Of a stretch of 64,000 nucleotides of DNA, positions 1-64,000 are shown one piece after another (within the stretch, counting starts at the first letter, position 1; each line of letters starts with the position of its first letter). Under the pieces are notes generated by a model. That model worked only from the letters and a program-made list of their open reading frames with translations, was not told where the DNA came from and searched no databases. A program made the position numbers and the translations under genes. The DNA comes from Mucilaginibacter sabulilitoris (GTDB taxonomy: Bacteria; Bacteroidota; Bacteroidia; Sphingobacteriales; Sphingobacteriaceae), in assembly GCF_034262375.1 (NCBI RefSeq), contig NZ_CP139558.1, positions 1-64,000 on the forward strand. Reading direction: 5' to 3'.

Positions 1-1425
1 ATGGAAAAAACTTGTACTAACGTTTGGAATAGCTGCCTCCAGATCATAAAAGATAACATACCAGCACAAAGCTTTAAAACTTGGTTCGAGCCAATAAAAG
101 CTTTACGCATGGAAGGAAGCGTCCTGACGATACAAGTACCAAGTTTATTTTTTTACGAATGGCTTGAAGAACACTATGTAGGTTTACTGCGCAAAACAAT
201 AAAAAAACAATTAGGCGACGAAGGACGTTTAGAGTACAATATTGTTGTTGAGCAATCATCAAGTAAACCATACACAACGAATATGCCTTCGAACGGAAAT
301 GGTGCCGAGTCAAAAAATCAATCAATGCCGATACCCATCTCAATTAATAAGGACATAAAAAACCCTTTTGTGATACCCGGCTTGAAAAAGTTAAATGTAG
401 ATCCGCAGCTGAACAGGAACTATACCTTTGAAAACTTTGTTGAGGGTGATTGTAACCGTTTGGCCCGCTCTGCCGGTTATGCTGTAGCTGCAAAACCCGG
501 AGGCACCTCTTTTAACCCCTTAATGATATATGGCGGTGTTGGTTTAGGCAAGACCCACCTGGCCCAGGCCATTGGCAACGAGATAAAACGTTCATTGCCC
601 GATAAACTGGTACTTTATGTATCGTGCGAGAAGTTTACCCAACAATTTGTTGATGCGCTTAAGCATAATAACATCAATGACTTTGTGAACTTTTACCAGG
701 CTATTGATGTACTGATCATGGACGATGTACACAACTTTGCTGGTAAAGAAAAAACACAGGATTTCTTTTTCCATATTTTTAATCATTTACACCAGAGCGG
801 CAAGCAACTGATCATCACATCAGATAAAGCGCCGAAAGATCTCGCTGGTTTAGAAGAACGTTTGTTATCCCGGTTTAAATGGGGGCTCTCCGCTGATCTG
901 CAGATCCCGGACCTGGAAACTCGTATGGCCATCCTGAAAAACAAAATTTACCAGGACGGTATCGAACTTTCAAATGATGTAATTGAGTATGTAGCGCATA
1001 ACATTGATAACAATGTACGTGAGCTTGAAGGTGCCATGGTATCCCTGCTGGCACAATCAACCCTTAACCGTAAGGAGATTGACCTGAACCTGGCTAAGCA
1101 AATGCTTAAAAACTTTGTAAAAAATTCATCTAAAGAAATTTCGATGGAATACATACAGAGCCTGGTTTGCGAGTATTTTGAAGTGCCTATTGAAATGGTA
1201 AAATCGCAAACACGCAAACGCGAAATTGTACAGGCCCGTCAAATTTCTATGTACCTGGCCAAAGCACATACCAAAAGTTCATTAAAATCTATCGGTCACT
1301 TTTTTGGGGGCCGTGATCACTCCACCGTAATTTACGCGTGCCAAACCGTTGAGGACCTTATTGATACCGATAAGAAATTTAAAGGTTATGTTGCCGACAT
1401 TCAGAAGAAGCTCAAAATGTCTTAA
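1..1425 (+). CDS. dnaA: Chromosomal replication initiator protein DnaA
   Basis: DnaA is the AAA+ ATPase that binds DnaA boxes at oriC and opens the duplex to start replication. The 474-residue length is normal for the family. An N-terminal domain I (about residues 1-80) is followed by a low-complexity Asn/Ser/Pro-rich linker (about 90-120). The AAA+ core carries Walker A GGVGLGKTH (about 178-186) and Walker B-like LIMDDVH (about 238-244). The C-terminal DNA-binding domain IV ends with the signature GGRDHSTVIYA. The start codon is the first base of the window, so the upstream region cannot be seen. A clear intrinsic terminator follows 26 bp after the stop codon. Identification is secure from the motifs. 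Confidence 0.98.
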   Translation: MEKTCTNVWNSCLQIIKDNIPAQSFKTWFEPIKALRMEGSVLTIQVPSLFFYEWLEEHYVGLLRKTIKKQLGDEGRLEYNIVVEQSSSKPYTTNMPSNGNGAESKNQSMPIPISINKDIKNPFVIPGLKKLNVDPQLNRNYTFENFVEGDCNRLARSAGYAVAAKPGGTSFNPLMIYGGVGLGKTHLAQAIGNEIKRSLPDKLVLYVSCEKFTQQFVDALKHNNINDFVNFYQAIDVLIMDDVHNFAGKEKTQDFFFHIFNHLHQSGKQLIITSDKAPKDLAGLEERLLSRFKWGLSADLQIPDLETRMAILKNKIYQDGIELSNDVIEYVAHNIDNNVRELEGAMVSLLAQSTLNRKEIDLNLAKQMLKNFVKNSSKEISMEYIQSLVCEYFEVPIEMVKSQTRKREIVQARQISMYLAKAHTKSSLKSIGHFFGGRDHSTVIYACQTVEDLIDTDKKFKGYVADIQKKLKMS

Positions 1426-1450
1426 CAGACCTATTATCATATTACTATGG

Positions 1451-1480
1451 GCCCTGCATATGTTTTATGCAGGGCTTTTT
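1451..1480 (+). terminator. Rho-independent terminator of dnaA
   Basis: Perfect 10-bp stem GCCCTGCATA / TATGCAGGGC (1451-1460 and 1466-1475) with a 5-nt loop, followed directly by a run of five T. It lies 26 bp beyond the dnaA stop codon. Confidence 0.9.
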
Positions 1481-1536
1481 GTAAAAAAACATGACAGTCG
1501 GATAATAATGCGCCTACATAAGTTGTAAAACACATT

Positions 1537-1702
1537 ATGCTCCGTAGGAGCTACCTGTTTGTAGAAAACGGAAGCTATTTTCTTTTGCTCCGTAGGTGCA
1601 ACCTAAAATATAAAGGGTAATTGATCATGTTGGAAACAGTTTGCACCTACGGAGCAAACTTTGATTCGGCTAATTTTCTATAAACAGGCGGCTCCTATGG
1701 AG
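1537..1702. repeat. Nested inverted-repeat block (A-B-B'-A') downstream of dnaA
   Basis: Four copies of a CTCCGTAGG-type unit lie in about 165 bp. Unit A (1540-1568) and its inverted copy A' (1674-1702) match at about 25 of 29 positions. Unit B (1584-1601) and B' (1641-1658) are perfect 18-bp inverted copies. The core CTCCGTAGGAG is itself a small palindrome. The rest of the 1426-1825 gap holds the dnaA terminator and no convincing gene. It resembles a REP/BIME-type intergenic element. No clear DnaA-box cluster (TTATCCACA-like) was seen, so I do not call it oriC. Confidence 0.75.
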
Positions 1703-1825
1703 TGAACCGATAAATAACTCATAGAGTTGAACTATTACTTTCCCGCCCGATTTTTGTAATGTGTTATTAAAAAATCATCTGCATACTTAATATATGGCCT
1801 AGGAAACTTAAATATCTTGTACCTA

Positions 1826-3346
1826 TTATCCTACCGGTTCCATCATTTTTAAAATGGCATCTACATACTCCCGGTTGTTGGCTAAGCGGGGTACTTTATG
1901 CTGACCGCCCAGTTTACCTTTCTCTTTCATCCAGTTAAAGAAAGTACCTTCTGGGGCACGGCGCACAATGGGGCGGCGCAGGGCCAGGTCTTTAAACCGC
2001 TTGGCATCGTAATCGGAGTTTATACGGCGCAAGGTTTCGTCAAGCAGGTCGACAAAGCGTTCAAACTCGGCAGGTTTCTTTTCAAACTCAATAATCCACT
2101 CATGTGCACCACACTGGTCGCCGTTAAAGTAAACAGGCGCCGCAGTATATTCCCTGATAATAGCTCCGGTTTGATGACAGGCTTCTTCCAGCGCACGTTC
2201 GGCATTATCAATAATTACTTCTTCGCCAAAGGCATTAATGTAGTGTTTGGTACGCCCGGTAACCTGTATGCGGAAAGGCGACAGGGATGAAAAGCGAATG
2301 GTATCGCCTATCATGTACCGCCAAAGGCCGGCGTTGGTAGTGATGATGAGCGCGTAATTTTTATCCAGTTCCACTTCATCAAGTGTAAGCGTAACCGGGT
2401 TTTCGTCATGCAGGTGTTCGATAGGTAAAAACTCATAAAATATACCATAATCGAGCATCAGCAGCATATCACCCGGCTCTTTGGTATCCTGAATGCCAAA
2501 GAAGCCCTCAGATGCATTATAATTCTCCAGATAATACATATCATCACTCGGAATAAGGCCTTTAAACTGCTCACGGTATGGCGTAAAGTTAACCGCTCCA
2601 TGAAAATACATCTCCAGGTTGGGCCATATCTCCAACAGGTTCTTTTTACCGGTTATTTCCAATATACGTTTAAACAGTACCAGGTTCCAGGTGGGTACTC
2701 CGCTAATACTGGTTACGTTCACATCTTTAGTGGCATGAGCTATCTTTTCAATCTTTTCCTCAAAATTATCGAGCAAGGCTATATCCAGATCGGGGGTGCG
2801 GTGAAACTCGGCCCACATTGGCAGGTTCTTCATAATCACTGCCGAAAGATCACCAAAGGAAGTTTCCGCACTCAACTGACTAATTTGATGACTGCCGCCG
2901 AGTGTTAGTATTTTACCAGTGAACATCCGGGCGTTGGGCCTATTGTTAAAATAAATGGTAAGCAGATCCTTCCCACCTTTAAAATGGCATTCCTCCAGTG
3001 CCTCTTCGCTAACTGGTATAAATTTACTCCTGTCATTAGTAGTACCTGATGATTTGGCAAACCAGCGTATCTCAGATGGCCATAAAACATTCTTTTCGCC
3101 CATGAGCATGCGCTCTATGTAGGGCTTCAGCGTGTCGTAGTTTTGAATTGGAACCCGTTCCTTAAACTGATTAAGGTTTTCAATGCTTTTATACTGATAT
3201 TTTCTGCCCCATTCGGTGCTTTCAGCACCTGATATTAACTGCTCAAACCACTCCTCCTGTACTTCATTAGGGTATTTCATAAAAAGCTCTATCTGGTGAA
3301 TACGCTTTTTCATGAACCAGGTAAATACCGAATTAAAGATTGTCAT
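1826..3346 (-). CDS. GH3-family (auxin-responsive-promoter-like) adenylate-forming protein
   Basis: A 506-residue member of the GH3 branch of acyl-adenylate-forming enzymes. Plant GH3 proteins adenylate carboxylic acids and join them to amino acids; the substrate of bacterial members is unknown. The phosphate-binding motif SSGTTND is at residues 99-105, a YNASEG motif lies near residue 282, and the hinge-like TGRTKHYINAFGEEV segment lies near residue 365. No signal peptide or membrane segment is seen, so it is probably cytosolic. It lies downstream of lptB on the same strand, separated by 129 bp of repeat-rich spacer, so cotranscription is possible but not shown. The family call is firm; the reaction is not known. 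Confidence 0.88.
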   Translation of the reverse strand: MTIFNSVFTWFMKKRIHQIELFMKYPNEVQEEWFEQLISGAESTEWGRKYQYKSIENLNQFKERVPIQNYDTLKPYIERMLMGEKNVLWPSEIRWFAKSSGTTNDRSKFIPVSEEALEECHFKGGKDLLTIYFNNRPNARMFTGKILTLGGSHQISQLSAETSFGDLSAVIMKNLPMWAEFHRTPDLDIALLDNFEEKIEKIAHATKDVNVTSISGVPTWNLVLFKRILEITGKKNLLEIWPNLEMYFHGAVNFTPYREQFKGLIPSDDMYYLENYNASEGFFGIQDTKEPGDMLLMLDYGIFYEFLPIEHLHDENPVTLTLDEVELDKNYALIITTNAGLWRYMIGDTIRFSSLSPFRIQVTGRTKHYINAFGEEVIIDNAERALEEACHQTGAIIREYTAAPVYFNGDQCGAHEWIIEFEKKPAEFERFVDLLDETLRRINSDYDAKRFKDLALRRPIVRRAPEGTFFNWMKEKGKLGGQHKVPRLANNREYVDAILKMMEPVG

Positions 3347-3351
3347 ATCAG

Positions 3352-3473
3352 AGAGTCAAGAAATTAGAATCAAGAGTCAAGATATGAAAAATCCGGTTAA
3401 TCCTAAAAGCTCTGTCAGCAAGTTTCATAACAGGGCATTGCTAACTCTTGATTCTTAACTCTATCCTCTTGAT
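3352..3473. repeat. Word-repeat inverted spacer between GH3 gene and lptB
   Basis: The left side repeats AGAGTCAAG/GAATCAAGAG-type words and the right side carries their complements (CTCTTGATT). The longest exact inverted match is the 12-mer AGAATCAAGAGT at 3366-3377 against 3444-3455. No coding potential is seen. It has the same architecture as the spacers at 4221-4323 and 6064-6152 but a different word. Confidence 0.7.
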
Positions 3474-3475
3474 TG

Positions 3476-4216
3476 TTACTGCGGAAATACTTTTCTTTTC
3501 AAAACAAAGTTTGATCCCAGGTATACTTTACGTACCATTTCATTTTCAGCCAATACTTCAGGCACGCCGGATTCCAGTATCTTACCTTCAAAAAGCAGGT
3601 AAGCACGATCAGTAATAGATAAGGTTTCCTGTACGTTGTGATCTGTAATCAGGATGCCTATGTTACGATGTCTTAGTTTGGCCACCATAGCCTGTATTTC
3701 TTCCACCGCTATGGGGTCAACCCCTGCAAAAGGCTCATCCAGTAAAATAAAGTTTGGCTCTGCCGCCAGTGCCCGTGCAATTTCGGTTCGGCGGCGCTCG
3801 CCACCCGATAGCAGGTCGCCACGGTTTTTGCGCACTTTATGCAAACTAAACTCATCTATCAGCTCTTCCAACTTTTCGCGTTGTCTTTCCTTGGGCATTT
3901 TACCCATTTCCAGTACGGCTTTAATATTATCCTCTACAGAAAGCTTCCGGAACACTGATGCTTCCTGCGCCAGGTAGCCAATGCCTTTCTGCGCACGGCG
4001 ATACATCGGGTCGCCGGTAATATCGTTATTGTCCAAGAAAATAGTACCTTCATTAGGTTTTATAAGGCCTACTATCATATAAAATGAGGTGGTTTTACCT
4101 GCACCATTTGGCCCCAGCAAACCTACTATCTCACCCTGCGATACCTCAAACGACACATCGTTAACAACCGTTCGCTGTTTATATTTTTTTACTAAATGTT
4201 CTGCTCTTAAAATCAT
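3476..4216 (-). CDS. lptB: LPS export ABC transporter ATP-binding protein LptB
   Basis: LptB is the cytoplasmic ATPase of the Lpt machine that extracts lipopolysaccharide from the inner membrane and drives it to the cell surface. The 246-residue length is typical. Walker [10 protein letters not shown] is at 35-43, the ABC signature LSGGERRR at 136-143, Walker B FILLDEP at 156-162 and the switch histidine at 193 (ITDHN). The motif spacing and the [16 protein letters not shown] segment are characteristic of LptB rather than of amino-acid ABC ATPases. No lptF/G or lptC gene is adjacent. Neighbours are recJ upstream and the GH3-like gene downstream on the same strand, each separated by about 110-130 bp of repetitive spacer. 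Confidence 0.95.
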
Positions 4217-4220
4217 GTTA

Positions 4221-4323
4221 TAAATTCAAAAGTCAAAATTCAAAAGTCAAAAAACACATTTTCAACTTAAATTTTGCCCTTATATCTGATCAAAAGCCAT
4301 TCAATTTTTGACTTTTGAATTTT
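4221..4323. repeat. Word-repeat inverted spacer between lptB and recJ
   Basis: The left part is a tandem duplication of ATTCAAAAGTCAAA-type words. The right part carries the reverse complement. A 19-bp perfect inverted match links 4235-4253 and 4305-4323 (AAAATTCAAAAGTCAAAAA). About 50 bp of unrelated sequence lies between the arms. Confidence 0.8.
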
Positions 4324-4328
4324 TTTTC

Positions 4329-6026
4329 TTAAATCCTTATTCCTTTTATATTCAATTGTATAGTTCGTCTTTCGCGCCACACATTTTCTTCAATGCTGTA
4401 GCAAATGTCAAACGGGACGCCGCTTTTTAACTGGGGTAAGTATTCGCCGTGGTTAAAGGCAATACAATCAAAAGCTGCTGAACCTTCCTGCATAAGGTTC
4501 ATTTTGATATGTGCCGCACCCACCAGGCCTACGTTACCGCTAACATACACATTTTTACTTATGAAAACTGGCGACATATTTTCCGGCCCAAATGGTGCAA
4601 ACTGGTTCAATATCCTGAAAAACTTGGGCTCTATCTGGCTTAAACGTAATTCGGCGTCTATTTGTATTTGCTGTATCAATTGTTCGGGTGAAATAGTAGC
4701 GCTTACCACCTCCTCAAAACGAGCTTTAAAGGCTTCTACATTTTCGGGTTCCATGGTTAGGCCCGCCGCATATTTGTGTCCGCCAAATTGTATCAATAGA
4801 TCTTTGCACTCGCACAGGGCTTCGTACAGGTCATATCCCAATACTGAACGGGCCGAACCGGCTACGTGCCCGTTTGAACGCGTAAGCACAATGGTTGGCC
4901 GGTAATATTTTTCGGTAAGGCGCGATGCAACTATACCAATAACCCCCTTATGCCAGTTTTCGTTAAAAACCACAGTCGATTTCCGGTTTATCAACACCTC
5001 ATCATTATCTATCATATTCAACGCCTCACCGGTAATATCCAGATCATGCCCTTTTCGCTCGGCATTCCGGGTGTTGATCATGAGGCCTTTCTCTTTGGCA
5101 ATATCTTCATCACAGGCAATCAGCAGTTCAACCGCATGCTTGGCATCATCTATGCGACCGGCAGCATTAATACGCGGCCCCAGTAAAAAAACCACGTCGG
5201 AGATGGTAAAGCTACCTGTACGCCCAGCTACTTGCATTAATGTTTTTACACCGATGCAAGGGTCGGTATTAATTTTTTGCAGGCCGAAATGCGCCAGTAC
5301 TCGGTTTTCGCCTGTAATGTGTACAATATCACAGGATATACTGATAGCCACCAGGTCAAGAAAGCGGGCAACCTCTTCAAAAGGGATATCGTGTTTTTCG
5401 GCATAAGCCTGTATCAGCTTAAACCCAATACCGCAGCCTGAAAGCTCTTTGTACGGATATTCACAATCGTTTCGTTTGGGGTCAAGTACCGCTACCGCGG
5501 CCGGTAGTTCGGCACCGGGGAGGTGGTGGTCACAAATGATGAAATCAACGCCGCGACTATTAGCATATTCAATTTTATCAACCGATTTAATGCCGCAATC
5601 GAGTGCAATAATCAGTGTAAAGCCATTATCCGCAGCATAATCAATTCCCTGTGTAGATATGCCATAACCTTCCTTATAGCGGTCGGGTATGTAATACTCC
5701 AGTTTTGGATACCAGCCTTTAAAAAATCCATATACCGTTGCAACAGCGGTAGTACCATCTACATCATAATCACCATATACCAATATTTTTTCGCCAGCGG
5801 CTATGGCATCTTCTATACGCATAATGGCCTTTTCCATATCCTTCATCAAAAAAGGATCATGCAGGTGCCGTTGGTCGGGCCTGAAAAAGTAACGAGCCTC
5901 TTCAAAAGTACCTATACCCCTGTGAACCAGCAAAGTACTTAAAACAGGATCAATATTAAGCTCGACGGCTAATTTTTTGACCACATCCTGATCAGCATTA
6001 TCCCTTACCGTCCAACGTTTATTCAT
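4329..6026 (-). CDS. recJ: Single-stranded-DNA-specific exonuclease RecJ
   Basis: RecJ degrades single-stranded DNA 5' to 3' in recombinational, base-excision and mismatch repair. The 565-residue length is normal. DHH-phosphoesterase motifs are visible: GDYDVDGT (85-92), ALDCGI (141-146) and CDHHLPG (165-171). A DHHA1 domain carries FGGHKYAAGL near residue 410, and a C-terminal OB-like region follows. Metal-binding Asp/His residues appear intact. It is divergent from the metallo-hydrolase gene at 6156, and the shared 129-bp intergenic region contains a 30-bp perfect inverted repeat. It may be cotranscribed with lptB. Confidence 0.97.
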   Translation of the reverse strand: MNKRWTVRDNADQDVVKKLAVELNIDPVLSTLLVHRGIGTFEEARYFFRPDQRHLHDPFLMKDMEKAIMRIEDAIAAGEKILVYGDYDVDGTTAVATVYGFFKGWYPKLEYYIPDRYKEGYGISTQGIDYAADNGFTLIIALDCGIKSVDKIEYANSRGVDFIICDHHLPGAELPAAVAVLDPKRNDCEYPYKELSGCGIGFKLIQAYAEKHDIPFEEVARFLDLVAISISCDIVHITGENRVLAHFGLQKINTDPCIGVKTLMQVAGRTGSFTISDVVFLLGPRINAAGRIDDAKHAVELLIACDEDIAKEKGLMINTRNAERKGHDLDITGEALNMIDNDEVLINRKSTVVFNENWHKGVIGIVASRLTEKYYRPTIVLTRSNGHVAGSARSVLGYDLYEALCECKDLLIQFGGHKYAAGLTMEPENVEAFKARFEEVVSATISPEQLIQQIQIDAELRLSQIEPKFFRILNQFAPFGPENMSPVFISKNVYVSGNVGLVGAAHIKMNLMQEGSAAFDCIAFNHGEYLPQLKSGVPFDICYSIEENVWRERRTIQLNIKGIRI

Positions 6027-6063
6027 ACATTTGCAGCTTAAAAACAGTAAAGATAATTTTTTA

Positions 6064-6152
6064 GTATCAAGTAGTTGGTATCAAGTATCAAGATTTTGGC
6101 GCTTTTACTAACAATGCAACTGTCTTGATACTTGATACCAACTACTTGATAC
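6064..6152. repeat. Perfect 30-bp inverted repeat in the recJ / metallo-hydrolase divergent region
   Basis: Arm 6064-6093 is the exact reverse complement of 6123-6152, with a 29-bp spacer. Each arm is built from three copies of the heptamer GTATCAA. The right arm ends 3 bp before the ATG at 6156, so any transcript of that gene starting left of the repeat would carry a large stem-loop over its start region. Confidence 0.92.
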
Positions 6153-6155
6153 ATT

Positions 6156-6923
6156 ATGGAAATTTTCGCGTTAGGTGAGGGCTCTTATTCGGTTGATGCA
6201 ACCAAAAAATTTATTCCTTTTAACCCGGAAGTTGATAATCCCAAAGATCGTCCGGCCTCATTATTTATCCACGTTAACCCTTTCCTGATCAAAACCAGTC
6301 AAGACCTGATTGTGCTTGATACCGGGCTCGGATTTAAAGATACCCGCGATGAATTACTGATACACCAAAACATACGCAATGCGGGTTTTGATCCCGAAGA
6401 TGTAAGCCTTGTACTGATGTCGCATCTGCATTATGACCATTCGGGTGGTCTGGTGGTTGAACGTAACGGCAAATTAGAGCCCAGCTTTCCGCAAGCCAGG
6501 CACGTGATACAACGCAAGGAATGGGAAACCGGACTGGCAGGAAAAACTTCTTCATATCACAAAGAAATATTTGGGGCACTAAGTGGAGCCAACATTACTT
6601 TTGTTGAAGGCAGTGGCGAATTACAGCCGGGCATCAAATATGAACATTCGGGCGGACATTGCCCTTATCATCAGGTTTTTTGGATAGATATAGAAGGCAG
6701 AAAAGTACTTTTTGGTGGAGATGAATTGCCTGAGCCAGAACAGCTGATTAGAAAGTTTATTGCAAAATATGATATGGACGGGCGCAAAGCAATGCAATTG
6801 CGCGAGGAGTATGGGAAAAAGGCAGTAGAGGAAGGGTGGACCTGCCTATTTTATCACGCCAAATCATTTGCTATTGGTAATGTATTACAAGATGACGGAC
6901 ATTTTAAAGTTGTACCTGCTTAA
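6156..6923 (+). CDS. Metallo-beta-lactamase-fold hydrolase
   Basis: A 255-residue MBL-fold metal-dependent hydrolase. The zinc-binding motif HLHYDH is at 90-95, a second metal-ligand region HSGGHCPYH at about 165-173, GGDE near 188, and a late His in YHAKSF. There is no signal peptide, so it is probably cytosolic. The layout resembles quorum-quenching lactonases and related YtnP-like hydrolases, but the substrate cannot be read from sequence. Its stop codon overlaps by 4 bp with the stop of the convergent response regulator at 6920. The start codon lies directly behind a 30-bp inverted repeat, which is unusual. Confidence 0.85.
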   Translation: MEIFALGEGSYSVDATKKFIPFNPEVDNPKDRPASLFIHVNPFLIKTSQDLIVLDTGLGFKDTRDELLIHQNIRNAGFDPEDVSLVLMSHLHYDHSGGLVVERNGKLEPSFPQARHVIQRKEWETGLAGKTSSYHKEIFGALSGANITFVEGSGELQPGIKYEHSGGHCPYHQVFWIDIEGRKVLFGGDELPEPEQLIRKFIAKYDMDGRKAMQLREEYGKKAVEEGWTCLFYHAKSFAIGNVLQDDGHFKVVPA

Positions 6924-7339
6924 CTTGCGTTTTGAACTTCAAAAAGCTCTTTTATTTTTTCGACATTAAGGGGTTTTGATATAAAATCCTTTACCAGGGG
7001 GTATGATTTAGCTTTATTTATATCGTTACTGAACACCGATGATGAAATAATATATATTTTACTTTTACCCAGAGGATCTATATTCAGTCGTTTATATTCA
7101 TCAAGAAATTCCCACCCATTCATAATAGGCATATTAATATCCAGCAAAATATAGTCGGGCATTTTATTGGGGTCTTTCCGCTGTATATCTGCTAATTGGT
7201 CAATAGCAAATTTACCATTCAAACACGCCATGATCTCCGTATTTAATAAGGCTTTCTTTATTAATTTAATCGAAATGAAATTGTTGATTTCATCATCATC
7301 AATTAATAATACACTCACGGGCTTTGGATTAATTGTCAT
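6920..7339 (-). CDS. Single-domain (CheY-like) response regulator
   Basis: A 139-residue stand-alone receiver domain with no output domain. The acidic pocket is IDDDEIN at 13-19, the predicted phospho-acceptor Asp67 lies in YILLDINMP, the switch Ser region is IISSS (98-102) and the conserved Lys122 is in SKPL. All residues needed for phosphorylation appear present. No histidine kinase gene is adjacent, so the partner is encoded elsewhere. In Bacteroidota such orphan receivers often belong to hybrid or PAS-kinase networks; that is inference. It converges with the MBL hydrolase, with a 4-bp overlap of the two stop codons. Confidence 0.93.
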   Translation of the reverse strand: MTINPKPVSVLLIDDDEINNFISIKLIKKALLNTEIMACLNGKFAIDQLADIQRKDPNKMPDYILLDINMPIMNGWEFLDEYKRLNIDPLGKSKIYIISSSVFSNDINKAKSYPLVKDFISKPLNVEKIKELFEVQNAS

Positions 7340-7855
7340 AACGCATTTTCAATAGATGTACTTAGTTTATTATATAGATGTACTTTATACGCTGCACGAA
7401 ATTAAAAAGTTATATTCCTATAAGTTGTATAACCAAGTATTGTTTCAATTGCGTGGATTAATAACTTAAAAGCAAGGCATTTATTTTATTCGCCCCCCTG
7501 TTTTTTTAAGAAACCGCAATCAAAGTGTATTGAAATCACATATAATTCACAAACACAAATTGCAAATAAAAATCAAAACACACACATAACAATTAAATAA
7601 TAAGGCTTTATAATTATTACCTAATTTTTAATAAAGCTTCAAAATAAACTATAGTGTATTTTAATATTACAATTTCACGTCGCGAATTTATGATAAATCA
7701 CTGAATAAAATGATTGCTTAATAATCAAATGACTAAAAAGAAGAAGTACAAAAAGTCAAAATAGTTGAAATAATAAAATGTGCAGATAATTTATAACTAT
7801 CTGCACATTTATTAACGCATTAAAGCATTTTTTGTCTGAAATTTACTCTTTTATT
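7340..7855. other. AT-rich intergenic region without gene
   Basis: About 515 bp of AT-rich sequence between the response regulator start and the gcvP stop. Apart from the gcvP terminator hairpin at 7776-7810 I see no ORF, RNA gene or clear repeat. Confidence 0.6.
7776..7810 (-). terminator. Terminator hairpin downstream of gcvP
   Basis: 13-bp perfect stem AAATGTGCAGATA / TATCTGCACATTT (7776-7788, 7798-7810) with a 9-nt loop, 46 bp beyond the gcvP stop. On the minus strand it is followed by an AT-rich but weak T tract. Confidence 0.75.
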
Positions 7856-10747
7856 TTATTCTACTATGCTCTCTTCAAAAGCATAATCTTCAAGTGGCGG
7901 GCATGAGCAAATCAATGTTCTGTCGCCATAGGTATCATTAACACGTCCTACTGATGGCCAGAATTTATAGGCAGCCACATAAGGAAGCGGGAATGCCGCC
8001 TTTTGACGGGTATATGAATGCTCCCACTCATTACCGGTAATTACAGCAACAGTATGTGGCGCGTTTTTTAATGGGTTATCTGTTTTGTCAGACACTCCAT
8101 CGGCTATATCGGCAATTTCATGACGGATAGCGATCATGGCATCGCAAAAACGGTCAAGCTCATGTTTTGGTTCAGATTCGGTTGGCTCTACCATAACGGT
8201 ACCGGCAACCGGGAAAGATACGGTTGGCGCATGGAAGCCATAATCCATCAAACGTTTCGCAATATCAGTAACTTCAATACCAAATGGTTTAAACGAGCGG
8301 CAATCCAATATCATTTCGTGCGCGCAACGGCCGTTAGCACCCGTGTATAATACCGGGTAATGATCCTGCAGACGGGCCTTAATATAGTTGGCATTCAATA
8401 TTGCATAACGGGTAGCGTTGGTTAAACCATCGGCGCCCATCATAGCTATATAAGCATGTGAAATAATCAGGATAGAGGCCGAGCCCCATGGTGCTGCTGA
8501 TACCGCATGGATAGATTTACCCTGGTCAATGTCAACCACGGCGTGGCCTGGTAAGTAAGGCACAAGATGTTTGGCTACGCCGATAGGCCCCATACCCGGA
8601 CCACCGCCACCATGCGGAATACAGAAGGTTTTGTGCAGGTTAAGGTGGCAAACATCGGCGCCAATATTGGCCGGACTGGTTAAACCTACCTGGGCGTTCA
8701 TATTGGCGCCATCCATGTAAACCTGGCCACCATTCTGATGTATAATATCACATATCTCAATGATCGACTCTTCAAATACCCCATGGGTAGATGGATAGGT
8801 GACCATCAGGCAAGAAAGTTCGCCTTTATACTGTTCTGCCTTGGCTTTCATATCAGCCACATCAATGTTGCCGTTATCGTCGCATTTTACAACCACTATT
8901 TTCATACCGGCCATAGCTGCCGATGCAGGGTTGGTACCATGTGCAGATGATGGAATCAAAGCAATATTACGGTGGTTGTCGCCCCTGTCTAAATGATAAG
9001 CACGGATCACCATCAGACCAGCGTATTCACCCTGGGCACCGGCATTCGGCTGTAAGCTCATCGCAGCAAAGCCAGTAATTTCACTCAGCCAGTTATTGAT
9101 CTCGTCAAAAAGCTGCATGTAGCCACCCACCTGGTCGGCAGGGGCAAAGGGATGAATTTTGCTAAACTCCGCCCAAGTAACGGGCACCATTTCGGTGGTC
9201 GCGTTCAGTTTCATGGTACATGAACCTAAGGCGATCATGGAGTGACAAAGCGAAAGATCTTTAGTTTCGAGCGATTTGATATAACGCAGCATTTCATGCT
9301 CTGAATGATGTGAATTGAACAGGCTGTGTGTTAAATAAGCAGATGTACGTTGTAATTCGGCCGGGATAACAGTTTTTAAGTCTGTCTTTAACTCATCAAC
9401 ATTTACATCGTTAATAGTTTTGCCTTTCACCTTGGCAAAAAACCTCACTATGTTTTTGATATCTTCTGCCGATGTAGTTTCATCAACAGAAATGGTAACA
9501 ACAGAACCTTCGTAGTTGAAATTCATCTCGTTGTTCAAAGCCTCTGAATGAATAGGACCCGCTAAATGGCCAACATCAAATTTCAGGGTATCAAAAAACG
9601 ATTCGTTCAATTGTTCATAACCTAACTCATTTAATGAGTTGGCTAATAAAACAGCTAAACCATGTATCCTTTCGGCAATTAATTTAATGCCTTGCGGTCC
9701 GTGGTATACGGCATACATCCCGGCCATAATAGCCAGCAATGCCTGAGCAGTACAAATATTGGAGGTTGCTTTATCCCTGCGGATATGTTGTTCGCGGGTT
9801 TGCAGCGCCATACGCAGGGCGTAGTTACCGGCGCTATCAATGGTAACACCAATAATACGGCCGGGGATAGAACGTTTATATTCTTCCTTAGTAGCAAAAA
9901 ACGCTGCGTGCGGCCCGCCGAAGCCCATCGGTACACCAAAGCGCTGGGTAGAGCCAACCACAATATCGGCCCCCCACTCACCGGGAGGGGTTAACAGCAC
10001 CAGGCTCATAATGTCAGCAACAACGGTTAGTTTAATACCTTTTTCATGTGCTTTGGCAGCATAATCAGTGTAGTTATATACAGCGCCATTACCGGCAGGA
10101 TATTGAACTATGGCACCAAACATTTTGTCGGTTAGCTCAACGGTGCGGTGGTTGCCTATCTGCAGTTCAATACCATAAGGTTCTGAACGGGTTTTTAATA
10201 TATCAATAGTCTGCGGAAACAACTCTTCCGAAACAAAGAAAACATTAGCATTTTGATTTTTGCGTAGGCTGTATTGCATAAACATGGCCTCGGCGGCGGC
10301 AGTACCCTCGTCAAGCAATGATGCATTAGCTATTTCCATCCCAGTAAGGTCAATCACCATGGTTTGGAAATTCAGTAAAGCCTGTAAACGCCCCTGTGCA
10401 ATTTCAGCCTGATATGGCGTATACTGTGTATACCATCCGGGATTTTCCAGGATATTACGCTGTATAACGCCCGGCACAATCACATCATAATACCCTTTGC
10501 CGATGAATGATTTGAATACCTTGTTTTTTGAAGCAGTTTGCTTTAAAGTGTTTAGATAATCGAATTCGCTTTTTGCGGCAGGAAGATTGAGTGGTTGTTT
10601 TAACCTGATCTTGTCAGGAACGGTTTGCGCTATCATTTCATCAAGCGAATTTACACCGATAGTTTTTAACATTTTTGCCGTATCGGCCTCATTTGGAGCA
10701 ATATGTCTCGACTGAAACTTCTCCTGGTAGTCTGCGTTCAACATCAT
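7856..10747 (-). CDS. gcvP: Glycine dehydrogenase (decarboxylating), P protein of the glycine cleavage system
   Basis: GcvP is the PLP-dependent enzyme that decarboxylates glycine and passes the aminomethyl group to the lipoyl H protein. At 963 residues it is the full-length, fused alpha/beta-type form, not the split gcvPA/gcvPB form. The PLP lysine is in [17 protein letters not shown], about residue 706, followed by the glycine-rich loop typical of the family. The start is either of two adjacent ATGs (10747 or 10744). A Bacteroidota-type promoter (TTG-N20-TACCTTTG) lies 28 bp upstream. gcvT and gcvH are not in the window. Confidence 0.98.
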
Positions 10748-10774
10748 GAATCAAGTGTCCCTCTAAATTTAGCG

Positions 10775-10805
10775 CAAAGGTACTATTTTACTAATTGAGT
10801 AACAA
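10775..10805 (-). promoter_or_regulatory. Predicted gcvP promoter
   Basis: Read on the minus strand: TTG (10803-10805), 20 bp, then TACCTTTG (10775-10782), matching the Bacteroidota -33/-7 consensus TTTG/TAnnTTTG. Confidence 0.65.
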
Positions 10806-10885
10806 TTACCTAATATGATATTGACAAAGTGTTTACAAGCTTTTTTAGATAAACGAGCAAAGACAAAAAGATAACAGACAGTTAA

Positions 10886-11602
10886 CTATATCAGCTGCCT
10901 TAAATATTGCTGTATGGTGTTTTCGAGCCCGTAATACAACGCGTCGCTGATGAGTGCATGGCCTATACTTACCTCCTGTAAACCAGGCACATTTTCGGCA
11001 AAGTATTTCAGGTTATGCAAGTCGAGGTCATGGCCGGCATTAATACCTAAGCCTAAGCTTTGGGCAACCTTTGCGGCTTCAATATAGGGGGCAATAGCAA
11101 GCTCTTTACCCTGGTGAAAGTGGGTGGCATAACCTTCGGTGTAGAGTTCAATACGGTCGGTACCTGTTTTGGCGGCGCCTTCAACCATTTGCACAACAGG
11201 ATCAACAAATATAGAAACCCGTATGCCCGCGTTTTTAAACACGGCTATCATATCTTTTAAATAGTGATAGTTGGTAATAGTATCCCAGCCATGGTTCGAG
11301 GTGATCTGTCCAAGCACATCGGGTACCAGGGTAACCTGTTCGGGTTTGTTGGCCAATACCAAGTCAATAAACTTTTGTTCCTGGCAATTGCCTTCAATAT
11401 TAAACTCGGTGGTAACTATCTTTTTCAGCTCAAATACATCATTGTAGCGGATATGTCTTTCATCGGGACGGGGGTGTACGGTAATACCCTGTGCGCCAAA
11501 ACGTTCGCAATCTTTGGCAACTTGTATCAGATCGGGGTTATTGCCGCCGCGCGAGTTGCGCAGGGTAGCTATTTTGTTTATATTGACAGATAAATGGGTC
11601 AT
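10886..11602 (-). CDS. pdxJ: Pyridoxine 5'-phosphate synthase
   Basis: PdxJ condenses 1-deoxyxylulose 5-phosphate with 3-amino-2-oxopropyl phosphate to give pyridoxine 5'-phosphate, the last ring-forming step of vitamin B6 synthesis. The 238-residue length is typical. The N-terminal [17 protein letters not shown], then [12 protein letters not shown] and GINAGHDL are diagnostic segments. The start ATG fits the family, because the conserved [12 protein letters not shown] block begins at residue 4. A TAACTTTG box (11607-11614) sits only 4 bp upstream of the ATG, so the transcript may be leaderless or have an almost absent leader. Its product supplies the cofactor used by GcvP next door, although the genes are separated by 138 bp and gcvP has its own predicted promoter. 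Confidence 0.97.
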
Positions 11603-11700
11603 GCTTCAAAGTTAATATTTCATCTATATATGCCTAACTAAAAACGCGGCGATAAGTTTAATTTTTATCGAATTCAGGAGTGTTCGTTTTTTTGAAGTGC

Positions 11701-11754
11701 GAACACCCATGAACAGTCGCGAACACCTGCGAACGCAACCGAACAGGTGCGAAC
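11701..11754. repeat. Six-copy GAAC array with exact 10-bp period
   Basis: GAAC occurs at 11701, 11711, 11721, 11731, 11741 and 11751, exactly 10 bp apart. The surrounding consensus is roughly nnTGC-GAACA-C. An inverted TGTTCG lies at 11681-11686. The array sits in the 233-bp divergent region between pdxJ and the polysaccharide deacetylase gene, about 80 bp before the deacetylase ATG. One-face helical phasing suggests cooperative protein binding; this is inference. Confidence 0.8.
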
Positions 11755-11835
11755 ACGACAAATAATTACACCTCTTTCCTAAATTCCGTGTGTCGTTTAC
11801 ATTAAAACTTATATTTAACTGGAATTTTAACAAAA

Positions 11836-12834
11836 ATGAACAGCAGGCTTCTTAAATATATACTCACCTTATTCCTTTTAACCGGCCTACATCAATTGGC
11901 CTGCGCGCAAGCCAATTACCGTAAAATAGAAAATTACAAACCCTACTTTGGCTGGGCTCACCACTTTCCGCAAGACTGGATGATACTGCGCCAGTTTGAA
12001 AACGAGGGAAAAAGCTATTACCTGCTCGTGAACCCGCAAACGCTGCAAACCAAAACTGATGAGTGCGATTTTTACGAGGTAAAAGCCATGAATATTGCCC
12101 AGGCGCGCGATTTTTTTAAAAACACGCCCTATCAAAAAGCATTGCGCAAAGCCGAAAAGCAATCGGTAGCGCTGCAAGATGCCGGTATTGAGAGTGGCAT
12201 CCCTAAAGAAACAGGCATCAGCCTCACTGCCGATCTGTGCCCATCGCACAGGCCTTTGGATAAACGCATATTCACCGATATATTTACCGAATTTCAGAAA
12301 GTGGAGCGCCCCGTGCCTGTAGCCCTCTCGGTTACCGGCGTTTGGATGCGCCAACACCCGCAGGATCTCGAGTGGCTTAAACAGATGCAGGCCAAACACG
12401 AGATCTATATCACCTGGATCAACCATTCCTTTAATCACCGCGTGAGTTTGAAAGCCCCGCTGAAGAAGAATTTTTTGCTGGAACCCGGCACCGACATGAA
12501 CTACGAAATACTGGAAACCGAAAAGGCCATGCTCAAAAATGGCTTGCTGCCTTCGGTATTTTTCAGGTTCCCGGGACTGGTGTCTGACCAGCAATTGATT
12601 TATAAACTAACCGACTATGGCCTTATTCCCGTAGGTACCGATGCCTGGCTGGCCAAAGGACAGCAACCGCAGGCGGGTAGTATTGTACTGATTCACGGCA
12701 ATGGTAACGAACCAACAGGCGTAAACGATTTTATAAAACTGCTGCAATCAGAAGCTGGGGCAATAGCCAAAAAACAATGGTTATTGTATGATCTGCGCGA
12801 AAGTGTAGAGGAGGAGTTTGAAGGAAGTAATTGA
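11836..12834 (+). CDS. Exported polysaccharide deacetylase-like (NodB-fold) protein
   Basis: A 332-residue protein with an N-terminal signal peptide (about 1-25, hydrophobic core YILTLFLLTG, cleavage near ACA/Q), so probably periplasmic or secreted. Polysaccharide deacetylase motifs are recognisable but degenerate. A metal-site-like TADLCPS lies near 131-137, replacing the usual TFDD. The canonical HSFNH motif is at 197-201, and FFRFPGL lies near 235, resembling the RxPxG motif. The family removes N- or O-acetyl groups from glycans; the substrate here is unknown. The Cys in motif 1 instead of the second Asp makes activity uncertain. Its upstream region carries the phased GAAC array. Confidence 0.75.
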   Translation: MNSRLLKYILTLFLLTGLHQLACAQANYRKIENYKPYFGWAHHFPQDWMILRQFENEGKSYYLLVNPQTLQTKTDECDFYEVKAMNIAQARDFFKNTPYQKALRKAEKQSVALQDAGIESGIPKETGISLTADLCPSHRPLDKRIFTDIFTEFQKVERPVPVALSVTGVWMRQHPQDLEWLKQMQAKHEIYITWINHSFNHRVSLKAPLKKNFLLEPGTDMNYEILETEKAMLKNGLLPSVFFRFPGLVSDQQLIYKLTDYGLIPVGTDAWLAKGQQPQAGSIVLIHGNGNEPTGVNDFIKLLQSEAGAIAKKQWLLYDLRESVEEEFEGSN

Positions 12835-13277
12835 TAAATTGACCGTTTTAGCTATCAATACGGATAACCATTGTTTTAACCCTCAGCAGTTCACCGCTTT
12901 GATAAATGTATGGGCATTTGATTCGGCGGTTCGTCAAAAGCTCCCAGGAAACATTTGTGCACGATGCCTTACTAAATTTATCAAAATACACGATGTTTAA
13001 CAACCAATGCCATTGTTTTTTTTTAAAATAGCTGCAAATGTTAAAACATCCGCAAGTTCACGGAATATTAGCCGGCATATCTTGATCGTAAACCGCAATC
13101 GATGCTTTTTTCTGTAAAGTTTGAGTTTTAAAGTGTGCTGAAATTCACAAAATACCCATTATGATTTACAATTTACTATAAAAAATTGACTGCTAATTAA
13201 TTAAAAGTCATATTTATATAGCTATTCATCGAAGGGGATAAGCGAAAGCTGATTCCCCTTTACAATCCCGCCAGTCT
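12835..13277. other. Intergenic region with a GNRA-capped hairpin
   Basis: No convincing gene is seen; a short frame overlapping the deacetylase end lacks family signals. Near the right end, AAGGGGA (13232-13238) pairs with TCCCCTT (13254-13260). Inside is AGC-GAAA-GCT (13241-13250), a stem with a GNRA-type tetraloop. The hairpin is 17 bp before the ATG of the next gene and could be a leader structure or a weak terminator. Confidence 0.5.
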
Positions 13278-13616
13278 ATGACAGAATATGTGAGCCAACT
13301 TGCTGAATTAAAAACCCGGTTAGATAATTTAACCGAATACTCTTATTCAAACGGTAATACGTTACAATCTTTATTGCAGCGGTATGATAGTATAGTTGTA
13401 CATCTGTACTGCATCAATAATGAAAAGTTTCAATGCTCTGTTGAAACTATCGGGGTGTTGGAATACTATATGGGACAAATTTGTTCGCCGAAAATTTCGG
13501 GCGTAAAAAAGAAAAGTATTTACCATACAGCCAAGTATATCCTAAAAACCTCTATCAATTTAGACTTAACCAATTATTACCAACACGTTTTATTGGATAA
13601 GATAATTTATAATTAG
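13278..13616 (+). CDS. Hypothetical protein, 112 aa
   Basis: I do not recognise this protein. It is 112 residues long, without signal peptide or membrane helix, probably mostly alpha-helical, with scattered Tyr/Leu and a basic stretch GVKKKSIYHTAKYILK near residues 75-90. Three cysteines (about 48, 54 and 71) are irregularly spaced and do not form a clear metal motif. The region is more AT-rich than its neighbours. It stands alone between the deacetylase gene and a repeat-rich gap, with a hairpin 17 bp before the start codon. It could be a genuine lineage-specific gene or a remnant; codon structure over the full ORF favours a real gene. Confidence 0.5.
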   Translation: MTEYVSQLAELKTRLDNLTEYSYSNGNTLQSLLQRYDSIVVHLYCINNEKFQCSVETIGVLEYYMGQICSPKISGVKKKSIYHTAKYILKTSINLDLTNYYQHVLLDKIIYN

Positions 13617-13643
13617 GGTATTACCACTAAATATCAGCTTGGG

Positions 13644-13722
13644 GAACGTGCGCAGAAACCTCCGTCAAAGGGTTGCGCGCAGAGGCCTGCCCACTATGCT
13701 TCGACGATGCTCAGCATGACAC
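13644..13722. repeat. REP-like palindromic element, copy A
   Basis: Contains GTCAAAGGGT, then GCGCAGAGGCCTGCCCAC, then ATGCTTCGAC and GCTCAGCATGACA. It is about 90% identical over about 60 bp to copy B at 13874-13949, in the same orientation. The 13617-14043 gap holds only these two copies, a smaller hairpin TCCTGAA..TTCAGGA (about 13757-13776) and the ahcY terminator. Confidence 0.75.
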
Positions 13723-13873
13723 TCTTTTTTCTCATTAAATATTAAAATTCCCCTCATCCTGAATTTATTTCAGGACCTCTCAGGACAGTTACGCTTGTTG
13801 TAAAACCTTGCTTATATACCGAAACAAGTTCAGCATGACATTTCTCTCTAAGAAATGAGCGTACAGAGATGGC

Positions 13874-13949
13874 CTGTCATCCAGACCTTCGTCAAAGGGT
13901 CGTGCGCAGAGGCCTGCCCACCATGCTTCGACAAAGCTCAGCATGACAG
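13874..13949. repeat. REP-like palindromic element, copy B
   Basis: Begins CTGTCAT and ends ATGACAG. The internal segments TTCGTCAAAGGGT, GCAGAGGCCTGCCCACC and ATGCTTCGACAAAGC are shared with copy A. The ends are inverted complements, so the unit can fold. Confidence 0.8.
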
Positions 13950-13978
13950 CCCATTAGTTATATCGATACCTACAACAA

Positions 13979-14010
13979 AAAAGGGCATGATCCGAAAACC
14001 ATGCCCTTTT
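13979..14010 (-). terminator. Terminator of ahcY
   Basis: 11-bp stem AAAAGGGCATG / CATGCCCTTTT (13979-13989, 14000-14010), with T-rich sequence on the minus-strand downstream side. It lies 33 bp beyond the ahcY stop. Confidence 0.85.
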
Positions 14011-14043
14011 GAATTTTTATTTTTGAATTTCGGCTTTCAACGG

Positions 14044-15360
14044 TTAGTACCTGTAGTACTCCGGTTTAAACGGACCTTCAACAGTTACGCCGATATACTC
14101 TGCCTGATCCTGGTCAAGAACTTCCAGCTCAACACCAATTTTGGCAAGGTGCAGGCGGGCTACTTTTTCGTCAAGGTGTTTTGGCAGGGTATATACTTTG
14201 TTTTCGTAAGCTGCACCATTTGTCCAAAGCTCCAGCTGGGCCAAAGTTTGGTTGGTGAATGAGTTACTCATCACAAAGCTTGGATGACCGGTTGCACAGC
14301 CTAAGTTAACCAAACGACCTTCGGCCAGTACAATTACATCTTTACCATCAATGGTATATTTATCAACCTGTGGTTTAATTTCAATTTTAGTATTGCCGTA
14401 AGTACCGTTTAACCAGGCCATATCAATTTCGTTATCAAAGTGACCGATGTTACAAACAATGGCTTTGTCTTTTAACGCACGGAAATGCTGTTCACGAACA
14501 ATGTTCTTGTTACCGGTAGCTGTAACTACAATATCGGCTTCTGTAATAGCGGTAGATAGTTTTTTAACTTCAAAACCTTCCATAGCTGCCTGTAACGCGC
14601 AGATAGGGTCAATTTCGGTAACTATAACACGAACACCGGCATTGCGCAGTGAATCGGCAGAACCTTTACCTACGTCGCCATAGCCGCAAACAACGGCTAC
14701 TTTACCTGCCATCATTACATCGGTAGCGCGGCGAATGGCATCAACCAATGATTCGCGGCAGCCATATTTATTATCAAATTTTGATTTGGTAACCGAATCA
14801 TTTACGTTAATGGCAGGCATTGGTAAAGTACCTGCTTTAACACGCTCGTATAAACGGTGAACACCAGTAGTGGTTTCTTCTGATAAACCTTTAATTTCCG
14901 CAACCAGCTCAGGATATTTATCCAGTACCATGTTGGTTAAGTCGCCGCCATCGTCCAATATCATGTTCAATGGTTTGCGGTCTTCGCCAAAATGAAGAGT
15001 TTGCTCAATACACCAGTCAAATTCTTCGGCGTTCATACCTTTCCAGGCATAAACAGAAATACCGGCAGCAGCAATCGCGGCAGCGGCATGATCCTGGGTT
15101 GAGAATATATTACATGACGACCAGGTAACTTCTGCGCCAAGGGCAATCAGGGTTTCAATTAAAACTGCGGTTTGAATGGTCATGTGCAGGCAACCGGCAA
15201 TACGCGCGCCTTTTAAAGGCTGTGTTGGGCCATACTCTTTACGTAAAGCCATTAAGCCAGGCATTTCGGCTTCGGCCAGTTCAATCTCCTTCCGACCCCA
15301 CTCGGCCAGTGATAAGTCTTTTACTTTGTATTTAACGAATGCGGTTTCTACTGATGACAT
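14044..15360 (-). CDS. ahcY: Adenosylhomocysteinase (SAH hydrolase)
   Basis: AhcY hydrolyses S-adenosylhomocysteine to adenosine and homocysteine using tightly bound NAD, keeping methylation reactions running. The 438-residue length is typical. Conserved segments are [14 protein letters not shown] (substrate site, near 57-70), DDGGDLTNM (about 136-144), [14 protein letters not shown] with the NAD-binding GxGxxG (about 220-231) and the C-terminal [11 protein letters not shown] ending in the conserved Tyr. No riboswitch-like structure is seen upstream; only a TATTTTTG -7 box (15382-15389, minus strand) 21 bp before the ATG. Its own terminator follows, so it is probably monocistronic. Confidence 0.98.
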
Positions 15361-15381
15361 AACATTTCATTTTTTGAATTG

Positions 15382-15389
15382 CAAAAATA
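15382..15389 (-). promoter_or_regulatory. Predicted -7 box of ahcY
   Basis: Minus-strand TATTTTTG, a match to TAnnTTTG, 21 bp upstream of the ahcY ATG. No good -33 TTTG is seen at the usual 19-21 bp spacing. Confidence 0.4.
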
Positions 15390-15441
15390 GCTTATAAAAA
15401 CATCAAAATGAAATGACGAAGATCACACTTTCAGAACCAAC

Positions 15442-15834
15442 TTATTTATCAGCCTGCTGCATATTAAGATTACCATTATAAACACCCCCGTTTTCAACCA
15501 CGAGGTTTTGTGTTTTAATATTGCCGGTAATTTTTCCTGTTGCTTTTATTTCGAGTGAAGTGGTGTAGATATCGCCGTTAACAATACCATAAACTACAAT
15601 TTCTTTGGTATTGATATTACCTGCCACCAGGCCTCTCTCCCCAAGTATCAATCCTTCATCAATAGTTACGTGGCCGTTTACTTGTCCGTCAATCCGCGCA
15701 AAAGCAGGGGCTTTCAGGTTGCCCTCTAAAATACTTCCGTCGCTTATTAGTGTAGATATTGCTTGCAGATCAAGCGCAACTTTTTCCTTTTTACTAAAAA
15801 TTGTCATTGTGCGTTTAGGGTTATGCGTATACAA
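15442..15834 (-). CDS. Bactofilin (polymer-forming cytoskeletal protein)
   Basis: A 130-residue bactofilin with a central right-handed beta-helix made of repeats around GNLKAPAFARIDGQVNGHVTIDEGLILGERG and the following turns (about residues 38-120). Bactofilins self-assemble into filaments without nucleotide and act as scaffolds for cell-wall enzymes. The gene follows an M23 endopeptidase gene with a 94-bp gap on the same strand. In Helicobacter and Hyphomicrobium bactofilins work with M23 peptidases to set cell shape, so a joint role is likely here. No membrane segment is seen; membrane attachment would come through partners or a short N-terminal peptide. Confidence 0.93.
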   Translation of the reverse strand: MYTHNPKRTMTIFSKKEKVALDLQAISTLISDGSILEGNLKAPAFARIDGQVNGHVTIDEGLILGERGLVAGNINTKEIVVYGIVNGDIYTTSLEIKATGKITGNIKTQNLVVENGGVYNGNLNMQQADK

Positions 15835-15928
15835 TTTTGAATTATACTGCCCTTTTACGAAAACAACGCCCCGGATGTTTAATAAAAATAAAATTTACTT
15901 ATTATTCACCCCGGCAAACCACCGTATA

Positions 15929-16804
15929 TTATTTATTGAGCGTTAAGAAATTAACCGGGTTTATTGGCCGGCCATTTTTACGCACTTCATAATGTAGGTG
16001 TGCACCGGTTGAGTGCCCGGTTGAGCCAACCAAGCCTATTTCGTCGCCAACGTTTACCTGCTGGCCAACCTTTACCTTAATGCGCGACAGATGGCCATAA
16101 ACGGTTTCAAAATTATTGATATGCGCTATACGGATGCAATTGCCGTAGCCACCGCTCCAGCCGGCAAAAACCACCTTGCCGCTTGCAGTACATTTTACCT
16201 CATCGCCCTTTTTGCCCTTAAAATCAATACCCGGGTGAAACTCGGCGCGCCCGTCATCAAAAGGGTCGCTGCGGTAACCGAAGAAGGATGTAAAAGAACT
16301 AACCCGCGGATAGCCCATCGGCGTAAACGCTATGGTACCCATTAAATGGTTTAGATAATCGTTGTACAAGGAGTAAACTTCTGTATCGGTTAGTTTATTC
16401 TCTTCGCTATTGCCGTCGCCGCCTATGCCCTTGGTCGAGAAACCTTTTAAGCCTCGCCTTTTTAAATAACTGTTAATGGTTTTTAACTTACTTTCGATGG
16501 CCTGTATATAGGATTGGGCGCTGCCCTCCTTATTTTCTATTGGCGCAACATCGGGGATAGCGCCTTTAAGTTTTACAATTTGCTGTAATAATGCCTGCTT
16601 TTCCAGCTCTTGCTTTTTGTTTTGCGATCTTAAATAAAAAATAAAACCTATTAACACCAATAAAACAGATAATACGCTAAACGCGTAGTGCTTTACCCTG
16701 TTAATATGCTTTGTTTTTATTTGTAATGATTTGGTGTGCTGCTGGTTTTTGTTAATGATAACAACCGTACTGATGTCGGAAGGTTTTTTATTCATCAAAG
16801 TCAT
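15929..16804 (-). CDS. M23-family peptidoglycan endopeptidase, membrane-anchored
   Basis: A 291-residue LysM-free M23 peptidase. There is a cytoplasmic N-terminus of about 37 residues, one transmembrane helix (about 38-58) and a coiled-coil-like stretch (about 62-112). The lysostaphin-type domain carries zinc ligands H190 and D194 (FHPGIDF) and H269-L-H271 (AHLHYEV). All catalytic ligands are present, so it should be an active periplasmic endopeptidase cutting peptide crosslinks. It is followed by the bactofilin gene, an arrangement seen in other bacteria where the bactofilin places the peptidase for cell-shape control. The start could also be residue 4 (Met). Confidence 0.93.
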   Translation of the reverse strand: MTLMNKKPSDISTVVIINKNQQHTKSLQIKTKHINRVKHYAFSVLSVLLVLIGFIFYLRSQNKKQELEKQALLQQIVKLKGAIPDVAPIENKEGSAQSYIQAIESKLKTINSYLKRRGLKGFSTKGIGGDGNSEENKLTDTEVYSLYNDYLNHLMGTIAFTPMGYPRVSSFTSFFGYRSDPFDDGRAEFHPGIDFKGKKGDEVKCTASGKVVFAGWSGGYGNCIRIAHINNFETVYGHLSRIKVKVGQQVNVGDEIGLVGSTGHSTGAHLHYEVRKNGRPINPVNFLTLNK

Positions 16805-17004
16805 TAATTAGGATATGCAAGATAATTATTACAATTTATAAATCAATACTTATTCTAAACAAAACTATAAGGAATAAATAATTTAATATTGCCTTTACAT
16901 AACGTTTGCATCGTCAGCAAATTGTTATTATTGTGCTTTTTACATGCAAACTGATAATGATTTCTTATTTTTGTTTTCAGGTAAATTTTAGAACATAAAA
17001 AATC

Positions 17005-17415
17005 ATGTATCCAGAATATTTAGTTGCCCCGATGCGGGAAGATTTGACAAGAGTTGGCTTTGAGGAGTTGAAAGATGCCGATGCTGTAAAGCAAGCTATT
17101 GAAAGCGAAGGCACTGTATTTGTAATGGTAAATTCTGTTTGTGGTTGTGCCGCAGCTAATGCGCGCCCGGCGGCCAGAATTGCTGCAGCTAACGAAAAAC
17201 ACCCTGATAAACTGGTAACTGTTTTTGCAGGCATGGAAAAAGAGGCAGTTGATACAGCACGTAACTATATGTTGCCTTATCCGCCGTCATCACCGGCAAT
17301 GGCTTTGTTTAAAGACGGTAAACTGGTACATATGATAGAGCGCCACCAAATTGAAGGCCGCCCTGCACAAATGATTGCCGATAATTTAATTGGCGCGTTT
17401 GAACAATACTGCTAA
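17005..17415 (+). CDS. BrxA/BrxB-type bacilliredoxin (YphP family)
   Basis: A 136-residue thioredoxin-fold protein with the family's CxC site, Cys46-Gly47-Cys48 (NSVCGCAAANARP), instead of CxxC. Bacilliredoxins remove bacillithiol from S-bacillithiolated proteins. Many Bacteroidota encode this family, so bacillithiol chemistry may exist in this organism, though its synthesis genes are not in the window. Downstream conserved parts include PPSSPAMALFKDGKLVHMIERH. A TATTTTTG -7 box lies at 16966-16973, 31 bp before the ATG. It is monocistronic, with its own terminator. Confidence 0.93.
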   Translation: MYPEYLVAPMREDLTRVGFEELKDADAVKQAIESEGTVFVMVNSVCGCAAANARPAARIAAANEKHPDKLVTVFAGMEKEAVDTARNYMLPYPPSSPAMALFKDGKLVHMIERHQIEGRPAQMIADNLIGAFEQYC

Positions 17416-17440
17416 TTAAGCCGAAAGCTTATAAATAAAA

Positions 17441-17468
17441 AATCCGGTGCAGAAAACACTGGATTTTT
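17441..17468 (+). terminator. Terminator of the bacilliredoxin gene
   Basis: 9-bp stem AATCCGGTG / CACTGGATT (17441-17449, 17457-17465, one G-U pair), 7-nt loop, followed by TTTTT. Confidence 0.85.
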
Positions 17469-17496
17469 TTGTGCCTATTAGGCTCAGCTACACCTG

Positions 17497-19032
17497 TTAA
17501 TGATCGCTGTATTGCAGATCTAACGGGATTGTAACAGGCTCCTTAGTAGTACTTGTTAAAGTTGGTGTCAGGTAAACTAACTCCAATTTACGGTCTCCTG
17601 TTTTATGCAGATACTCAAGCTTGAATGGGTAAAACCCTTTTTTTAGTGGCAGTATATATGATTTGCCATTGTCATGTAAACTATCAGTAGTCATTAATAA
17701 CTGGTTACCCAGGTATAGTCTTGATCCGGCGTCGGCGTCGAATCCAAAAATATAATAACCATCTTCCTTTGCCTCCATTTGCCCGTTAATAAGCAGGGCG
17801 AAATTATTTTGCCGGGGCAGCTTATTAATATCAAAATCTTTGCTTGTTATACCTGTTTGAACCGGTTTCAGTTTTTTAAAAACGGGCAATCCGCTCCACT
17901 CACCTTCATAATAAGCATAACTGAAACCGCCTGGCTTTGCATTTTTCTCTTTTTTAACAGCAGGTAAATCTGTACCAGCTTTAAAATCGCCGATAGTACT
18001 TCTGCTATACCGGGCTCTGTTGGCAAATCTTTTCACGGTAAGGGTAGTCGGCCCGGGCAAGGTGATCTCACGCTCTATTTTGGCGGATGTAGGTACCGGT
18101 TCTGTTCCGTCTGTAGTATAGTATACTTTAGAAGGGTCGTTAAAATACCACAATTTAAATGGTTTGTTTTTTAAAACGATACCATTCATCGGATGAAATA
18201 CTATATCCTTGCCGGTGTACCCGCTGTATAAAAACCTCAATCCGTCATAAGTAATTTTAAACCTTACCGAGCTATGTGACTCATCCGGATAGTTAATGGT
18301 TTTCCAGGTTAGTCCTGCGGGAGCTATTTTTTTAAGAATAGTATCCATAGTATCAATCTTCATTGATCTACCGGCCTCGCCTTCACGACCGCCCATAAAA
18401 AGTGTAATATTTAAACCCGCCAAACCGGGTAATTTATCGGCAGCAATTTTAGGGAGATACATCTTGTCCCACCAAAGACTGGGGTCCACCGCTATGTACG
18501 ATTTAAACACCTTTGGTTCATTTAGCAGCGCGTACATCACAAACAAGCCGCCTAACGAATGCCCCCAAAGCGTATTATCGCCATTAGAGGGGTATGTTTT
18601 ATTGATGTAAGGGATCAGCTCATTTTTTATAAAACCAAGGAATTTATCAGCCCCGCCCGATGTTTTCCAATCTTCCATGTGCGTTGGAGTAAGGTCTTTA
18701 TTCCGGTCGATACCCAAAACGCTCACGATTATTGTAGGGGGCATATAATCCTCACCCTCTAAAAACCGCTGGATATCAGCAATTAAACCGGTGTTCCAGT
18801 TGCCGCCGTCAAGCACATACAGTACGTCATATTTATTGGTACTCCCCGGTTTGTAATTTGGCGGAGTAAACACTTGTATAAGCCTTTCCTGTTTTAATAT
18901 GTTTGAATTTAAAGAGTCGAGTCTTCCCTTATAGAATTTTCTGATAACGGTGTCCTGTGCTGCTACAGTGTTAAATAAACCACCGGTCATTATTATCGAT
19001 AGTATTAAAAAGGTGAAAAGTTTGTTTTTCAT
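17497..19032 (-). CDS. Secreted esterase with chitobiase-C-like and PA14-like domains
   Basis: A 511-residue exported protein. It has a signal peptide (1-25, ending VAAQ) and an alpha/beta-hydrolase of the esterase-D/enterochelin-esterase type with nucleophile elbow GHSLGG (Ser159). A chitobiase/hexosaminidase C-terminal-like module follows (about 285-345, YYTTDGTEPVPTSAKI). A PA14-like beta domain (about 370-505) carries YYIFGFDADAGSRLYLGNQLL. The last two modules usually bind sugars, so a carbohydrate ester or siderophore-type substrate is possible but not shown. It is the last gene behind nine permease genes, 19 bp after the final one, so very likely in their transcript. Whether it works with the permeases is unknown. 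Confidence 0.85.
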   Translation of the reverse strand: MKNKLFTFLILSIIMTGGLFNTVAAQDTVIRKFYKGRLDSLNSNILKQERLIQVFTPPNYKPGSTNKYDVLYVLDGGNWNTGLIADIQRFLEGEDYMPPTIIVSVLGIDRNKDLTPTHMEDWKTSGGADKFLGFIKNELIPYINKTYPSNGDNTLWGHSLGGLFVMYALLNEPKVFKSYIAVDPSLWWDKMYLPKIAADKLPGLAGLNITLFMGGREGEAGRSMKIDTMDTILKKIAPAGLTWKTINYPDESHSSVRFKITYDGLRFLYSGYTGKDIVFHPMNGIVLKNKPFKLWYFNDPSKVYYTTDGTEPVPTSAKIEREITLPGPTTLTVKRFANRARYSRSTIGDFKAGTDLPAVKKEKNAKPGGFSYAYYEGEWSGLPVFKKLKPVQTGITSKDFDINKLPRQNNFALLINGQMEAKEDGYYIFGFDADAGSRLYLGNQLLMTTDSLHDNGKSYILPLKKGFYPFKLEYLHKTGDRKLELVYLTPTLTSTTKEPVTIPLDLQYSDH

Positions 19033-19051
19033 TCTATCTTACCTTTTACTG

Positions 19052-21442
19052 TTATTCCGTTTTTAGGCTTTTTACCGGGTTTGTTAGTGCTGCTTTTATA
19101 CTCTGGTAGCTTACCGTAAGTAGCGTAATCATAATAGCGCCAATAGCAGTGAAACCAAATATCCACCAGGAAAGCTCGGCCCGGTATTGGTAACTTTGCA
19201 GCCAGCCGTGCATAAAGTAATAAGCAACGGGTATTGCTATGGCCAATGCTATAACTACCAGGGCTACAAAATCCTTCGACATTAAACGCCACAGACTGAA
19301 TATCGAAGCGCCCAGTACTTTACGCACTCCGATTTCCTTTATACGCTGTTCGGCCATAAACGATGCCATGCCAAACAAGCCCATGCAGCTGATAAAAATA
19401 GCCAATATGGTAAAAAAGCCGGCCAGCTTGCCTATGCGCTCCTCATTTGCAAATTTTTGCGCATAGTCTTCGTTGGTGAATTTATATTCAAACGGACTGC
19501 CGGGATTGTAGCGTTTAAAAATGGGTTCGATTTTGCTTAGGGCTTCTCTCGGGTTCATTTGGGGGTTCAGGCGAATGTCGATCATTTCCATGGCATAATT
19601 GGCAATGATGAATACGCTTGGTTTTACAGGCTCATACGGCGACGACATAACCATATCCTTTATCACACCGATAACCGTAAAATCGCGGTACCACTTTATG
19701 GTTTCGCCCACCGGGCTTTTCAGGTTCATGAATTTTACCGCCGCCTCATTTAGTATAATGCCCGATGTATCGGCCACCGCCCTTGTGAAATCACGCCCAT
19801 CCACCAATTTCCAGCCAGCTGTTTTGCCAAATTCCGGACTCAGCCTTATCGTTCCGAAATCGTCCTGCAGGTTGGGGTCTTTGCCCCGCCAGTTTAACCC
19901 GCTGTTGTTTGACCATACACCCGTTAGCGGACTGCCCGATTCGGCTACTTCTACGATGGCGCCGGTTTGCAACAAGTCATTTCTGAAGGCCATAAAATGT
20001 TTGTGTATATCATCGCCGTGAATGTTCATTTGTACAAGTCCGGTACGTTCATAGCCTACCGGCCGGTTCTTGGTAAACTGTACCTGCCTGAAGACAATTA
20101 TGGTGCCGATGATTAGTGTTACCGAAACTGTAAACTGTAAAACTACCAGTACCTTACGAGGCAGTGCAGCAAAGCGTCCTGCCTTAAATGTTCCTTTTAA
20201 AACTTTTACCGGCTGAAATGATGACAGGTAAAATGCCGGATAGCTGCCGGATATTATACCGGTGAGCAAGCTGAACATTAACCCGCAGAGCCAAAAAACA
20301 GGATTATCCCATAGTACAACTATATCTTTACCGGCTACCTGGTTAAACCATGGTAATATCAGCATCACTATAACTATCGATACCATAAATGCAAAAACGG
20401 CAATCATTAACGACTCCATAAAAAACTGGCCAATAAGCTGCCTCCTCAACGAACCTATGGCCTTACGGATTCCTACCTCCTTAGCCCGTTTCTCAGACCG
20501 GGCGGTGCTCAGGTTCATGAAGTTGATGCAGGCCAGCAGCAATACAAACACGCCTATAATGCCAAACATCCAAACAAATTGTATGGCGCCGCCTGTGATT
20601 ACGCCGTTTTTAAATTCCGAATATAAATGCCACTTATTCATGGGGTGTAAAAACAGGGTCGATTTAAATGCCATGCCAACTAAATCGTTATCAGCTGTAA
20701 GCCCCTTATGTTTCAGATCTTTTATTTTGGTGGCTACCTTATTGATATCGACATTGGGCGCCAGTTGGGAAAATATTTGCCATGAGGTGTTACCCCAGCG
20801 TGTAGCCTGCTTTTTTAATTGGGGATCGGTGGTCATGTACAAATCCCACGGTGCAATAAACTTCATACCACTAAATGAGGTATTCCGGGGCAGATCTTCA
20901 TAAACACCGGTAACCTTAACATTCCATTTATTGTCAATCTTTACAGCTTTGAGCATCGGGTCGGCATTACCGAACAGCGCTTTGGCCACCGATGCCGAAA
21001 GCAGGATAGATGAAGGGTCTTTTAATCCGGCGCGCGTACCCTTGAGCATTTTTAAGGTTAGCATATCCGGCGCTTCAGCCTGCATGTAATTGCCGTCCTG
21101 GGTTATTTTAGTATCGCCATTGGCCAATACGTGCCCGGATGTCCAGGTTGATAATACGGCATATTTGAAATCCTCCTTATAATCCTGACGAAGTTTATAA
21201 CCCAGGGGTATAGGTAACGAATTTTCTGAGGTGATTTCGCCATTGAAGGTTTCATGCTGCATGACCCGCACAATACGGTCGTGGTTTTCAAAATACTTAT
21301 CGTAAGATAGTTCATCCCATATCCACAGACCAATAAGCATGGCCACCGCCATACCCACCGACAAGCCGGCCACATTAATAAATGTGTGAGCCTTGTTTTT
21401 CACAAGGTTTCGCCAGGCTATTTTTAAATAATTCTTGATCAT
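19052..21442 (-). CDS. FtsX/MacB-type ABC permease, array member 9 (last)
   Basis: A 796-residue double permease unit of the MacB type. It has TM1 (about 22-42), a periplasmic core domain, a first FtsX domain with three to four helices (about 280-450), a second periplasmic domain, and a second FtsX domain (about 675-790). Cytoplasmic coupling motifs are present twice: RAKEVGIRKAIGS (about 310-330) and RIKEIGVRKVLGAS (about 695-710). It belongs to subgroup I (GLWIWDELSYDKYF at the TM1 exit; NKWHLYSEFKNG before TM2) and is most like member 8. There is no ATP-binding domain. Such proteins export or mechanically transmit across the envelope using an ATPase in trans; the cargo is unknown. The esterase gene follows 19 bp later. 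Confidence 0.92.
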   Translation of the reverse strand: MIKNYLKIAWRNLVKNKAHTFINVAGLSVGMAVAMLIGLWIWDELSYDKYFENHDRIVRVMQHETFNGEITSENSLPIPLGYKLRQDYKEDFKYAVLSTWTSGHVLANGDTKITQDGNYMQAEAPDMLTLKMLKGTRAGLKDPSSILLSASVAKALFGNADPMLKAVKIDNKWNVKVTGVYEDLPRNTSFSGMKFIAPWDLYMTTDPQLKKQATRWGNTSWQIFSQLAPNVDINKVATKIKDLKHKGLTADNDLVGMAFKSTLFLHPMNKWHLYSEFKNGVITGGAIQFVWMFGIIGVFVLLLACINFMNLSTARSEKRAKEVGIRKAIGSLRRQLIGQFFMESLMIAVFAFMVSIVIVMLILPWFNQVAGKDIVVLWDNPVFWLCGLMFSLLTGIISGSYPAFYLSSFQPVKVLKGTFKAGRFAALPRKVLVVLQFTVSVTLIIGTIIVFRQVQFTKNRPVGYERTGLVQMNIHGDDIHKHFMAFRNDLLQTGAIVEVAESGSPLTGVWSNNSGLNWRGKDPNLQDDFGTIRLSPEFGKTAGWKLVDGRDFTRAVADTSGIILNEAAVKFMNLKSPVGETIKWYRDFTVIGVIKDMVMSSPYEPVKPSVFIIANYAMEMIDIRLNPQMNPREALSKIEPIFKRYNPGSPFEYKFTNEDYAQKFANEERIGKLAGFFTILAIFISCMGLFGMASFMAEQRIKEIGVRKVLGASIFSLWRLMSKDFVALVVIALAIAIPVAYYFMHGWLQSYQYRAELSWWIFGFTAIGAIMITLLTVSYQSIKAALTNPVKSLKTE

Positions 21443-21478
21443 TATAAGTAGTTCAATTGTTCATTAGTTCATTGGAGC

Positions 21479-21501
21479 TTTGACCTTTATCCTTTAACCT
21501 C
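21479..21501. repeat. Permease-array spacer word, copy between members 8 and 9
   Basis: TTTGACCTTTATCC followed by TTTAACCTC, just beyond the stop codon of member 8, preceded (21451 onward) by CAATTGTTCATTAGTTCATT. The same text recurs at 38778-38800 and, in altered form, at 36313-36342, 33825-33847, 28931-28950 and 23976-23996. Confidence 0.75.
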
Positions 21502-21502
21502 A

Positions 21503-23899
21503 CTATTCGCTTCTTAAACTTTTTACGGGATTAGCCAGTGCCGCTTTAATGGCCTGGAAGCTTACGGTAACCAGTGTTATTATAATGGCGCCTACTGCCG
21601 ATACACCAAATATCCACCAGGAAATTTGAGACCGGTAAGTGTAGCCCTGCAGCCAGCCATGCATAAAATAGTAAGATACCGGCGATGCGATAATAAAGGA
21701 GATGATAACCAATACAACGAAGTCTACTGACAGCAGTTGCCACAGGTTAAATACCGATGCACCTAAAACTTTGCGTACACCTATTTCCTTAACCCTCTGC
21801 TCGGCCATAAAGGTTGCCATACCAAATAGGCCCAAACAGCTGATAAATATGGCCAGCATGGCAAAAAAGCTCGCCAGCTTGCCTATACGCGTTTCGCCGT
21901 CAAATTTTTTTGCATATTCTTCGTCGGCGAACTTATAATCAAACGGCGAAGCCGGCGAATATTTCTGATGTATGGCGGCAATTTTTTCGAGCGCATCGCG
22001 GGTGCTCATCTTCGGATTTATCCTGATAGTTACCACTCCCTGCGGGTCTTTATCCAGGAAAAAGAAAGTTTGCTTAACCGGTTCATAAGGCGATGACATG
22101 AGCATATCTTTAATAAGCCCTATTACATGGTACGGCTTGCCGTCGGTTGTTATGATCTCGCCCACAGGGTTTTTAAAATTCATGAACTTTGCCGCGGCCT
22201 CATTAATTACTACACCGGTCGAGTCGGTTAAAAACGCGGTCGAAAAATCACGGCCATCCTTAAACTGCCACCCAACGGTTTTACCAAAGTCAGGTGTTAT
22301 GCCTACCGTCGCAAAATCATCCAGCATGCCGGGCGGCTTCCCTCTCCAGTCAAAACCACTATTGTTGCTCCACACACCGGTAACGGGACTTCCCGATTCG
22401 GCCGTTTCTATAACAGCTCCCGATTTTATCAGCTCATCTTTAAAAGCTACGTAATGATTATGGATATCGCTTGTTTTTTGCACCATGTAAACCAATCCTT
22501 CGCGGCTATAGCCAATAGGCCTGTTCTTGGCAAATTGTATCTGCCTGAAAACAATGATGGTGCCTATAATAAGCGTTACCGAAACGCTGAATTGTAAAAC
22601 TACCAGCACCTTACGGGGTATAGCAGCCAGCCGTCCTACTTTGAATGTTCCCTTTAAAACCTTTATAGGTTTAAATGACGACAGGTAGAGCGCCGGGTAA
22701 CTACCAGCTATTAGTCCGGATATGAGACTAAAAACCAAGCCCAGTATCCAAAACCATGGATTGTTCCATAAAACAACCATCTTTTTATCTGCAACACCGT
22801 TAAACCAGGGCAGCGTAAGCATTACCAGTACTATTGAAAAAACAAAGGCAAAAGCAACTATCAGCAGCGATTCCATAAAAAACTGCCCTATGAGCTGTAT
22901 CCGCTGCGAGCCTATGGCCTTGCGGATGCCTACTTCCTTAGCTCGCTTCTCGGACCGGGCGGTGCTCAGGTTCATGAAATTGATGCAGGCCAGCAATAAT
23001 ACAAACACCCCTATGATGCCAAACATCCATACAAATTGTATGGCGCCACCTGTATTTACACCGTTTTTAAACTCCGAATATAAGTGCCATTTATTCATTG
23101 GGTGTAAAAACACGGCCGGTTTAAAATCGGCCCCTAATTTGTCGCCCTGTGCGGCTATGTTTTTGAGCTTTAAGTCTTTAATTTTGGCTGATACTTTATC
23201 GGCATTAGCATTGGGTGCCAATTGCGCAAATACCTGCCATGAATTGTTGCCCCAGCGGGTAGCGGCTCGTTTAAGCCAGGGCATGGTGCTCATGTACAGG
23301 TCCCAGGGTGCAAAAAAGGTGACCTCTCTAAACTCGGTGTTGTTGGGCATATCCTCATACACACCTGTTACCTTAACCACCCATTGGTTGTCAATTTTAA
23401 GTGTTTTATTAAGAGGGTCGGCACCACCGAAAAGTGTTTTTGCCAGCGATTCAGACAGCATGATAGACGACATATCCTTTAGTCCGGCGCGCGTGCCTTT
23501 AAGCATTTTCAGCGTTAGCAGATCGGGCATTTCGGGCTGCACATAGTTACCCAGCTTGGTGAATTTCTTGTCGCCATTGGTAATAATGTGCTCCATAGTC
23601 CATGTCGAAAGTACCACATATTTAAAATCGCTCATGTACGATTCACGAAGTTTTAAGCCCAGCGGAATAGGCATGGCCGTTTGGCTGCCCACAACTCCGT
23701 TAAATGTTTGGTTCTGCCATACCTGTACAATACGGTCGTAATTTTTAAAATACTTGTTGAACGAGACTTCATCCCAGATCCAGAGCCCAATAAGCATGGC
23801 CACCGCCATACCAACCGAAAGGCCCGCTACGTTAATAAAACTGTGCACCTTATTTTTTACAAGGTTTCGCCACGCAATTTTTAAATAATTCTTTAACAT
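21503..23899 (-). CDS. FtsX/MacB-type ABC permease, array member 8
   Basis: 798 residues, subgroup I (GLWIWDEVSFNKYFKNYDRI; NKWHLYSEFKNGVNTGGAIQ in parts). The same two-half plan is seen: TM1, periplasmic domain, FtsX core, second periplasmic domain, second FtsX core. Coupling motifs are RAKEVGIRKAIGS and RVKEIGVRKVLGAS. It is nearly identical to member 9 around the first FtsX core, which suggests recent duplication or gene conversion. It ends in NPVKSLRSE, a tail shared by the array. The upstream gap to member 7 is 100 bp and the downstream gap to member 9 is 60 bp. No nucleotide-binding domain is present, so it depends on an ATPase encoded elsewhere. Confidence 0.92.
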   Translation of the reverse strand: MLKNYLKIAWRNLVKNKVHSFINVAGLSVGMAVAMLIGLWIWDEVSFNKYFKNYDRIVQVWQNQTFNGVVGSQTAMPIPLGLKLRESYMSDFKYVVLSTWTMEHIITNGDKKFTKLGNYVQPEMPDLLTLKMLKGTRAGLKDMSSIMLSESLAKTLFGGADPLNKTLKIDNQWVVKVTGVYEDMPNNTEFREVTFFAPWDLYMSTMPWLKRAATRWGNNSWQVFAQLAPNANADKVSAKIKDLKLKNIAAQGDKLGADFKPAVFLHPMNKWHLYSEFKNGVNTGGAIQFVWMFGIIGVFVLLLACINFMNLSTARSEKRAKEVGIRKAIGSQRIQLIGQFFMESLLIVAFAFVFSIVLVMLTLPWFNGVADKKMVVLWNNPWFWILGLVFSLISGLIAGSYPALYLSSFKPIKVLKGTFKVGRLAAIPRKVLVVLQFSVSVTLIIGTIIVFRQIQFAKNRPIGYSREGLVYMVQKTSDIHNHYVAFKDELIKSGAVIETAESGSPVTGVWSNNSGFDWRGKPPGMLDDFATVGITPDFGKTVGWQFKDGRDFSTAFLTDSTGVVINEAAAKFMNFKNPVGEIITTDGKPYHVIGLIKDMLMSSPYEPVKQTFFFLDKDPQGVVTIRINPKMSTRDALEKIAAIHQKYSPASPFDYKFADEEYAKKFDGETRIGKLASFFAMLAIFISCLGLFGMATFMAEQRVKEIGVRKVLGASVFNLWQLLSVDFVVLVIISFIIASPVSYYFMHGWLQGYTYRSQISWWIFGVSAVGAIIITLVTVSFQAIKAALANPVKSLRSE

Positions 23900-23999
23900 G
23901 TTGTACGTTTTAGTTTATACGTATTACGTTATACGGCTTTCAGCTTTATGCCTTCGGCCCTTATTATCTTTCGCCTTTGACCTTTACTCTTTCGCCTTA

Positions 24000-26360
24000 C
24001 TATTCGCTCCGCAAGCTTTTTACCGGGTTGGCCATGGCCGCTTTTACCGCCTGGAAACTCACGGTTATTAGTGTAATGGCTATTGCGCCGGCGCCTGCAC
24101 AAACAAATATCCACCCGGAAATTACGGCTTTATACTGGTAGCCCTGCAGCCAATGTTGCATAAAATAGTAAGCCACAGGTACTGCTATAAGCAGCGATAT
24201 AAAAACCAGCACCACAAACTCGGTTGATAACAGACGCCACAGGTTTACCACCGATGCGCCCAGCACCTTGCGCACCCCAATTTCTTTAACCCGCTGCTCG
24301 GCAACGAATGATGCCAGCCCAAAGAGGCCCAGGCATGAAATAAAGATAGCCAGTACCGCGAATATGGAGGCCAGGTTACCTATACGCTCCTCGTCCGAAA
24401 ATTTATGAGCGTATTCATCGTCATTGAATTTAAATTCAAAAGGACTGCCAGGGTTGTATTTTTTAAAAACAGGTTCAATTTTGCTCAGTGCCTCCCGTAT
24501 GGGCATGTTTGGTTTTATGCGTACGGTGATCCAGTTAACCCAGCCGGGGGTCATAAAGAATATGGTGCCTTTGGTTTTTTCATACGGCGATTCCATCACC
24601 ATATCTTTGGCTACGCCCACAATTACATGGTTACCGTCGTGCCAGTGTATGGTTTTACCTATCGGGTTTTTAATACCGCTCATTTTAAGCGCCGATTCGT
24701 TTAGGATAATAGCGCCCGTATCGGTAGGGAAGTTACGTGAAAAATCGCGCCCCTGTGCTATTTTCCACCCTACAGTGTGGCCAAAATCATAAGTTACGCC
24801 TATAGTACCAAATGTAGGGTCATACCCGGGGGTTTTGCCGGCCCAGTCAAAACCGCCATTGTTTGACCATATCTGGGTTGTTGTGCTGTTTGATTCGGCC
24901 ATATTTTCCACCGCACCGGTTTGTATCAGGTCGTTGCGCATTACTTCATAGTGGCCATAAATTTCGGGCGTGTTCATTTCAATAGAAATAAGGCCCGCAC
25001 GCGAGTAGCCAACCGGCCGGTCTTTAGCAAACTGAATTTGCCGTAAAACAATGATGGTGCCTATAATTAAAACGATAGATACCGTAAACTGAACCACGAC
25101 CAGCACCTTGCGTGGGATAGCAGCCAAACGGCCTACCCTAAATGTACCCTTTAACACCTTTACCGGGTTAAAGGCAGATAAATAAAACGCCGGGTAACTA
25201 CCCGATATCAGGCCTGTAAAAATGGTAAAGCTCAACGTAAGCAACCAGAATAGCGGATTGCCCCAGGGTATGGAAACCTCCTTATCTGCAACATGATTAA
25301 AGTAGGGGATAGCCAGCAGTACCATGATAACCGTTAATACCAGCGACAGGAACACCACCAGCAACGATTCACTTAAAAACTGCCCGATAAGCTGGTTGCG
25401 AACAGAACCTATAGCCTTGCGTATGCCTACCTCTTTGGCCCGTTTTTCGCTTTTAGCTGTACTCAGGTTCATGAAATTGATACAGGCCAGCAACAACACA
25501 AACAGGCCAATAATTCCAAACAACCAAACAAATTCTATGCGGCCCCCAACGGCTACTCCGTTCTTAAAATCGCTGTATAAATGCCATTTGCGCATGGGGT
25601 GTACCTGTATTACCTCGTCGTTCATTTTAAAGTGCGGCTTGGTAATGTTCCTGATCCTGGCTGATACTTTATCAAAGTCGGCATGATCATTCATCAGTAC
25701 AAATAAATGGCAGGCGTGATTATCCCAGGCTTGCATTTGGGTGCTCCACCAGTTTGCCGGGTTACTGAATGGGAGCATAAACTTTGTTTCGTAAAATGTG
25801 GTATTGTGCGGCAGGTCCTGATAAACGCCAATTACTTTCATATTGGTTTTATTATCAATCCGCACGGTTTTATTTATGGGGTCGGCATCGCCAAACAAGG
25901 CTTTGGCCATTGATTGTGATATCAGAAATGACGAAGGATCTTTAAAACTGGCATAGCTGCCTTTTACCATGTTCAGTGAAAGAATAGTGGGCATAGCAGG
26001 CTCGGCCCACATCCCGTTTTGCGATATCTTTTTATCGCCTACAGCCAATATGTGGGCGCCTTCCCAGATAAGGGCTGTCAATTTAAAATCGCCCGCATAT
26101 TTGGTACGAAGTTCGTTACTCAGCGGCACAACAGTCGCCCCAAAAGTGGGGGTTTCGCCATTGGCCGTTTGGGTGACCATTACCTGGCCTACACGGTCAT
26201 AGTTTTTATGATACTTATCAAATGACAGTTCATCCCAGATCCAAAGGCCAATAAGCATGGCTATAGCCATACCAACCGACAGGCCAACAATATTTATGGC
26301 CGAATGCACCTTGTTCTTAACGAGGTTCCGCCATGCGATTTTTAAATAGTTCTTTAACAT
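24000..26360 (-). CDS. FtsX/MacB-type ABC permease, array member 7
   Basis: 786 residues, the shortest full member of the array, in subgroup I (GLWIWDELSFDKYHKNYDRV; RKWHLYSDFKNGVAVGG). Coupling motifs are RAKEVGIRKAIGS in the first and RVKEIGVRKVLGAS in the second FtsX core. The first periplasmic domain is shorter than in members 8 and 9, and its HPMRKWHLY segment follows closely after KMNDEVIQ. The 155-bp gap upstream to member 6 is the longest in the array and holds a REP-like element, so this is a likely seam where two blocks of permeases were joined. Function is as for the family; the cargo is unknown. Confidence 0.92.
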   Translation of the reverse strand: MLKNYLKIAWRNLVKNKVHSAINIVGLSVGMAIAMLIGLWIWDELSFDKYHKNYDRVGQVMVTQTANGETPTFGATVVPLSNELRTKYAGDFKLTALIWEGAHILAVGDKKISQNGMWAEPAMPTILSLNMVKGSYASFKDPSSFLISQSMAKALFGDADPINKTVRIDNKTNMKVIGVYQDLPHNTTFYETKFMLPFSNPANWWSTQMQAWDNHACHLFVLMNDHADFDKVSARIRNITKPHFKMNDEVIQVHPMRKWHLYSDFKNGVAVGGRIEFVWLFGIIGLFVLLLACINFMNLSTAKSEKRAKEVGIRKAIGSVRNQLIGQFLSESLLVVFLSLVLTVIMVLLAIPYFNHVADKEVSIPWGNPLFWLLTLSFTIFTGLISGSYPAFYLSAFNPVKVLKGTFRVGRLAAIPRKVLVVVQFTVSIVLIIGTIIVLRQIQFAKDRPVGYSRAGLISIEMNTPEIYGHYEVMRNDLIQTGAVENMAESNSTTTQIWSNNGGFDWAGKTPGYDPTFGTIGVTYDFGHTVGWKIAQGRDFSRNFPTDTGAIILNESALKMSGIKNPIGKTIHWHDGNHVIVGVAKDMVMESPYEKTKGTIFFMTPGWVNWITVRIKPNMPIREALSKIEPVFKKYNPGSPFEFKFNDDEYAHKFSDEERIGNLASIFAVLAIFISCLGLFGLASFVAEQRVKEIGVRKVLGASVVNLWRLLSTEFVVLVFISLLIAVPVAYYFMQHWLQGYQYKAVISGWIFVCAGAGAIAITLITVSFQAVKAAMANPVKSLRSE

Positions 26361-26397
26361 GATCTCTTAAATTCTAAACGCTAATCTCTAAAATGGA

Positions 26398-26470
26398 CTG
26401 CCATCCATCCTGTCGAAGAATCGTGCGGAGAGGCACCGCCCACCATGCTTCGACAGGCTTCAACATGAAC
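26398..26470. repeat. REP-like palindromic element, copy C
   Basis: CTGCCATCC...CCTGTCGAAG...TCGTGCGGAGAGGC...CCACCATGCTTCGACAGGC...CATGAACC: a more decayed copy of the 13874-13949 element, sitting in the longest spacer of the permease array, between members 6 and 7. Confidence 0.7.
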
Positions 26471-26515
26471 CCTTTTATTTTACTCACTACTCAAAACTCA
26501 TAACCCGCAACTCCT

Positions 26516-28891
26516 TCATTCACTTCTCAAACTTTTAACCGGGTTTATCAGTGCCGCTTTTACTGCCTGAAAACTGACCGTCGCAAGGGCTATCAGTATA
26601 ATTATTGCGCCCGACAGAGCAAATACCCACCATTGCACCGGTGTACGATAAGCAAAGCCCTGCAGCCATTTGCCGGTGGCATACCAGGCTATTGGCGATG
26701 CTATAAGTAGGGCAATTACCACCAGTACTATAAACTCCGATGACAGCAGCGTAAATAATGAACTTACGCTCGCGCCCAATACTTTGCGGATACCAATTTC
26801 CTTAACACGCTGCTCGGCAGTAAACATGGCCAGCCCGAGTAACCCGAGGCATGAAATAAATATGGCCAGAAATGAGAACCCGTTTGACAGTTTACCCACT
26901 ATCTGTTCGTTTTGATATAGTTTCTGATATTCCTCATCAGAAAAAGTGTAGGTAAACGGATAAGCAGGGTTAATTTGTTTGCACAAGCTTTCCATGCTGG
27001 CCAGCGCCGCACGGGTTTTGCCGGGCTGGGTTCTGATCAGGATGTTGCCATAAATTTCATCAGCCCTTGATCTGATAATTAATGGCCTTATTTCCTCGTG
27101 CATGGAGCTATAATGAAAGTCTTTTATCACCCCAATTATTTTGCTTTTGCGCCCCCAGAAGGTGAGCGGCTGCCCGATGGGGTTTTTATATCCTATCCTT
27201 TTTAAGGCGGCTTCATTCAGTATAAGACCAACAGAATCGGTGGGGTAATCTTTTGAGAAATCGCGTCCTTCGAGCATCCTTAGTTTCATGGTTTTTACAA
27301 AATCGTACCCTACGGAGGTTTGCGTAAACTGGATATTCACAGTGGTGTCTTTACCAATCCATCCTACTCCACCAGTGCTGTTCTGGATGTTTGTTGGCGC
27401 ATTGGTCATGCGGGTAACCGATTGTATTCCGGGCATAGTTAAAGCCTGCTCCTTAAACAGATCGTATTTGTGGGCAAGCTCTCCCTCCAGCGGTATGTAA
27501 ATCAGGTTTTCGCGATCGAACCCCAGGTTTTTTGATTGGATATAGTTCATTTGCCTGGATATAACTATAGTACCGGTAATTAATATAACCGACAGTACAA
27601 ACTGAAATACAACCAACCCCTTACGAAACAGGGTAGCGCCCGAATCTAATTTCAAAGTACCCTTTAATACTTTAACCGGGTTAAATGACGATAAAAACAA
27701 AGCCGGATAACTGCCCGATATCAGACCGGTAACCAGGGTAATGCATACCACCTTTGTCCAAAAACCAGTTTGGTTAAACGGTAGCTCAATTTGCTTTTGG
27801 GTTACCTGGTTAAATACCGGCAGCAATACAACCAAAAGCAACAGGGCAAAAATTACTGAAAGCGAAGTGATCAACAGCGATTCGCTGATGAACTGTTTTA
27901 TTAATGCCGATCGCATCGCGCCAACTACCTTACGTACACCAATTTCTTTGGCGCGTTTAACCGAACGCGCGGTGGTTAAATTCATGAAGTTAATGCAGGC
28001 TATCAACAAAATGAATATGGCCACAACGCTAAAAATGCGTACATATTCAATACGGCCACCGCTAATTTTGCCATTATCAAAACTGCCGTGCAGGTATTGC
28101 TCGCTGAAAGGTTGTATCCCTAAGTCGATAATAAACGTTGATGTTTTACGGTCGGTGCTGTTATAGGTATCTAAAAACCGGGTTATCTTTTGTTCAAACT
28201 GAGCCGGATTAGCTCCTTGTTTTAACATGACAATGGTCGGCGGTCCCTGGTTGCCCCAGTCACGCGCCCAGCTGTTATCCTGTAAAAAGCTATACCAGTT
28301 AACCAGGTAGTCAAACTTTTGCGATGAATTTTTTGGCAGGTTTTCAAATACAGCTGTTACCTTAAAGTTTTTACTGTTTTCATAACGGATGGTTTTACCT
28401 ATGGCCGCCTGCGGGCTGCCAAAAAAGTCTTCGGCCATTTTGCGTGATATGGCCAAACTTACCGGCGAGTTTAACGCGGTTTGGGCATTGCCCTGCAGCA
28501 GTTTAAAACTAAATATGCTAAAATATTCGTCACTTGCTGATGAACCATTCTGCTTTAATATTTTATCACCAACCTGAAATGTGTTGTTTTGGCCAAACCC
28601 TAAACTAACGGCATGCTCAACCTCGGGCATTACCTTTTTCATTTCATTAGCAGTGGGGCCGGGGGTATTATATGTACCATTAATCTTATGATCAAATTGC
28701 TGCCGTTCATATATGCTATACAAACGATCACTATTTTTAAAAAAGCTATCAACACTCAGCTCATTTTGTACCCATAACAAAATAAGCAGGCTGCACGCCA
28801 AACCCACCGAAAGACCGGCAATATTAATAAAGGTTTGGACCCTATTTCTGACAAGGTTGCGCCATGCGATTTTTAAATAGTTCTTTAACAT
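26516..28891 (-). CDS. FtsX/MacB-type ABC permease, array member 6
   Basis: 791 residues, subgroup II (CSLLILLWVQNELSVDSFF at TM1; DNGKISGGRIEYV before TM2). Coupling motifs are RAKEIGVRKVVGA and RVKEIGIRKVLGAS. Subgroup II members have a FRKGLVVFQFVLSVILI segment at TM5 and a QKEIELPFNQ-type loop (here QKQIELPFNQ). The closest relative in the window is member 4. The start ATG aligns with MLKNYLKIAWRN, shared across the array. The gap to member 5 upstream is 60 bp. A REP-like element lies downstream before member 7. Orphan permease: no ATPase domain. Confidence 0.92.
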   Translation of the reverse strand: MLKNYLKIAWRNLVRNRVQTFINIAGLSVGLACSLLILLWVQNELSVDSFFKNSDRLYSIYERQQFDHKINGTYNTPGPTANEMKKVMPEVEHAVSLGFGQNNTFQVGDKILKQNGSSASDEYFSIFSFKLLQGNAQTALNSPVSLAISRKMAEDFFGSPQAAIGKTIRYENSKNFKVTAVFENLPKNSSQKFDYLVNWYSFLQDNSWARDWGNQGPPTIVMLKQGANPAQFEQKITRFLDTYNSTDRKTSTFIIDLGIQPFSEQYLHGSFDNGKISGGRIEYVRIFSVVAIFILLIACINFMNLTTARSVKRAKEIGVRKVVGAMRSALIKQFISESLLITSLSVIFALLLLVVLLPVFNQVTQKQIELPFNQTGFWTKVVCITLVTGLISGSYPALFLSSFNPVKVLKGTLKLDSGATLFRKGLVVFQFVLSVILITGTIVISRQMNYIQSKNLGFDRENLIYIPLEGELAHKYDLFKEQALTMPGIQSVTRMTNAPTNIQNSTGGVGWIGKDTTVNIQFTQTSVGYDFVKTMKLRMLEGRDFSKDYPTDSVGLILNEAALKRIGYKNPIGQPLTFWGRKSKIIGVIKDFHYSSMHEEIRPLIIRSRADEIYGNILIRTQPGKTRAALASMESLCKQINPAYPFTYTFSDEEYQKLYQNEQIVGKLSNGFSFLAIFISCLGLLGLAMFTAEQRVKEIGIRKVLGASVSSLFTLLSSEFIVLVVIALLIASPIAWYATGKWLQGFAYRTPVQWWVFALSGAIIILIALATVSFQAVKAALINPVKSLRSE

Positions 28892-28930
28892 AACAATCAG
28901 TTTATTGGTTCAATTGTTCATTAGTTCATT

Positions 28931-28950
28931 GACCTTTGCCTTTTAACCTC
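28931..28950. repeat. Permease-array spacer word, copy between members 5 and 6
   Basis: GACCTTTGCCTTTTAACCTC immediately beyond the stop of member 5, preceded by TTCAATTGTTCATTAGTTCA (from 28909). A variant of the spacer text found at other junctions. Confidence 0.65.
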
Positions 28951-28951
28951 A

Positions 28952-31318
28952 TTATTCGTTCCTCAAACTTTTTACCGGGTTTATCAGTGCCGATCTTGCT
29001 GCCTGGAAACTTACTGTTGCCAGGGCTATCAGCATGATCAACCCCGCCGAAAAGGCAAACACCCACCACTGTATCAAAGTGTGATAGGCAAAGCCCTGCA
29101 GCCATTTATTCATGGCATACCAGGCTATAGGCGATGCTACAAGCAAGGCAATAACTACCAGTACCAAAAACTCTGATGATAGCAATGTAAATAAGGAGCT
29201 TACACTTGCACCTAATATTTTACGGATGCCTATTTCCTTTACACGTTGTTCTGCGGTAAACATGATCAAACCCAGCAAACCCATACAGGAAATAAAAATT
29301 GCCAAAAATGCGAAGTAGCCAGAAAGGCGACTAACCACTTGCTCACTGTTGTACAATTTGGAATACTCCTGGTCAGAAAATTGGTAAGTAAATGAAAAGT
29401 TGGGGTTCAAATCTTTGCAGATCTTTTCCAGTGCGGCAATAACCTGTTTGGTTTTACCAGCTTCAACACGGACCAATATAGTTCCCCAGGTTTGATTTTC
29501 TGACAGGCGGATAACCAATGGTTCGATAGCCTCGTGCATCGAATTAAAATGAAAATCTTTTAGTACACCAATGATCTTCCCCTGGCGGCTACCCCATGAT
29601 AGTGGCTGGCCAACAGGGTTTTGATAACCAATTTTCTTAACAGCTTCTTCATTGACCATATAACCTACAGAATCGGTACTGAAATTCCTGGAGAAATCTC
29701 GCCCATCCTTTAATTTCAGTTTCATGGTTTTCACAAAATCATACCCCACAGTGGCATCTGCAAACGGTGTAATCAGATTGGGATCTTTCCCTACCCATCC
29801 AATATCATCCTTAGTATGACCAATTACAGTAGGCGACTCCTTCATTTTTGAAACAGACTGGATACCTGGTATTTTACCCACCTCTTCCTTGAAGAGATCA
29901 TATTTTTTAATCAAATCACCTTCTATCGGGATATATAAAAGATTGTCGCGATTGTAACCGAGGCTTTTGGTTTGCATGTATTCCATTTGGCGATAAATCA
30001 CAATCATCCCCACTATAAGTATAATGGAGAGTGAAAATTGAAAAACGACCAAACCTTTACGGAAAAAAGTTGCTCCCCGGCCAAAGATGAGACTGCCTTT
30101 TAAAACCCGGACTGGGTTTAACGAAGACAGGAAAAACGCTGGATAGCTCCCTGCTACAATGGCTGTAAATAGTAACATGCCTGATATCGTTCCCCAAAAA
30201 ACAGGTTGCTCAACAGGTAAAAACAGGTATTTCCCGGTAAGGTTATTAAATGCCGGTAGCAGGGCAATTACCAGGATAACTGCAATTATGATGGAAATAG
30301 ATGTGAGCAACAGGGCTTCGCTCAAAAACTGCACAATCAAGCTTGACCGCGCCGCGCCAATAACTTTTCTGACACCGACTTCTTTAGACCGTTTGATAGA
30401 ACGCGCAGTTGCCAGGTTCATGAAATTAGCACAGGCAATTAGCAAAATAAAGATAGCTGCAAGACTAAAAAGATGCACATATACTATACGTCCTCCATCA
30501 ATTTGGCCATTTTTAAACGTAGAGTTAAGGTATTTTTCGGCATACGGCTGCAAGTATAGTTCCGTATGATTGCTATTTGTTTCTGAGTTATACAGGCTGA
30601 TGAAATTTTTGACCTTAGCAGCCGTCTTATCAGGATCAGCATCGGCACGTAATTGCAAAAAGGTAGCAGGACTGAAGTTGCCCCAGTTATTTACCCAGGC
30701 GTTTTCTTTTACAAATGCTTTCCAGCTTCTCAAAAAATCAAATTGCCGGGAAGAATTTGCCGGCAGGTTTTCAAAAACCGCTGTAACCTGAACATTGTCC
30801 TTGTTCTCATAGCGAAGACTTTTCCCAATGGCTTTCTCAGCAGATCCAAAAAAAAGTTCAGCCATTTTTCGCGAAATGGCAATACCGGCAGGTGTATTCA
30901 AAGCTGATTCAGGTGTGCCCTGCAATAATGGATAACTAAACATGCGGAAAAAGTCGGCTCCGGCAAATGTCCCTTCCATTTTAACGATCTTATCACCAGA
31001 TTGAAACGTCAATGGGTGCCCTTGCTCCAGACCGCTGGCATACCGCACTTCGGGTATTCTTCTTTTTAGTTCATCGGCTAATAAAGCTTGCGTAAGATAA
31101 CTGGCCTCAATTTTACCATCATGAGACTGTCGTTCGTAAACCTGATATAACAGCTTGCCATTGGCATGAAAAGCATCTATGCTTCGTTCATCCTGTACCC
31201 AAAGCACAATCAACAGGCTGCAAGCCAGGCCAACCGAAAGACCCGAAACATTTATAAATGAATGCGATTTATTTTTGATGAAATTACGCCATGCGATTTT
31301 TAAATAGCTTTTTATCAT
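28952..31318 (-). CDS. FtsX/MacB-type ABC permease, array member 5
   Basis: 788 residues when started at the ATG that aligns with the other members (MIKSYLKIAWRN); an in-frame upstream ATG would add nine residues without family similarity. Subgroup II (CSLLIVLWVQDERSIDAFH). Coupling motifs are RSKEVGVRKVIGA and RVKEIGIRKILGAS. It is the most diverged of the three subgroup II members, and by eye its DNA is more AT-rich than the flanking permeases. This could mean a separate origin or relaxed codon selection. The gap upstream to member 4 is 91 bp with a different spacer text (AGCTTATAGC... and GTGCTTTCGGCTTAT). No ATPase domain. Confidence 0.9.
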   Translation of the reverse strand: MIKSYLKIAWRNFIKNKSHSFINVSGLSVGLACSLLIVLWVQDERSIDAFHANGKLLYQVYERQSHDGKIEASYLTQALLADELKRRIPEVRYASGLEQGHPLTFQSGDKIVKMEGTFAGADFFRMFSYPLLQGTPESALNTPAGIAISRKMAELFFGSAEKAIGKSLRYENKDNVQVTAVFENLPANSSRQFDFLRSWKAFVKENAWVNNWGNFSPATFLQLRADADPDKTAAKVKNFISLYNSETNSNHTELYLQPYAEKYLNSTFKNGQIDGGRIVYVHLFSLAAIFILLIACANFMNLATARSIKRSKEVGVRKVIGAARSSLIVQFLSEALLLTSISIIIAVILVIALLPAFNNLTGKYLFLPVEQPVFWGTISGMLLFTAIVAGSYPAFFLSSLNPVRVLKGSLIFGRGATFFRKGLVVFQFSLSIILIVGMIVIYRQMEYMQTKSLGYNRDNLLYIPIEGDLIKKYDLFKEEVGKIPGIQSVSKMKESPTVIGHTKDDIGWVGKDPNLITPFADATVGYDFVKTMKLKLKDGRDFSRNFSTDSVGYMVNEEAVKKIGYQNPVGQPLSWGSRQGKIIGVLKDFHFNSMHEAIEPLVIRLSENQTWGTILVRVEAGKTKQVIAALEKICKDLNPNFSFTYQFSDQEYSKLYNSEQVVSRLSGYFAFLAIFISCMGLLGLIMFTAEQRVKEIGIRKILGASVSSLFTLLSSEFLVLVVIALLVASPIAWYAMNKWLQGFAYHTLIQWWVFAFSAGLIMLIALATVSFQAARSALINPVKSLRNE

Positions 31319-31409
31319 TGTCATATTTTTTAGCTTATAGCACAAGCCTAAAGCCTTTATATAATCTTATTTATTCCTTTTTAACTTAAGCCATGTGCTT
31401 TCGGCTTAT

Positions 31410-33782
31410 CTATTCGCTTCTCAAACTTTTAATGGGGTTTATGAGTGCCGCCTTTATTGCCTGGAAGCTTACCGTTAGTATAGCTATCAGTATAATAGTA
31501 GCTCCCGACAAAGCGAACATCCACCACTGTATAGGGGTACGGTAAGCAAACCGCTGCAGCCAATGGTTCATGGCATACCAGGATACGGGCAACGCGATAA
31601 ACAGGGCAATAATTACCAGTAATAAAAACTCCGACGACAGCAGCGCGAACAGTGAACTCACACTCGCGCCTAACACCTTGCGGATGCCTATTTCCTTGAT
31701 GCGCTGCTCGGCGGTGAACATGGCCAGCCCCAATAATCCCAGGCATGAAATAAATATGGCCAGGAAAGCAAACGCATCCGAAAGCTTGGTTACCACCTGT
31801 TCGTTTTGATATAGCTTCTGGTATTCCTGATCTGAAAAATTATAAGTAAACGGGAAAGATGGGTTAATTTGTTTACACAATGTTTCGAGGCTGGCCAGCG
31901 CCTGTTTGGTTTTACCCGGCTGGGTTTTTACCATTACAGTACCATAATCTTCCCCTTCTCTTGACCTTATCACCAGCGGTTGCACCTGCTCATGCAGGGA
32001 GTTAAAATGAAAATCTTGAACCAGCCCTACAATTGTGCCTTTTTTACCCCAAAATGTTAGGGGCTTGCCAATAGGATTTGCATATTTGATCCTTTTCAGG
32101 GCCGCCTCATTAATAATATAACCTACAGAATCTGTGGGGTAGTCCTTTGAAAAATCTCGCCCGGCCAGCATTTTCAGCCTGAGTGTTTTTACAAAATCAT
32201 ACCCTACCGATGTTTGGGTAAACTCAATGTTTACATTAGGATCCTTACCTTCCCAGTTTACATTGCCTGTGGTGTTTGACATATTGGTTGGTACGCTGCT
32301 CATACGGCTTACCAGTTGTATACCCGGCATACGCAATGCCTCTTGTTTAAAAGTGCTGTATTTAGGTATCAGTTCGCCGTTCATGGGTACATATATCAGG
32401 TTTTCACGGTCGTACCCCAGGTTTTTTGATTGTACATAAGCCATTTGCCGCGATACAACTATGGTGGCGGTTATCAGTATAACCGATAAAGCAAACTGAA
32501 ATATAACGAGCCCCTTGCGGAACATAGTGGTTCCTGAATCTAACTTGATGGCACCCTTTAATACCTTAACCGGGTTAAAGGACGATAAAAACAAAGCCGG
32601 GTAGCTGCCCGAAATTAAACCGGTTATGATAGTTAAAGCTGCCAGTTTTATCCAGAATAAAGGCTGATTAAATGGCAGATCAATCTCTTTTTGGGTGATA
32701 TGGTTAAACACCGGCAACAACAGCACCAGTAAAACCAGTGAAACTACTACCGCCAGCGTGGTGATGAGTAATGATTCGCCGATAAACTGTTTGATCAAAA
32801 CCGACCGTACTGCGCCTACTACCTTGCGAACCCCTATCTCGCGGGCACGTTTAACTGAACGTGCGGTGGTAAGGTTCATAAAGTTAATGCAGGCTATCAG
32901 TAAAATAAAAATGGCTACAATGGTAAACAGATGTACATACTCAATACGACCGCCTTCTATTTTACCATTATCAAAATTGCCATGCAGGTAACCTTCGTCT
33001 AAACGCTGCATACCCAGTTCTTCTGTAAATGTGCCCTTCTTTTGATCTTTATTTAAATTATCTAAAAAGTGGGTGATCTTTTTTTCAACCAATGCTGGAT
33101 TGGCATCGGCCCGTAACATGATCATCGTAGCCGGTCCGTTATTGCCCCAGTCTTTCGCCCATCCATTCTCTTCCAGGAAACTATACCAGTTCCTTACGAA
33201 GTCGTACTTTTGTGATGAGGCTTTTGGTACATCTTCAAATACCCCGGTTACTTTAAAATCCTTTTTGTTTTCGTAACGTATGGTTTTGCCAATAGCCGCC
33301 TCGGGGCTGCCAAAAAAAGCCACCGCCATTTTGCGCGAGATAGCCAGGCTCACAGGCGAGTTTAACGCGGTTTGCGCGTTACCTTGTAATAGCGGCACGC
33401 TCACCATTTTAAAATAATCGGCGCCGGCATCGGCGCCTGTCATTTTCAATATTTTATCGCCAACCTGAAAAGTGTACTCATCTCCGTATATTAAATTGGT
33501 AGCCGCTTCAACTTCCGGGATCTGCTTTTTTAATTCATCAGCAAGTACTCCCGGGGTAGCATATTGCCCCTGAATTTTATTATCATAATACTGCCGTTCA
33601 TAAACCGTATAAAGGCGATCTGCGTTTTTATGATAAGCATCTATACTCAACTCATTTTGTACCCATAACAAAATAAGCAGGCTGCAGGCCAGCCCAACCG
33701 AAAGGCCCGCGATGTTAATAAAGGTGTGTGCCTTGTTCTTAACTAAATTACGCCAGGCTATTTTTAAATAATTTTTTAACAT
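31410..33782 (-). CDS. FtsX/MacB-type ABC permease, array member 4
   Basis: 790 residues, subgroup II (CSLLILLWVQNELSIDAYH; DNGKIEGGRIEYV). Coupling motifs are RAREIGVRKVVGA in FtsX core 1 and RIKEIGIRKVLGAS in core 2. It has a TM5 segment FRKGLVIFQFALSVILI and a QKEIDLPFNQ loop. Very similar to member 6, while the intervening member 5 is more distant, so the three did not arise by simple stepwise tandem duplication. The gap to member 3 is 66 bp and contains spacer text. Envelope-spanning export or signalling role by family; specific cargo unknown. Confidence 0.92.
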   Translation of the reverse strand: MLKNYLKIAWRNLVKNKAHTFINIAGLSVGLACSLLILLWVQNELSIDAYHKNADRLYTVYERQYYDNKIQGQYATPGVLADELKKQIPEVEAATNLIYGDEYTFQVGDKILKMTGADAGADYFKMVSVPLLQGNAQTALNSPVSLAISRKMAVAFFGSPEAAIGKTIRYENKKDFKVTGVFEDVPKASSQKYDFVRNWYSFLEENGWAKDWGNNGPATMIMLRADANPALVEKKITHFLDNLNKDQKKGTFTEELGMQRLDEGYLHGNFDNGKIEGGRIEYVHLFTIVAIFILLIACINFMNLTTARSVKRAREIGVRKVVGAVRSVLIKQFIGESLLITTLAVVVSLVLLVLLLPVFNHITQKEIDLPFNQPLFWIKLAALTIITGLISGSYPALFLSSFNPVKVLKGAIKLDSGTTMFRKGLVIFQFALSVILITATIVVSRQMAYVQSKNLGYDRENLIYVPMNGELIPKYSTFKQEALRMPGIQLVSRMSSVPTNMSNTTGNVNWEGKDPNVNIEFTQTSVGYDFVKTLRLKMLAGRDFSKDYPTDSVGYIINEAALKRIKYANPIGKPLTFWGKKGTIVGLVQDFHFNSLHEQVQPLVIRSREGEDYGTVMVKTQPGKTKQALASLETLCKQINPSFPFTYNFSDQEYQKLYQNEQVVTKLSDAFAFLAIFISCLGLLGLAMFTAEQRIKEIGIRKVLGASVSSLFALLSSEFLLLVIIALFIALPVSWYAMNHWLQRFAYRTPIQWWMFALSGATIILIAILTVSFQAIKAALINPIKSLRSE

Positions 33783-33824
33783 AATAATTCAGTTTATTAG
33801 CTCATTGGTATAATACCTTTTGCC

Positions 33825-33847
33825 TTTGACCTTTATCCATTCACCTC
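33825..33847. repeat. Permease-array spacer word, copy between members 3 and 4
   Basis: TTTGACCTTTATCC followed by ATTCACCTC, ending one base before the stop codon region of member 3. Preceded by TTTATTAGCTCATTGG (33793 onward). Confidence 0.7.
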
Positions 33848-33848
33848 T

Positions 33849-36278
33849 TTACTCCGTTTTCAAGCTTTTCACAGGGTTCATCAACGCTGCTTTAATGGCC
33901 TGGAAACTTACGGTTACCAGGGCAATAACAATGGCCAGTACACCCGCCAGGGCAAACATCCACCAGCTTATATTTATACGGTAAACAAATGCCTGCAGCC
34001 ATTTACTTGCGGCCCACCAGGCAAATGGAGTTGCAATTACTATGGATACCATAACCAGCTTTAAAAAATCTTTTGATAAAAGTGCTACTATACCCGATAC
34101 ACTTGCACCAAGCACTTTGCGGATACCTATTTCTTTACTCCGCTGTTCGGCGCTAAACGCTGCCAAACCAAACAAGCCAAGGCATGAGATTAGGATAGCG
34201 ATCAGCGTAAATGAATTAATGATCTGCGATAAAGTGATTTCCGATTCATATTGTTTTTGCACCTCGCTATCCAGAAACGAATATTCAAAAGGTGCGTCTG
34301 GGATATCTTTGTGCCATACGGCTTCCATTTTTGACAGCAGGCCCTTATAGTTTTTACTATCGGTAGATACAATAATGGTGTTCAATTCATCTTGTTGACC
34401 GTCATAAACCAGCATAAAGGGGTTTACTTCACTATGCAAGGAGTTGTAGTTAAAATCTTTCATCACACCTGCTACCTCAACAAAGGTGACCGGATTTGGC
34501 TCGTATTTGGTGTACAGCCTTGTCCCCGGGGCGGTTTGCGGGTTTAAACCCAAACGTTTGGCAAGAGTTTCATTGATAAGTACCCGTGTTGAGTCGTGTT
34601 GCCTGAGATCGCGGCCGCTGATCACTTTTATACCATTGGCTTTTACAAAGTTTTCATCAACGTTTATATTTTGCGCGTCGATAGCCGTGGCCATATTACC
34701 GCCGGCCAGGTAAACCCCATGATCATGCGGCACAAACTGGCCCAAATAATTATCGGCGTTACTAACCGCTTTTACCCCAGCCAGTTGTTTCAGGTCGTTG
34801 GTAAATGCGGGCATTTGCCGCTGGGTAGTACTGGTATAAAAATTAAATATCAGTTTTTGGCTCTGGTCAAACCCGAGGTCTTTATTTTTAATATAATTAA
34901 GCTGACTGTAAATTACAATAATGCCGGTTACCAGCACAATTGATAATACAAACTGAACCACTACTAATGATTTACGGATGCCACCTGCCGAAATATGATT
35001 GTTAAAATTACCTTTCATCACTTTTACCGCTTTAAAAGCCGAAAGGTAAAATGCCGGATAGCTACCAGCAACCAAGCCGGTAACAACAACCAGGCTCAGC
35101 AACATTATCCATAAGCGATAGTTTGTAAAAAAGGATAGTTGTATATCTGAATGGGTTATCTGGTTTAGGTATGGCATTAATAAGATCAATAACGGCAGCG
35201 CTATAGCCACCCCAATAAGGGCAAGTAAAAACGATTCGCCCAGAAATTGTCTTATCAAATCGCTCTGGCCTGCGCCTATCACTTTTCGTACGCCCACTTC
35301 CTTGGCGCGTTTGGATGCGCGCGCGGTTGATAGGTTCATGAAATTGATGCAGGCTATAACTTGTATCATTACCGCGATGAGTATTAGTATGTACAGGAAC
35401 GACGGATCAAGTGTTTTGGTAAATTCATGTTCAAAGCCCGGCGTTGTATGTATGGTTGTAACCGGCTGCAGGTGCAGTACTTTTTTCATGCCTATCTCCT
35501 TTAGTTGCTGTGCGCCATACTTGTTTAAAAGGTCGGGCAGTTTTTTTTCAAGCGCGGCTGCACTGGCACCCGGCTTCAGTTTGATATATGCAAACAGAAA
35601 ATTATTACCCGCCCAGGTGGTGTTCTGGCGAACGAATCCGCCCAATCCCCCGCTATTCATGGCCATAAACATATTGGCGTGGATATGTGTTTTACCTAGG
35701 CTTTCATCAATTACCCCGGTCACTTTAAAATCATGCTTGCCAAATGAGTTGTCGATAGATATCATTTTACCTATCGGGTCTTCAGTACCAAAAAGCTTGT
35801 CAGCAACGGGTTTAAAAAGTACAAGTGAATATGGTTCGGTTAATACTTTTGACGCATTCCCTCCAACAAAATGATAGTTGAACATATCAAAAAAGGTAGA
35901 GTCGACATAAGCAGCATCGTGCTCATAAAATGATTTCTCCTTATAGCGCAGCAAATGCTGTTTAGCGCCAAAGCCATCTGTCGGCACTACCCGCGTAAAT
36001 TGCTGCACCTCTGCAAAATCATTTTTCATGGCCGGTGTAATGGGCGGCGAGCTTGTACTGCTATGGTGCTTATCGCCCGTTAATTCCAGGTCTGTTGTAA
36101 TGCGATAAATGTTGTCAACCTGTTTATGATGCTTGTCATAATTGTACTGTTCCTGCACATATAACAAAATATACAGGCAGCACAACGTACCCATTGCCAG
36201 GCCAAATATGTTTATAAAACTAAAGGTTTTGTTCTTTAACAAAAATCTCCAGGCGGTTTTTAAATAACTTTTAATCAT
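33849..36278 (-). CDS. FtsX/MacB-type ABC permease, array member 3
   Basis: 809 residues, the only subgroup III member here. The TM1 region is CCLYILLYVQEQYNYDKHH, and the first periplasmic domain is longer than in subgroups I and II, with HIHANMFMAMNSGGLGG. Coupling motifs are RAKEVGVRKVIGA and RSKEIGIRKVLGAS. Ends NPVKSLKTE like the others. This type of sequence is a common stand-alone FtsX permease in Bacteroidota, so it may represent a separate functional line inserted between subgroup I and II members. Gaps are 64 bp upstream and 66 bp downstream. No nucleotide-binding domain. Confidence 0.92.
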   Translation of the reverse strand: MIKSYLKTAWRFLLKNKTFSFINIFGLAMGTLCCLYILLYVQEQYNYDKHHKQVDNIYRITTDLELTGDKHHSSTSSPPITPAMKNDFAEVQQFTRVVPTDGFGAKQHLLRYKEKSFYEHDAAYVDSTFFDMFNYHFVGGNASKVLTEPYSLVLFKPVADKLFGTEDPIGKMISIDNSFGKHDFKVTGVIDESLGKTHIHANMFMAMNSGGLGGFVRQNTTWAGNNFLFAYIKLKPGASAAALEKKLPDLLNKYGAQQLKEIGMKKVLHLQPVTTIHTTPGFEHEFTKTLDPSFLYILILIAVMIQVIACINFMNLSTARASKRAKEVGVRKVIGAGQSDLIRQFLGESFLLALIGVAIALPLLILLMPYLNQITHSDIQLSFFTNYRLWIMLLSLVVVTGLVAGSYPAFYLSAFKAVKVMKGNFNNHISAGGIRKSLVVVQFVLSIVLVTGIIVIYSQLNYIKNKDLGFDQSQKLIFNFYTSTTQRQMPAFTNDLKQLAGVKAVSNADNYLGQFVPHDHGVYLAGGNMATAIDAQNINVDENFVKANGIKVISGRDLRQHDSTRVLINETLAKRLGLNPQTAPGTRLYTKYEPNPVTFVEVAGVMKDFNYNSLHSEVNPFMLVYDGQQDELNTIIVSTDSKNYKGLLSKMEAVWHKDIPDAPFEYSFLDSEVQKQYESEITLSQIINSFTLIAILISCLGLFGLAAFSAEQRSKEIGIRKVLGASVSGIVALLSKDFLKLVMVSIVIATPFAWWAASKWLQAFVYRINISWWMFALAGVLAIVIALVTVSFQAIKAALMNPVKSLKTE

Positions 36279-36312
36279 ACAATTAGTTCATTGGTTCCAT
36301 TGTTCATTGGTC

Positions 36313-36342
36313 TTTGGCTTTTCATCTTTATCCTTTCACCTC
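36313..36342. repeat. Permease-array spacer word, copy between members 2 and 3
   Basis: TTTGGCTTTTCATC followed by TTTATCCTTTCACCTC: the spacer word with a small internal extension. Preceded by CAATTAGTTCATTGG (36280 onward) and TTCATTGG. Confidence 0.65.
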
Positions 36343-38742
36343 TCACTCCATTTTTAAGCTTTTTACCGGGTTCATTAGGGCGGCTTTTATACTTTGATAG
36401 CTAACCGTAAGCAGGGTAATTAAAATAGCACCGAAGCCGGTTAATACAAATATCCACCAGGTTATGCCTGCATGGTACGCGTACCCTTGCAGCCACTGGT
36501 GCATGATGTAATAAGCAACTGGTGTTGCTATTAACAGTGAAATGATAACCAGCCCAACAAAATCTTTTGAAAGTAAACGCCACAGGTTAAATATCGATGC
36601 GCCTAATACTTTGCGTATGCCAATTTCTTTGATGCGCTGTTCGGCCATGAAGGTAGCCATCCCAAATAAACCTAAACAACTGATAAATATGGCGAGGCCC
36701 GAAAAACAGCTGGCCAGTTTTCCAATACGCTCTTCGTTATCAAATTTTTTGGCATAGTCATCGTCAACAAATTGATAGCTAAATGGGGTTGCGGGGTCGT
36801 ACTTTTTAAATATTGTGCTGATCTTGCTTATGGCATCATGAGTGCTTACCAGCGGGTTTATTTTTATGTTGATATTACTCAAATTTGTCCAGAAGCGCGG
36901 CAAAAAGAAAATAGTTGGCTGAGGGGCAGCATATACCGACTGATTGACCATATCTTTTACTACACCAATAATTTTAAACTTATTGTCGTTCCATACCATA
37001 GTTTCACCAACCGGGTGTTTCAGCCCCATAAATTTGGCCGCGGTTTCGTTGATAATAAATGTTAAAGAATCTGATAAGAAAGCAGGGTTAAAATCCCGTC
37101 CCGCGGTAATTTTCCAGTCGAAGGTTTTCCCAAAGTCAGACGTTACGGCCATGGTAGTAAATTGTTCCTGTACGCCAGGGTCTTTACCCGGCCAGGTAAG
37201 GCCGCCATTAGATATATATATTTGAGTGATCCGGCTTTCAGATTCGGATACATTTTTTACAACTCCGCTGGCAAGTAAATCATTTTTAAGGGCCTGGTAT
37301 TGTTTATTAATATCATCGGTTTGCAGATTCACATTTAACATGTTATCGCGGCTGAAGCCTGCCGGGCGGTTTTTTGCAAACTGGATTTGCTGGAAAACCA
37401 CGACCGTGCCGATTATCAGTATTACTGATACGGTAAACTGAACTACCACCAATACCTTACGTGGGATGGCTGCCAAATGGCCAACCTTGAATGTCCCTTT
37501 TAATACTTTTACGGGGCGAAATGATGATAAGTACAATGCCGGATAGCTGCCTGCAATGAGCCCGGTAAATAAACTAAAGATGATACCCAGTGCCCAGAAT
37601 ACAGGGTTACCCCATAAAATAACTATTTTTTTACCCGCAAGCTCGTTAAACGCAGGCAGGCATAACAAAACCAGCAACAATGATAAAACTAAAGCAGCAA
37701 CAGCTATTAAAAGAGATTCAGTGTAAAACTGAGCGATCAGCTGGCTGCGAACGGAACCGATAGCTTTGCGAATGCCCACTTCCCGGGCCCGTTTTTCGGA
37801 CCGGGCTGTGCTCAGGTTCATGAAATTGATGCAGGCCAACAGCAACACAAAAACGCCGATTATGCCAAACATCCATACGTACTGGATATGGCCTCCGGTA
37901 TTTACGCCATTTTTAAACTCGCCGTACAGGTACCAGCGGTTCATGGGGTGCAAAAAAAGCGCCGACCGGTAGCGTGCATCGCTATTGTGCAGGCTTACGA
38001 GCGCGTTCAGTTTCAGGTTTTTGATTTTAGCCGAAACCTGGTTCATGTCGGCATTATCAGCAATTTGTACAAATGTCTGGAACCAGCTGGCTCCCCAGGG
38101 ATTATTGAACCTGGTGGCGTAATGTTCGCTTGTTGCCAGCATTTGAAATGGGGCGATGAAAGCAAGATCGCCAAAAGATGAATTTTGCGGCAGGTCCTGG
38201 TAAATGCCGGTTACCTTGGCTTCAAGCTTCTTATCAATCCTTATAACATTGTTTATCGGGTCGGCATTACCAAAAACCGCCTTAGCGGCCGACTGAGAAA
38301 GTAGTATAGATGTAGGGTCATTTAAACTACCGGCATTGCCCTTTAGTATTTTTAAAGAAAGCATGTCGGTTACCGCAGGCTCCATATAGTTGCCTTTTTG
38401 GGTTACTGTTTTATTGTTATAGGTTAAAAGATGGTCGTTTGTCCACGATGTTATAATAACATGTTTAAAAAGGTTTCCGTAGCTATTTCTAAGGGCAGGT
38501 GCCAGTGGCAAAGCTGATCCGCCAGATGTTTCCACTTCATTATTCACCCATCCGTTATCCATTACTTTAGCGATGCGATCTTTATTTTTGAAGCCTGAAT
38601 CATAGGATACCTCATCCCAAATCCATAAACCAATAAACATGGCCACTGCCATACCAACAGCCAGGCCGCCGATATTAATTAAAGAAGAAGCCTTATTTTT
38701 TATAAGGTTTCTCCACCCGATTTTCAGATAGTTTTTGATCAT
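36343..38742 (-). CDS. FtsX/MacB-type ABC permease, array member 2
   Basis: 799 residues, subgroup I (MFIGLWIWDEVSYDSGFKN; NRWYLYGEFKNGVNTGG). Coupling motifs are RAREVGIRKAIGS and RIKEIGIRKVLGAS. It is separated from the other subgroup I members (7, 8, 9) by four genes of other subgroups, which points to rearrangement or interleaved acquisition. The second periplasmic domain differs most from its subgroup. The gap to member 1 upstream is 59 bp with an almost word-perfect copy of the spacer text. As for the others, there is no ATPase domain, and ATP hydrolysis must come from a partner in trans. Confidence 0.92.
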   Translation of the reverse strand: MIKNYLKIGWRNLIKNKASSLINIGGLAVGMAVAMFIGLWIWDEVSYDSGFKNKDRIAKVMDNGWVNNEVETSGGSALPLAPALRNSYGNLFKHVIITSWTNDHLLTYNNKTVTQKGNYMEPAVTDMLSLKILKGNAGSLNDPTSILLSQSAAKAVFGNADPINNVIRIDKKLEAKVTGIYQDLPQNSSFGDLAFIAPFQMLATSEHYATRFNNPWGASWFQTFVQIADNADMNQVSAKIKNLKLNALVSLHNSDARYRSALFLHPMNRWYLYGEFKNGVNTGGHIQYVWMFGIIGVFVLLLACINFMNLSTARSEKRAREVGIRKAIGSVRSQLIAQFYTESLLIAVAALVLSLLLVLLCLPAFNELAGKKIVILWGNPVFWALGIIFSLFTGLIAGSYPALYLSSFRPVKVLKGTFKVGHLAAIPRKVLVVVQFTVSVILIIGTVVVFQQIQFAKNRPAGFSRDNMLNVNLQTDDINKQYQALKNDLLASGVVKNVSESESRITQIYISNGGLTWPGKDPGVQEQFTTMAVTSDFGKTFDWKITAGRDFNPAFLSDSLTFIINETAAKFMGLKHPVGETMVWNDNKFKIIGVVKDMVNQSVYAAPQPTIFFLPRFWTNLSNINIKINPLVSTHDAISKISTIFKKYDPATPFSYQFVDDDYAKKFDNEERIGKLASCFSGLAIFISCLGLFGMATFMAEQRIKEIGIRKVLGASIFNLWRLLSKDFVGLVIISLLIATPVAYYIMHQWLQGYAYHAGITWWIFVLTGFGAILITLLTVSYQSIKAALMNPVKSLKME

Positions 38743-38777
38743 GACAATTAGTTCATTAGTTCAATTGTTCATTGGTC

Positions 38778-38800
38778 TTTGACCTTTATCCTTTCACCTC
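38778..38800. repeat. Permease-array spacer word, copy between members 1 and 2
   Basis: TTTGACCTTTATCC followed by TTTCACCTC, one base before the stop codon of member 1, preceded by TTAGTTCATTAGTTCAATTG (38748 onward). Differs from the 21479-21501 copy at one position in 23. Confidence 0.75.
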
Positions 38801-38801
38801 A

Positions 38802-41234
38802 TTACTCCGACTTTAAACTCGTTACCGGGTTTGTTAACGCGGCTTTTATACTTTGGTAACTAACCGTTACAAGGGCTATTAATATGGCAACTATCCCGGC
38901 AAGGGCAAACATCCACCAGCTAATGGGCGTGCGGTATGTAAAATCCTGCAGCCACTTGGTCATGGCCCACCATGCAATTGGCGATGCTATGATAATAGCC
39001 AGGAAAACCAGCTTTAAAAAATTCATAGACAACAGCGTGGTTATATTACTAACAGTTGCTCCCAGCACCTTACGGATGCCTATTTCCTTGCGCCTTTGCT
39101 CGGCCATGAAAGCAGCCAAGGCGAACAGGCCCAAACAGGCAATAACAATGGCCAGTATGGCAAATGTGGTAAATATGCGCCCCATGCGCTGTACATCGGC
39201 ATACATGCTGGCAAAGCGCTCATCCATAAAGGTATAGCGAATGGGTTGGTTGGGCGCAAAGTTTTTCCACGTTGAGCTGATCTGAGCCATCGTATTTTTC
39301 ACATCACCGGCCTTTATTTTTACCGACACGATAGAATTGTTGTTAGCCAAATGCATTACCAGGGGATCTATCCCATCTCTGAGCGACTCGAAATTAAAAT
39401 CCTGCACTACACCTATTATTAACCTTGTAGTACCGTAATGACTAATACGTTTACCTACCGGGTTTTTGAGATTAAGCTTTTTAGCTAAAGTTTGATTGAT
39501 AATAACCGCCTGTGAATCGGTTTTAAGCGCAGGATTGAAATTGCGGCCCGCCACTATTTTCATCCCGAAAGTTTTGATATAATCTTCATCTACATCCCAA
39601 AACTGGCTACCGGTACCGGCCTCAGTTTTTTCCTTACCTTCGTTATGAAATTCGTTACCGTTTCGCTTGGTACCCGATACCGGCAGAAAATCGCTGATGG
39701 ATACACTTTGTACCGACGATAATTTTAGCAGTTCATTTTTAAAGCTTTTTACCTCATTATCTAAAGTACTGGTGCCCTGTATCATTACCACCTGATCTTT
39801 TTCAAATCCTACTTTTTTATTGAGGATAAATTGCATCTGGTTATAAATAACAACCGTGCTGATGATCAGGATAATAGATGTAGTGAACTGGAAAACAACT
39901 AATCCGTTGCGCAATACTGAGCTCTTACTGCCTATGCTTAGTTTGCCTTTTAATACTTCGGCAGGTTTAAAACCTGAAAGATAAAATGCGGGATAGATGC
40001 CAGCAACCACCCCAATTAAGACTGCCGATATGAGTACAGCTGGTATAAACCACCACTGTAACCATGGCATGGTAAGCGTTTTTGATGCCAAAACATTGAA
40101 ATAAGGGAGCAATACAGTAGCCAATATTAACCCCAATACAAAGGAGAAAAAACTATAAATTAATGATTCGGTCAGGAACTGGCTGATCAGCCCGCTGCGC
40201 TGTGAACCCACCACCTTGCGCAAACCAACTTCTTTTGCCCGATTGGCAGATTTTGCTGTTGACAGGTTAATGAAATTGATACAGGCTATAAGTAAAATAA
40301 AGCAAGCTACCGCGCCAAATAACCATATAAACCGGATATCGCCATGCTGCATGCCGTCATGTATATCATACGAATGCAGGTTGATATCCTTAACATTCTG
40401 CAAGTACATTTTTAGCGCATCTGCAATTCTTGCCGCGTTTTTATCCCCGTTCTTTTGCATACTCGGGATAAAATAATTGTTGATTATATCATCATTTATC
40501 TTTTTCCCGAGTGCAGCAACATTAACTCCCGGCTTCAACAACAAATAAACACTATAGTTGGCTGCCCCCCAGGTTGTTTGTTCGTCATCCCAAAATTTAA
40601 CCCCTGTAAGCGTTAATAAAAAATCATAATTAAGGTGCGTGGTTTTTGATAAATCCTGCATTACGCCGCCAATTTTATATGGCTTGGTTTTATCGTTATT
40701 AAGGTACATTACTTTGCCAACAGGATTTTGTCCGGGGAAATATTTATCGGCCTTACTTTTTGATATCACCATGGTAAGGGGCTCAGCAAGTGCATGTGCC
40801 CTGTCGCCATACACCATGCGTAGCTTCAATATGTCAAGCAACGATTGATCGGCGTAAGCGAAGCCCTCTTCATGTGTATTTTCCACGTTTTCGGCACGCC
40901 TTAACTCGTTGCTGCCGGCCCCCCAAAACAGCGAGTTAGGCATCAGTCTGCCAAACTTCTCAACTTCAGGAAAATCAGCTTTAACAGTGCGGCCCATTAC
41001 AGCTGGCCAATCAACCCCCTTTCCGTCAAATCCATCAACATGATATGCACCAACAACCCTATATATGCGATTGCCATCCGGATAACTCTTATCAAAGCTC
41101 AGTTCATTTCGAATGTAGAGCGCAATAAGTAAACAGGCCGCTATACTAAACGCAAAACCACCAATTTTAATAGCAGCGTACATTTTTTGTTTGCGCAGTT
41201 GCCTAAGGGCTATTTTTAAATAATTTTTGATCAT
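38802..41234 (-). CDS. FtsX/MacB-type ABC permease, array member 1 (promoter-proximal)
   Basis: 810 residues, the first gene of the array and the sole subgroup IV member (TM1 SIAACLLIALYIRNELSFDKSY; HDGMQHGDIRFIWLFG before TM2). Coupling motifs are RAKEVGLRKVVGS and RRKEIGIRKVLGATVSN. It has the usual plan of two periplasmic domains alternating with two FtsX cores, and about eight transmembrane helices in total. It is divergent from the M1 aminopeptidase gene. A Bacteroidota-type promoter (41322-41351) and a CGAACA-N5-TGTTCG palindrome (41405-41421) lie upstream, making this the likely start of a transcript covering all nine permeases and the esterase. Confidence 0.92.
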   Translation of the reverse strand: MIKNYLKIALRQLRKQKMYAAIKIGGFAFSIAACLLIALYIRNELSFDKSYPDGNRIYRVVGAYHVDGFDGKGVDWPAVMGRTVKADFPEVEKFGRLMPNSLFWGAGSNELRRAENVENTHEEGFAYADQSLLDILKLRMVYGDRAHALAEPLTMVISKSKADKYFPGQNPVGKVMYLNNDKTKPYKIGGVMQDLSKTTHLNYDFLLTLTGVKFWDDEQTTWGAANYSVYLLLKPGVNVAALGKKINDDIINNYFIPSMQKNGDKNAARIADALKMYLQNVKDINLHSYDIHDGMQHGDIRFIWLFGAVACFILLIACINFINLSTAKSANRAKEVGLRKVVGSQRSGLISQFLTESLIYSFFSFVLGLILATVLLPYFNVLASKTLTMPWLQWWFIPAVLISAVLIGVVAGIYPAFYLSGFKPAEVLKGKLSIGSKSSVLRNGLVVFQFTTSIILIISTVVIYNQMQFILNKKVGFEKDQVVMIQGTSTLDNEVKSFKNELLKLSSVQSVSISDFLPVSGTKRNGNEFHNEGKEKTEAGTGSQFWDVDEDYIKTFGMKIVAGRNFNPALKTDSQAVIINQTLAKKLNLKNPVGKRISHYGTTRLIIGVVQDFNFESLRDGIDPLVMHLANNNSIVSVKIKAGDVKNTMAQISSTWKNFAPNQPIRYTFMDERFASMYADVQRMGRIFTTFAILAIVIACLGLFALAAFMAEQRRKEIGIRKVLGATVSNITTLLSMNFLKLVFLAIIIASPIAWWAMTKWLQDFTYRTPISWWMFALAGIVAILIALVTVSYQSIKAALTNPVTSLKSE

Positions 41235-41321
41235 GCTGATATAATTTAAGGACCGGACGCCTGATTTTATTTTTAATTGTTGATTTATATCCTATGGTTA
41301 CTGAGAACATGCCACAGCACA

Positions 41322-41351
41322 CAAAGAATAAAATATGTGCCACTCATTCAA
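41322..41351 (-). promoter_or_regulatory. Predicted promoter of the permease array
   Basis: Minus strand: TTG (41349-41351), 18 bp, then TATTCTTTG (41322-41330), close to the Bacteroidota consensus but with one extra base in the -7 box. It gives a leader of about 80 nt. The 41235-41542 gap holds no convincing gene. Confidence 0.4.
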
Positions 41352-41404
41352 TTAACTAATTATCAACAAGTTAAATATTTAATTTTACCACTACTGTACG
41401 AAAC

Positions 41405-41421
41405 CGAACAGCTGGTGTTCG
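41405..41421. promoter_or_regulatory. CGAACA-N5-TGTTCG palindrome
   Basis: Perfect 6-bp half-sites CGAACA (41405-41410) and TGTTCG (41416-41421) around GCTGG. It is about 55 bp upstream of the predicted -33 element of the permease array. The half-site equals the unit of the phased GAAC array at 11701-11754. Confidence 0.5.
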
Positions 41422-41542
41422 CTTTTACGCTGTTTCATAGCTCAATAAATCGCGCATGCAGTAACATACAGCGTTGTTAAACGTCATAGGAAGATTAAGG
41501 GGCATACTTTTTTAGTTTGCCCTCAAAGTATTAATATTGTAT

Positions 41543-44041
41543 ATGACTGATTTCAAAAAAATTTCAACGCTCCTGTTATCATGTGCGTTAACGGCAGCTT
41601 TTACCCCATCCCGCGCCCAGGAGGCGCCTAAGCCAGATGATCCGGCATTAAAAATTTACCGTGCAGTGCCTACCAAGGTGAACGACCTGGTGCATACCAA
41701 ACTCGATGTTCGTTTTGATTACAAAAAGCGCTATCTGTATGGTAAAGAATGGGTTACATTAAAGCCTCATTTTTATCCTACAGATAGTTTAAGGCTTGAT
41801 GCCAAAGGCATGGACCTTAAAAATATATCGGTTGTAAAAAACGGTAAAAATATTCCGCTTAAATTCACTTATGAGGATAGCCTTTCGGTTGCCATTAAGC
41901 TCGATAAAGTTTATCGCAACAACGAAAGCTATACCATTTACATTGATTATACGGCCAAACCTAACGAGCTAAAACAAAAAGGCAGCGCTGCCATTAATGA
42001 TGCAAAAGGTTTATATTTTATAAACCCAGACGGCACCGAAAAAGATAAACCTACGCAAATATGGACACAGGGCGAAACCGAAAGCGCGTCGGCCTGGTTC
42101 CTTACCATTGATAAGCCAAGTCAAAAAACTACTGATGAAATCAGTATGACGGTACCTGCAAAGTATGTTACCTTATCAAACGGCAGACTTGCCTTGCAAA
42201 AAACCAATACCGACGGTACCCGCACCGATACCTGGAAAATGGAATTGCCGCACTCACCATACCTGTTTATGATGGCCGTTGGTGATTTTAAAATTTATAA
42301 AGACAAATGGCGCAATAAAGAGGTAAACTACTACCTGGAACCAAAATACGCTCCTTATGCCAAAGAAATTTTTGGCTTTACCCCGGAGGTAATTGAGTTT
42401 TATTCCAAAACTCTGGGTGTTGATTATCCATGGAACAAATATTCACAAATTGTAGTGCGCGATTATGTGAGCGGCGCTATGGAGAATACCACGGCTACAC
42501 TGCATGGCGAGTATGTACAGGCCACGCACCGCGAGCTGATTGACGCTTATTATAATAACGGCCGCAGCACCATTGTTCACGAGCTGTTTCACCAGTGGTT
42601 TGGTGATTATGTAACCGCCGAAAGCTGGAGCAACCTTACCGTAAATGAATCATTCGCCAATTTTAGCGAAACCATTTGGGCCGAACATAAATACGGCAAA
42701 GATGTCGCAGACGAACATAACCATGATGATATGCTGACCTATTTAAGATCGGCAGATGGTAAGACTAAAAACCTTGTGCGTTTCTATTACGCTGATAAAG
42801 AAGATGTTTTTGACGCGGTTACTTATCAAAAGGGTGGTCGTATTTTAAATATGCTGCGCAACTATTTGGGCGATGCTGCATTTTTTAAAGGCCTGAATAT
42901 TTACCTTAAAACAAATGCATTTAAAAATGGTGAGGCCCAGCAATTACGCCTGGCGTTTGAAGAAGCCAGCGGGCTCGATCTTAACTGGTATTTTAACCAA
43001 TGGTATTATGGAGCAGGTCACCCGGCATTAAACATCAGCTATAAATGGGACGATGCCACCAAAACCCAAACAGTTTACCTGCAGCAAACCCAGGATGGCC
43101 AAACCTTTAAACTGCCTATGGCCATTGATATCTATGCCGGTGGTAAAAAGGAGCGCCATAAAGTTTGGATGAATGATAAAGCCGATACCCTGACCTTCCA
43201 TGTAGCAAGCAAACCCGACCTGGTAAACGTTGATGGCGACAAGATATTACTTGCTAAGAAAACCGACAATAAAACAATTGATGAGTTTTCGTACCAGTAC
43301 TTTAATGCACCGTTGTATATGGACAGGTATGAAGCCATTGAAGCGGCAGCAGCCAATCAAAAAGAAAAACCAAATCAAAAAATTATAATTGCGGCTTTAA
43401 AAGATAAATATTATGGCTTGCGTATTAAGGCCATTAAAGCCCTAAACCTTACCAATGATGATGTGCGCAATGCTGCACTACCTGTATTAACCTCGCTTGC
43501 CAAAACCGACGATAATACACTGGCACGGGCAGCAGCAATTATTGCTTTGGGCAAATTAAAAATGGCGGGCAATTTAACCCTGTTCAAAGAATCATTAAAC
43601 AGCCAATCATATGCTGTACAGGGAGCCGCTTTAACCGGCATTGGTTTGTTGGACCCGGCACAAGCACTGCCTTTGGCTAAGGGTTTTGAAAAAGACAATA
43701 AAGGTGCTTTAACTACTGCTATATTTGGTTTGTATGCTGCCAATGGCGGTAACGATCAGTGGCCTTATGTTTATGACACTTTTACCAATGCTACACTGCA
43801 AAATAAATTTAACAGCGTAAGGGCTTTGGCAGAAATGACCGGCCGCGTTGAAAAACCTGAATACGCGCAACAAGGTATCGCACAGCTAAAGGAATTCGGT
43901 GTTAAATATAAAATGTATGGTGCCGATCAGTTTGTAACCCAGCAAATGCTTGATATTAAAGCCAAACGTACCCAGATGAATGATACCGCATCGGCAAATG
44001 CTGCTGATGATGTTATCAAAGCTATGGCCGTGGCCAAGTAG
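41543..44041 (+). CDS. M1-family zinc aminopeptidase, secreted, with HEAT-like C-terminus
   Basis: 832 residues from the ATG at 41543; an upstream TTG adds only two residues. There is a signal peptide (about 1-25, ending SRAQ). The M1 exopeptidase motif is GAMEN (about 311-315), and the zinc motif HELFH is at 346-350 with the third ligand Glu369 (HExxH-X18-E). A catalytic Tyr probably lies in the FDAVTYQKGG segment. The C-terminal third (about 600-830) is made of HEAT-like helical repeats. It removes N-terminal amino acids from peptides, presumably in the periplasm. It is divergent from the permease array, and an inverted repeat and a bidirectional terminator follow. Confidence 0.95.
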   Translation: MTDFKKISTLLLSCALTAAFTPSRAQEAPKPDDPALKIYRAVPTKVNDLVHTKLDVRFDYKKRYLYGKEWVTLKPHFYPTDSLRLDAKGMDLKNISVVKNGKNIPLKFTYEDSLSVAIKLDKVYRNNESYTIYIDYTAKPNELKQKGSAAINDAKGLYFINPDGTEKDKPTQIWTQGETESASAWFLTIDKPSQKTTDEISMTVPAKYVTLSNGRLALQKTNTDGTRTDTWKMELPHSPYLFMMAVGDFKIYKDKWRNKEVNYYLEPKYAPYAKEIFGFTPEVIEFYSKTLGVDYPWNKYSQIVVRDYVSGAMENTTATLHGEYVQATHRELIDAYYNNGRSTIVHELFHQWFGDYVTAESWSNLTVNESFANFSETIWAEHKYGKDVADEHNHDDMLTYLRSADGKTKNLVRFYYADKEDVFDAVTYQKGGRILNMLRNYLGDAAFFKGLNIYLKTNAFKNGEAQQLRLAFEEASGLDLNWYFNQWYYGAGHPALNISYKWDDATKTQTVYLQQTQDGQTFKLPMAIDIYAGGKKERHKVWMNDKADTLTFHVASKPDLVNVDGDKILLAKKTDNKTIDEFSYQYFNAPLYMDRYEAIEAAAANQKEKPNQKIIIAALKDKYYGLRIKAIKALNLTNDDVRNAALPVLTSLAKTDDNTLARAAAIIALGKLKMAGNLTLFKESLNSQSYAVQGAALTGIGLLDPAQALPLAKGFEKDNKGALTTAIFGLYAANGGNDQWPYVYDTFTNATLQNKFNSVRALAEMTGRVEKPEYAQQGIAQLKEFGVKYKMYGADQFVTQQMLDIKAKRTQMNDTASANAADDVIKAMAVAK

Positions 44042-44079
44042 TTAATTGCACTTATAACGTAGAAATCTCAAATCTTATC

Positions 44080-44159
44080 TGTCATTCTGAGCGTAGCGAA
44101 GAATCTGTTAAACGCCATACATATTTGTGAATAGATTCTTCGCTGCGCTCAGAATGACA
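44080..44159. repeat. 27-bp inverted repeat (TGTCATTCTGAGCG-type)
   Basis: Arm 44080-44106 and arm 44133-44159 are inverted complements with one mismatch in 27. The arms start TGTCATTCTGAGCG and end ATTCTTCGC-type text. It is a relative of the REP-like elements at 13.6-13.9, 26.4 and 46.2 kb and lies between aminopeptidase and pyrH. Confidence 0.85.
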
Positions 44160-44176
44160 AGATGTATAAAAAAAGA

Positions 44177-44206
44177 AAACCCTGATATTATCGGATATCA
44201 GGGTTT
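44177..44206. terminator. Bidirectional terminator between M1 peptidase and pyrH
   Basis: Perfect 12-bp stem AAACCCTGATAT / ATATCAGGGTTT (44177-44188, 44195-44206) with a 6-nt loop. A-rich on the left and T-rich on the right, so it can serve both convergent genes. Confidence 0.9.
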
Positions 44207-44225
44207 CTTTGTATAAGTCTTATCC

Positions 44226-44930
44226 TTAGTGTACCAGCGTTCCGATAGGTTCACCTTGTGCAATTTTCATAAAATTGCCCGATTCATTCATATCAAATAC
44301 AATGATAGGCAGTTTATTTTCACGGCAAAGTGTTATAGCGGTCATGTCCATTACGTTCAATCCCTGATCATATACCTCCTGGAATGATATTTCATCATAA
44401 CGGGTAGCTGATGGGTCTTTTTCCGGATCGGCAGTATAAATACCATCAACACGGGTGCCTTTCAATACTACATCGGCTTTAATTTCAATAGCACGCAGGG
44501 AAGCGGCTGTGTCTGTAGTAAAATAAGGGTTACCGGTACCAGCGCCAAATATCACAATTTTACCAACCTCTAAATGGTGCATGGCACGACGACGGATGTA
44601 AGGCTCGCAGATCTGTTCCATTTTTATGGCCGATTGCAGGCGTGTTTCAACACCAATACTTTCCAGCGCGTTTTGGAGGGCCATACAGTTAATTACGGTG
44701 GCCAGCATTCCCATATAATCGGCCTGGGCACGTTCCATACCCGATTTTTCGGCACTTAAGCCCCTGAAAATATTACCGCCACCAACTACAATCGCAATTT
44801 CAATACCTGCATCATATACATTTTTAATATCATGAGCATATTGCAAAACCTGGTTATTATCAATACCATATTGTCTGGTGCCCATGAGCGATTCGCCCGA
44901 AAGTTTTAGTAAGATTCTTTTGTACTTCAT
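44226..44930 (-). CDS. pyrH: UMP kinase
   Basis: PyrH phosphorylates UMP to UDP in pyrimidine nucleotide synthesis; the bacterial enzyme is a hexamer of the amino-acid-kinase fold. The 234-residue length is typical. Motifs are KLSGESLMG (about 8-16), GGGNIFRG (about 49-56), and [14 protein letters not shown] near 190. In many Bacteroidota pyrH sits right after tsf and before frr. Here nagA lies between tsf and pyrH, and no frr follows, because the gene is closed off by a strong terminator. A TATTTTTG box (45024-45031, minus strand) about 95 bp upstream suggests its own promoter. Confidence 0.97.
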
Positions 44931-45056
44931 CTGGTGTGATTTGTTTTTAATAGAAATAGATGGAACTCGCTTGCGTGTGTATCATGAATTGATAAAGCTC
45001 TGTTCATATCAGGAGTAGTTCGCCAAAAATAATTAATTAAAGCCAGTGTTAAAATT

Positions 45057-46178
45057 TTATCTTGTCTTTGTTAAAAAATCACCTTTTAAAATGGTGTTTT
45101 TTACTTCAAAATCAGCATCAAAAATGATCATATCGGCGTCAAAGCCTTTTTCGATTTTACCTTTTTTGGTTTGCTTTGCCAGCTCAGCTGGGTATAATGA
45201 TGCCATGTTTACTGCCTCGGCGAGTTCAATACCAACCTTCTTTACACAATTTTCAACGGCCTTAAGCATGGTTAAACATGAACCCGACAGGGTGCCGTCG
45301 GGCATGGTATATCGGTCGCCACGCAGCTCGTGCTGGTAAGCGCCTTCTTTTGTTGAGGTAACCGCGTCGGTTATTAAAAACAGCTTATCACCCAGTTCGC
45401 GTTTTGCCAGCCTTATCATAGCAAAATCAACATGGATACCATCAGCAACAACGCTGGTGTACGGGCGTTCCTCAAAAATTGCAGGAATATAGCCAGGCTC
45501 GCGATGGTGCATCTGCGGCATAGCGTTGTATAAGTGAGTAACTGCCTGTACCGGTTTATTTAAAAAAGATTTCCCTTCGGCATAAGTAGCATTGCTGTGG
45601 CCCGATGAAAGGATAATACCCTGGTTGTATAAATAATCAATCACTTCCTGATCCTGTAACTCTGGGGCAATAGTAATCATCCTGATAACACCGTCAGCTC
45701 GTTCAATCCAGCTTTTTACTTCGGCAAGTGTAGCTTTTTTAATAAACTTTTCGGGGTGTGCACCTTTTTTAGCCGGATTTAAATATGGCCCTTCCAGGTG
45801 CAGGCCCCAAAAAGCGCCCTTACTTTTTGGGCGATAGCTCTTTGCGGCGTCAATTCCGGTTTCAACTATATCATTTGTATTGGTGCCAATGGTGGCAAAT
45901 ACCCCTGTAGTTCCCTGACCAAGCAGGTCGTTTTCCAGTTGCTCCAGCGCTTCAACAGTAGGAGTGCCGGCAAATAGTTTACCGCCGCTGCCATAAATTT
46001 GTAGATCGATAAATCCGGGGGCAAGATAAGCTCCCTGAAGATCTGTTTTTTGAGCATCCTGCGGAATGGCATTTTCCGCAATTACATCAATGATCTGGCC
46101 GCCTGATATTAAAACGGCTTTACCTTCGGTGATCTGGCCACCTGAAATAAGTTTGAGATTGTGAAGCGCTGTTATCAT
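45057..46178 (-). CDS. nagA: N-acetylglucosamine-6-phosphate deacetylase
   Basis: NagA removes acetate from GlcNAc-6-phosphate, feeding amino sugars into glycolysis or wall recycling. The 373-residue amidohydrolase has PGFIDLQIYGSGG near 53-65, where the first metal-site HxH is replaced by Q-I-Y, as in the single-metal E. coli-type enzyme (Q-x-N). Further motifs are GLHLEGPYLNPAKKGAH (about 123-139), SSGHSNATYAEG, THLYNAMPQM, VADGIHVD and LITDAVT. It is located between tsf and pyrH, an unusual place for a catabolic gene. No nagB or transporter gene is adjacent. A REP-like element and the tsf terminator separate it from tsf. Confidence 0.95.
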   Translation of the reverse strand: MITALHNLKLISGGQITEGKAVLISGGQIIDVIAENAIPQDAQKTDLQGAYLAPGFIDLQIYGSGGKLFAGTPTVEALEQLENDLLGQGTTGVFATIGTNTNDIVETGIDAAKSYRPKSKGAFWGLHLEGPYLNPAKKGAHPEKFIKKATLAEVKSWIERADGVIRMITIAPELQDQEVIDYLYNQGIILSSGHSNATYAEGKSFLNKPVQAVTHLYNAMPQMHHREPGYIPAIFEERPYTSVVADGIHVDFAMIRLAKRELGDKLFLITDAVTSTKEGAYQHELRGDRYTMPDGTLSGSCLTMLKAVENCVKKVGIELAEAVNMASLYPAELAKQTKKGKIEKGFDADMIIFDADFEVKNTILKGDFLTKTR

Positions 46179-46226
46179 AGATTGAAATATTTATAACGTC
46201 GTTCTGTTGCGTCCTTTCGGGCAAGG

Positions 46227-46299
46227 TGTCATGCTGAGCCTGTCGAAGCATGGGCGGTCAGGCCTCTATGCGCAATCCTTCGACAAGCTCAGGATGACA
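46227..46299. repeat. REP-like palindromic element, copy D (inverted orientation)
   Basis: Begins TGTCATGCTGAGCCTGTCG and ends CTCAGGATGACA. The interior holds GTCAGGCCTCTATGCGCA. The complete unit is an imperfect palindrome of 73 bp and is in the opposite orientation to copies A-C. Confidence 0.85.
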
Positions 46300-46323
46300 A
46301 GGCCAAAATATTATTGCAAAAAA

Positions 46324-46351
46324 AATCCCTTCCGAATTAACGGAAGGGATT
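46324..46351 (-). terminator. Terminator of the rplM-rpsI-rpsB-tsf operon
   Basis: Perfect 11-bp stem AATCCCTTCCG / CGGAAGGGATT (46324-46334, 46341-46351), 6-nt loop, and on the minus strand a run of T after the stem. It lies 7 bp beyond the tsf stop. Confidence 0.93.
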
Positions 46352-46357
46352 AAATAT

Positions 46358-47209
46358 TTAAGCTCCTAAAGCTACTCGCTTAAAGGCTGTTACTGTTAAA
46401 CCCTTTTCAACAGTGCTCAGGAACTGAGCAACAGATTTTGAAGGATCTTTAACAAACTCCTGGTTTAACAGGGTTGAATCTTTGTAAAATTTGTTCAGTT
46501 TACCTTGAGATATTTTTTCAACCATTTCTTCTGGTTTACCTTCTGCACGGATCTGATCTTTTGCAATTTCAAGCTCACGCTCAACTGTAGTAGCATCAAC
46601 ACCGTCTTTATCAACCGCGATAGGGTTCATAGCTGCAATTTGCATAGCTACGTCTTTACCTGCCTCGTCAGCACCGGCTGGGTTAGCATTTAAAGCAACC
46701 AATACACCTAAACGGAAGTTACCATGTATATAAGCAATAACTTTGTCGCCTTCAACAACTTCATATTTAGATACACCAATTTTTTCGCCGATTTTTCCGG
46801 TTTTATCAATAACAGCCTCACCAATAGTGGTAGTGGTATTATCAGTATCGATAGAAAGAGCGTAAAGCTCTTCGATAGTAGCAGGTTTGTTTTCAACAGC
46901 TTTGTTTGCAATTTCGTTTGCGAAAGCAATAAACTCAGCGTTTTTAGCCACGAAATCAGTTTCGCAGTTAAGCTCGATGATTACACCGGTTTTTCCATCA
47001 GCAGAAGTGCGCGAAATAACAACACCTTCGTTTGACTCCCTGTCTTGGCGGCTTGCAGCAACTTTAGCACCTTTTTTTCTTAAAAAATCGATAGCTGCTT
47101 CAAAATCACCGTTTGTTTCGGTTAATGCTTTTTTGCAATCCATCATACCGGCACCAGTTTGCTGGCGCAATTTGTTAACGTCGGCTGCAGATATTTGTAC
47201 TGTAGACAT
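46358..47209 (-). CDS. tsf: Translation elongation factor Ts
   Basis: EF-Ts exchanges GDP for GTP on EF-Tu. The 283-residue protein starts with a UBA-like domain (about 1-45) containing VNKLRQQTGAGMMDCKKAL, the hallmark of the family. It continues with ELNCETDFVAKN (about 78-89), the TDFV motif that contacts EF-Tu. A dimerisation/coiled-coil region and the final helix follow. It comes after rpsB, separated by a 157-bp repetitive spacer, which is long for a ribosomal operon. A strong terminator directly follows. Confidence 0.98.
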   Translation of the reverse strand: MSTVQISAADVNKLRQQTGAGMMDCKKALTETNGDFEAAIDFLRKKGAKVAASRQDRESNEGVVISRTSADGKTGVIIELNCETDFVAKNAEFIAFANEIANKAVENKPATIEELYALSIDTDNTTTTIGEAVIDKTGKIGEKIGVSKYEVVEGDKVIAYIHGNFRLGVLVALNANPAGADEAGKDVAMQIAAMNPIAVDKDGVDATTVERELEIAKDQIRAEGKPEEMVEKISQGKLNKFYKDSTLLNQEFVKDPSKSVAQFLSTVEKGLTVTAFKRVALGA

Positions 47210-47222
47210 GTTTTTTTGAATT

Positions 47223-47366
47223 TTAAGTTTTGTGTTGTGAGTTGTAAGTTTTGCGCAAAATTAAAGTGCCGTTATAACCTGCAACTATTTTTAATATTAA
47301 AACTATGGGCTGTAAGCTGTAATTACAAGAAACCTTATAACCCACAACTTACAACCCACAACTTAA
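47223..47366. repeat. Word-repeat inverted spacer between rpsB and tsf
   Basis: The left arm repeats GTTGTGAGTTGTAAGTT-type words and the right arm carries ACCCACAACTTACAACCC-type complements. The longest exact inverted match is GTTGTAAGTT (47241-47250) against 47346-47355, with TTAAGTT at both outer ends. Same architecture as the spacers at 3.4, 4.3 and 6.1 kb but with a different word. Confidence 0.7.
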
Positions 47367-48227
47367 TTACTCTTCTGTTTCGGCAGCAGGAGCTTCAGCA
47401 TCGGTTTCGGCAGCAACGTCTGCTACTTCAGCAGTTTTGCGGGCTCTTTTAGCACCTTCAGCTCTGTCGGCAACTTCAGGAGCATCTGCTTTAGCTTTCG
47501 CTACAGCTGCTTCTTTTTCTGCTTCGTCTTCTTTTTCGCGTTTGCGCTCATCTAAACCTTCTTCAATAGCTTTGATGATAATGCTGGTGATCAATGAAAT
47601 TGATTTGGTCGCATCGTCATTTGCCGGAATAGGGAAGTCGATGTTTGAAGGATCAGAGTTGGTATCAACCATAGCAAATGTAGGGATGTTCAACTTTAAA
47701 GCTTCTGAAACCGCGATATGTTCTTTCTTAACGTCGATCAGGAATAATGCTGCAGGTAAACGGTTCAAATCAGAGATACCTCCTAAAAGGGTTTCTAATT
47801 TGATACGCTCACGTTGTATCATCAGTCTTTCTTTTTTAGAAAGGTTGCTGTAAGTACCATCTTTAGTCAGTTTATCGATGTTTGACATCTTTTTGATTGA
47901 CTTACGAACAGTTGCAAAGTTGGTTAACATACCGCCCAACCAACGCTCGGTGATGTAAGGCATGTTTACACTTTTTGCATAATCGGCAACAATATCTTTC
48001 GCTTGTTTCTTTGTAGCTACGAATAATACCTTACGGCCTGATTTTACAATTTGTTTGATAGCTGCAGCAGCTTCTTCAACCTTGGTTAAGGTTTTATTTA
48101 AATCAATAATGTGGATACCGTTGCGCTCCATGAAAATGTACTGTGACATTTTCGGATCCCATTTGCGGGTAAGGTGACCAAAGTGTACACCTGCATCCAG
48201 TAAATCCTGATATGTTGTTCTTGCCAT
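47367..48227 (-). CDS. rpsB: 30S ribosomal protein S2
   Basis: S2 binds the head/body junction of the 30S subunit with S1. The 286-residue protein has the typical N-terminal DLLDAGVHFGHLTRKWDPKM and the ERWLGGMLTNF motif (about 92-102). After about residue 230 it has a long Ala/Glu/Lys-rich charged tail (EKEAAVAKAKAD... to the end). This extension beyond the usual 230-250 residues is common in Bacteroidota S2. It lies 18 bp downstream of rpsI in the rplM operon. Confidence 0.98.
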   Translation of the reverse strand: MARTTYQDLLDAGVHFGHLTRKWDPKMSQYIFMERNGIHIIDLNKTLTKVEEAAAAIKQIVKSGRKVLFVATKKQAKDIVADYAKSVNMPYITERWLGGMLTNFATVRKSIKKMSNIDKLTKDGTYSNLSKKERLMIQRERIKLETLLGGISDLNRLPAALFLIDVKKEHIAVSEALKLNIPTFAMVDTNSDPSNIDFPIPANDDATKSISLITSIIIKAIEEGLDERKREKEDEAEKEAAVAKAKADAPEVADRAEGAKRARKTAEVADVAAETDAEAPAAETEE

Positions 48228-48245
48228 TTTGTTGTCCTCCTTTGA

Positions 48246-48632
48246 TTAACGTTTACTGAATTGGAATCTCTTACGTGCTTTCTTGCGTCCTGGTTTTTTA
48301 CGCTCAACCATACGGTCATCGCGGGTCATGATACCTTTAGCGCGCAGTGAAGGTTTCTTTTCAGGATCAAGTTCAACAATGGCTTTCGCAATAGCTAAAC
48401 GAACGGCTTCTGCCTGTCCTTTTACACCACCACCTGCAACATTTACTTTAACATCAAATTTTCCGGTTGAGCCAGAAACCTCAGTGCTCTGAGTAACGAT
48501 GTATTGTAATGGCAATGTTGGGAAGTACTCTTTGTAATCTTTACCGTTTACGATGATCGCACCATTTCCTTCTGAAAGGTAGATGCGGGCAACGGCTGTT
48601 TTTCTTCTGCCTGAAGTGTTAGTTGTTGGCAT
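48246..48632 (-). CDS. rpsI: 30S ribosomal protein S9
   Basis: S9 is a late-assembling 30S head protein whose basic C-terminal tail reaches the P-site tRNA. The 128-residue length is typical. It starts TNTSGRRKTAVARIYL and has the internal GGGVKGQAEAVRLAIAKAL-like segment. The C-terminal tail RKKPGRKKARKRFQFSKR ends in Lys-Arg, as needed for the P-site contact. It is the second gene of the operon, 25 bp after rplM. Confidence 0.98.
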   Translation of the reverse strand: MPTTNTSGRRKTAVARIYLSEGNGAIIVNGKDYKEYFPTLPLQYIVTQSTEVSGSTGKFDVKVNVAGGGVKGQAEAVRLAIAKAIVELDPEKKPSLRAKGIMTRDDRMVERKKPGRKKARKRFQFSKR

Positions 48633-48657
48633 TTTTTTTCTCCTTTAAAATTAAAAG

Positions 48658-49095
48658 TTAAATGGTTGTTGGGTTTTGTGCTGCATGAGGATGCTCAGAA
48701 CCTGCATATACATACAGGTTACCAAATAATGCTTTACCCAAACGATTTTTAGGTAACATACCACGAACGGCTTTTTCAATTACGCGCTCAGGATGTTTCG
48801 CCATTAACTCCTTAGGAGAAATGAAACGCTGACCACCTGGATAACCAGTATAAGAAACATATTCTTTTTGGCTGAATTTGTTTCCGGTCAACTTTACCTT
48901 GTCTGCATTGATAACTATTACATTATCACCGCAGTCTACGTTCGGGGTGAAATCTGGCTTGGTTTTACCACGGATGATCATTGCGATCTTAGTGGACAAG
49001 CGCCCCAAAATCTCGCCTTGTGCGTCAACAACAACCCATTGTTTGTTAACGGTTTTTTTGTTGGCTGAGACAGTTTTGTAACTTAACGTATTCAC
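48658..49095 (-). CDS. rplM: 50S ribosomal protein L13
   Basis: L13 is an early-assembling 50S protein. The 145-residue protein carries WVVVDAQGEILGRLSTKIA (about 21-39), the YTGYPGG segment (about 81-87) and the RMLPKNRLGK-like motif (here RGMLPKNRLGKALF). It is the first gene of the rplM-rpsI-rpsB-tsf operon. The promoter at 49150-49180 gives a leader of about 45-50 nt, in which CCCG/CGGG (minus strand) could form a short hairpin near 49130-49145; rplM leaders are autoregulatory in some bacteria, which is only a possibility here. Confidence 0.98.
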   Translation of the reverse strand: MNTLSYKTVSANKKTVNKQWVVVDAQGEILGRLSTKIAMIIRGKTKPDFTPNVDCGDNVIVINADKVKLTGNKFSQKEYVSYTGYPGGQRFISPKELMAKHPERVIEKAVRGMLPKNRLGKALFGNLYVYAGSEHPHAAQNPTTI

Positions 49096-49149
49096 TTGCT
49101 TTAAATTAAATTGTTTAAACGTTTATTATACCCCGCATTTTCGGGACTG

Positions 49150-49180
49150 CAAAGATACGCTTATTTGAATTATTTACAAA
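49150..49180 (-). promoter_or_regulatory. Promoter of the rplM-rpsI-rpsB-tsf operon
   Basis: Minus strand: TTTG (49177-49180), exactly 19 bp, then TATCTTTG (49150-49157). This is a perfect match to the Bacteroidota sigma consensus TTTG-N19-TAnnTTTG, 54 bp upstream of the rplM ATG. Confidence 0.85.
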
Positions 49181-49388
49181 TAGTTTTGAGGTTTTTATTA
49201 AAGCCGGGCAGCACAAAATTCAAGATGGCATTTCAGATAGGTTCCGGACATTGACCCCGAAGAGCATTTTAAACCATTAGTTAATGATAACTATACCTTC
49301 AACATTAAAAAATTACTTTTTTATGACTTTTCATTTTGATGTTGGTGGGATAACATTATATTAGCAATAAGTAATAAATTAAACCTAA

Positions 49389-50675
49389 TTGATCATCCTT
49401 ATTTGCAGATGCGCGCTTATAACAGGTTTTGTGATATTAAGTGCCTGCAGGTTGTTTGCCCAAACAGAGGCCAACATTGCAGACTCCTTAGCATCGCAAA
49501 GGGATGCTAATGGCATTTTGAGTGAGTTCTTCAGCGGTAAAAATACTATCGCAGCTCCGGTTGATATGACAAAAGCAGGCAGCTGGTCGGTATTACCATC
49601 CGCAGCCTATAATCCCAGTGTGGGTTTTGCCGTAGGAGCAATTTCATCGGGCGGCAAATATTTTGGCAACCCAGCCAATACAACCCTATCAGTAATTAAT
49701 GCCGGATTTTATATTTCAACCAACAGGCTTTCAACATTTGAATTAAAGCATAACGCGTTTTCATCGCAAAACAAATGGAACCTGCAGGGCACCATACAAA
49801 TTGGTAAAACCATAGCAATGGACAACGGCCTTGGCACCGGCCGCCGAAGCTTTGGCGATGGCGAACTGCGTATGAATAACGAGCAGTTTCCAAACAATCC
49901 TAACGAATACCCCCTGCGATATGTTTATATCAAAGCAAATGAGCGCATATACCGCAAGCTTGCTGATTACCTGTATGCCGGCGCAGGCCTCAGTTTTAAT
50001 TTTTACAGCGGCATTGATGATGGACGCAAAGAGGTACCCATAACCGCCACACATAATTTTAGGTATAGTGTTAAAAACGGCTATTCGCCCAGCGCCTACC
50101 AGGCTAATGGCGTATTGGTGAATTTTCAGTTCAATAACCGCGACCAGCCAAACCGCCCTTTCAGGGGTATTTACGCCGATGTTATTTTAAAAGAAAATGA
50201 AACCTGGCTCGGGAGCGACCGTAAGGCGGTTCAGCTTAAAGTGGAGTTCAGAAAATACTGGAGCCTGTCGTCTACCAATCCCGAAAAAGTATTTGCCATT
50301 TGGCACTGGTCAAACTATCTGCTGAGTGGTTCATTACCCTACCTGGAACTACCTGGTACCGGTAGCGACGCTTATGGCCGTATAGGGCGTGCATTTATAA
50401 TCGGGCGTTTTAAAGGCATGTCATTTGTGTACAATGAGGCCGAATACCGTTTCCCTATTACTGCTAACAAGCTGTTGAGCGGCGTTGCGTTTGCAAATAT
50501 AGAATCGGCCAACAACCAGCGCGATATTAAGTTGTTTAGATACTGGGAGCCAGGAGCCGGGGTAGGGCTCAGGCTATTATTTAATAAATACACGCGCTCA
50601 AACCTGTGTATTGACTATGGTCGGGGCAGTTATGGTTCAAATGGCTTTTTCCTGGGGCTTAATGAGGTATTTTAA
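49389..50675 (+). CDS. Omp85/BamA-TamA-like outer-membrane barrel protein
   Basis: A 428-residue outer-membrane protein with a signal peptide (about 1-25, hydrophobic ALITGFVILSACRLFAQ). It then has a short linker and a beta-barrel with alternating aromatic strands, ending in a C-terminal Phe (NEVF), as expected for Bam recognition. No POTRA domains are present, so it is a barrel-only surface-antigen (D15-like) protein. The segment NNRDQPNRPFRGIYADV resembles the RGF-type region of Omp85 barrels. The TTG at 49389 follows directly after an in-frame stop, and no in-frame ATG precedes the signal peptide, so TTG is the likely start. Function is unknown. Confidence 0.8.
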   Translation: MIILICRCALITGFVILSACRLFAQTEANIADSLASQRDANGILSEFFSGKNTIAAPVDMTKAGSWSVLPSAAYNPSVGFAVGAISSGGKYFGNPANTTLSVINAGFYISTNRLSTFELKHNAFSSQNKWNLQGTIQIGKTIAMDNGLGTGRRSFGDGELRMNNEQFPNNPNEYPLRYVYIKANERIYRKLADYLYAGAGLSFNFYSGIDDGRKEVPITATHNFRYSVKNGYSPSAYQANGVLVNFQFNNRDQPNRPFRGIYADVILKENETWLGSDRKAVQLKVEFRKYWSLSSTNPEKVFAIWHWSNYLLSGSLPYLELPGTGSDAYGRIGRAFIIGRFKGMSFVYNEAEYRFPITANKLLSGVAFANIESANNQRDIKLFRYWEPGAGVGLRLLFNKYTRSNLCIDYGRGSYGSNGFFLGLNEVF

Positions 50676-50766
50676 TTTATTTAATTAACTCAATGCTTTA
50701 TTGTTTAATTAATAATTTATAAATGGTTTCATTTTTGCAGGGTGATACATATCAACCTCAAATGAA

Positions 50767-51450
50767 ATGCAAATTCCATTAACACCTATTTTACTCGGCA
50801 ATCTTATAGAAAAGGGCTTTACTTATATGTTGGCCAACATTGAGACCAAGGATAACAGCGACGCTATAACTACCATACTGGTACCTGTAAGAAAAAAGCC
50901 CGACCTAAACAACCTGCCCCAGGGTTATACTACCTTTTATAAAATTACAGGCGAACCTATGCAGCTGGCCTGCGGCGCCGAGGAAACCAATCCGTTAGTT
51001 GAATATCACACGCTTGACGAAACCATAACCAGTAATGATATTTTTGAAGACAGGTATTTCAGAATGAGTGAAGACTTTTTCAGACAGGTGCTGGACAGTC
51101 TGGAAGATTACGCCGTGGTTACAACTGATAAAAACGGAGATATTAACAGCTGGAATACTGGAGCCGAAAAAGTTCTGGGTTATAAAGAAGAAGAAATTAT
51201 AGGCAGGTGTGCCAAGGTGTTTTTTACGCCGGAGGATATTGCAGCCGGCACCCCGGAAAAAGAGCTAAAAACAGCTTTAACAGATGGACGTGCTATTGAT
51301 GAACGTTACCATATGCGTAAAGATGGGTCGAGATTTTGGGGCAGTGGTCTTGTTTTTCCGTTATTTGATGAGCAGCACACTCACCGTGGGTATACCAAAA
51401 TTATGCGGAACCTCCGCGAACGCGAGCAAGCCGAAGAGCAGGTTTTATGA
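50767..51450 (+). CDS. Orphan PAS-domain protein
   Basis: 227 residues. The first about 95 residues are unrecognised (contains ANIETKDNSDAITTILVPVR). A PAS/PAC unit follows (about 105-222): VLDSLEDYAVVTTDKNGDIN, GAEKVLGYKEEEIIGR, FFTPEDIAAGTPEKEL, MRKDGSRFWGSGLVFP and the PAC end GYTKIMRNLREREQAE. Such PAS units normally continue into a histidine kinase. Here the reading frame stops right after the PAC helix, and a strong terminator follows, so it is a stand-alone sensor or a truncated kinase. No transmembrane segment is seen. The ligand is unknown. Confidence 0.85.
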   Translation: MQIPLTPILLGNLIEKGFTYMLANIETKDNSDAITTILVPVRKKPDLNNLPQGYTTFYKITGEPMQLACGAEETNPLVEYHTLDETITSNDIFEDRYFRMSEDFFRQVLDSLEDYAVVTTDKNGDINSWNTGAEKVLGYKEEEIIGRCAKVFFTPEDIAAGTPEKELKTALTDGRAIDERYHMRKDGSRFWGSGLVFPLFDEQHTHRGYTKIMRNLREREQAEEQVL

Positions 51451-51451
51451 A

Positions 51452-51491
51452 AAAAGAAAGGGATGTAATATAAACTACATCCCTTTCTTTT
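51452..51491. terminator. Bidirectional terminator between PAS protein and SPW protein
   Basis: 16-bp perfect stem AAAAGAAAGGGATGTA / TACATCCCTTTCTTTT (51452-51467, 51476-51491), 8-nt loop, in the 58-bp space between convergent genes. Confidence 0.93.
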
Positions 51492-51508
51492 ATATATCAG
51501 AAGTATTT

Positions 51509-51919
51509 TTATTCTTCAATAATCCCGGCAAGCCCTTTGTCATGATGATGAGGAGCCGGGGTTGAAAATCTTGATCCTTTTGTAAAGGCACCCATTATTA
51601 CCAATAAACCACCTAAAATAACTTGTGGCCAATAGGTTACGTGAGCATAATCATATATCCATGGTGAGCAAAACAGGAATGAACCACCAAATACATCTAA
51701 AAAGAAATGCATCTGCATAGGGAACTGCTTGATAAAACCAAATTGGTGATTGCTGAAAATTGCCATAATAAGCTGAAACCATCCTAAGATCATAGGTAAA
51801 AGCAAAGCCGCACCTATTTTATGACCTTCGAAACCAAACAACCATGGCGATGCTATGAGTACAATAGCAACTACATAATTTAAACCTGCATAAAGTGTTG
51901 GCGAAATAAAACTTTTCAT
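51509..51919 (-). CDS. SPW-repeat membrane protein
   Basis: A 136-residue integral membrane protein with four predicted helices and two copies of the SPW motif: ASPWLFGFEG (about 23-32) and CSPWIYDYAH (about 85-94), each at a helix end. This repeat family is widespread and of unknown function. A promoter TTG-N21-TAACTTTG (51976-52007, minus strand) lies 57 bp upstream. The C-terminus is short and polar with HHH. It converges with the PAS gene. Confidence 0.88.
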   Translation of the reverse strand: MKSFISPTLYAGLNYVVAIVLIASPWLFGFEGHKIGAALLLPMILGWFQLIMAIFSNHQFGFIKQFPMQMHFFLDVFGGSFLFCSPWIYDYAHVTYWPQVILGGLLVIMGAFTKGSRFSTPAPHHHDKGLAGIIEE

Positions 51920-51975
51920 TTTAAGCGAATTGTATAGTTTATCTGTATAAACGTGTATATATCAAAAAAATTTCC

Positions 51976-52007
51976 CAAAGTTAAGCATTATACAGGCAGT
52001 TTGTCAA
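51976..52007 (-). promoter_or_regulatory. Predicted promoter of the SPW-repeat gene
   Basis: Minus strand TTG (52005-52007), 21 bp, TAACTTTG (51976-51983). The remainder of the 51920-52227 gap shows no other clear feature. Confidence 0.55.
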
Positions 52008-52227
52008 TTAAATACGTATAATATATATTTAATTCAGCCACCTTTATTATTAATTAAAAGCCTACCTTTAAGTAATTGCTGCAATAATTGGTCAAAGATA
52101 TAATTTTCAAAAATTAAAGCAATCTTTTCTTCAACAAGCCGGGCTTAAACAATCGCGTCCGCAAACTACTTCACGATAATATCTGCAGCAGGAACATTAT
52201 TCTGTTACACATTAAAAACATAAAACC

Positions 52228-52362
52228 ATGAGCAAGGACAGACAAGCAATAAAAGAAAAAAAGAAACCTGCTTCAGAAGGCAGCAAAAAAGCACCGTCAG
52301 ATTATCAATCGGGCAAAAAAGATGGGGTAAAACCGATTAGCGAACCAGGCAAAAAGAAATAG
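52228..52362 (+). CDS. Small lysine-rich protein, 44 aa
   Basis: ATG at 52228 to TAG at 52360-52362 encodes a 44-residue, highly basic, probably disordered peptide. It begins MSKDRQAIKEKKKPASEG, has SDYQSGKKDGVKP in the middle and ends EPGKKK. I do not recognise a family. Support for it being a gene: a very strong terminator follows 15 bp after the stop, it stands in an otherwise empty region, and its codon use is ordinary. It might bind nucleic acid because of its charge; that is a guess. Confidence 0.55.
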   Translation: MSKDRQAIKEKKKPASEGSKKAPSDYQSGKKDGVKPISEPGKKK

Positions 52363-52377
52363 CCACCATCACGGTAA

Positions 52378-52422
52378 ATCCATAAAAAGCCTTTCATAGT
52401 TTATGAAAGGCTTTTTATGGAT
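52378..52422. terminator. Bidirectional terminator with 21-bp perfect stem
   Basis: Arms 52378-52398 and 52402-52422 are perfect inverted complements (core AAAAAGCCTTTCATA) around a 3-nt loop GTT. It serves the small lysine-rich gene and the convergent M56/TonB gene (stop at 52454). Confidence 0.9.
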
Positions 52423-52453
52423 GTTAGTTTAATTGTTTTAGGTTCCGTTGTTT

Positions 52454-54415
52454 TTATTTTTTGCCTTTTGACTTAATTAATATTACACCATTTCTGCCAC
52501 TGTTTCCATAAATTGCTGTAGCCGAACTACCTTTTATCACATTTATGCTTTCAATATTGTTCGCATCGAGTAATCCCATATCCACGCGGCGTACCACCTT
52601 ATCATCTAATAAATACAATGGCTCCGCGCTGGTAAGGCTTCGGCCAAATGCAATTTTAGGGCTTTTATCAATAATTTTATCGGTGTCTTCGGTAATGCTG
52701 TGAGTCACCAATATTCGTTCGCTCTTGCCCTTAATAGTCTCCGCGTTTCCTGTACTCTCCTCGGCTGGTTTTCCGGGTTTGTCGTAATTAAGAATAAAGC
52801 TGATCGGAACAGAATAATGCACACGTACCGTTCTGCCGTTTTGCACACCTGGTTTCCATTTGGGAGATAGTGAAAGCACACGGAGCGATTCGTCGTCTAA
52901 ACCGGAACTCAATCCCCGGGTAATTTTCAAATCCGACAGTGAGCCGTCAGCTTCTACAATAAATGTAGCAATAACCCTTCCCTGTATGCCTTTAAGCCTC
53001 TCGGCCTGAGGGTATCTTATATTGGTTGCTAAAAATCTGGAAAAAGCTTCCTGGCCTCCTGGAAACTCCGGCACCTGCTCAACAGACGTAAATACCGGCG
53101 CTGATTTATTGGTATCGGGTTTGCTTGCCTCGTTGGCTAAACTAAAATTTATGGGTACCGAATACTGAACTCTCACAGCTTTGTTATTAACCTTTCCCGG
53201 TTTCCATTTGGGCGACAGTTTAAGCACTCTTATCGACTCTGCATCTATATCGTCACTTATCCCTCTTAAAACCTTAAAGCCCGATAGTGATCCGTCCTTT
53301 TCTACAAAAAAAGTTACAATAACCCTTCCCTGCAAGCCTTCATCAAGGGCTTTTTTAGGGTATCTTATGTTTGTACCTAAAAAACGGCCAAATGCATTAA
53401 GCCCGCCCGGAAAACCCGGAACTTCATCAACTGATGAAAATACTTTTGAAGGTTTTTCATCCGTGGTAGTAACAACAGCATTGTCGGTTTCTTCCGGCTT
53501 ATCATTATCATTAAATACATCATTTAATGCCGCAGGCTCTGCCGATATTGTAAACAGTTGGTGCGCTTTGCTATTAATAACGGTAACCGGTTTACTGTTA
53601 TTTATTGTTGCCGATGATAAAATGAGCATCAGAATAAACAAAGGTGCCGACAGGCCATATTTAATAAGCGAGATGCGCTGTGATTTATTTTTTTGGAGCA
53701 TCATGATGCGCTGCCTCAACAGACTACGATTAAAAAACGGGTTTACCAACTGGTGTGCCGGTGCGTTAAATGTTTGGCTTAATAACAGCAAAGCATAATC
53801 AACTTTGCTGGTGCCTGCTTGCACAGCCTGCCGGTCGGCTATATACTCATGAATATGTTTTATAGCAAAACGGTACAGGTACACTACCGGGTTAAACCAG
53901 TTAATAATCATAACCAGCTCGATGAGCATAACATCGGCCGAGTGCCATTGCTGGACGTGCACCTGTTCATGGGCAATAATTACCGGATTAACATCATTCT
54001 CCTCGTTGAGCCTGATTTTCTTAAAAAAGGAATAGGCGGTAGATGATTTTGGTTGCCTGATCACTTTTCTTAACCTGATCAGTTGCCACATGAGGCGTAT
54101 TGATAAAAACAATATGCCTATTCCATATAAAACGGTAAACACCTGTCCTATACTTATTTGTGTGGCTTCAATTGGCTTAAAATGATATATCATTACCGGA
54201 CTGCTGTAAATAGTATATTTTACCTGCTGGGTAATAAACAGGTTCCGTACCCACTCTACCTGTATAAGCGGAATAAAGAAGGATAGCAATGAGGCCGCTA
54301 CTAAATAAACCCTATTAAGTTGAAAGAAAGTTTCTTTACGGAGCAGTAAAACATAAAATCCATAAAACAACACCAGGTAAATATTTACCAGTAATAAGTA
54401 TTGCCACCAGCTCAT
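52454..54415 (-). CDS. BlaR1-like M56 metallopeptidase fused to two TonB C-terminal domains and a plug-like domain
   Basis: 653 residues. The N-terminus has membrane helices (about 6-26, 36-52, 92-112, 255-275). An M56 zinc-protease motif H149-E-Q-V-H153 has a second Glu at about 190 (HIHEYIADRQA). Two tandem TonB C-terminal domains follow (about 338-430 and 447-540), each with PGG..F.RFL.TNIRYP and SPKWKPG. The C-terminal about 60 residues (YLLDDKVVRR... ATAIYGNSGRNGVILIKSK) resemble the plug of a TonB-dependent receptor. BlaR1-like proteins sense a signal and cleave the partner repressor; TonB domains normally link inner and outer membranes. The gene lies 2 bp after the BlaI-type repressor gene. 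Confidence 0.9.
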   Translation of the reverse strand: MSWWQYLLLVNIYLVLFYGFYVLLLRKETFFQLNRVYLVAASLLSFFIPLIQVEWVRNLFITQQVKYTIYSSPVMIYHFKPIEATQISIGQVFTVLYGIGILFLSIRLMWQLIRLRKVIRQPKSSTAYSFFKKIRLNEENDVNPVIIAHEQVHVQQWHSADVMLIELVMIINWFNPVVYLYRFAIKHIHEYIADRQAVQAGTSKVDYALLLLSQTFNAPAHQLVNPFFNRSLLRQRIMMLQKNKSQRISLIKYGLSAPLFILMLILSSATINNSKPVTVINSKAHQLFTISAEPAALNDVFNDNDKPEETDNAVVTTTDEKPSKVFSSVDEVPGFPGGLNAFGRFLGTNIRYPKKALDEGLQGRVIVTFFVEKDGSLSGFKVLRGISDDIDAESIRVLKLSPKWKPGKVNNKAVRVQYSVPINFSLANEASKPDTNKSAPVFTSVEQVPEFPGGQEAFSRFLATNIRYPQAERLKGIQGRVIATFIVEADGSLSDLKITRGLSSGLDDESLRVLSLSPKWKPGVQNGRTVRVHYSVPISFILNYDKPGKPAEESTGNAETIKGKSERILVTHSITEDTDKIIDKSPKIAFGRSLTSAEPLYLLDDKVVRRVDMGLLDANNIESINVIKGSSATAIYGNSGRNGVILIKSKGKK

Positions 54416-54417
54416 AA

Positions 54418-54789
54418 TTATTTGTCTTTAAGTTTTTCGATCAGTTTCATAATGGCATCTGCCTCTTTCAGATCTATTTTCTCTTTTTTTACAAAAAAGG
54501 ACAGCATACGGTTTACTGAGTTATCAAAATAACCGCTAAGCAGTTTATCGGCAGCAAAATTCTGATATTGATCTTTACTTACTACCGGATGGTACTGGTG
54601 ACTTTTGCCAAATGCCGTATGCCCTACAAATCCCTTTGTTTCCAGTATGCGGATAATGGTTGATACCGTATTATAGGCCGGCTTGGGCTCGGGTAACAAA
54701 TCAATCACATCTTTTACATACCCTTTTTCAAGTTGCCATAATACCTGCATAATCTGTTCCTCGGCGCGTGTTAGTTCTTTAATTTCCAT
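54418..54789 (-). CDS. BlaI/MecI-family transcriptional repressor
   Basis: 123 residues if started at the ATG at 54789 (MEIKELTRAEEQIMQVLW), which fits the family; a longer frame begins at 54846 but its extra 19 residues lie over inverted repeats and lack homology. Winged-helix DNA-binding N-terminus with AYNTVSTIIRILETKGFVGH as recognition helix and wing; C-terminal dimerisation helices with FVKKEKIDLKEADAIM. BlaI repressors are inactivated by proteolysis through their BlaR1-like M56 partner, which is the next gene (2-bp gap). Interlocked inverted repeats upstream (54810-54854) are candidate operators for autoregulation. Confidence 0.92.
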   Translation of the reverse strand: MEIKELTRAEEQIMQVLWQLEKGYVKDVIDLLPEPKPAYNTVSTIIRILETKGFVGHTAFGKSHQYHPVVSKDQYQNFAADKLLSGYFDNSVNRMLSFFVKKEKIDLKEADAIMKLIEKLKDK

Positions 54790-54809
54790 GGTGCTTGTAA
54801 ATAAAAATT

Positions 54810-54854
54810 TTTGATGCATTAACCAATACTGCATCAAATTATCCAATTGGTTAA
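54810..54854. promoter_or_regulatory. Two interlocked inverted repeats upstream of the BlaI-type gene
   Basis: TTTGATGCA (54810-54818) pairs with TGCATCAAA (54830-54838). TTAACCAAT (54819-54827) pairs with ATTGGTTAA (54846-54854). Both are perfect 9-bp inverted repeats in the order A-B-A'-B', so only one can form a simple hairpin at a time, unless a pseudoknot forms. They sit 21-65 bp upstream of the ATG. Confidence 0.7.
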
Positions 54855-54885
54855 ATCTAAGATAAGTACTATAAATGAAAATAAC

Positions 54886-54901
54886 AACTAAGATTTTAGT
54901 T
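54886..54901. promoter_or_regulatory. AACTAA-N4-TTAGTT palindrome in the blaI / beta-CASP divergent region
   Basis: AACTAA (54886-54891) and TTAGTT (54896-54901), spacer GATT. It lies between the divergent repressor (start 54789) and the RNA-hydrolase gene (start 54959), a fitting place for a repressor operator. Confidence 0.45.
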
Positions 54902-54958
54902 TCCGTTTTGTAACCTTTTATTGTGCATCTTGCATCTGCAATTTTATACCACTCATAA

Positions 54959-56362
54959 ATGAATATAACTTTTCATGGCGCTGCCCGTAACGTTACCGGC
55001 AGTAAGCATTTGATCAGGCTGAAGGATGATACTACCATTCTGCTTGATTGCGGCATGTTCCAGGGCATGGGCGAACAATCTGAGGACCTTAACGAGCATT
55101 TTGGATTTAACCCTAAAAAAGTTGATTACCTGGTACTTTCGCACGCACATATTGACCATTGCGGTTTAATACCCAGGCTGGTGGCCGAAGGATTTAACGG
55201 ACCAATATTTTGCACATCGGCCACTATGGATCTGGCCCGCATACTGCTGATGGATTCGGCACACATACAAATGCAGGATGCAGAATACAGTAACAAACAC
55301 CGCGTCCGAAAAGGGCTTCCACCGGAAACCCCGTTATATACCGATGAGCAGGCTATGGCGGCCTTACGATTGTTTAAAATAGTAGAGTATCATGAGGAAT
55401 TTGAAATAACGCCACGAGTAAAACTTACTTTTACCGATGCCGGGCATATTTTGGGCAGCACGGCAGTGCATTTATCTATACTGGAAGATGGCAAGCTTAC
55501 CCATATTACCTTTAGCGGTGATGTTGGCCGTTATGATGATTTGCTGCTAAATGATCCAGAAACGTTTGAACAGTCTGAATATATTTTGCTGGAATCGACT
55601 TACGGCGACTCATTACATAAAGAGCTGGGGCCGATTGAGGATGCCTTGCTTGACATCGTCAGGCAAACCTGCGAGATCAAGAAGGGGAAATTGATTATCC
55701 CGGCATTTAGCGTTGGCCGCACACAAGAATTATTGTATGCTTTAAACGCACTTGAAATGCGTGGTGTATTACCGGATTTACATTATTATGTAGATAGCCC
55801 GCTGTCGCAAAAAGCTACCGAGGTGCTCATGAACCATCCGGAGGTATATAACAAGGGTGTTAAGGAAGTTTTAAAAACTGACGCCAACCCGTTTGGCTTT
55901 AAAGGCTTGCGTTTTATACAGTCGACCGAAGAATCAAAAGCTTTGAATAACGACCAGCGCCCCTGCGTTATTATATCCTCATCGGGCATGGCCGAGGCGG
56001 GACGGGTAAAGCACCATATTAAAAACAATATCAGCAATAATAAAAACACCATTTTAATGGTGGGCTATTGCGAACCCAGCTCGCTGGGCGGCCGTTTATT
56101 AAACGGCGACCATGAAGTACACATTTTTGGTGAAATGTATGAGGTTAAGGCCGAGGTAAGATCTATCAAATCGATGAGCGCTCATGGCGATTATGAAGAC
56201 CTGTTACGTTTCCTCACTTGCCAGGATCCTGAAAAAGTAAAAAAGATATTCTTGGTACATGGCGAATACGAGGTGCAGCAGCATTTTAGCGGCAAACTAA
56301 AAGAGAAAGGGTTTAAACATGTTGAAATCCCATACCAGCACCAGAAAATTGAGCTGGAATAA
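54959..56362 (+). CDS. Beta-CASP metallo-beta-lactamase-fold RNA hydrolase
   Basis: 467 residues of the CPSF/YSH1-like beta-CASP family, zinc-dependent nucleases acting mostly on RNA. Visible are: motif 2 HAHIDHCG (about 61-68), motif 3 region DAGHILGS (about 160-167), motif 4 SGDVGR (about 185-190), ESTYGDS (beta-CASP motif A, about 211-217), SVGRTQELLYAL, ISSSGMAEAGRVKHH (motif C region) and MSAHGDYEDL near 404. Residues for metal binding look complete. No signal peptide, so cytosolic. A bidirectional terminator follows. Confidence 0.93.
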   Translation: MNITFHGAARNVTGSKHLIRLKDDTTILLDCGMFQGMGEQSEDLNEHFGFNPKKVDYLVLSHAHIDHCGLIPRLVAEGFNGPIFCTSATMDLARILLMDSAHIQMQDAEYSNKHRVRKGLPPETPLYTDEQAMAALRLFKIVEYHEEFEITPRVKLTFTDAGHILGSTAVHLSILEDGKLTHITFSGDVGRYDDLLLNDPETFEQSEYILLESTYGDSLHKELGPIEDALLDIVRQTCEIKKGKLIIPAFSVGRTQELLYALNALEMRGVLPDLHYYVDSPLSQKATEVLMNHPEVYNKGVKEVLKTDANPFGFKGLRFIQSTEESKALNNDQRPCVIISSSGMAEAGRVKHHIKNNISNNKNTILMVGYCEPSSLGGRLLNGDHEVHIFGEMYEVKAEVRSIKSMSAHGDYEDLLRFLTCQDPEKVKKIFLVHGEYEVQQHFSGKLKEKGFKHVEIPYQHQKIELE

Positions 56363-56383
56363 TTAATCATTTTGGTAACAAGC

Positions 56384-56420
56384 AATCAGCCCCGTTCTCT
56401 TATGCAGAACGGGGCTGATT
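56384..56420. terminator. Bidirectional terminator between beta-CASP gene and M6-like protease gene
   Basis: 15-bp perfect stem AATCAGCCCCGTTCT / AGAACGGGGCTGATT (56384-56398, 56406-56420), 7-nt loop, between convergent genes. Confidence 0.93.
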
Positions 56421-56446
56421 TGTAAAGTACAAAAACTAAATATTTA

Positions 56447-59164
56447 TTAAAGTTTCAATAAGTCGCTGTAACAATCACCATATCCTTTATCAGGTAAAAA
56501 GTACCCCAAAATCTGTTTAACGTCTTTATCCAGCCTGAAAAAGAACTGCCCGTTATCGTCTAATTTTACGGTTACATATTTTTTCACCACATCGGCAAAG
56601 AAAAGTTCGAGAATTACTTTCCCCCTGGCAGGGGCCTTGGTTGCCTTTACCAATACCTGGCCGTATAAGGTATCACCGTCATTACCAAACCTAACAAACT
56701 GGGTGGCCTTACCGGTAACAACCTCCACCTCGGCACCACCTAACACATATTTTGAATGCCGTGGATTATCATGAGGATTCTCGATCATACATGCCAGGTT
56801 AACTTTATTAGGAACGTCCTGGTATTTTCTTTGTATCTCTTCCGCATTAATTTTATGATCATTATTGCTGGCAATTACATTTATTGATTCATAAACACCC
56901 AGCGACAGCGGCCCTTTAAATAAATTGGTATGATCATACTCAAACATCAGTTTAATTTTGCGTGTTTCGGCCGGTTCAAGCCATAACCACATAAATTCTG
57001 CATAGGAGCGGTACAAGGGATTAGTTTGATCAGGTATGAGATACACCTGGGTAGCTACCGGGTAAGGATTGCCAACGGTTACATAAGTGATCATCCTTTC
57101 GGCCGGCGACGCGCTGGCCGAAATAAAACGGTCATAATTGGATTGGGCCAAATTATTAAGTTCGGTCATTTCGACAATGGCTGGGTTGTCTGGGCGCTGG
57201 TATAGCTCTATTCTTACAATAATACAAAAGTGCCCTTCGGCTGGGGGGTTCCAGCTCGTGGTAAACTCTATAGGAGCTCCCCCGGCAGGTACATCTTTCA
57301 CAACGGTCCCGAGCGGACTTTCGGGAGCTCCGCCAACATTGTAATCTTTAACAGCAAAATGGACCACTACCCCCGGAGCATCAAGGCTGCCATTATTCCT
57401 CACCTGCGCAGCTACCGTATTGTCATGCCCTACCCACGGAACATTGAACCATTCGGGGTTTGATGCATTGCGGTCATTACGCACTTCTATATCCGGGCTT
57501 TGGTATTGGTGATCAGGCCGCGGCCACGGCCTGATAGAAGGATCGGGTTTGCTGTTTACACCATATTGTACGCGCACACTGGCATTGCTGCCGTTAATGC
57601 CACTAACCCCTACTTTAAAATCGGTAGGAAAGGTAGGGTCGGTATGATCTGTTTCTTTATAATCCTTTCCGTTGGTGAGCACACTGCCATCGCCGTCTGC
57701 ATCATTATTTAACAGTAAGATTACGGGCCTTGATATAGGAGGCACCCAAGGTGCCGATACCACATCCGTTCCAAAAACCACGCTGTCGGTTGGCAGTTGT
57801 TTATCTCCAAGTTCCGCCGCCTGGCCTTTACGGTATTCAAAATAGTAGTTCCATCCATCGGCAATACGTACTTCTATCGCCGATGCCTGCCCCGCAGCCG
57901 GGGCAGCCTCTATAGGTTGCAGCGTTGTACTCTGGTCAACCGGGGTAGCCATTGAGCTAAAGTTATACTGAACAATATTGGTGGCAGGTAGCCAGCCAAG
58001 CATCATGCGGTGCGCCACCGAAAAATATGGCCAGTTCCGCTCAAAATCCATCAATTCCCAATCATCAAGGTTTCTTCCGGGTACCGATGGGGTATATTGA
58101 TCCAACAGGCCCAGATTGTGGCCAAACTCATGAGAAATTGTTTGATAACGCTTTCGTCCATCGGCTTCCTCCCAGTCATGCGGCATTGACATAATACCAA
58201 AACTCTTGTCACCCTCGGAGGTGGAGTATGGGCCCCACTTACCAATAGATGAATAAGGCCAGGCAGCTTTAGCCCTTACAATATTGCCACCCGCATCTGT
58301 TGTATGAACAGGTTGGGAAACGCAAAGCAAATATTCATAATTGTTATAATTGATCAGTCCGTCACCGGCTGTAATTGCTGCCTGGTTAAATGCACCCTTG
58401 GTTGTTCCATCGGCATTGAAATAAGTATCAAAATCTGCAGGCAATTGTACGGGCCCAAATACATCGGCTGTAATGTCAATATTATTATATGAAACTTCGC
58501 GGTAAAATTGCTTTACACTCCTGGTTATACCGCCTTCGGTAACCCCATTTATTAATGAGTTCATCCACTTGTCTTTAATAGCCTGCACATCTGCAATAGT
58601 AGTAGAATATCTTTCTGAACTTGTATCAACCAATAAAACGGCAATGCGTTTGGTTCCCGACTGTGGGATAACATTCAGGTTTTGCGGGGCGGCCGGCCCG
58701 CCACCCCAGGCGCTTCCGGCGCTATACCCGGTTACAATACCAGTAAATGATCTTGAAGCGCCTACTTTATTATCCGTCCAGATAGTGGTAACCGAAAATT
58801 TTTCTTCACTCATCAGAGCCGACGTACTTTTATTATAGCATTGTAGTCTATAATCTCCGGGCTCATAACCAATGCATAACATAATATCGGGATTGGCCGG
58901 ATCAAATTCCTTATCCTGGCAAAGAGAGATAGTGCCTGCTTTGGGGCCATCGGGTATGGTAAAATAAAGATCATCCAGAGTAAGCACAGGAGAACCGGTT
59001 ATTTTCAGTTTTACCTTGGTGTAAGAACCAACAAAGTAATCGCCTGCATCAAAAACCAAAACTACCTTTGGGGCTGATAAAATGCCTAAATGCTTTAATA
59101 ACCATTGCCAAAAGCTAAGGATGAGGGTGACTAAATAGTTTAAAAATTTCTTTAAAATACTCAT
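56447..59164 (-). CDS. Large M6-like metalloprotease with CARDB-type domain
   Basis: 905 residues. The N-terminal 32 residues are a hydrophobic helix (KFLNYLVTLILSFWQWLLKH) without a clear signal-peptidase site, then a beta-sandwich-like region. The catalytic motif H345-E-F-G-H349-N-L-G-L-L-D355 matches HExxHxxGxxD of metzincin-like M6 (immune inhibitor A-type) peptidases. A CARDB-like adhesion module (about 575-665, HDNTVAAQVRNNGSLDAPGV) and further beta domains follow to the C-terminus. It has no Por-type C-terminal sorting domain. Probably acts on extracellular or periplasmic proteins. It is monocistronic, preceded by a 342-bp gap. Confidence 0.8.
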   Translation of the reverse strand: MSILKKFLNYLVTLILSFWQWLLKHLGILSAPKVVLVFDAGDYFVGSYTKVKLKITGSPVLTLDDLYFTIPDGPKAGTISLCQDKEFDPANPDIMLCIGYEPGDYRLQCYNKSTSALMSEEKFSVTTIWTDNKVGASRSFTGIVTGYSAGSAWGGGPAAPQNLNVIPQSGTKRIAVLLVDTSSERYSTTIADVQAIKDKWMNSLINGVTEGGITRSVKQFYREVSYNNIDITADVFGPVQLPADFDTYFNADGTTKGAFNQAAITAGDGLINYNNYEYLLCVSQPVHTTDAGGNIVRAKAAWPYSSIGKWGPYSTSEGDKSFGIMSMPHDWEEADGRKRYQTISHEFGHNLGLLDQYTPSVPGRNLDDWELMDFERNWPYFSVAHRMMLGWLPATNIVQYNFSSMATPVDQSTTLQPIEAAPAAGQASAIEVRIADGWNYYFEYRKGQAAELGDKQLPTDSVVFGTDVVSAPWVPPISRPVILLLNNDADGDGSVLTNGKDYKETDHTDPTFPTDFKVGVSGINGSNASVRVQYGVNSKPDPSIRPWPRPDHQYQSPDIEVRNDRNASNPEWFNVPWVGHDNTVAAQVRNNGSLDAPGVVVHFAVKDYNVGGAPESPLGTVVKDVPAGGAPIEFTTSWNPPAEGHFCIIVRIELYQRPDNPAIVEMTELNNLAQSNYDRFISASASPAERMITYVTVGNPYPVATQVYLIPDQTNPLYRSYAEFMWLWLEPAETRKIKLMFEYDHTNLFKGPLSLGVYESINVIASNNDHKINAEEIQRKYQDVPNKVNLACMIENPHDNPRHSKYVLGGAEVEVVTGKATQFVRFGNDGDTLYGQVLVKATKAPARGKVILELFFADVVKKYVTVKLDDNGQFFFRLDKDVKQILGYFLPDKGYGDCYSDLLKL

Positions 59165-59506
59165 GACTATACGCTTTAAGGTTAAAAGAAAGTTATTCGT
59201 TTATCCCTGTAAGCGATAGAATTTATTAAAGAAAGGCTTTATAATTTTAGATGTACAGGTACCGCAAACAGGAGAAGTATATTAATAATAAAGTTATAGC
59301 CCTATTTTAAGGTAGCCATAAGTAATTCTACGCATTATAACAGAAAACACGCAAGTACTTTTACTCGATTTAACAATCAGTAATACAATTACTTACACAT
59401 ATTAATGTCCAATTTTACACAATATGGATTCAAACCGCAGTTATTAAAAAGTAAAAGCGCTCCGGCAGGCCGTGGCGCTTTTACTTTTTAGCTGAAAAAT
59501 CTGTTT
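59165..59506. other. Intergenic region between M6-like gene and M28 peptidase gene
   Basis: AT-rich; nothing identified except the M28 terminator at its right end. It is expected to hold the M6-like gene promoter, but no full TTTG/TAnnTTTG pair was found. Confidence 0.5.
59445..59490 (-). terminator. Terminator of the M28 peptidase gene
   Basis: 16-bp stem TAAAAAGTAAAAGCGC / GCGCTTTTACTTTTTA (59445-59460, 59475-59490) with a 14-nt loop, 16 bp beyond the stop. Confidence 0.9.
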
Positions 59507-61063
59507 TTACTTTGCAGGCTGTGCTTTTGGCAGCTCCTTGCGTGGTATCATTTCGGCACGTTCAGAAGTATTGTAGACAAATGAGGCTACAATGGTTGCA
59601 GCCTGTTTGAGATCGTCCTCTATCAGACGATCGTACGTATCCTGGTTACTATGGTGCGTACGTGAACTATAATCAATAGGGTCTTGTATAAACTGAAAAC
59701 CGGGGATACCCACCGCGTCAAAAGAAAGATGGTCTGTCCCGCCGGTATTCCTGATGGTTAAGGTTGTTGCGCCCAGGTCATTAAACGGTTCCTGCCATTT
59801 TTTAAATATCGGTGCCACGGCCGAATCACCCTGTAAATAAATGCCCCGTATTTTGCCGGTACCATTATCCAGGTTATAATAAGCGGATAATTTAGCCTGT
59901 TCGGGTTTAAGCTGCATGGTTTTAGGATCACCGAAGTGATTTAATACATATCCTTTTGAACCAAACAAACCCTGCTCTTCCGAGCTCCACAAGGCAATAC
60001 GTATAGTACGTTTGGGTTTAAAGTTTATGGCCTTCAAAATACGTACGGCTTCCATCATTACCGCGCTGCCGGCAGCATTATCGGTAGCACCGGTAGCAGC
60101 ATGCCATGAATCAAGGTGACCGCCTATCATAACAACCTGCTCTTTTAATTTTTTATCAGTGCCTGGTATTTCGGCCACTACATCATAACCCTGAAGGTCG
60201 TCTGTTAAAAACTGGGTTTTAATGTCAGCTTCCATCTCTACTTTTTGGCCGCCCTTTGCCAGGCGCAAAATACGCTGGTAATCTTCACTACTGGTTTCCA
60301 GTTCGGGCGCCACCGCTTTAGCTGTATCGGCGTATGACGCACCGTTGGTTGTAAATACAGTACCATCGGTACCACGGGCCTGGCTTAAAATCAGCGCAGC
60401 CTTTTCATCATATACAAAGCTTCTTAATGCTGTTTGAAAAGCGCGGGCTTTACGGATAGCAGCAAACTGGGGCGAATTAATATCAGCTGGAGCAGCTTGA
60501 GGTTGGGGTGTTGCATTGGCCATTTCGGCAAGCTCTTCGTCAGTATACCTAATGGCATCCGGTTTAAGCGTGCGCTCTACCAATGGTTTCACGTCAAATA
60601 TCACAATCTTTCCTTGCAGCTTACCCTTGTATTTATCCAGATCAATTGCAGAATCGGCCTTTACCACCACAACATCGCCTTTGATGAGGCCATTAGTGCC
60701 AGGCGTCCAGGCTTTGGGGATAGCTATAATAGCATGATAATAGGGCACTGTGATTGCCGCATAATTTTTCTGCACTTCCCAGCCTTTGCCAAACGTACCC
60801 CATGGCTCCAGTTTGGCGTTCACCAGTCCCCAGGTTTTTAATTGATTAACCGCCCAGTTTTGCGCGCGCCTTAATCCCGGAGAATTGGCCAGCCGCGGAC
60901 CGGAAACATCTGTTAAATAAAACGCTGTTTCCATTACTTTGGAGTGGTTCAACCCTTCTTCGCGTATTTTTTGAACAGCAGCGGGGTTAACAGTTTCCTG
61001 AGCAATTACAGGTAAAGCAATGCCTGCAGAGATGAGGCATGAAAAAAGTAACTTTAGTTTCAT
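59507..61063 (-). CDS. M28-family zinc aminopeptidase/carboxypeptidase, exported
   Basis: 518 residues from the ATG at 61063, which places a normal signal peptide (KLKLLFSCLISAGIALPVIAQ) at the N-terminus; the longer frame from 61096 only adds polar residues. A PA-domain-like insert (about 120-240) contains KGDVVVVKADSAIDLDKYKG. The catalytic domain has zinc-binding GGHLDSWHAATGATDNAAGS (about 325-345) and SSEEQGLFGS (about 375-384), with a late His in THHSNQDTYDR. M28 enzymes cleave N-terminal residues or dipeptides in the periplasm. The C-terminus PKAQPAK is Pro/Lys-rich. It has its own terminator and is likely monocistronic. Confidence 0.93.
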   Translation of the reverse strand: MKLKLLFSCLISAGIALPVIAQETVNPAAVQKIREEGLNHSKVMETAFYLTDVSGPRLANSPGLRRAQNWAVNQLKTWGLVNAKLEPWGTFGKGWEVQKNYAAITVPYYHAIIAIPKAWTPGTNGLIKGDVVVVKADSAIDLDKYKGKLQGKIVIFDVKPLVERTLKPDAIRYTDEELAEMANATPQPQAAPADINSPQFAAIRKARAFQTALRSFVYDEKAALILSQARGTDGTVFTTNGASYADTAKAVAPELETSSEDYQRILRLAKGGQKVEMEADIKTQFLTDDLQGYDVVAEIPGTDKKLKEQVVMIGGHLDSWHAATGATDNAAGSAVMMEAVRILKAINFKPKRTIRIALWSSEEQGLFGSKGYVLNHFGDPKTMQLKPEQAKLSAYYNLDNGTGKIRGIYLQGDSAVAPIFKKWQEPFNDLGATTLTIRNTGGTDHLSFDAVGIPGFQFIQDPIDYSSRTHHSNQDTYDRLIEDDLKQAATIVASFVYNTSERAEMIPRKELPKAQPAK

Positions 61064-61204
61064 AGGTAATGAATTAATGTGATCAGTTAATAACAAACCT
61101 ATTTATTAATAGTCAAAAAACAATTGCCTGTATTAAAAAAAGTTGTTACAAACGGATAATTTGAGATATATTAGAATTAATAGCCATTTTGAAAACCTGA
61201 TATT

Positions 61205-61561
61205 ATGCTGCAAATCGCCATACCTGTTTTAGCATCATTAAATGAAGCCAATACCGTGAAGTTTTACACCGAAAAACTGGGATTTGCATTTCATGCCAGT
61301 TGGGATGGATATTTGATCCTGAGCCGCGACGGAATTTATATCCATTTGTGGCCCTGCGCTAATGCTGCAATTGCAAAAAGCACCAGTTGTTATATTATTG
61401 TAAACGAAGTTGAAAAGTTATATGCCGAATATAAATCAGCAGGTGTTGTTCATCCGGAAAACGAACTGCAAGACAGACCCTGGAAGATGAAAGAATTCAG
61501 CATATTGGATAATAATGGCAACCTAATCCATTTCGGTCAGGATATTTCGGGAGTTAATTAA
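61205..61561 (+). CDS. Glyoxalase/bleomycin-resistance-fold (VOC) protein
   Basis: A 118-residue vicinal-oxygen-chelate protein. A beta-alpha-beta-beta-beta layout is visible: AIPVLASLNEANTVKFYTEKLGF (first unit, in parts) and the second unit from TSCYIIVNEVEKLYAEY to EFSILDNNGNLIHFGQ, with Asp-Pro-type metal ligands not obvious. Members include bleomycin-binding proteins, glyoxalases and dioxygenases; specific function cannot be assigned. Its stop codon and the stop of the convergent response regulator share the 8-bp palindrome TTAATTAA (61554-61561), leaving no space for a terminator between them. Confidence 0.88.
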   Translation: MLQIAIPVLASLNEANTVKFYTEKLGFAFHASWDGYLILSRDGIYIHLWPCANAAIAKSTSCYIIVNEVEKLYAEYKSAGVVHPENELQDRPWKMKEFSILDNNGNLIHFGQDISGVN

Positions 61562-62246
61562 TAAGCAGTTTATAGCCCCGGCCATGTACGTTTATGATCT
61601 CTACACTGGGATCATCCTTTAAATACTTGCGTATTTTGCTCAAAAACACGTCCATGCTGCGGCCGTTAAAGTAATTATCATCGTGCCATATATTCAGCAA
61701 GGCTTCTTCGCGGGTAAGCACTTCGTTTTTCCGCATGCATAATAAGCGAAGCAGTTCGGCCTCTTTGGTTGAAAGCTTTTGCTGCGCATCGCCTATAGTA
61801 ATGATCTGTGTAGTATAATCAAATATATAGCGGCCTATCTTAAATGTAGTCTGTTTTTCTTCTTCCTTTTTATCGGTACTCTCGGTTCTTTTAAGCAAGG
61901 CATTAATGCGGAGCAGCAGTTCTTCAATACGGAATGGCTTGGTGATATAATCGTCGCCACCCAGGTTAAAGGCCTGCATTTTATCTTCGATCATACCTTT
62001 GGCTGTGGCAAAAATAATAGGCACATGCGGGTTTATCTTCCTGATGTCCTTACCCAGGGTAAAACCGTCCTTCTTAGGCATCATCACGTCTAATATCAGC
62101 AGGTCATACACTTGTTTGGTAAAGGCACGCAAGCCTTCCTCGCCGTCTTTACACAAAACAACATCAAATTTACCCTTCAATTGCAGATAATCCTGCAACA
62201 GTAAACCCAAATTGGCATCGTCCTCAACCAGTAGTATTTTCTTCAT
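61554..62246 (-). CDS. OmpR-family response regulator
   Basis: 230 residues. Receiver domain with acidic pocket EDD (8-10), phospho-acceptor Asp53 (LILDVMMPKKDG), Thr81 (FATA) and Lys103 (TKPF). The winged-helix DNA-binding domain of OmpR/PhoB type spans about 130-228 (STKEAELLRLLCMRKNEVL, then MDVFLSKIRKYLKDDP and the wing VHGRGYKL). It works with the histidine kinase encoded 9 bp upstream on the same strand. Target genes are unknown. The stop overlaps the glyoxalase-fold gene's stop. Confidence 0.96.
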   Translation of the reverse strand: MKKILLVEDDANLGLLLQDYLQLKGKFDVVLCKDGEEGLRAFTKQVYDLLILDVMMPKKDGFTLGKDIRKINPHVPIIFATAKGMIEDKMQAFNLGGDDYITKPFRIEELLLRINALLKRTESTDKKEEEKQTTFKIGRYIFDYTTQIITIGDAQQKLSTKEAELLRLLCMRKNEVLTREEALLNIWHDDNYFNGRSMDVFLSKIRKYLKDDPSVEIINVHGRGYKLLIN

Positions 62247-62255
62247 ATAGTATAG

Positions 62256-64000
62256 TTAGGCCAGCAGAAATTTCAGTTCAAACTCCGAGCCTTTTTCCTT
62301 TTCAGATTTTACGCTTATAGTACCGTTCAGTCTTTTGACAATGGTATTTACGTAGCTCAGCCCTAACCCAAATCCCTTAACATCGTGCAGGTTACCGGTA
62401 GGTATACGGTAAAATTGTTCAAATATTTTTGTTTGCTGATCGCGGCTCATGCCTATGCCCTTATCTGCCACCCTGATGAGTACCTGCCCACTTTTAACCA
62501 CTGTGCTTATCGTTATCTCGGGCGCTGTAGCGCTGTATTTTATGGCATTATCAATCAGGTTATACAACACATTTGAAAAATGCAGCTCATCGGCAACAAT
62601 TACCGTATTTTCATTGGTAAGGTTAAGGGTAGTTTTCGCATTATGCTTATGCAGTTTAAGTGCCATGCTATCCAGCACAACAGCTATCATATCATTTACA
62701 TCAAGCGGCTTTTTGTCCAGTTTAAAATCATCCTTTTCAATACGGGCAACGTTCAGTACACGTTCAATATGACTGCCCAGCCGCGCGTTCTCTTCAAATA
62801 TAATATTAGCCAGGCGCGACACGCGGCTTTTATCCTCAGCAATTTCATTATCCTTTAAAGCCTCACTGGCTATCATAATGGTTGACACGGGTGTTTTAAA
62901 CTCGTGGGTCATATTATTAATGAAATCGATCTTCATTTCCGATACCTTTTTTTGTTTGAGGATGGAAAAGATGGTATAACCGAAACAAAATATCAGCACT
63001 GCCAGTAAACCTCCCGAAGTACCTACAGTGGCGGTCATGTTTCTTAATATGAGCGAATTTTTTTGCGGAAATGCCAGCTTAATTTTACCCGGATCGTTAA
63101 TCACATCTTTGCTGAATATGGGCGTTTGATAGGTATTTGCAGCTATAAACATGGGTTTGTTACCATCGTTATCGGTAGCGCTCGAAAATATGAGCGAATC
63201 ACTGCTGGCCGTGGTTACTTCATAACTGAAGGGCAAAAAGATGCCTTTGTTATGCAACTCAAAACGAAGTAAAGAGTCAATCCAGAACGGGTTTACTCGT
63301 TTTTTCAAAGGTTCACCGGTTTTACGGTATTCTTCGGCAAGGTTTTCAATTACAGTGGTTTTGCCGCTGTTGAGGTTTTGCAGCGAGTCTGTTTCCAGCA
63401 TTTTCTTGATTTGGGCAACCTGTCGTTCCTTTTGCTTGCGTATCTGCTCTCGCTGCCATAAAGGATTTATCTGTGGTACCGAAATTAGCTGTTTACCAAA
63501 CTGCGGATCGATATATACATACCTTAAGGTATCATATTTATGCAGCTTTTTTGGTCGGTTTATGGTACGGGTAATGCGTGTTCGTACAATTTGCGGAGTA
63601 AAACGGCCGTGTACCACACCAAACTCATCTGTATATTCCTCAACCTTTACCTGAAAATCAACCGAACTTTCCTGCTGCAGCAAATTAGCCAGTTCATCAT
63701 CCATTTTTTTATGCATGATCATCCGCTCCAGGCTATCGCGTAATATGGCAATCTTCTTTTCGCGCAGGGATTGCTTTTTATTCTTTTTATACGCGTACGG
63801 CTTGTTGGCATTACTTTTCAACACCCGTATTCCTGCGTTGCTATCATTACCTGCGGTAATACTGCCCTGTGCCTTATTGCTTAAAAAATTAACAGCGTCC
63901 TGTTTACTAACTTTTGACACCACATTGTTAAGCGCCTCATTTACCGAACGGTCAAACAATTCAGATTGCATCTGGTACGATTGCCTTAAAAAGTACAATT
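62256..64000 (-). CDS. Sensor histidine kinase, truncated by the window edge
   Basis: About 580 residues are visible and the 5' end lies outside the window: a TTG at 63998 is in frame, but the sequence there (QSYQMQSELFDRSVNEALNN) looks like the stretch just after a first membrane helix. A long extracytoplasmic sensor region is followed by a membrane helix (about 325-350 of the visible part, GGLLAVLIFCFGYTIFSIL). The phospho-acceptor His lies in NNMTHEFKTPVS, with the N box LYNLIDNAIKYS, G1 box DKGIGMS and G2 box GFGLGLSYV. No receiver domain. It pairs with the OmpR-type regulator 9 bp downstream. The signal is unknown. Confidence 0.94.
   Translation of the reverse strand, partial: LYFLRQSYQMQSELFDRSVNEALNNVVSKVSKQDAVNFLSNKAQGSITAGNDSNAGIRVLKSNANKPYAYKKNKKQSLREKKIAILRDSLERMIMHKKMDDELANLLQQESSVDFQVKVEEYTDEFGVVHGRFTPQIVRTRITRTINRPKKLHKYDTLRYVYIDPQFGKQLISVPQINPLWQREQIRKQKERQVAQIKKMLETDSLQNLNSGKTTVIENLAEEYRKTGEPLKKRVNPFWIDSLLRFELHNKGIFLPFSYEVTTASSDSLIFSSATDNDGNKPMFIAANTYQTPIFSKDVINDPGKIKLAFPQKNSLILRNMTATVGTSGGLLAVLIFCFGYTIFSILKQKKVSEMKIDFINNMTHEFKTPVSTIMIASEALKDNEIAEDKSRVSRLANIIFEENARLGSHIERVLNVARIEKDDFKLDKKPLDVNDMIAVVLDSMALKLHKHNAKTTLNLTNENTVIVADELHFSNVLYNLIDNAIKYSATAPEITISTVVKSGQVLIRVADKGIGMSRDQQTKIFEQFYRIPTGNLHDVKGFGLGLSYVNTIVKRLNGTISVKSEKEKGSEFELKFLLA

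Follow-up and report, generated by a model that had tools for sequence, protein, structure and literature searches.

Several described ABC systems bear on the proteins considered here. In MacB, the coupling helix sits between transmembrane helices TM2 and TM3 (PMC5985334), and in E. coli YbbAP, composed of one fused permease with two coupling helices and two ATPase subunits, both coupling helices of YbbP touch the YbbA monomers (PMC12646458). A further type, the acidobacterial duplicated orphan permease (ADOP, TIGR03434), is described and functionally unassigned. For years, annotation of orphan double permeases has given them no function, and the puzzle that defines them is the missing ATPase; our literature search found no partner ATPase named for the family, and a search for a shared ATPase or for expansion of the family in Bacteroidetes returned only Dyadobacter copy counts. 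Group II ECF transporters use one ATPase to serve several permeases encoded elsewhere. The ATPase MsmK does likewise for streptococcal sugar importers (PMC4519317).

The locus described here lies in the genome of a soil bacterium, a Mucilaginibacter (Bacteroidota; G000 below), where a window of 64,000 nucleotides, meaning the whole stretch of DNA analysed, opens a single contig of 7.55 Mb (99.99% complete). The ORF list of the window contains nine consecutive intact ORFs of 786-810 aa on the minus strand at 19052-41234, as a sequence-only reading of the same DNA had claimed, with spacers of 60, 100, 155, 60, 64, 66, 64 and 59 bp from the lowest coordinate upward (a range of 59-155 bp). In the direction of reading, the nine genes are as follows.

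38802..41234, minus strand: double FtsX/MacB permease 1, 810 aa, first gene in the reading direction (orthologues: M. aquaedulcis 80%, G010 77%)
36343..38742, minus strand: double permease 2, 799 aa, group A
33849..36278, minus strand: double permease 3, 809 aa (orthologues 81-87% in relatives)
31410..33782, minus strand: double permease 4, 790 aa, group B, structure predicted
28952..31345, minus strand: double permease 5, group B, listed start TTG
26516..28891, minus strand: double permease 6, 791 aa, group B
24000..26360, minus strand: double permease 7, 786 aa, group A (M. aquaedulcis orthologue 88%, dN/dS 0.06)
21503..23899, minus strand: double permease 8, 798 aa, group A (dN/dS 0.05 against M. 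aquaedulcis)
19052..21442, minus strand: double permease 9, 796 aa, group A

The true start of permease 5 (28952-31345) is probably an internal ATG, the M of MIKSYLK, nine codons past the TTG, giving a protein of about 788 aa. Pairwise identity within the array is 33-73%, with a group A (19052, 21503, 24000 and 36343), a group B (26516, 28952 and 31410) and two single members. Each of the nine proteins contains two MacB_PCD and two FtsX domains, with whole-protein scores above the Pfam gathering score, and both coupling motifs are invariant throughout: E315/G317/R319/K320/G323 in the first and K696-E697-I698-G699-x-R701-K702/G705 in the second (numbering of the 31410-33782 protein). The Pfam matches and the motif check thereby agree with the earlier description of two FtsX cores, two periplasmic domains and two intact coupling motifs per gene. 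The 31410 protein, modelled with AlphaFold (pLDDT 88, pTM 0.82), is predicted to have eight TM helices, two periplasmic domains and two coupling segments. When the model is compared with the PDB, the best match is E. coli YbbP, aligned end to end (9ge6, Z 24.1, rmsd 9.3, 675 residues aligned), followed by BceB (Z 20), MacB and LolE. The conserved motif of each 4-TM unit comes after its second helix, as it does in MacB (PMC5985334), and the proteins combine the features of a type VII ABC permease, namely FtsX with MacB_PCD and 4-TM units whose first and second helices are separated by a large periplasmic domain.

No ATP-binding gene is found inside or beside the run, again in agreement with the sequence-only reading. 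The sole nucleotide-binding-domain gene of the window, at 3476-4216 on the minus strand and 15 kb from the array, encodes LptB (TIGR04406, 371 bits against a cut-off of 240), and this unrelated ATPase was ruled out as the array partner. Two further features flank the nine genes.

41235..41536, minus strand: divergent intergenic region of 302 bp, from which the M1 aminopeptidase gene departs on the plus strand
17497..19032, minus strand: esterase containing domains of the PA14 and chitobiase C-terminal-like types, downstream of permease 9 after a gap of 19 bp

The 302-bp region is the most plausible site of the array promoter. A search for a Bacteroidetes-type promoter (TTTG-N18-22-TANNTTTG, a crude consensus) gave no match in the eight spacers or in this upstream region, and with no consensus promoter in any spacer, separate promoters for each gene are not supported. 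The esterase gene is possibly cotranscribed with the array. It was ruled out as an obligate partner, being missing at the site in two relatives, G010 and X4EP1.

The array is one part of a much larger family, as G000 encodes 53 double permeases, with about 40 sister genes located outside the nine-gene array. Twenty of these form a run at 3,998,897-4,052,439 within a 54-kb locus at ~4.0 Mb, which we term the hub. Here, the gene order is an HlyD-type adaptor (418 aa), ATPase N (233 aa), the 20 permeases, ATPase C (225 aa), and a TolC-like outer-membrane efflux protein (484 aa), an order kept in G031 (one permease), G029 (two) and G142 of another family (two). Both hub ATPases retain the Walker A and signature motifs, and by eye a Walker B/D-loop segment, ADEPTGNL, and a switch histidine, THSE, can also be recognized. 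The best models are DarD for the ATPases (300 and 252 bits against a cut-off of 375), DarC for the adaptor (143 bits against 450), and TolC, below the model cut-off, for the outer-membrane protein. An insertion element with an rve integrase sits between two hub permeases (L150:3849-5317; genome 4013849-4015317).

Some dispersed permeases of G000 are longer, at 1127-1235 aa, and join an N-terminal hydrophobic domain, an AraC-type HTH_18 domain and the permease in one frame, amounting to a transporter with a built-in DNA-binding domain. Pfam identifies HTH_18 in six of them (L169:2475-5981, L172:1756-5139, L163:1238-4639, L166:1972-5652, L162:2211-5918 and L161:847-4533), two more were recognized by sequence in long frames of L158 and L164, and frames of similar length are present in relatives. 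Another permease (L168:2641-5517; genome 3801140-3804016) carries an N-terminal extension of ~145 aa that by eye resembles the cytoplasmic N-terminus of a FecR anti-sigma factor, with no match to the extension in a Pfam and NCBIfam search.

BceB forms a signalling unit in complex with the kinase BceS. It is conceivable, if rather improbable, that the permeases are mainly BceB-like sensors or regulators rather than exporters, relaying envelope stress or the presence of peptides to regulators, a role compatible with the hub ATPase. The match of the predicted fold to BceB and the roughly eight AraC-type fusions among dispersed paralogues point this way, whereas such fusions are absent from all nine window proteins, and the periplasmic adaptor and TolC-like channel of the hub fit export.

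Which ATPase could power permeases that have none beside them was addressed by listing the ATPases of G000 by family search, taking the sequences as genome stretches, and comparing its ABC ATPases with E. coli LolD, MacB, FtsE and YbbA. About eight belong to the superfamily formed by these proteins. With so few in the genome, no set of distant ATPases dedicated to individual array members exists, the finding that would have counted against the sequence-only reading. The ATPase at 5502268 adjoins half-size permeases, that at 3368664 adjoins a YbbP-like protein (a separate YbbAP-like pair at 3365919-3369173), and that at 7465358 adjoins a single permease, while the MacB-like (3279234), LolD-like (2731466) and FtsE-like (5314433) ATPases have no adjoining permease gene. 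With the others otherwise placed, ATPases N and C are, by elimination, the candidates for the permeases that lack an adjoining ATPase. That the orphan permeases instead use one of the three general ATPases, which are of the same superfamily and have no permease gene next to them, is quite unlikely. The MacB-like one also occurs in four Mucilaginibacter genomes devoid of any double permease, and those of LolD and FtsE type probably serve single LolC/E-like and FtsX-like permeases (763840, 6537228 and 7370838), judging by size and known biology. The neighborhood of the ATPase that adjoins half-size permeases (L156; genome 5498246-5505443) holds a DarD-like ATPase and two half-size FtsX permeases by a response-regulator-type protein, along with further secreted or adaptor-like proteins, and represents a relative of the hub system that is unfused and has an ATPase of its own.

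The distribution of permease and ATPase across genomes links the two. Within Mucilaginibacter, ATPase N is present in 37 of 41 genomes (89-100% identity) and ATPase C in the same 37; G006, G019, G025 and G032 have neither ATPase and no double permease, and all 11 ATPase-bearing genomes scanned hold 2-46 double permeases each. Across a first sample of 158 Bacteroidia genomes from 108 genera, 25 encode a double permease, and the same 25, with no others, have an ATPase-N homologue of at least 293 bits (60-100% identity), a line between ATPase-N homologues and half-permease ATPases that was set after the scores were inspected. The other 133 have neither, four of them showing only matches of 246-253 bits, the level of the half-permease ATPase. 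A second sample comprised 98 genomes from the order of G054, a few of them common to both samples. Permeases occur in 53 of these genomes and the ATPase in 52 of the 53 (E 1e-72 or better), while 4 of 45 permease-free genomes give a weak ATPase match of 250-262 bits; the 293-bit line blurs here, as permease-bearing genomes have best ATPase matches down to 250 bits. In G262, a fragmented draft genome, permeases are present with no ATPase match. Fisher's test, uncorrected for phylogeny, gives p = 1e-29 for the Bacteroidia and 8e-22 for the 98-genome order, from scans in which the number of candidates scored per genome was limited. Part of the co-occurrence reflects a single operon, as the ATPase and permease genes of some pairs adjoin each other. 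Permeases number 1-78 per genome against few ATPases of the DarD-like kind: G000, with 53 permeases, G201, with 78, and G283, with 54, have two or three such ATPases each, made up in both G201 and G283 of one strong ATPase-N homologue and one weaker DarD-like match.

Conservation within the family can be read against this distribution. Over 49 paralogues of G000, the two coupling motifs reach 3.4 and 3.8 bits per position, the TM and cytoplasmic parts 2.6-3.0, and both periplasmic domains 1.8, placing the coupling motifs among the best-conserved segments of the family in both halves, with the periplasmic domains varying most. Conserved coupling motifs with variable periplasmic domains are the pattern predicted by a common motor with varied heads, and the hub ATPases would bind at these motifs. 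The absence of an ATPase gene in or beside the array, and beside most dispersed copies, could also mean that the permeases are ATP-independent, acting as passive membrane or periplasmic scaffolds or as sensors. We regard this as very unlikely, as the segments that contact the ATPase in MacB and YbbP are those so well conserved in both halves, and only one fragmented draft among the samples has the family without a DarD-like ATPase.

The array site itself, from the M1 aminopeptidase gene to the Disulph_isomer, M23 and AdoHcyase genes, is conserved in relatives, with the M1 side differing in G010. Array size at this site, whose comparison among related genomes had been suggested, is one permease in X4EP1, four in G010, at least six in M. 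aquaedulcis (where the locus is cut) and nine in G000. The orthologue dN/dS is ~0.05, an approximate value given the high dS, and the array orthologues are under purifying selection, which speaks against the pseudogenes in relatives that would have refuted the sequence-only reading. The variable copy number, with an in-frame stop breaking one hub permease, could be taken for a decaying or neutral amplification without function, a disfavoured and extremely improbable reading given nine intact window genes, the low dN/dS, and an intact single copy in X4EP1.

In the family tree, permeases from the window, from the hub and from dispersed loci are mixed, and well-supported pairs join members of different classes, as expected if permeases change site yet keep the same partner. 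An origin of the array as one clade was ruled out, as the nine genes fall in at least four lineages. The idea that so many such genes in one operon is unusual does not hold for this family, as G000 itself has the run of 20, and tandem runs of the family are common in Bacteroidota, with up to nine in 22 kb. Degenerate 7-bp direct repeats occupy the following spacers of the array.

38743..38801, minus strand: spacer with degenerate 7-bp direct repeats
36279..36342, minus strand: spacer with degenerate 7-bp direct repeats
33783..33848, minus strand: spacer with degenerate 7-bp direct repeats
28892..28951, minus strand: spacer with degenerate 7-bp direct repeats
23900..23999, minus strand: spacer with degenerate 7-bp direct repeats
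21443..21502, minus strand: spacer with degenerate 7-bp direct repeats

Such repeats are also found in the hub array and in loci L073, L089, L102, L118, L131 and L134, and the heptamers differ from spacer to spacer and genome to genome. At lag 7, the match is 0.45 for window permease spacers and 0.51 for those of the hub, compared with 0.30 for the remaining spacers. In genomes other than G000, z exceeds 3 at this lag in 38% of the spacers between two permeases and in 4-7% of the rest, and the other lags show little enrichment. For Beggiatoaceae and some Bacteroidetes, repeats of the heptamer TAACTGA lying upstream of starts have been described (PMC4679880), and a link between repeats of this type and these permeases was not found in the literature.

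Taken together, the array quite probably consists of type VII ABC permeases that have expanded in number, are exchangeable, and draw their power in trans from a hub ATPase, a reading drawn from sequence comparison. The proposal that several permeases share a distant ATPase is well supported by co-occurrence, hub anatomy, motif conservation and elimination, while the ATP-independent mode offered alongside it is not. The direct basis consists of domain make-up, predicted fold, motif conservation, hub anatomy, genome-wide counts and co-occurrence; physical assembly with the hub ATPase, mechanotransmission, and export as the task are what we infer from it. In the proposed mechanism, the permease subunit of a type VII ABC system of Bacteroidota (MacB/LolCE/YbbP-like) would have multiplied in tandem to give the nine genes. 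In the predicted fold, each protein fuses two 4-TM half-permeases into a pseudo-dimer that bears two coupling segments and two periplasmic heads. ATPase N, ATPase C, or both would power the array in trans from the hub. ATP binding and hydrolysis in the common ATPases would be transmitted through the conserved coupling segments to the variable periplasmic heads, which would set specificity, and some or all of the permeases may assemble with the DarC-like adaptor and TolC-like channel of the hub into tripartite exporters. We lean somewhat towards a broader hub-and-spoke arrangement, where one conserved ATPase pair, with an adaptor and a TolC-like channel, drives dozens of interchangeable double permeases from unlinked arrays (53 here, 78 elsewhere), some of them joined to an AraC-type regulator tethered to the membrane, allowing a genome to sample many envelope machines with one motor.

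A named candidate ATPase that nearly all permease-bearing genomes have, and that nearly all other genomes lack, renders the puzzle of the missing ATPase directly testable. If the reading is true, loss of two ATPase genes should silence some 50 permeases together. One ABC motor would then be shared on an unusually large scale, a low-cost route to many envelope functions, and the reading would also explain how arrays without an ATPase grow and shrink so freely.

Among described systems, the array genes resemble the ADOP type while scoring below its model cut-off. Practically the whole 803-position model is matched, with positions 5-803 covered in one stretch by eight of the nine proteins and in two stretches by the 38802 protein; scores of 261-332 bits for the nine (G000 maximum 358) do not reach the cut-off of 622.3. 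The two FtsX and two MacB_PCD domains, the lack of an adjoining ATPase, and the large paralogous families are shared with ADOP, and its definition of no fused or adjacent ATP-binding protein describes the window array but not the hub array. What differs is the phylum, Bacteroidota, and a likely partner ATPase that can be named. The hub parts are most like the darobactin exporter DarBCD (NF038008, NF038010, NF038007), and DarB is the second-best model of the array permeases after ADOP (98-163 bits against a cut-off of 700), while no hub or array part reaches the DarBCD cut-offs (700, 450 and 375 for DarB, DarC and DarD). In contrast to DarBCD, one ATPase pair would here serve dozens of permeases. 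The best full-length structural match of the 31410 model belongs to the E. coli type VII system YbbAP (-TesA), where YbbP has two extra linking TM helices compared with the eight of the model, and where the ATPase is encoded alongside a single permease, unlike the array permeases; the YbbAP model NF041854 scores at most 34 bits in the array against a cut-off of 999. MacAB-TolC and LolCDE share the MacB_PCD/FtsX fold, the coupling helix between TM2 and TM3, and, in the hub, the adaptor and TolC-like channel. However, MacB carries its ATPase in the same chain, an arrangement that separate genes here and scores of 29-68 bits against 966 (PRK10535) do not match, and LolC and LolE are separate chains. 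MsmK and the ECF transporters provide a precedent for how such a shared ATPase works, although these systems belong to other ABC types, act in import, and serve a few clients rather than dozens.
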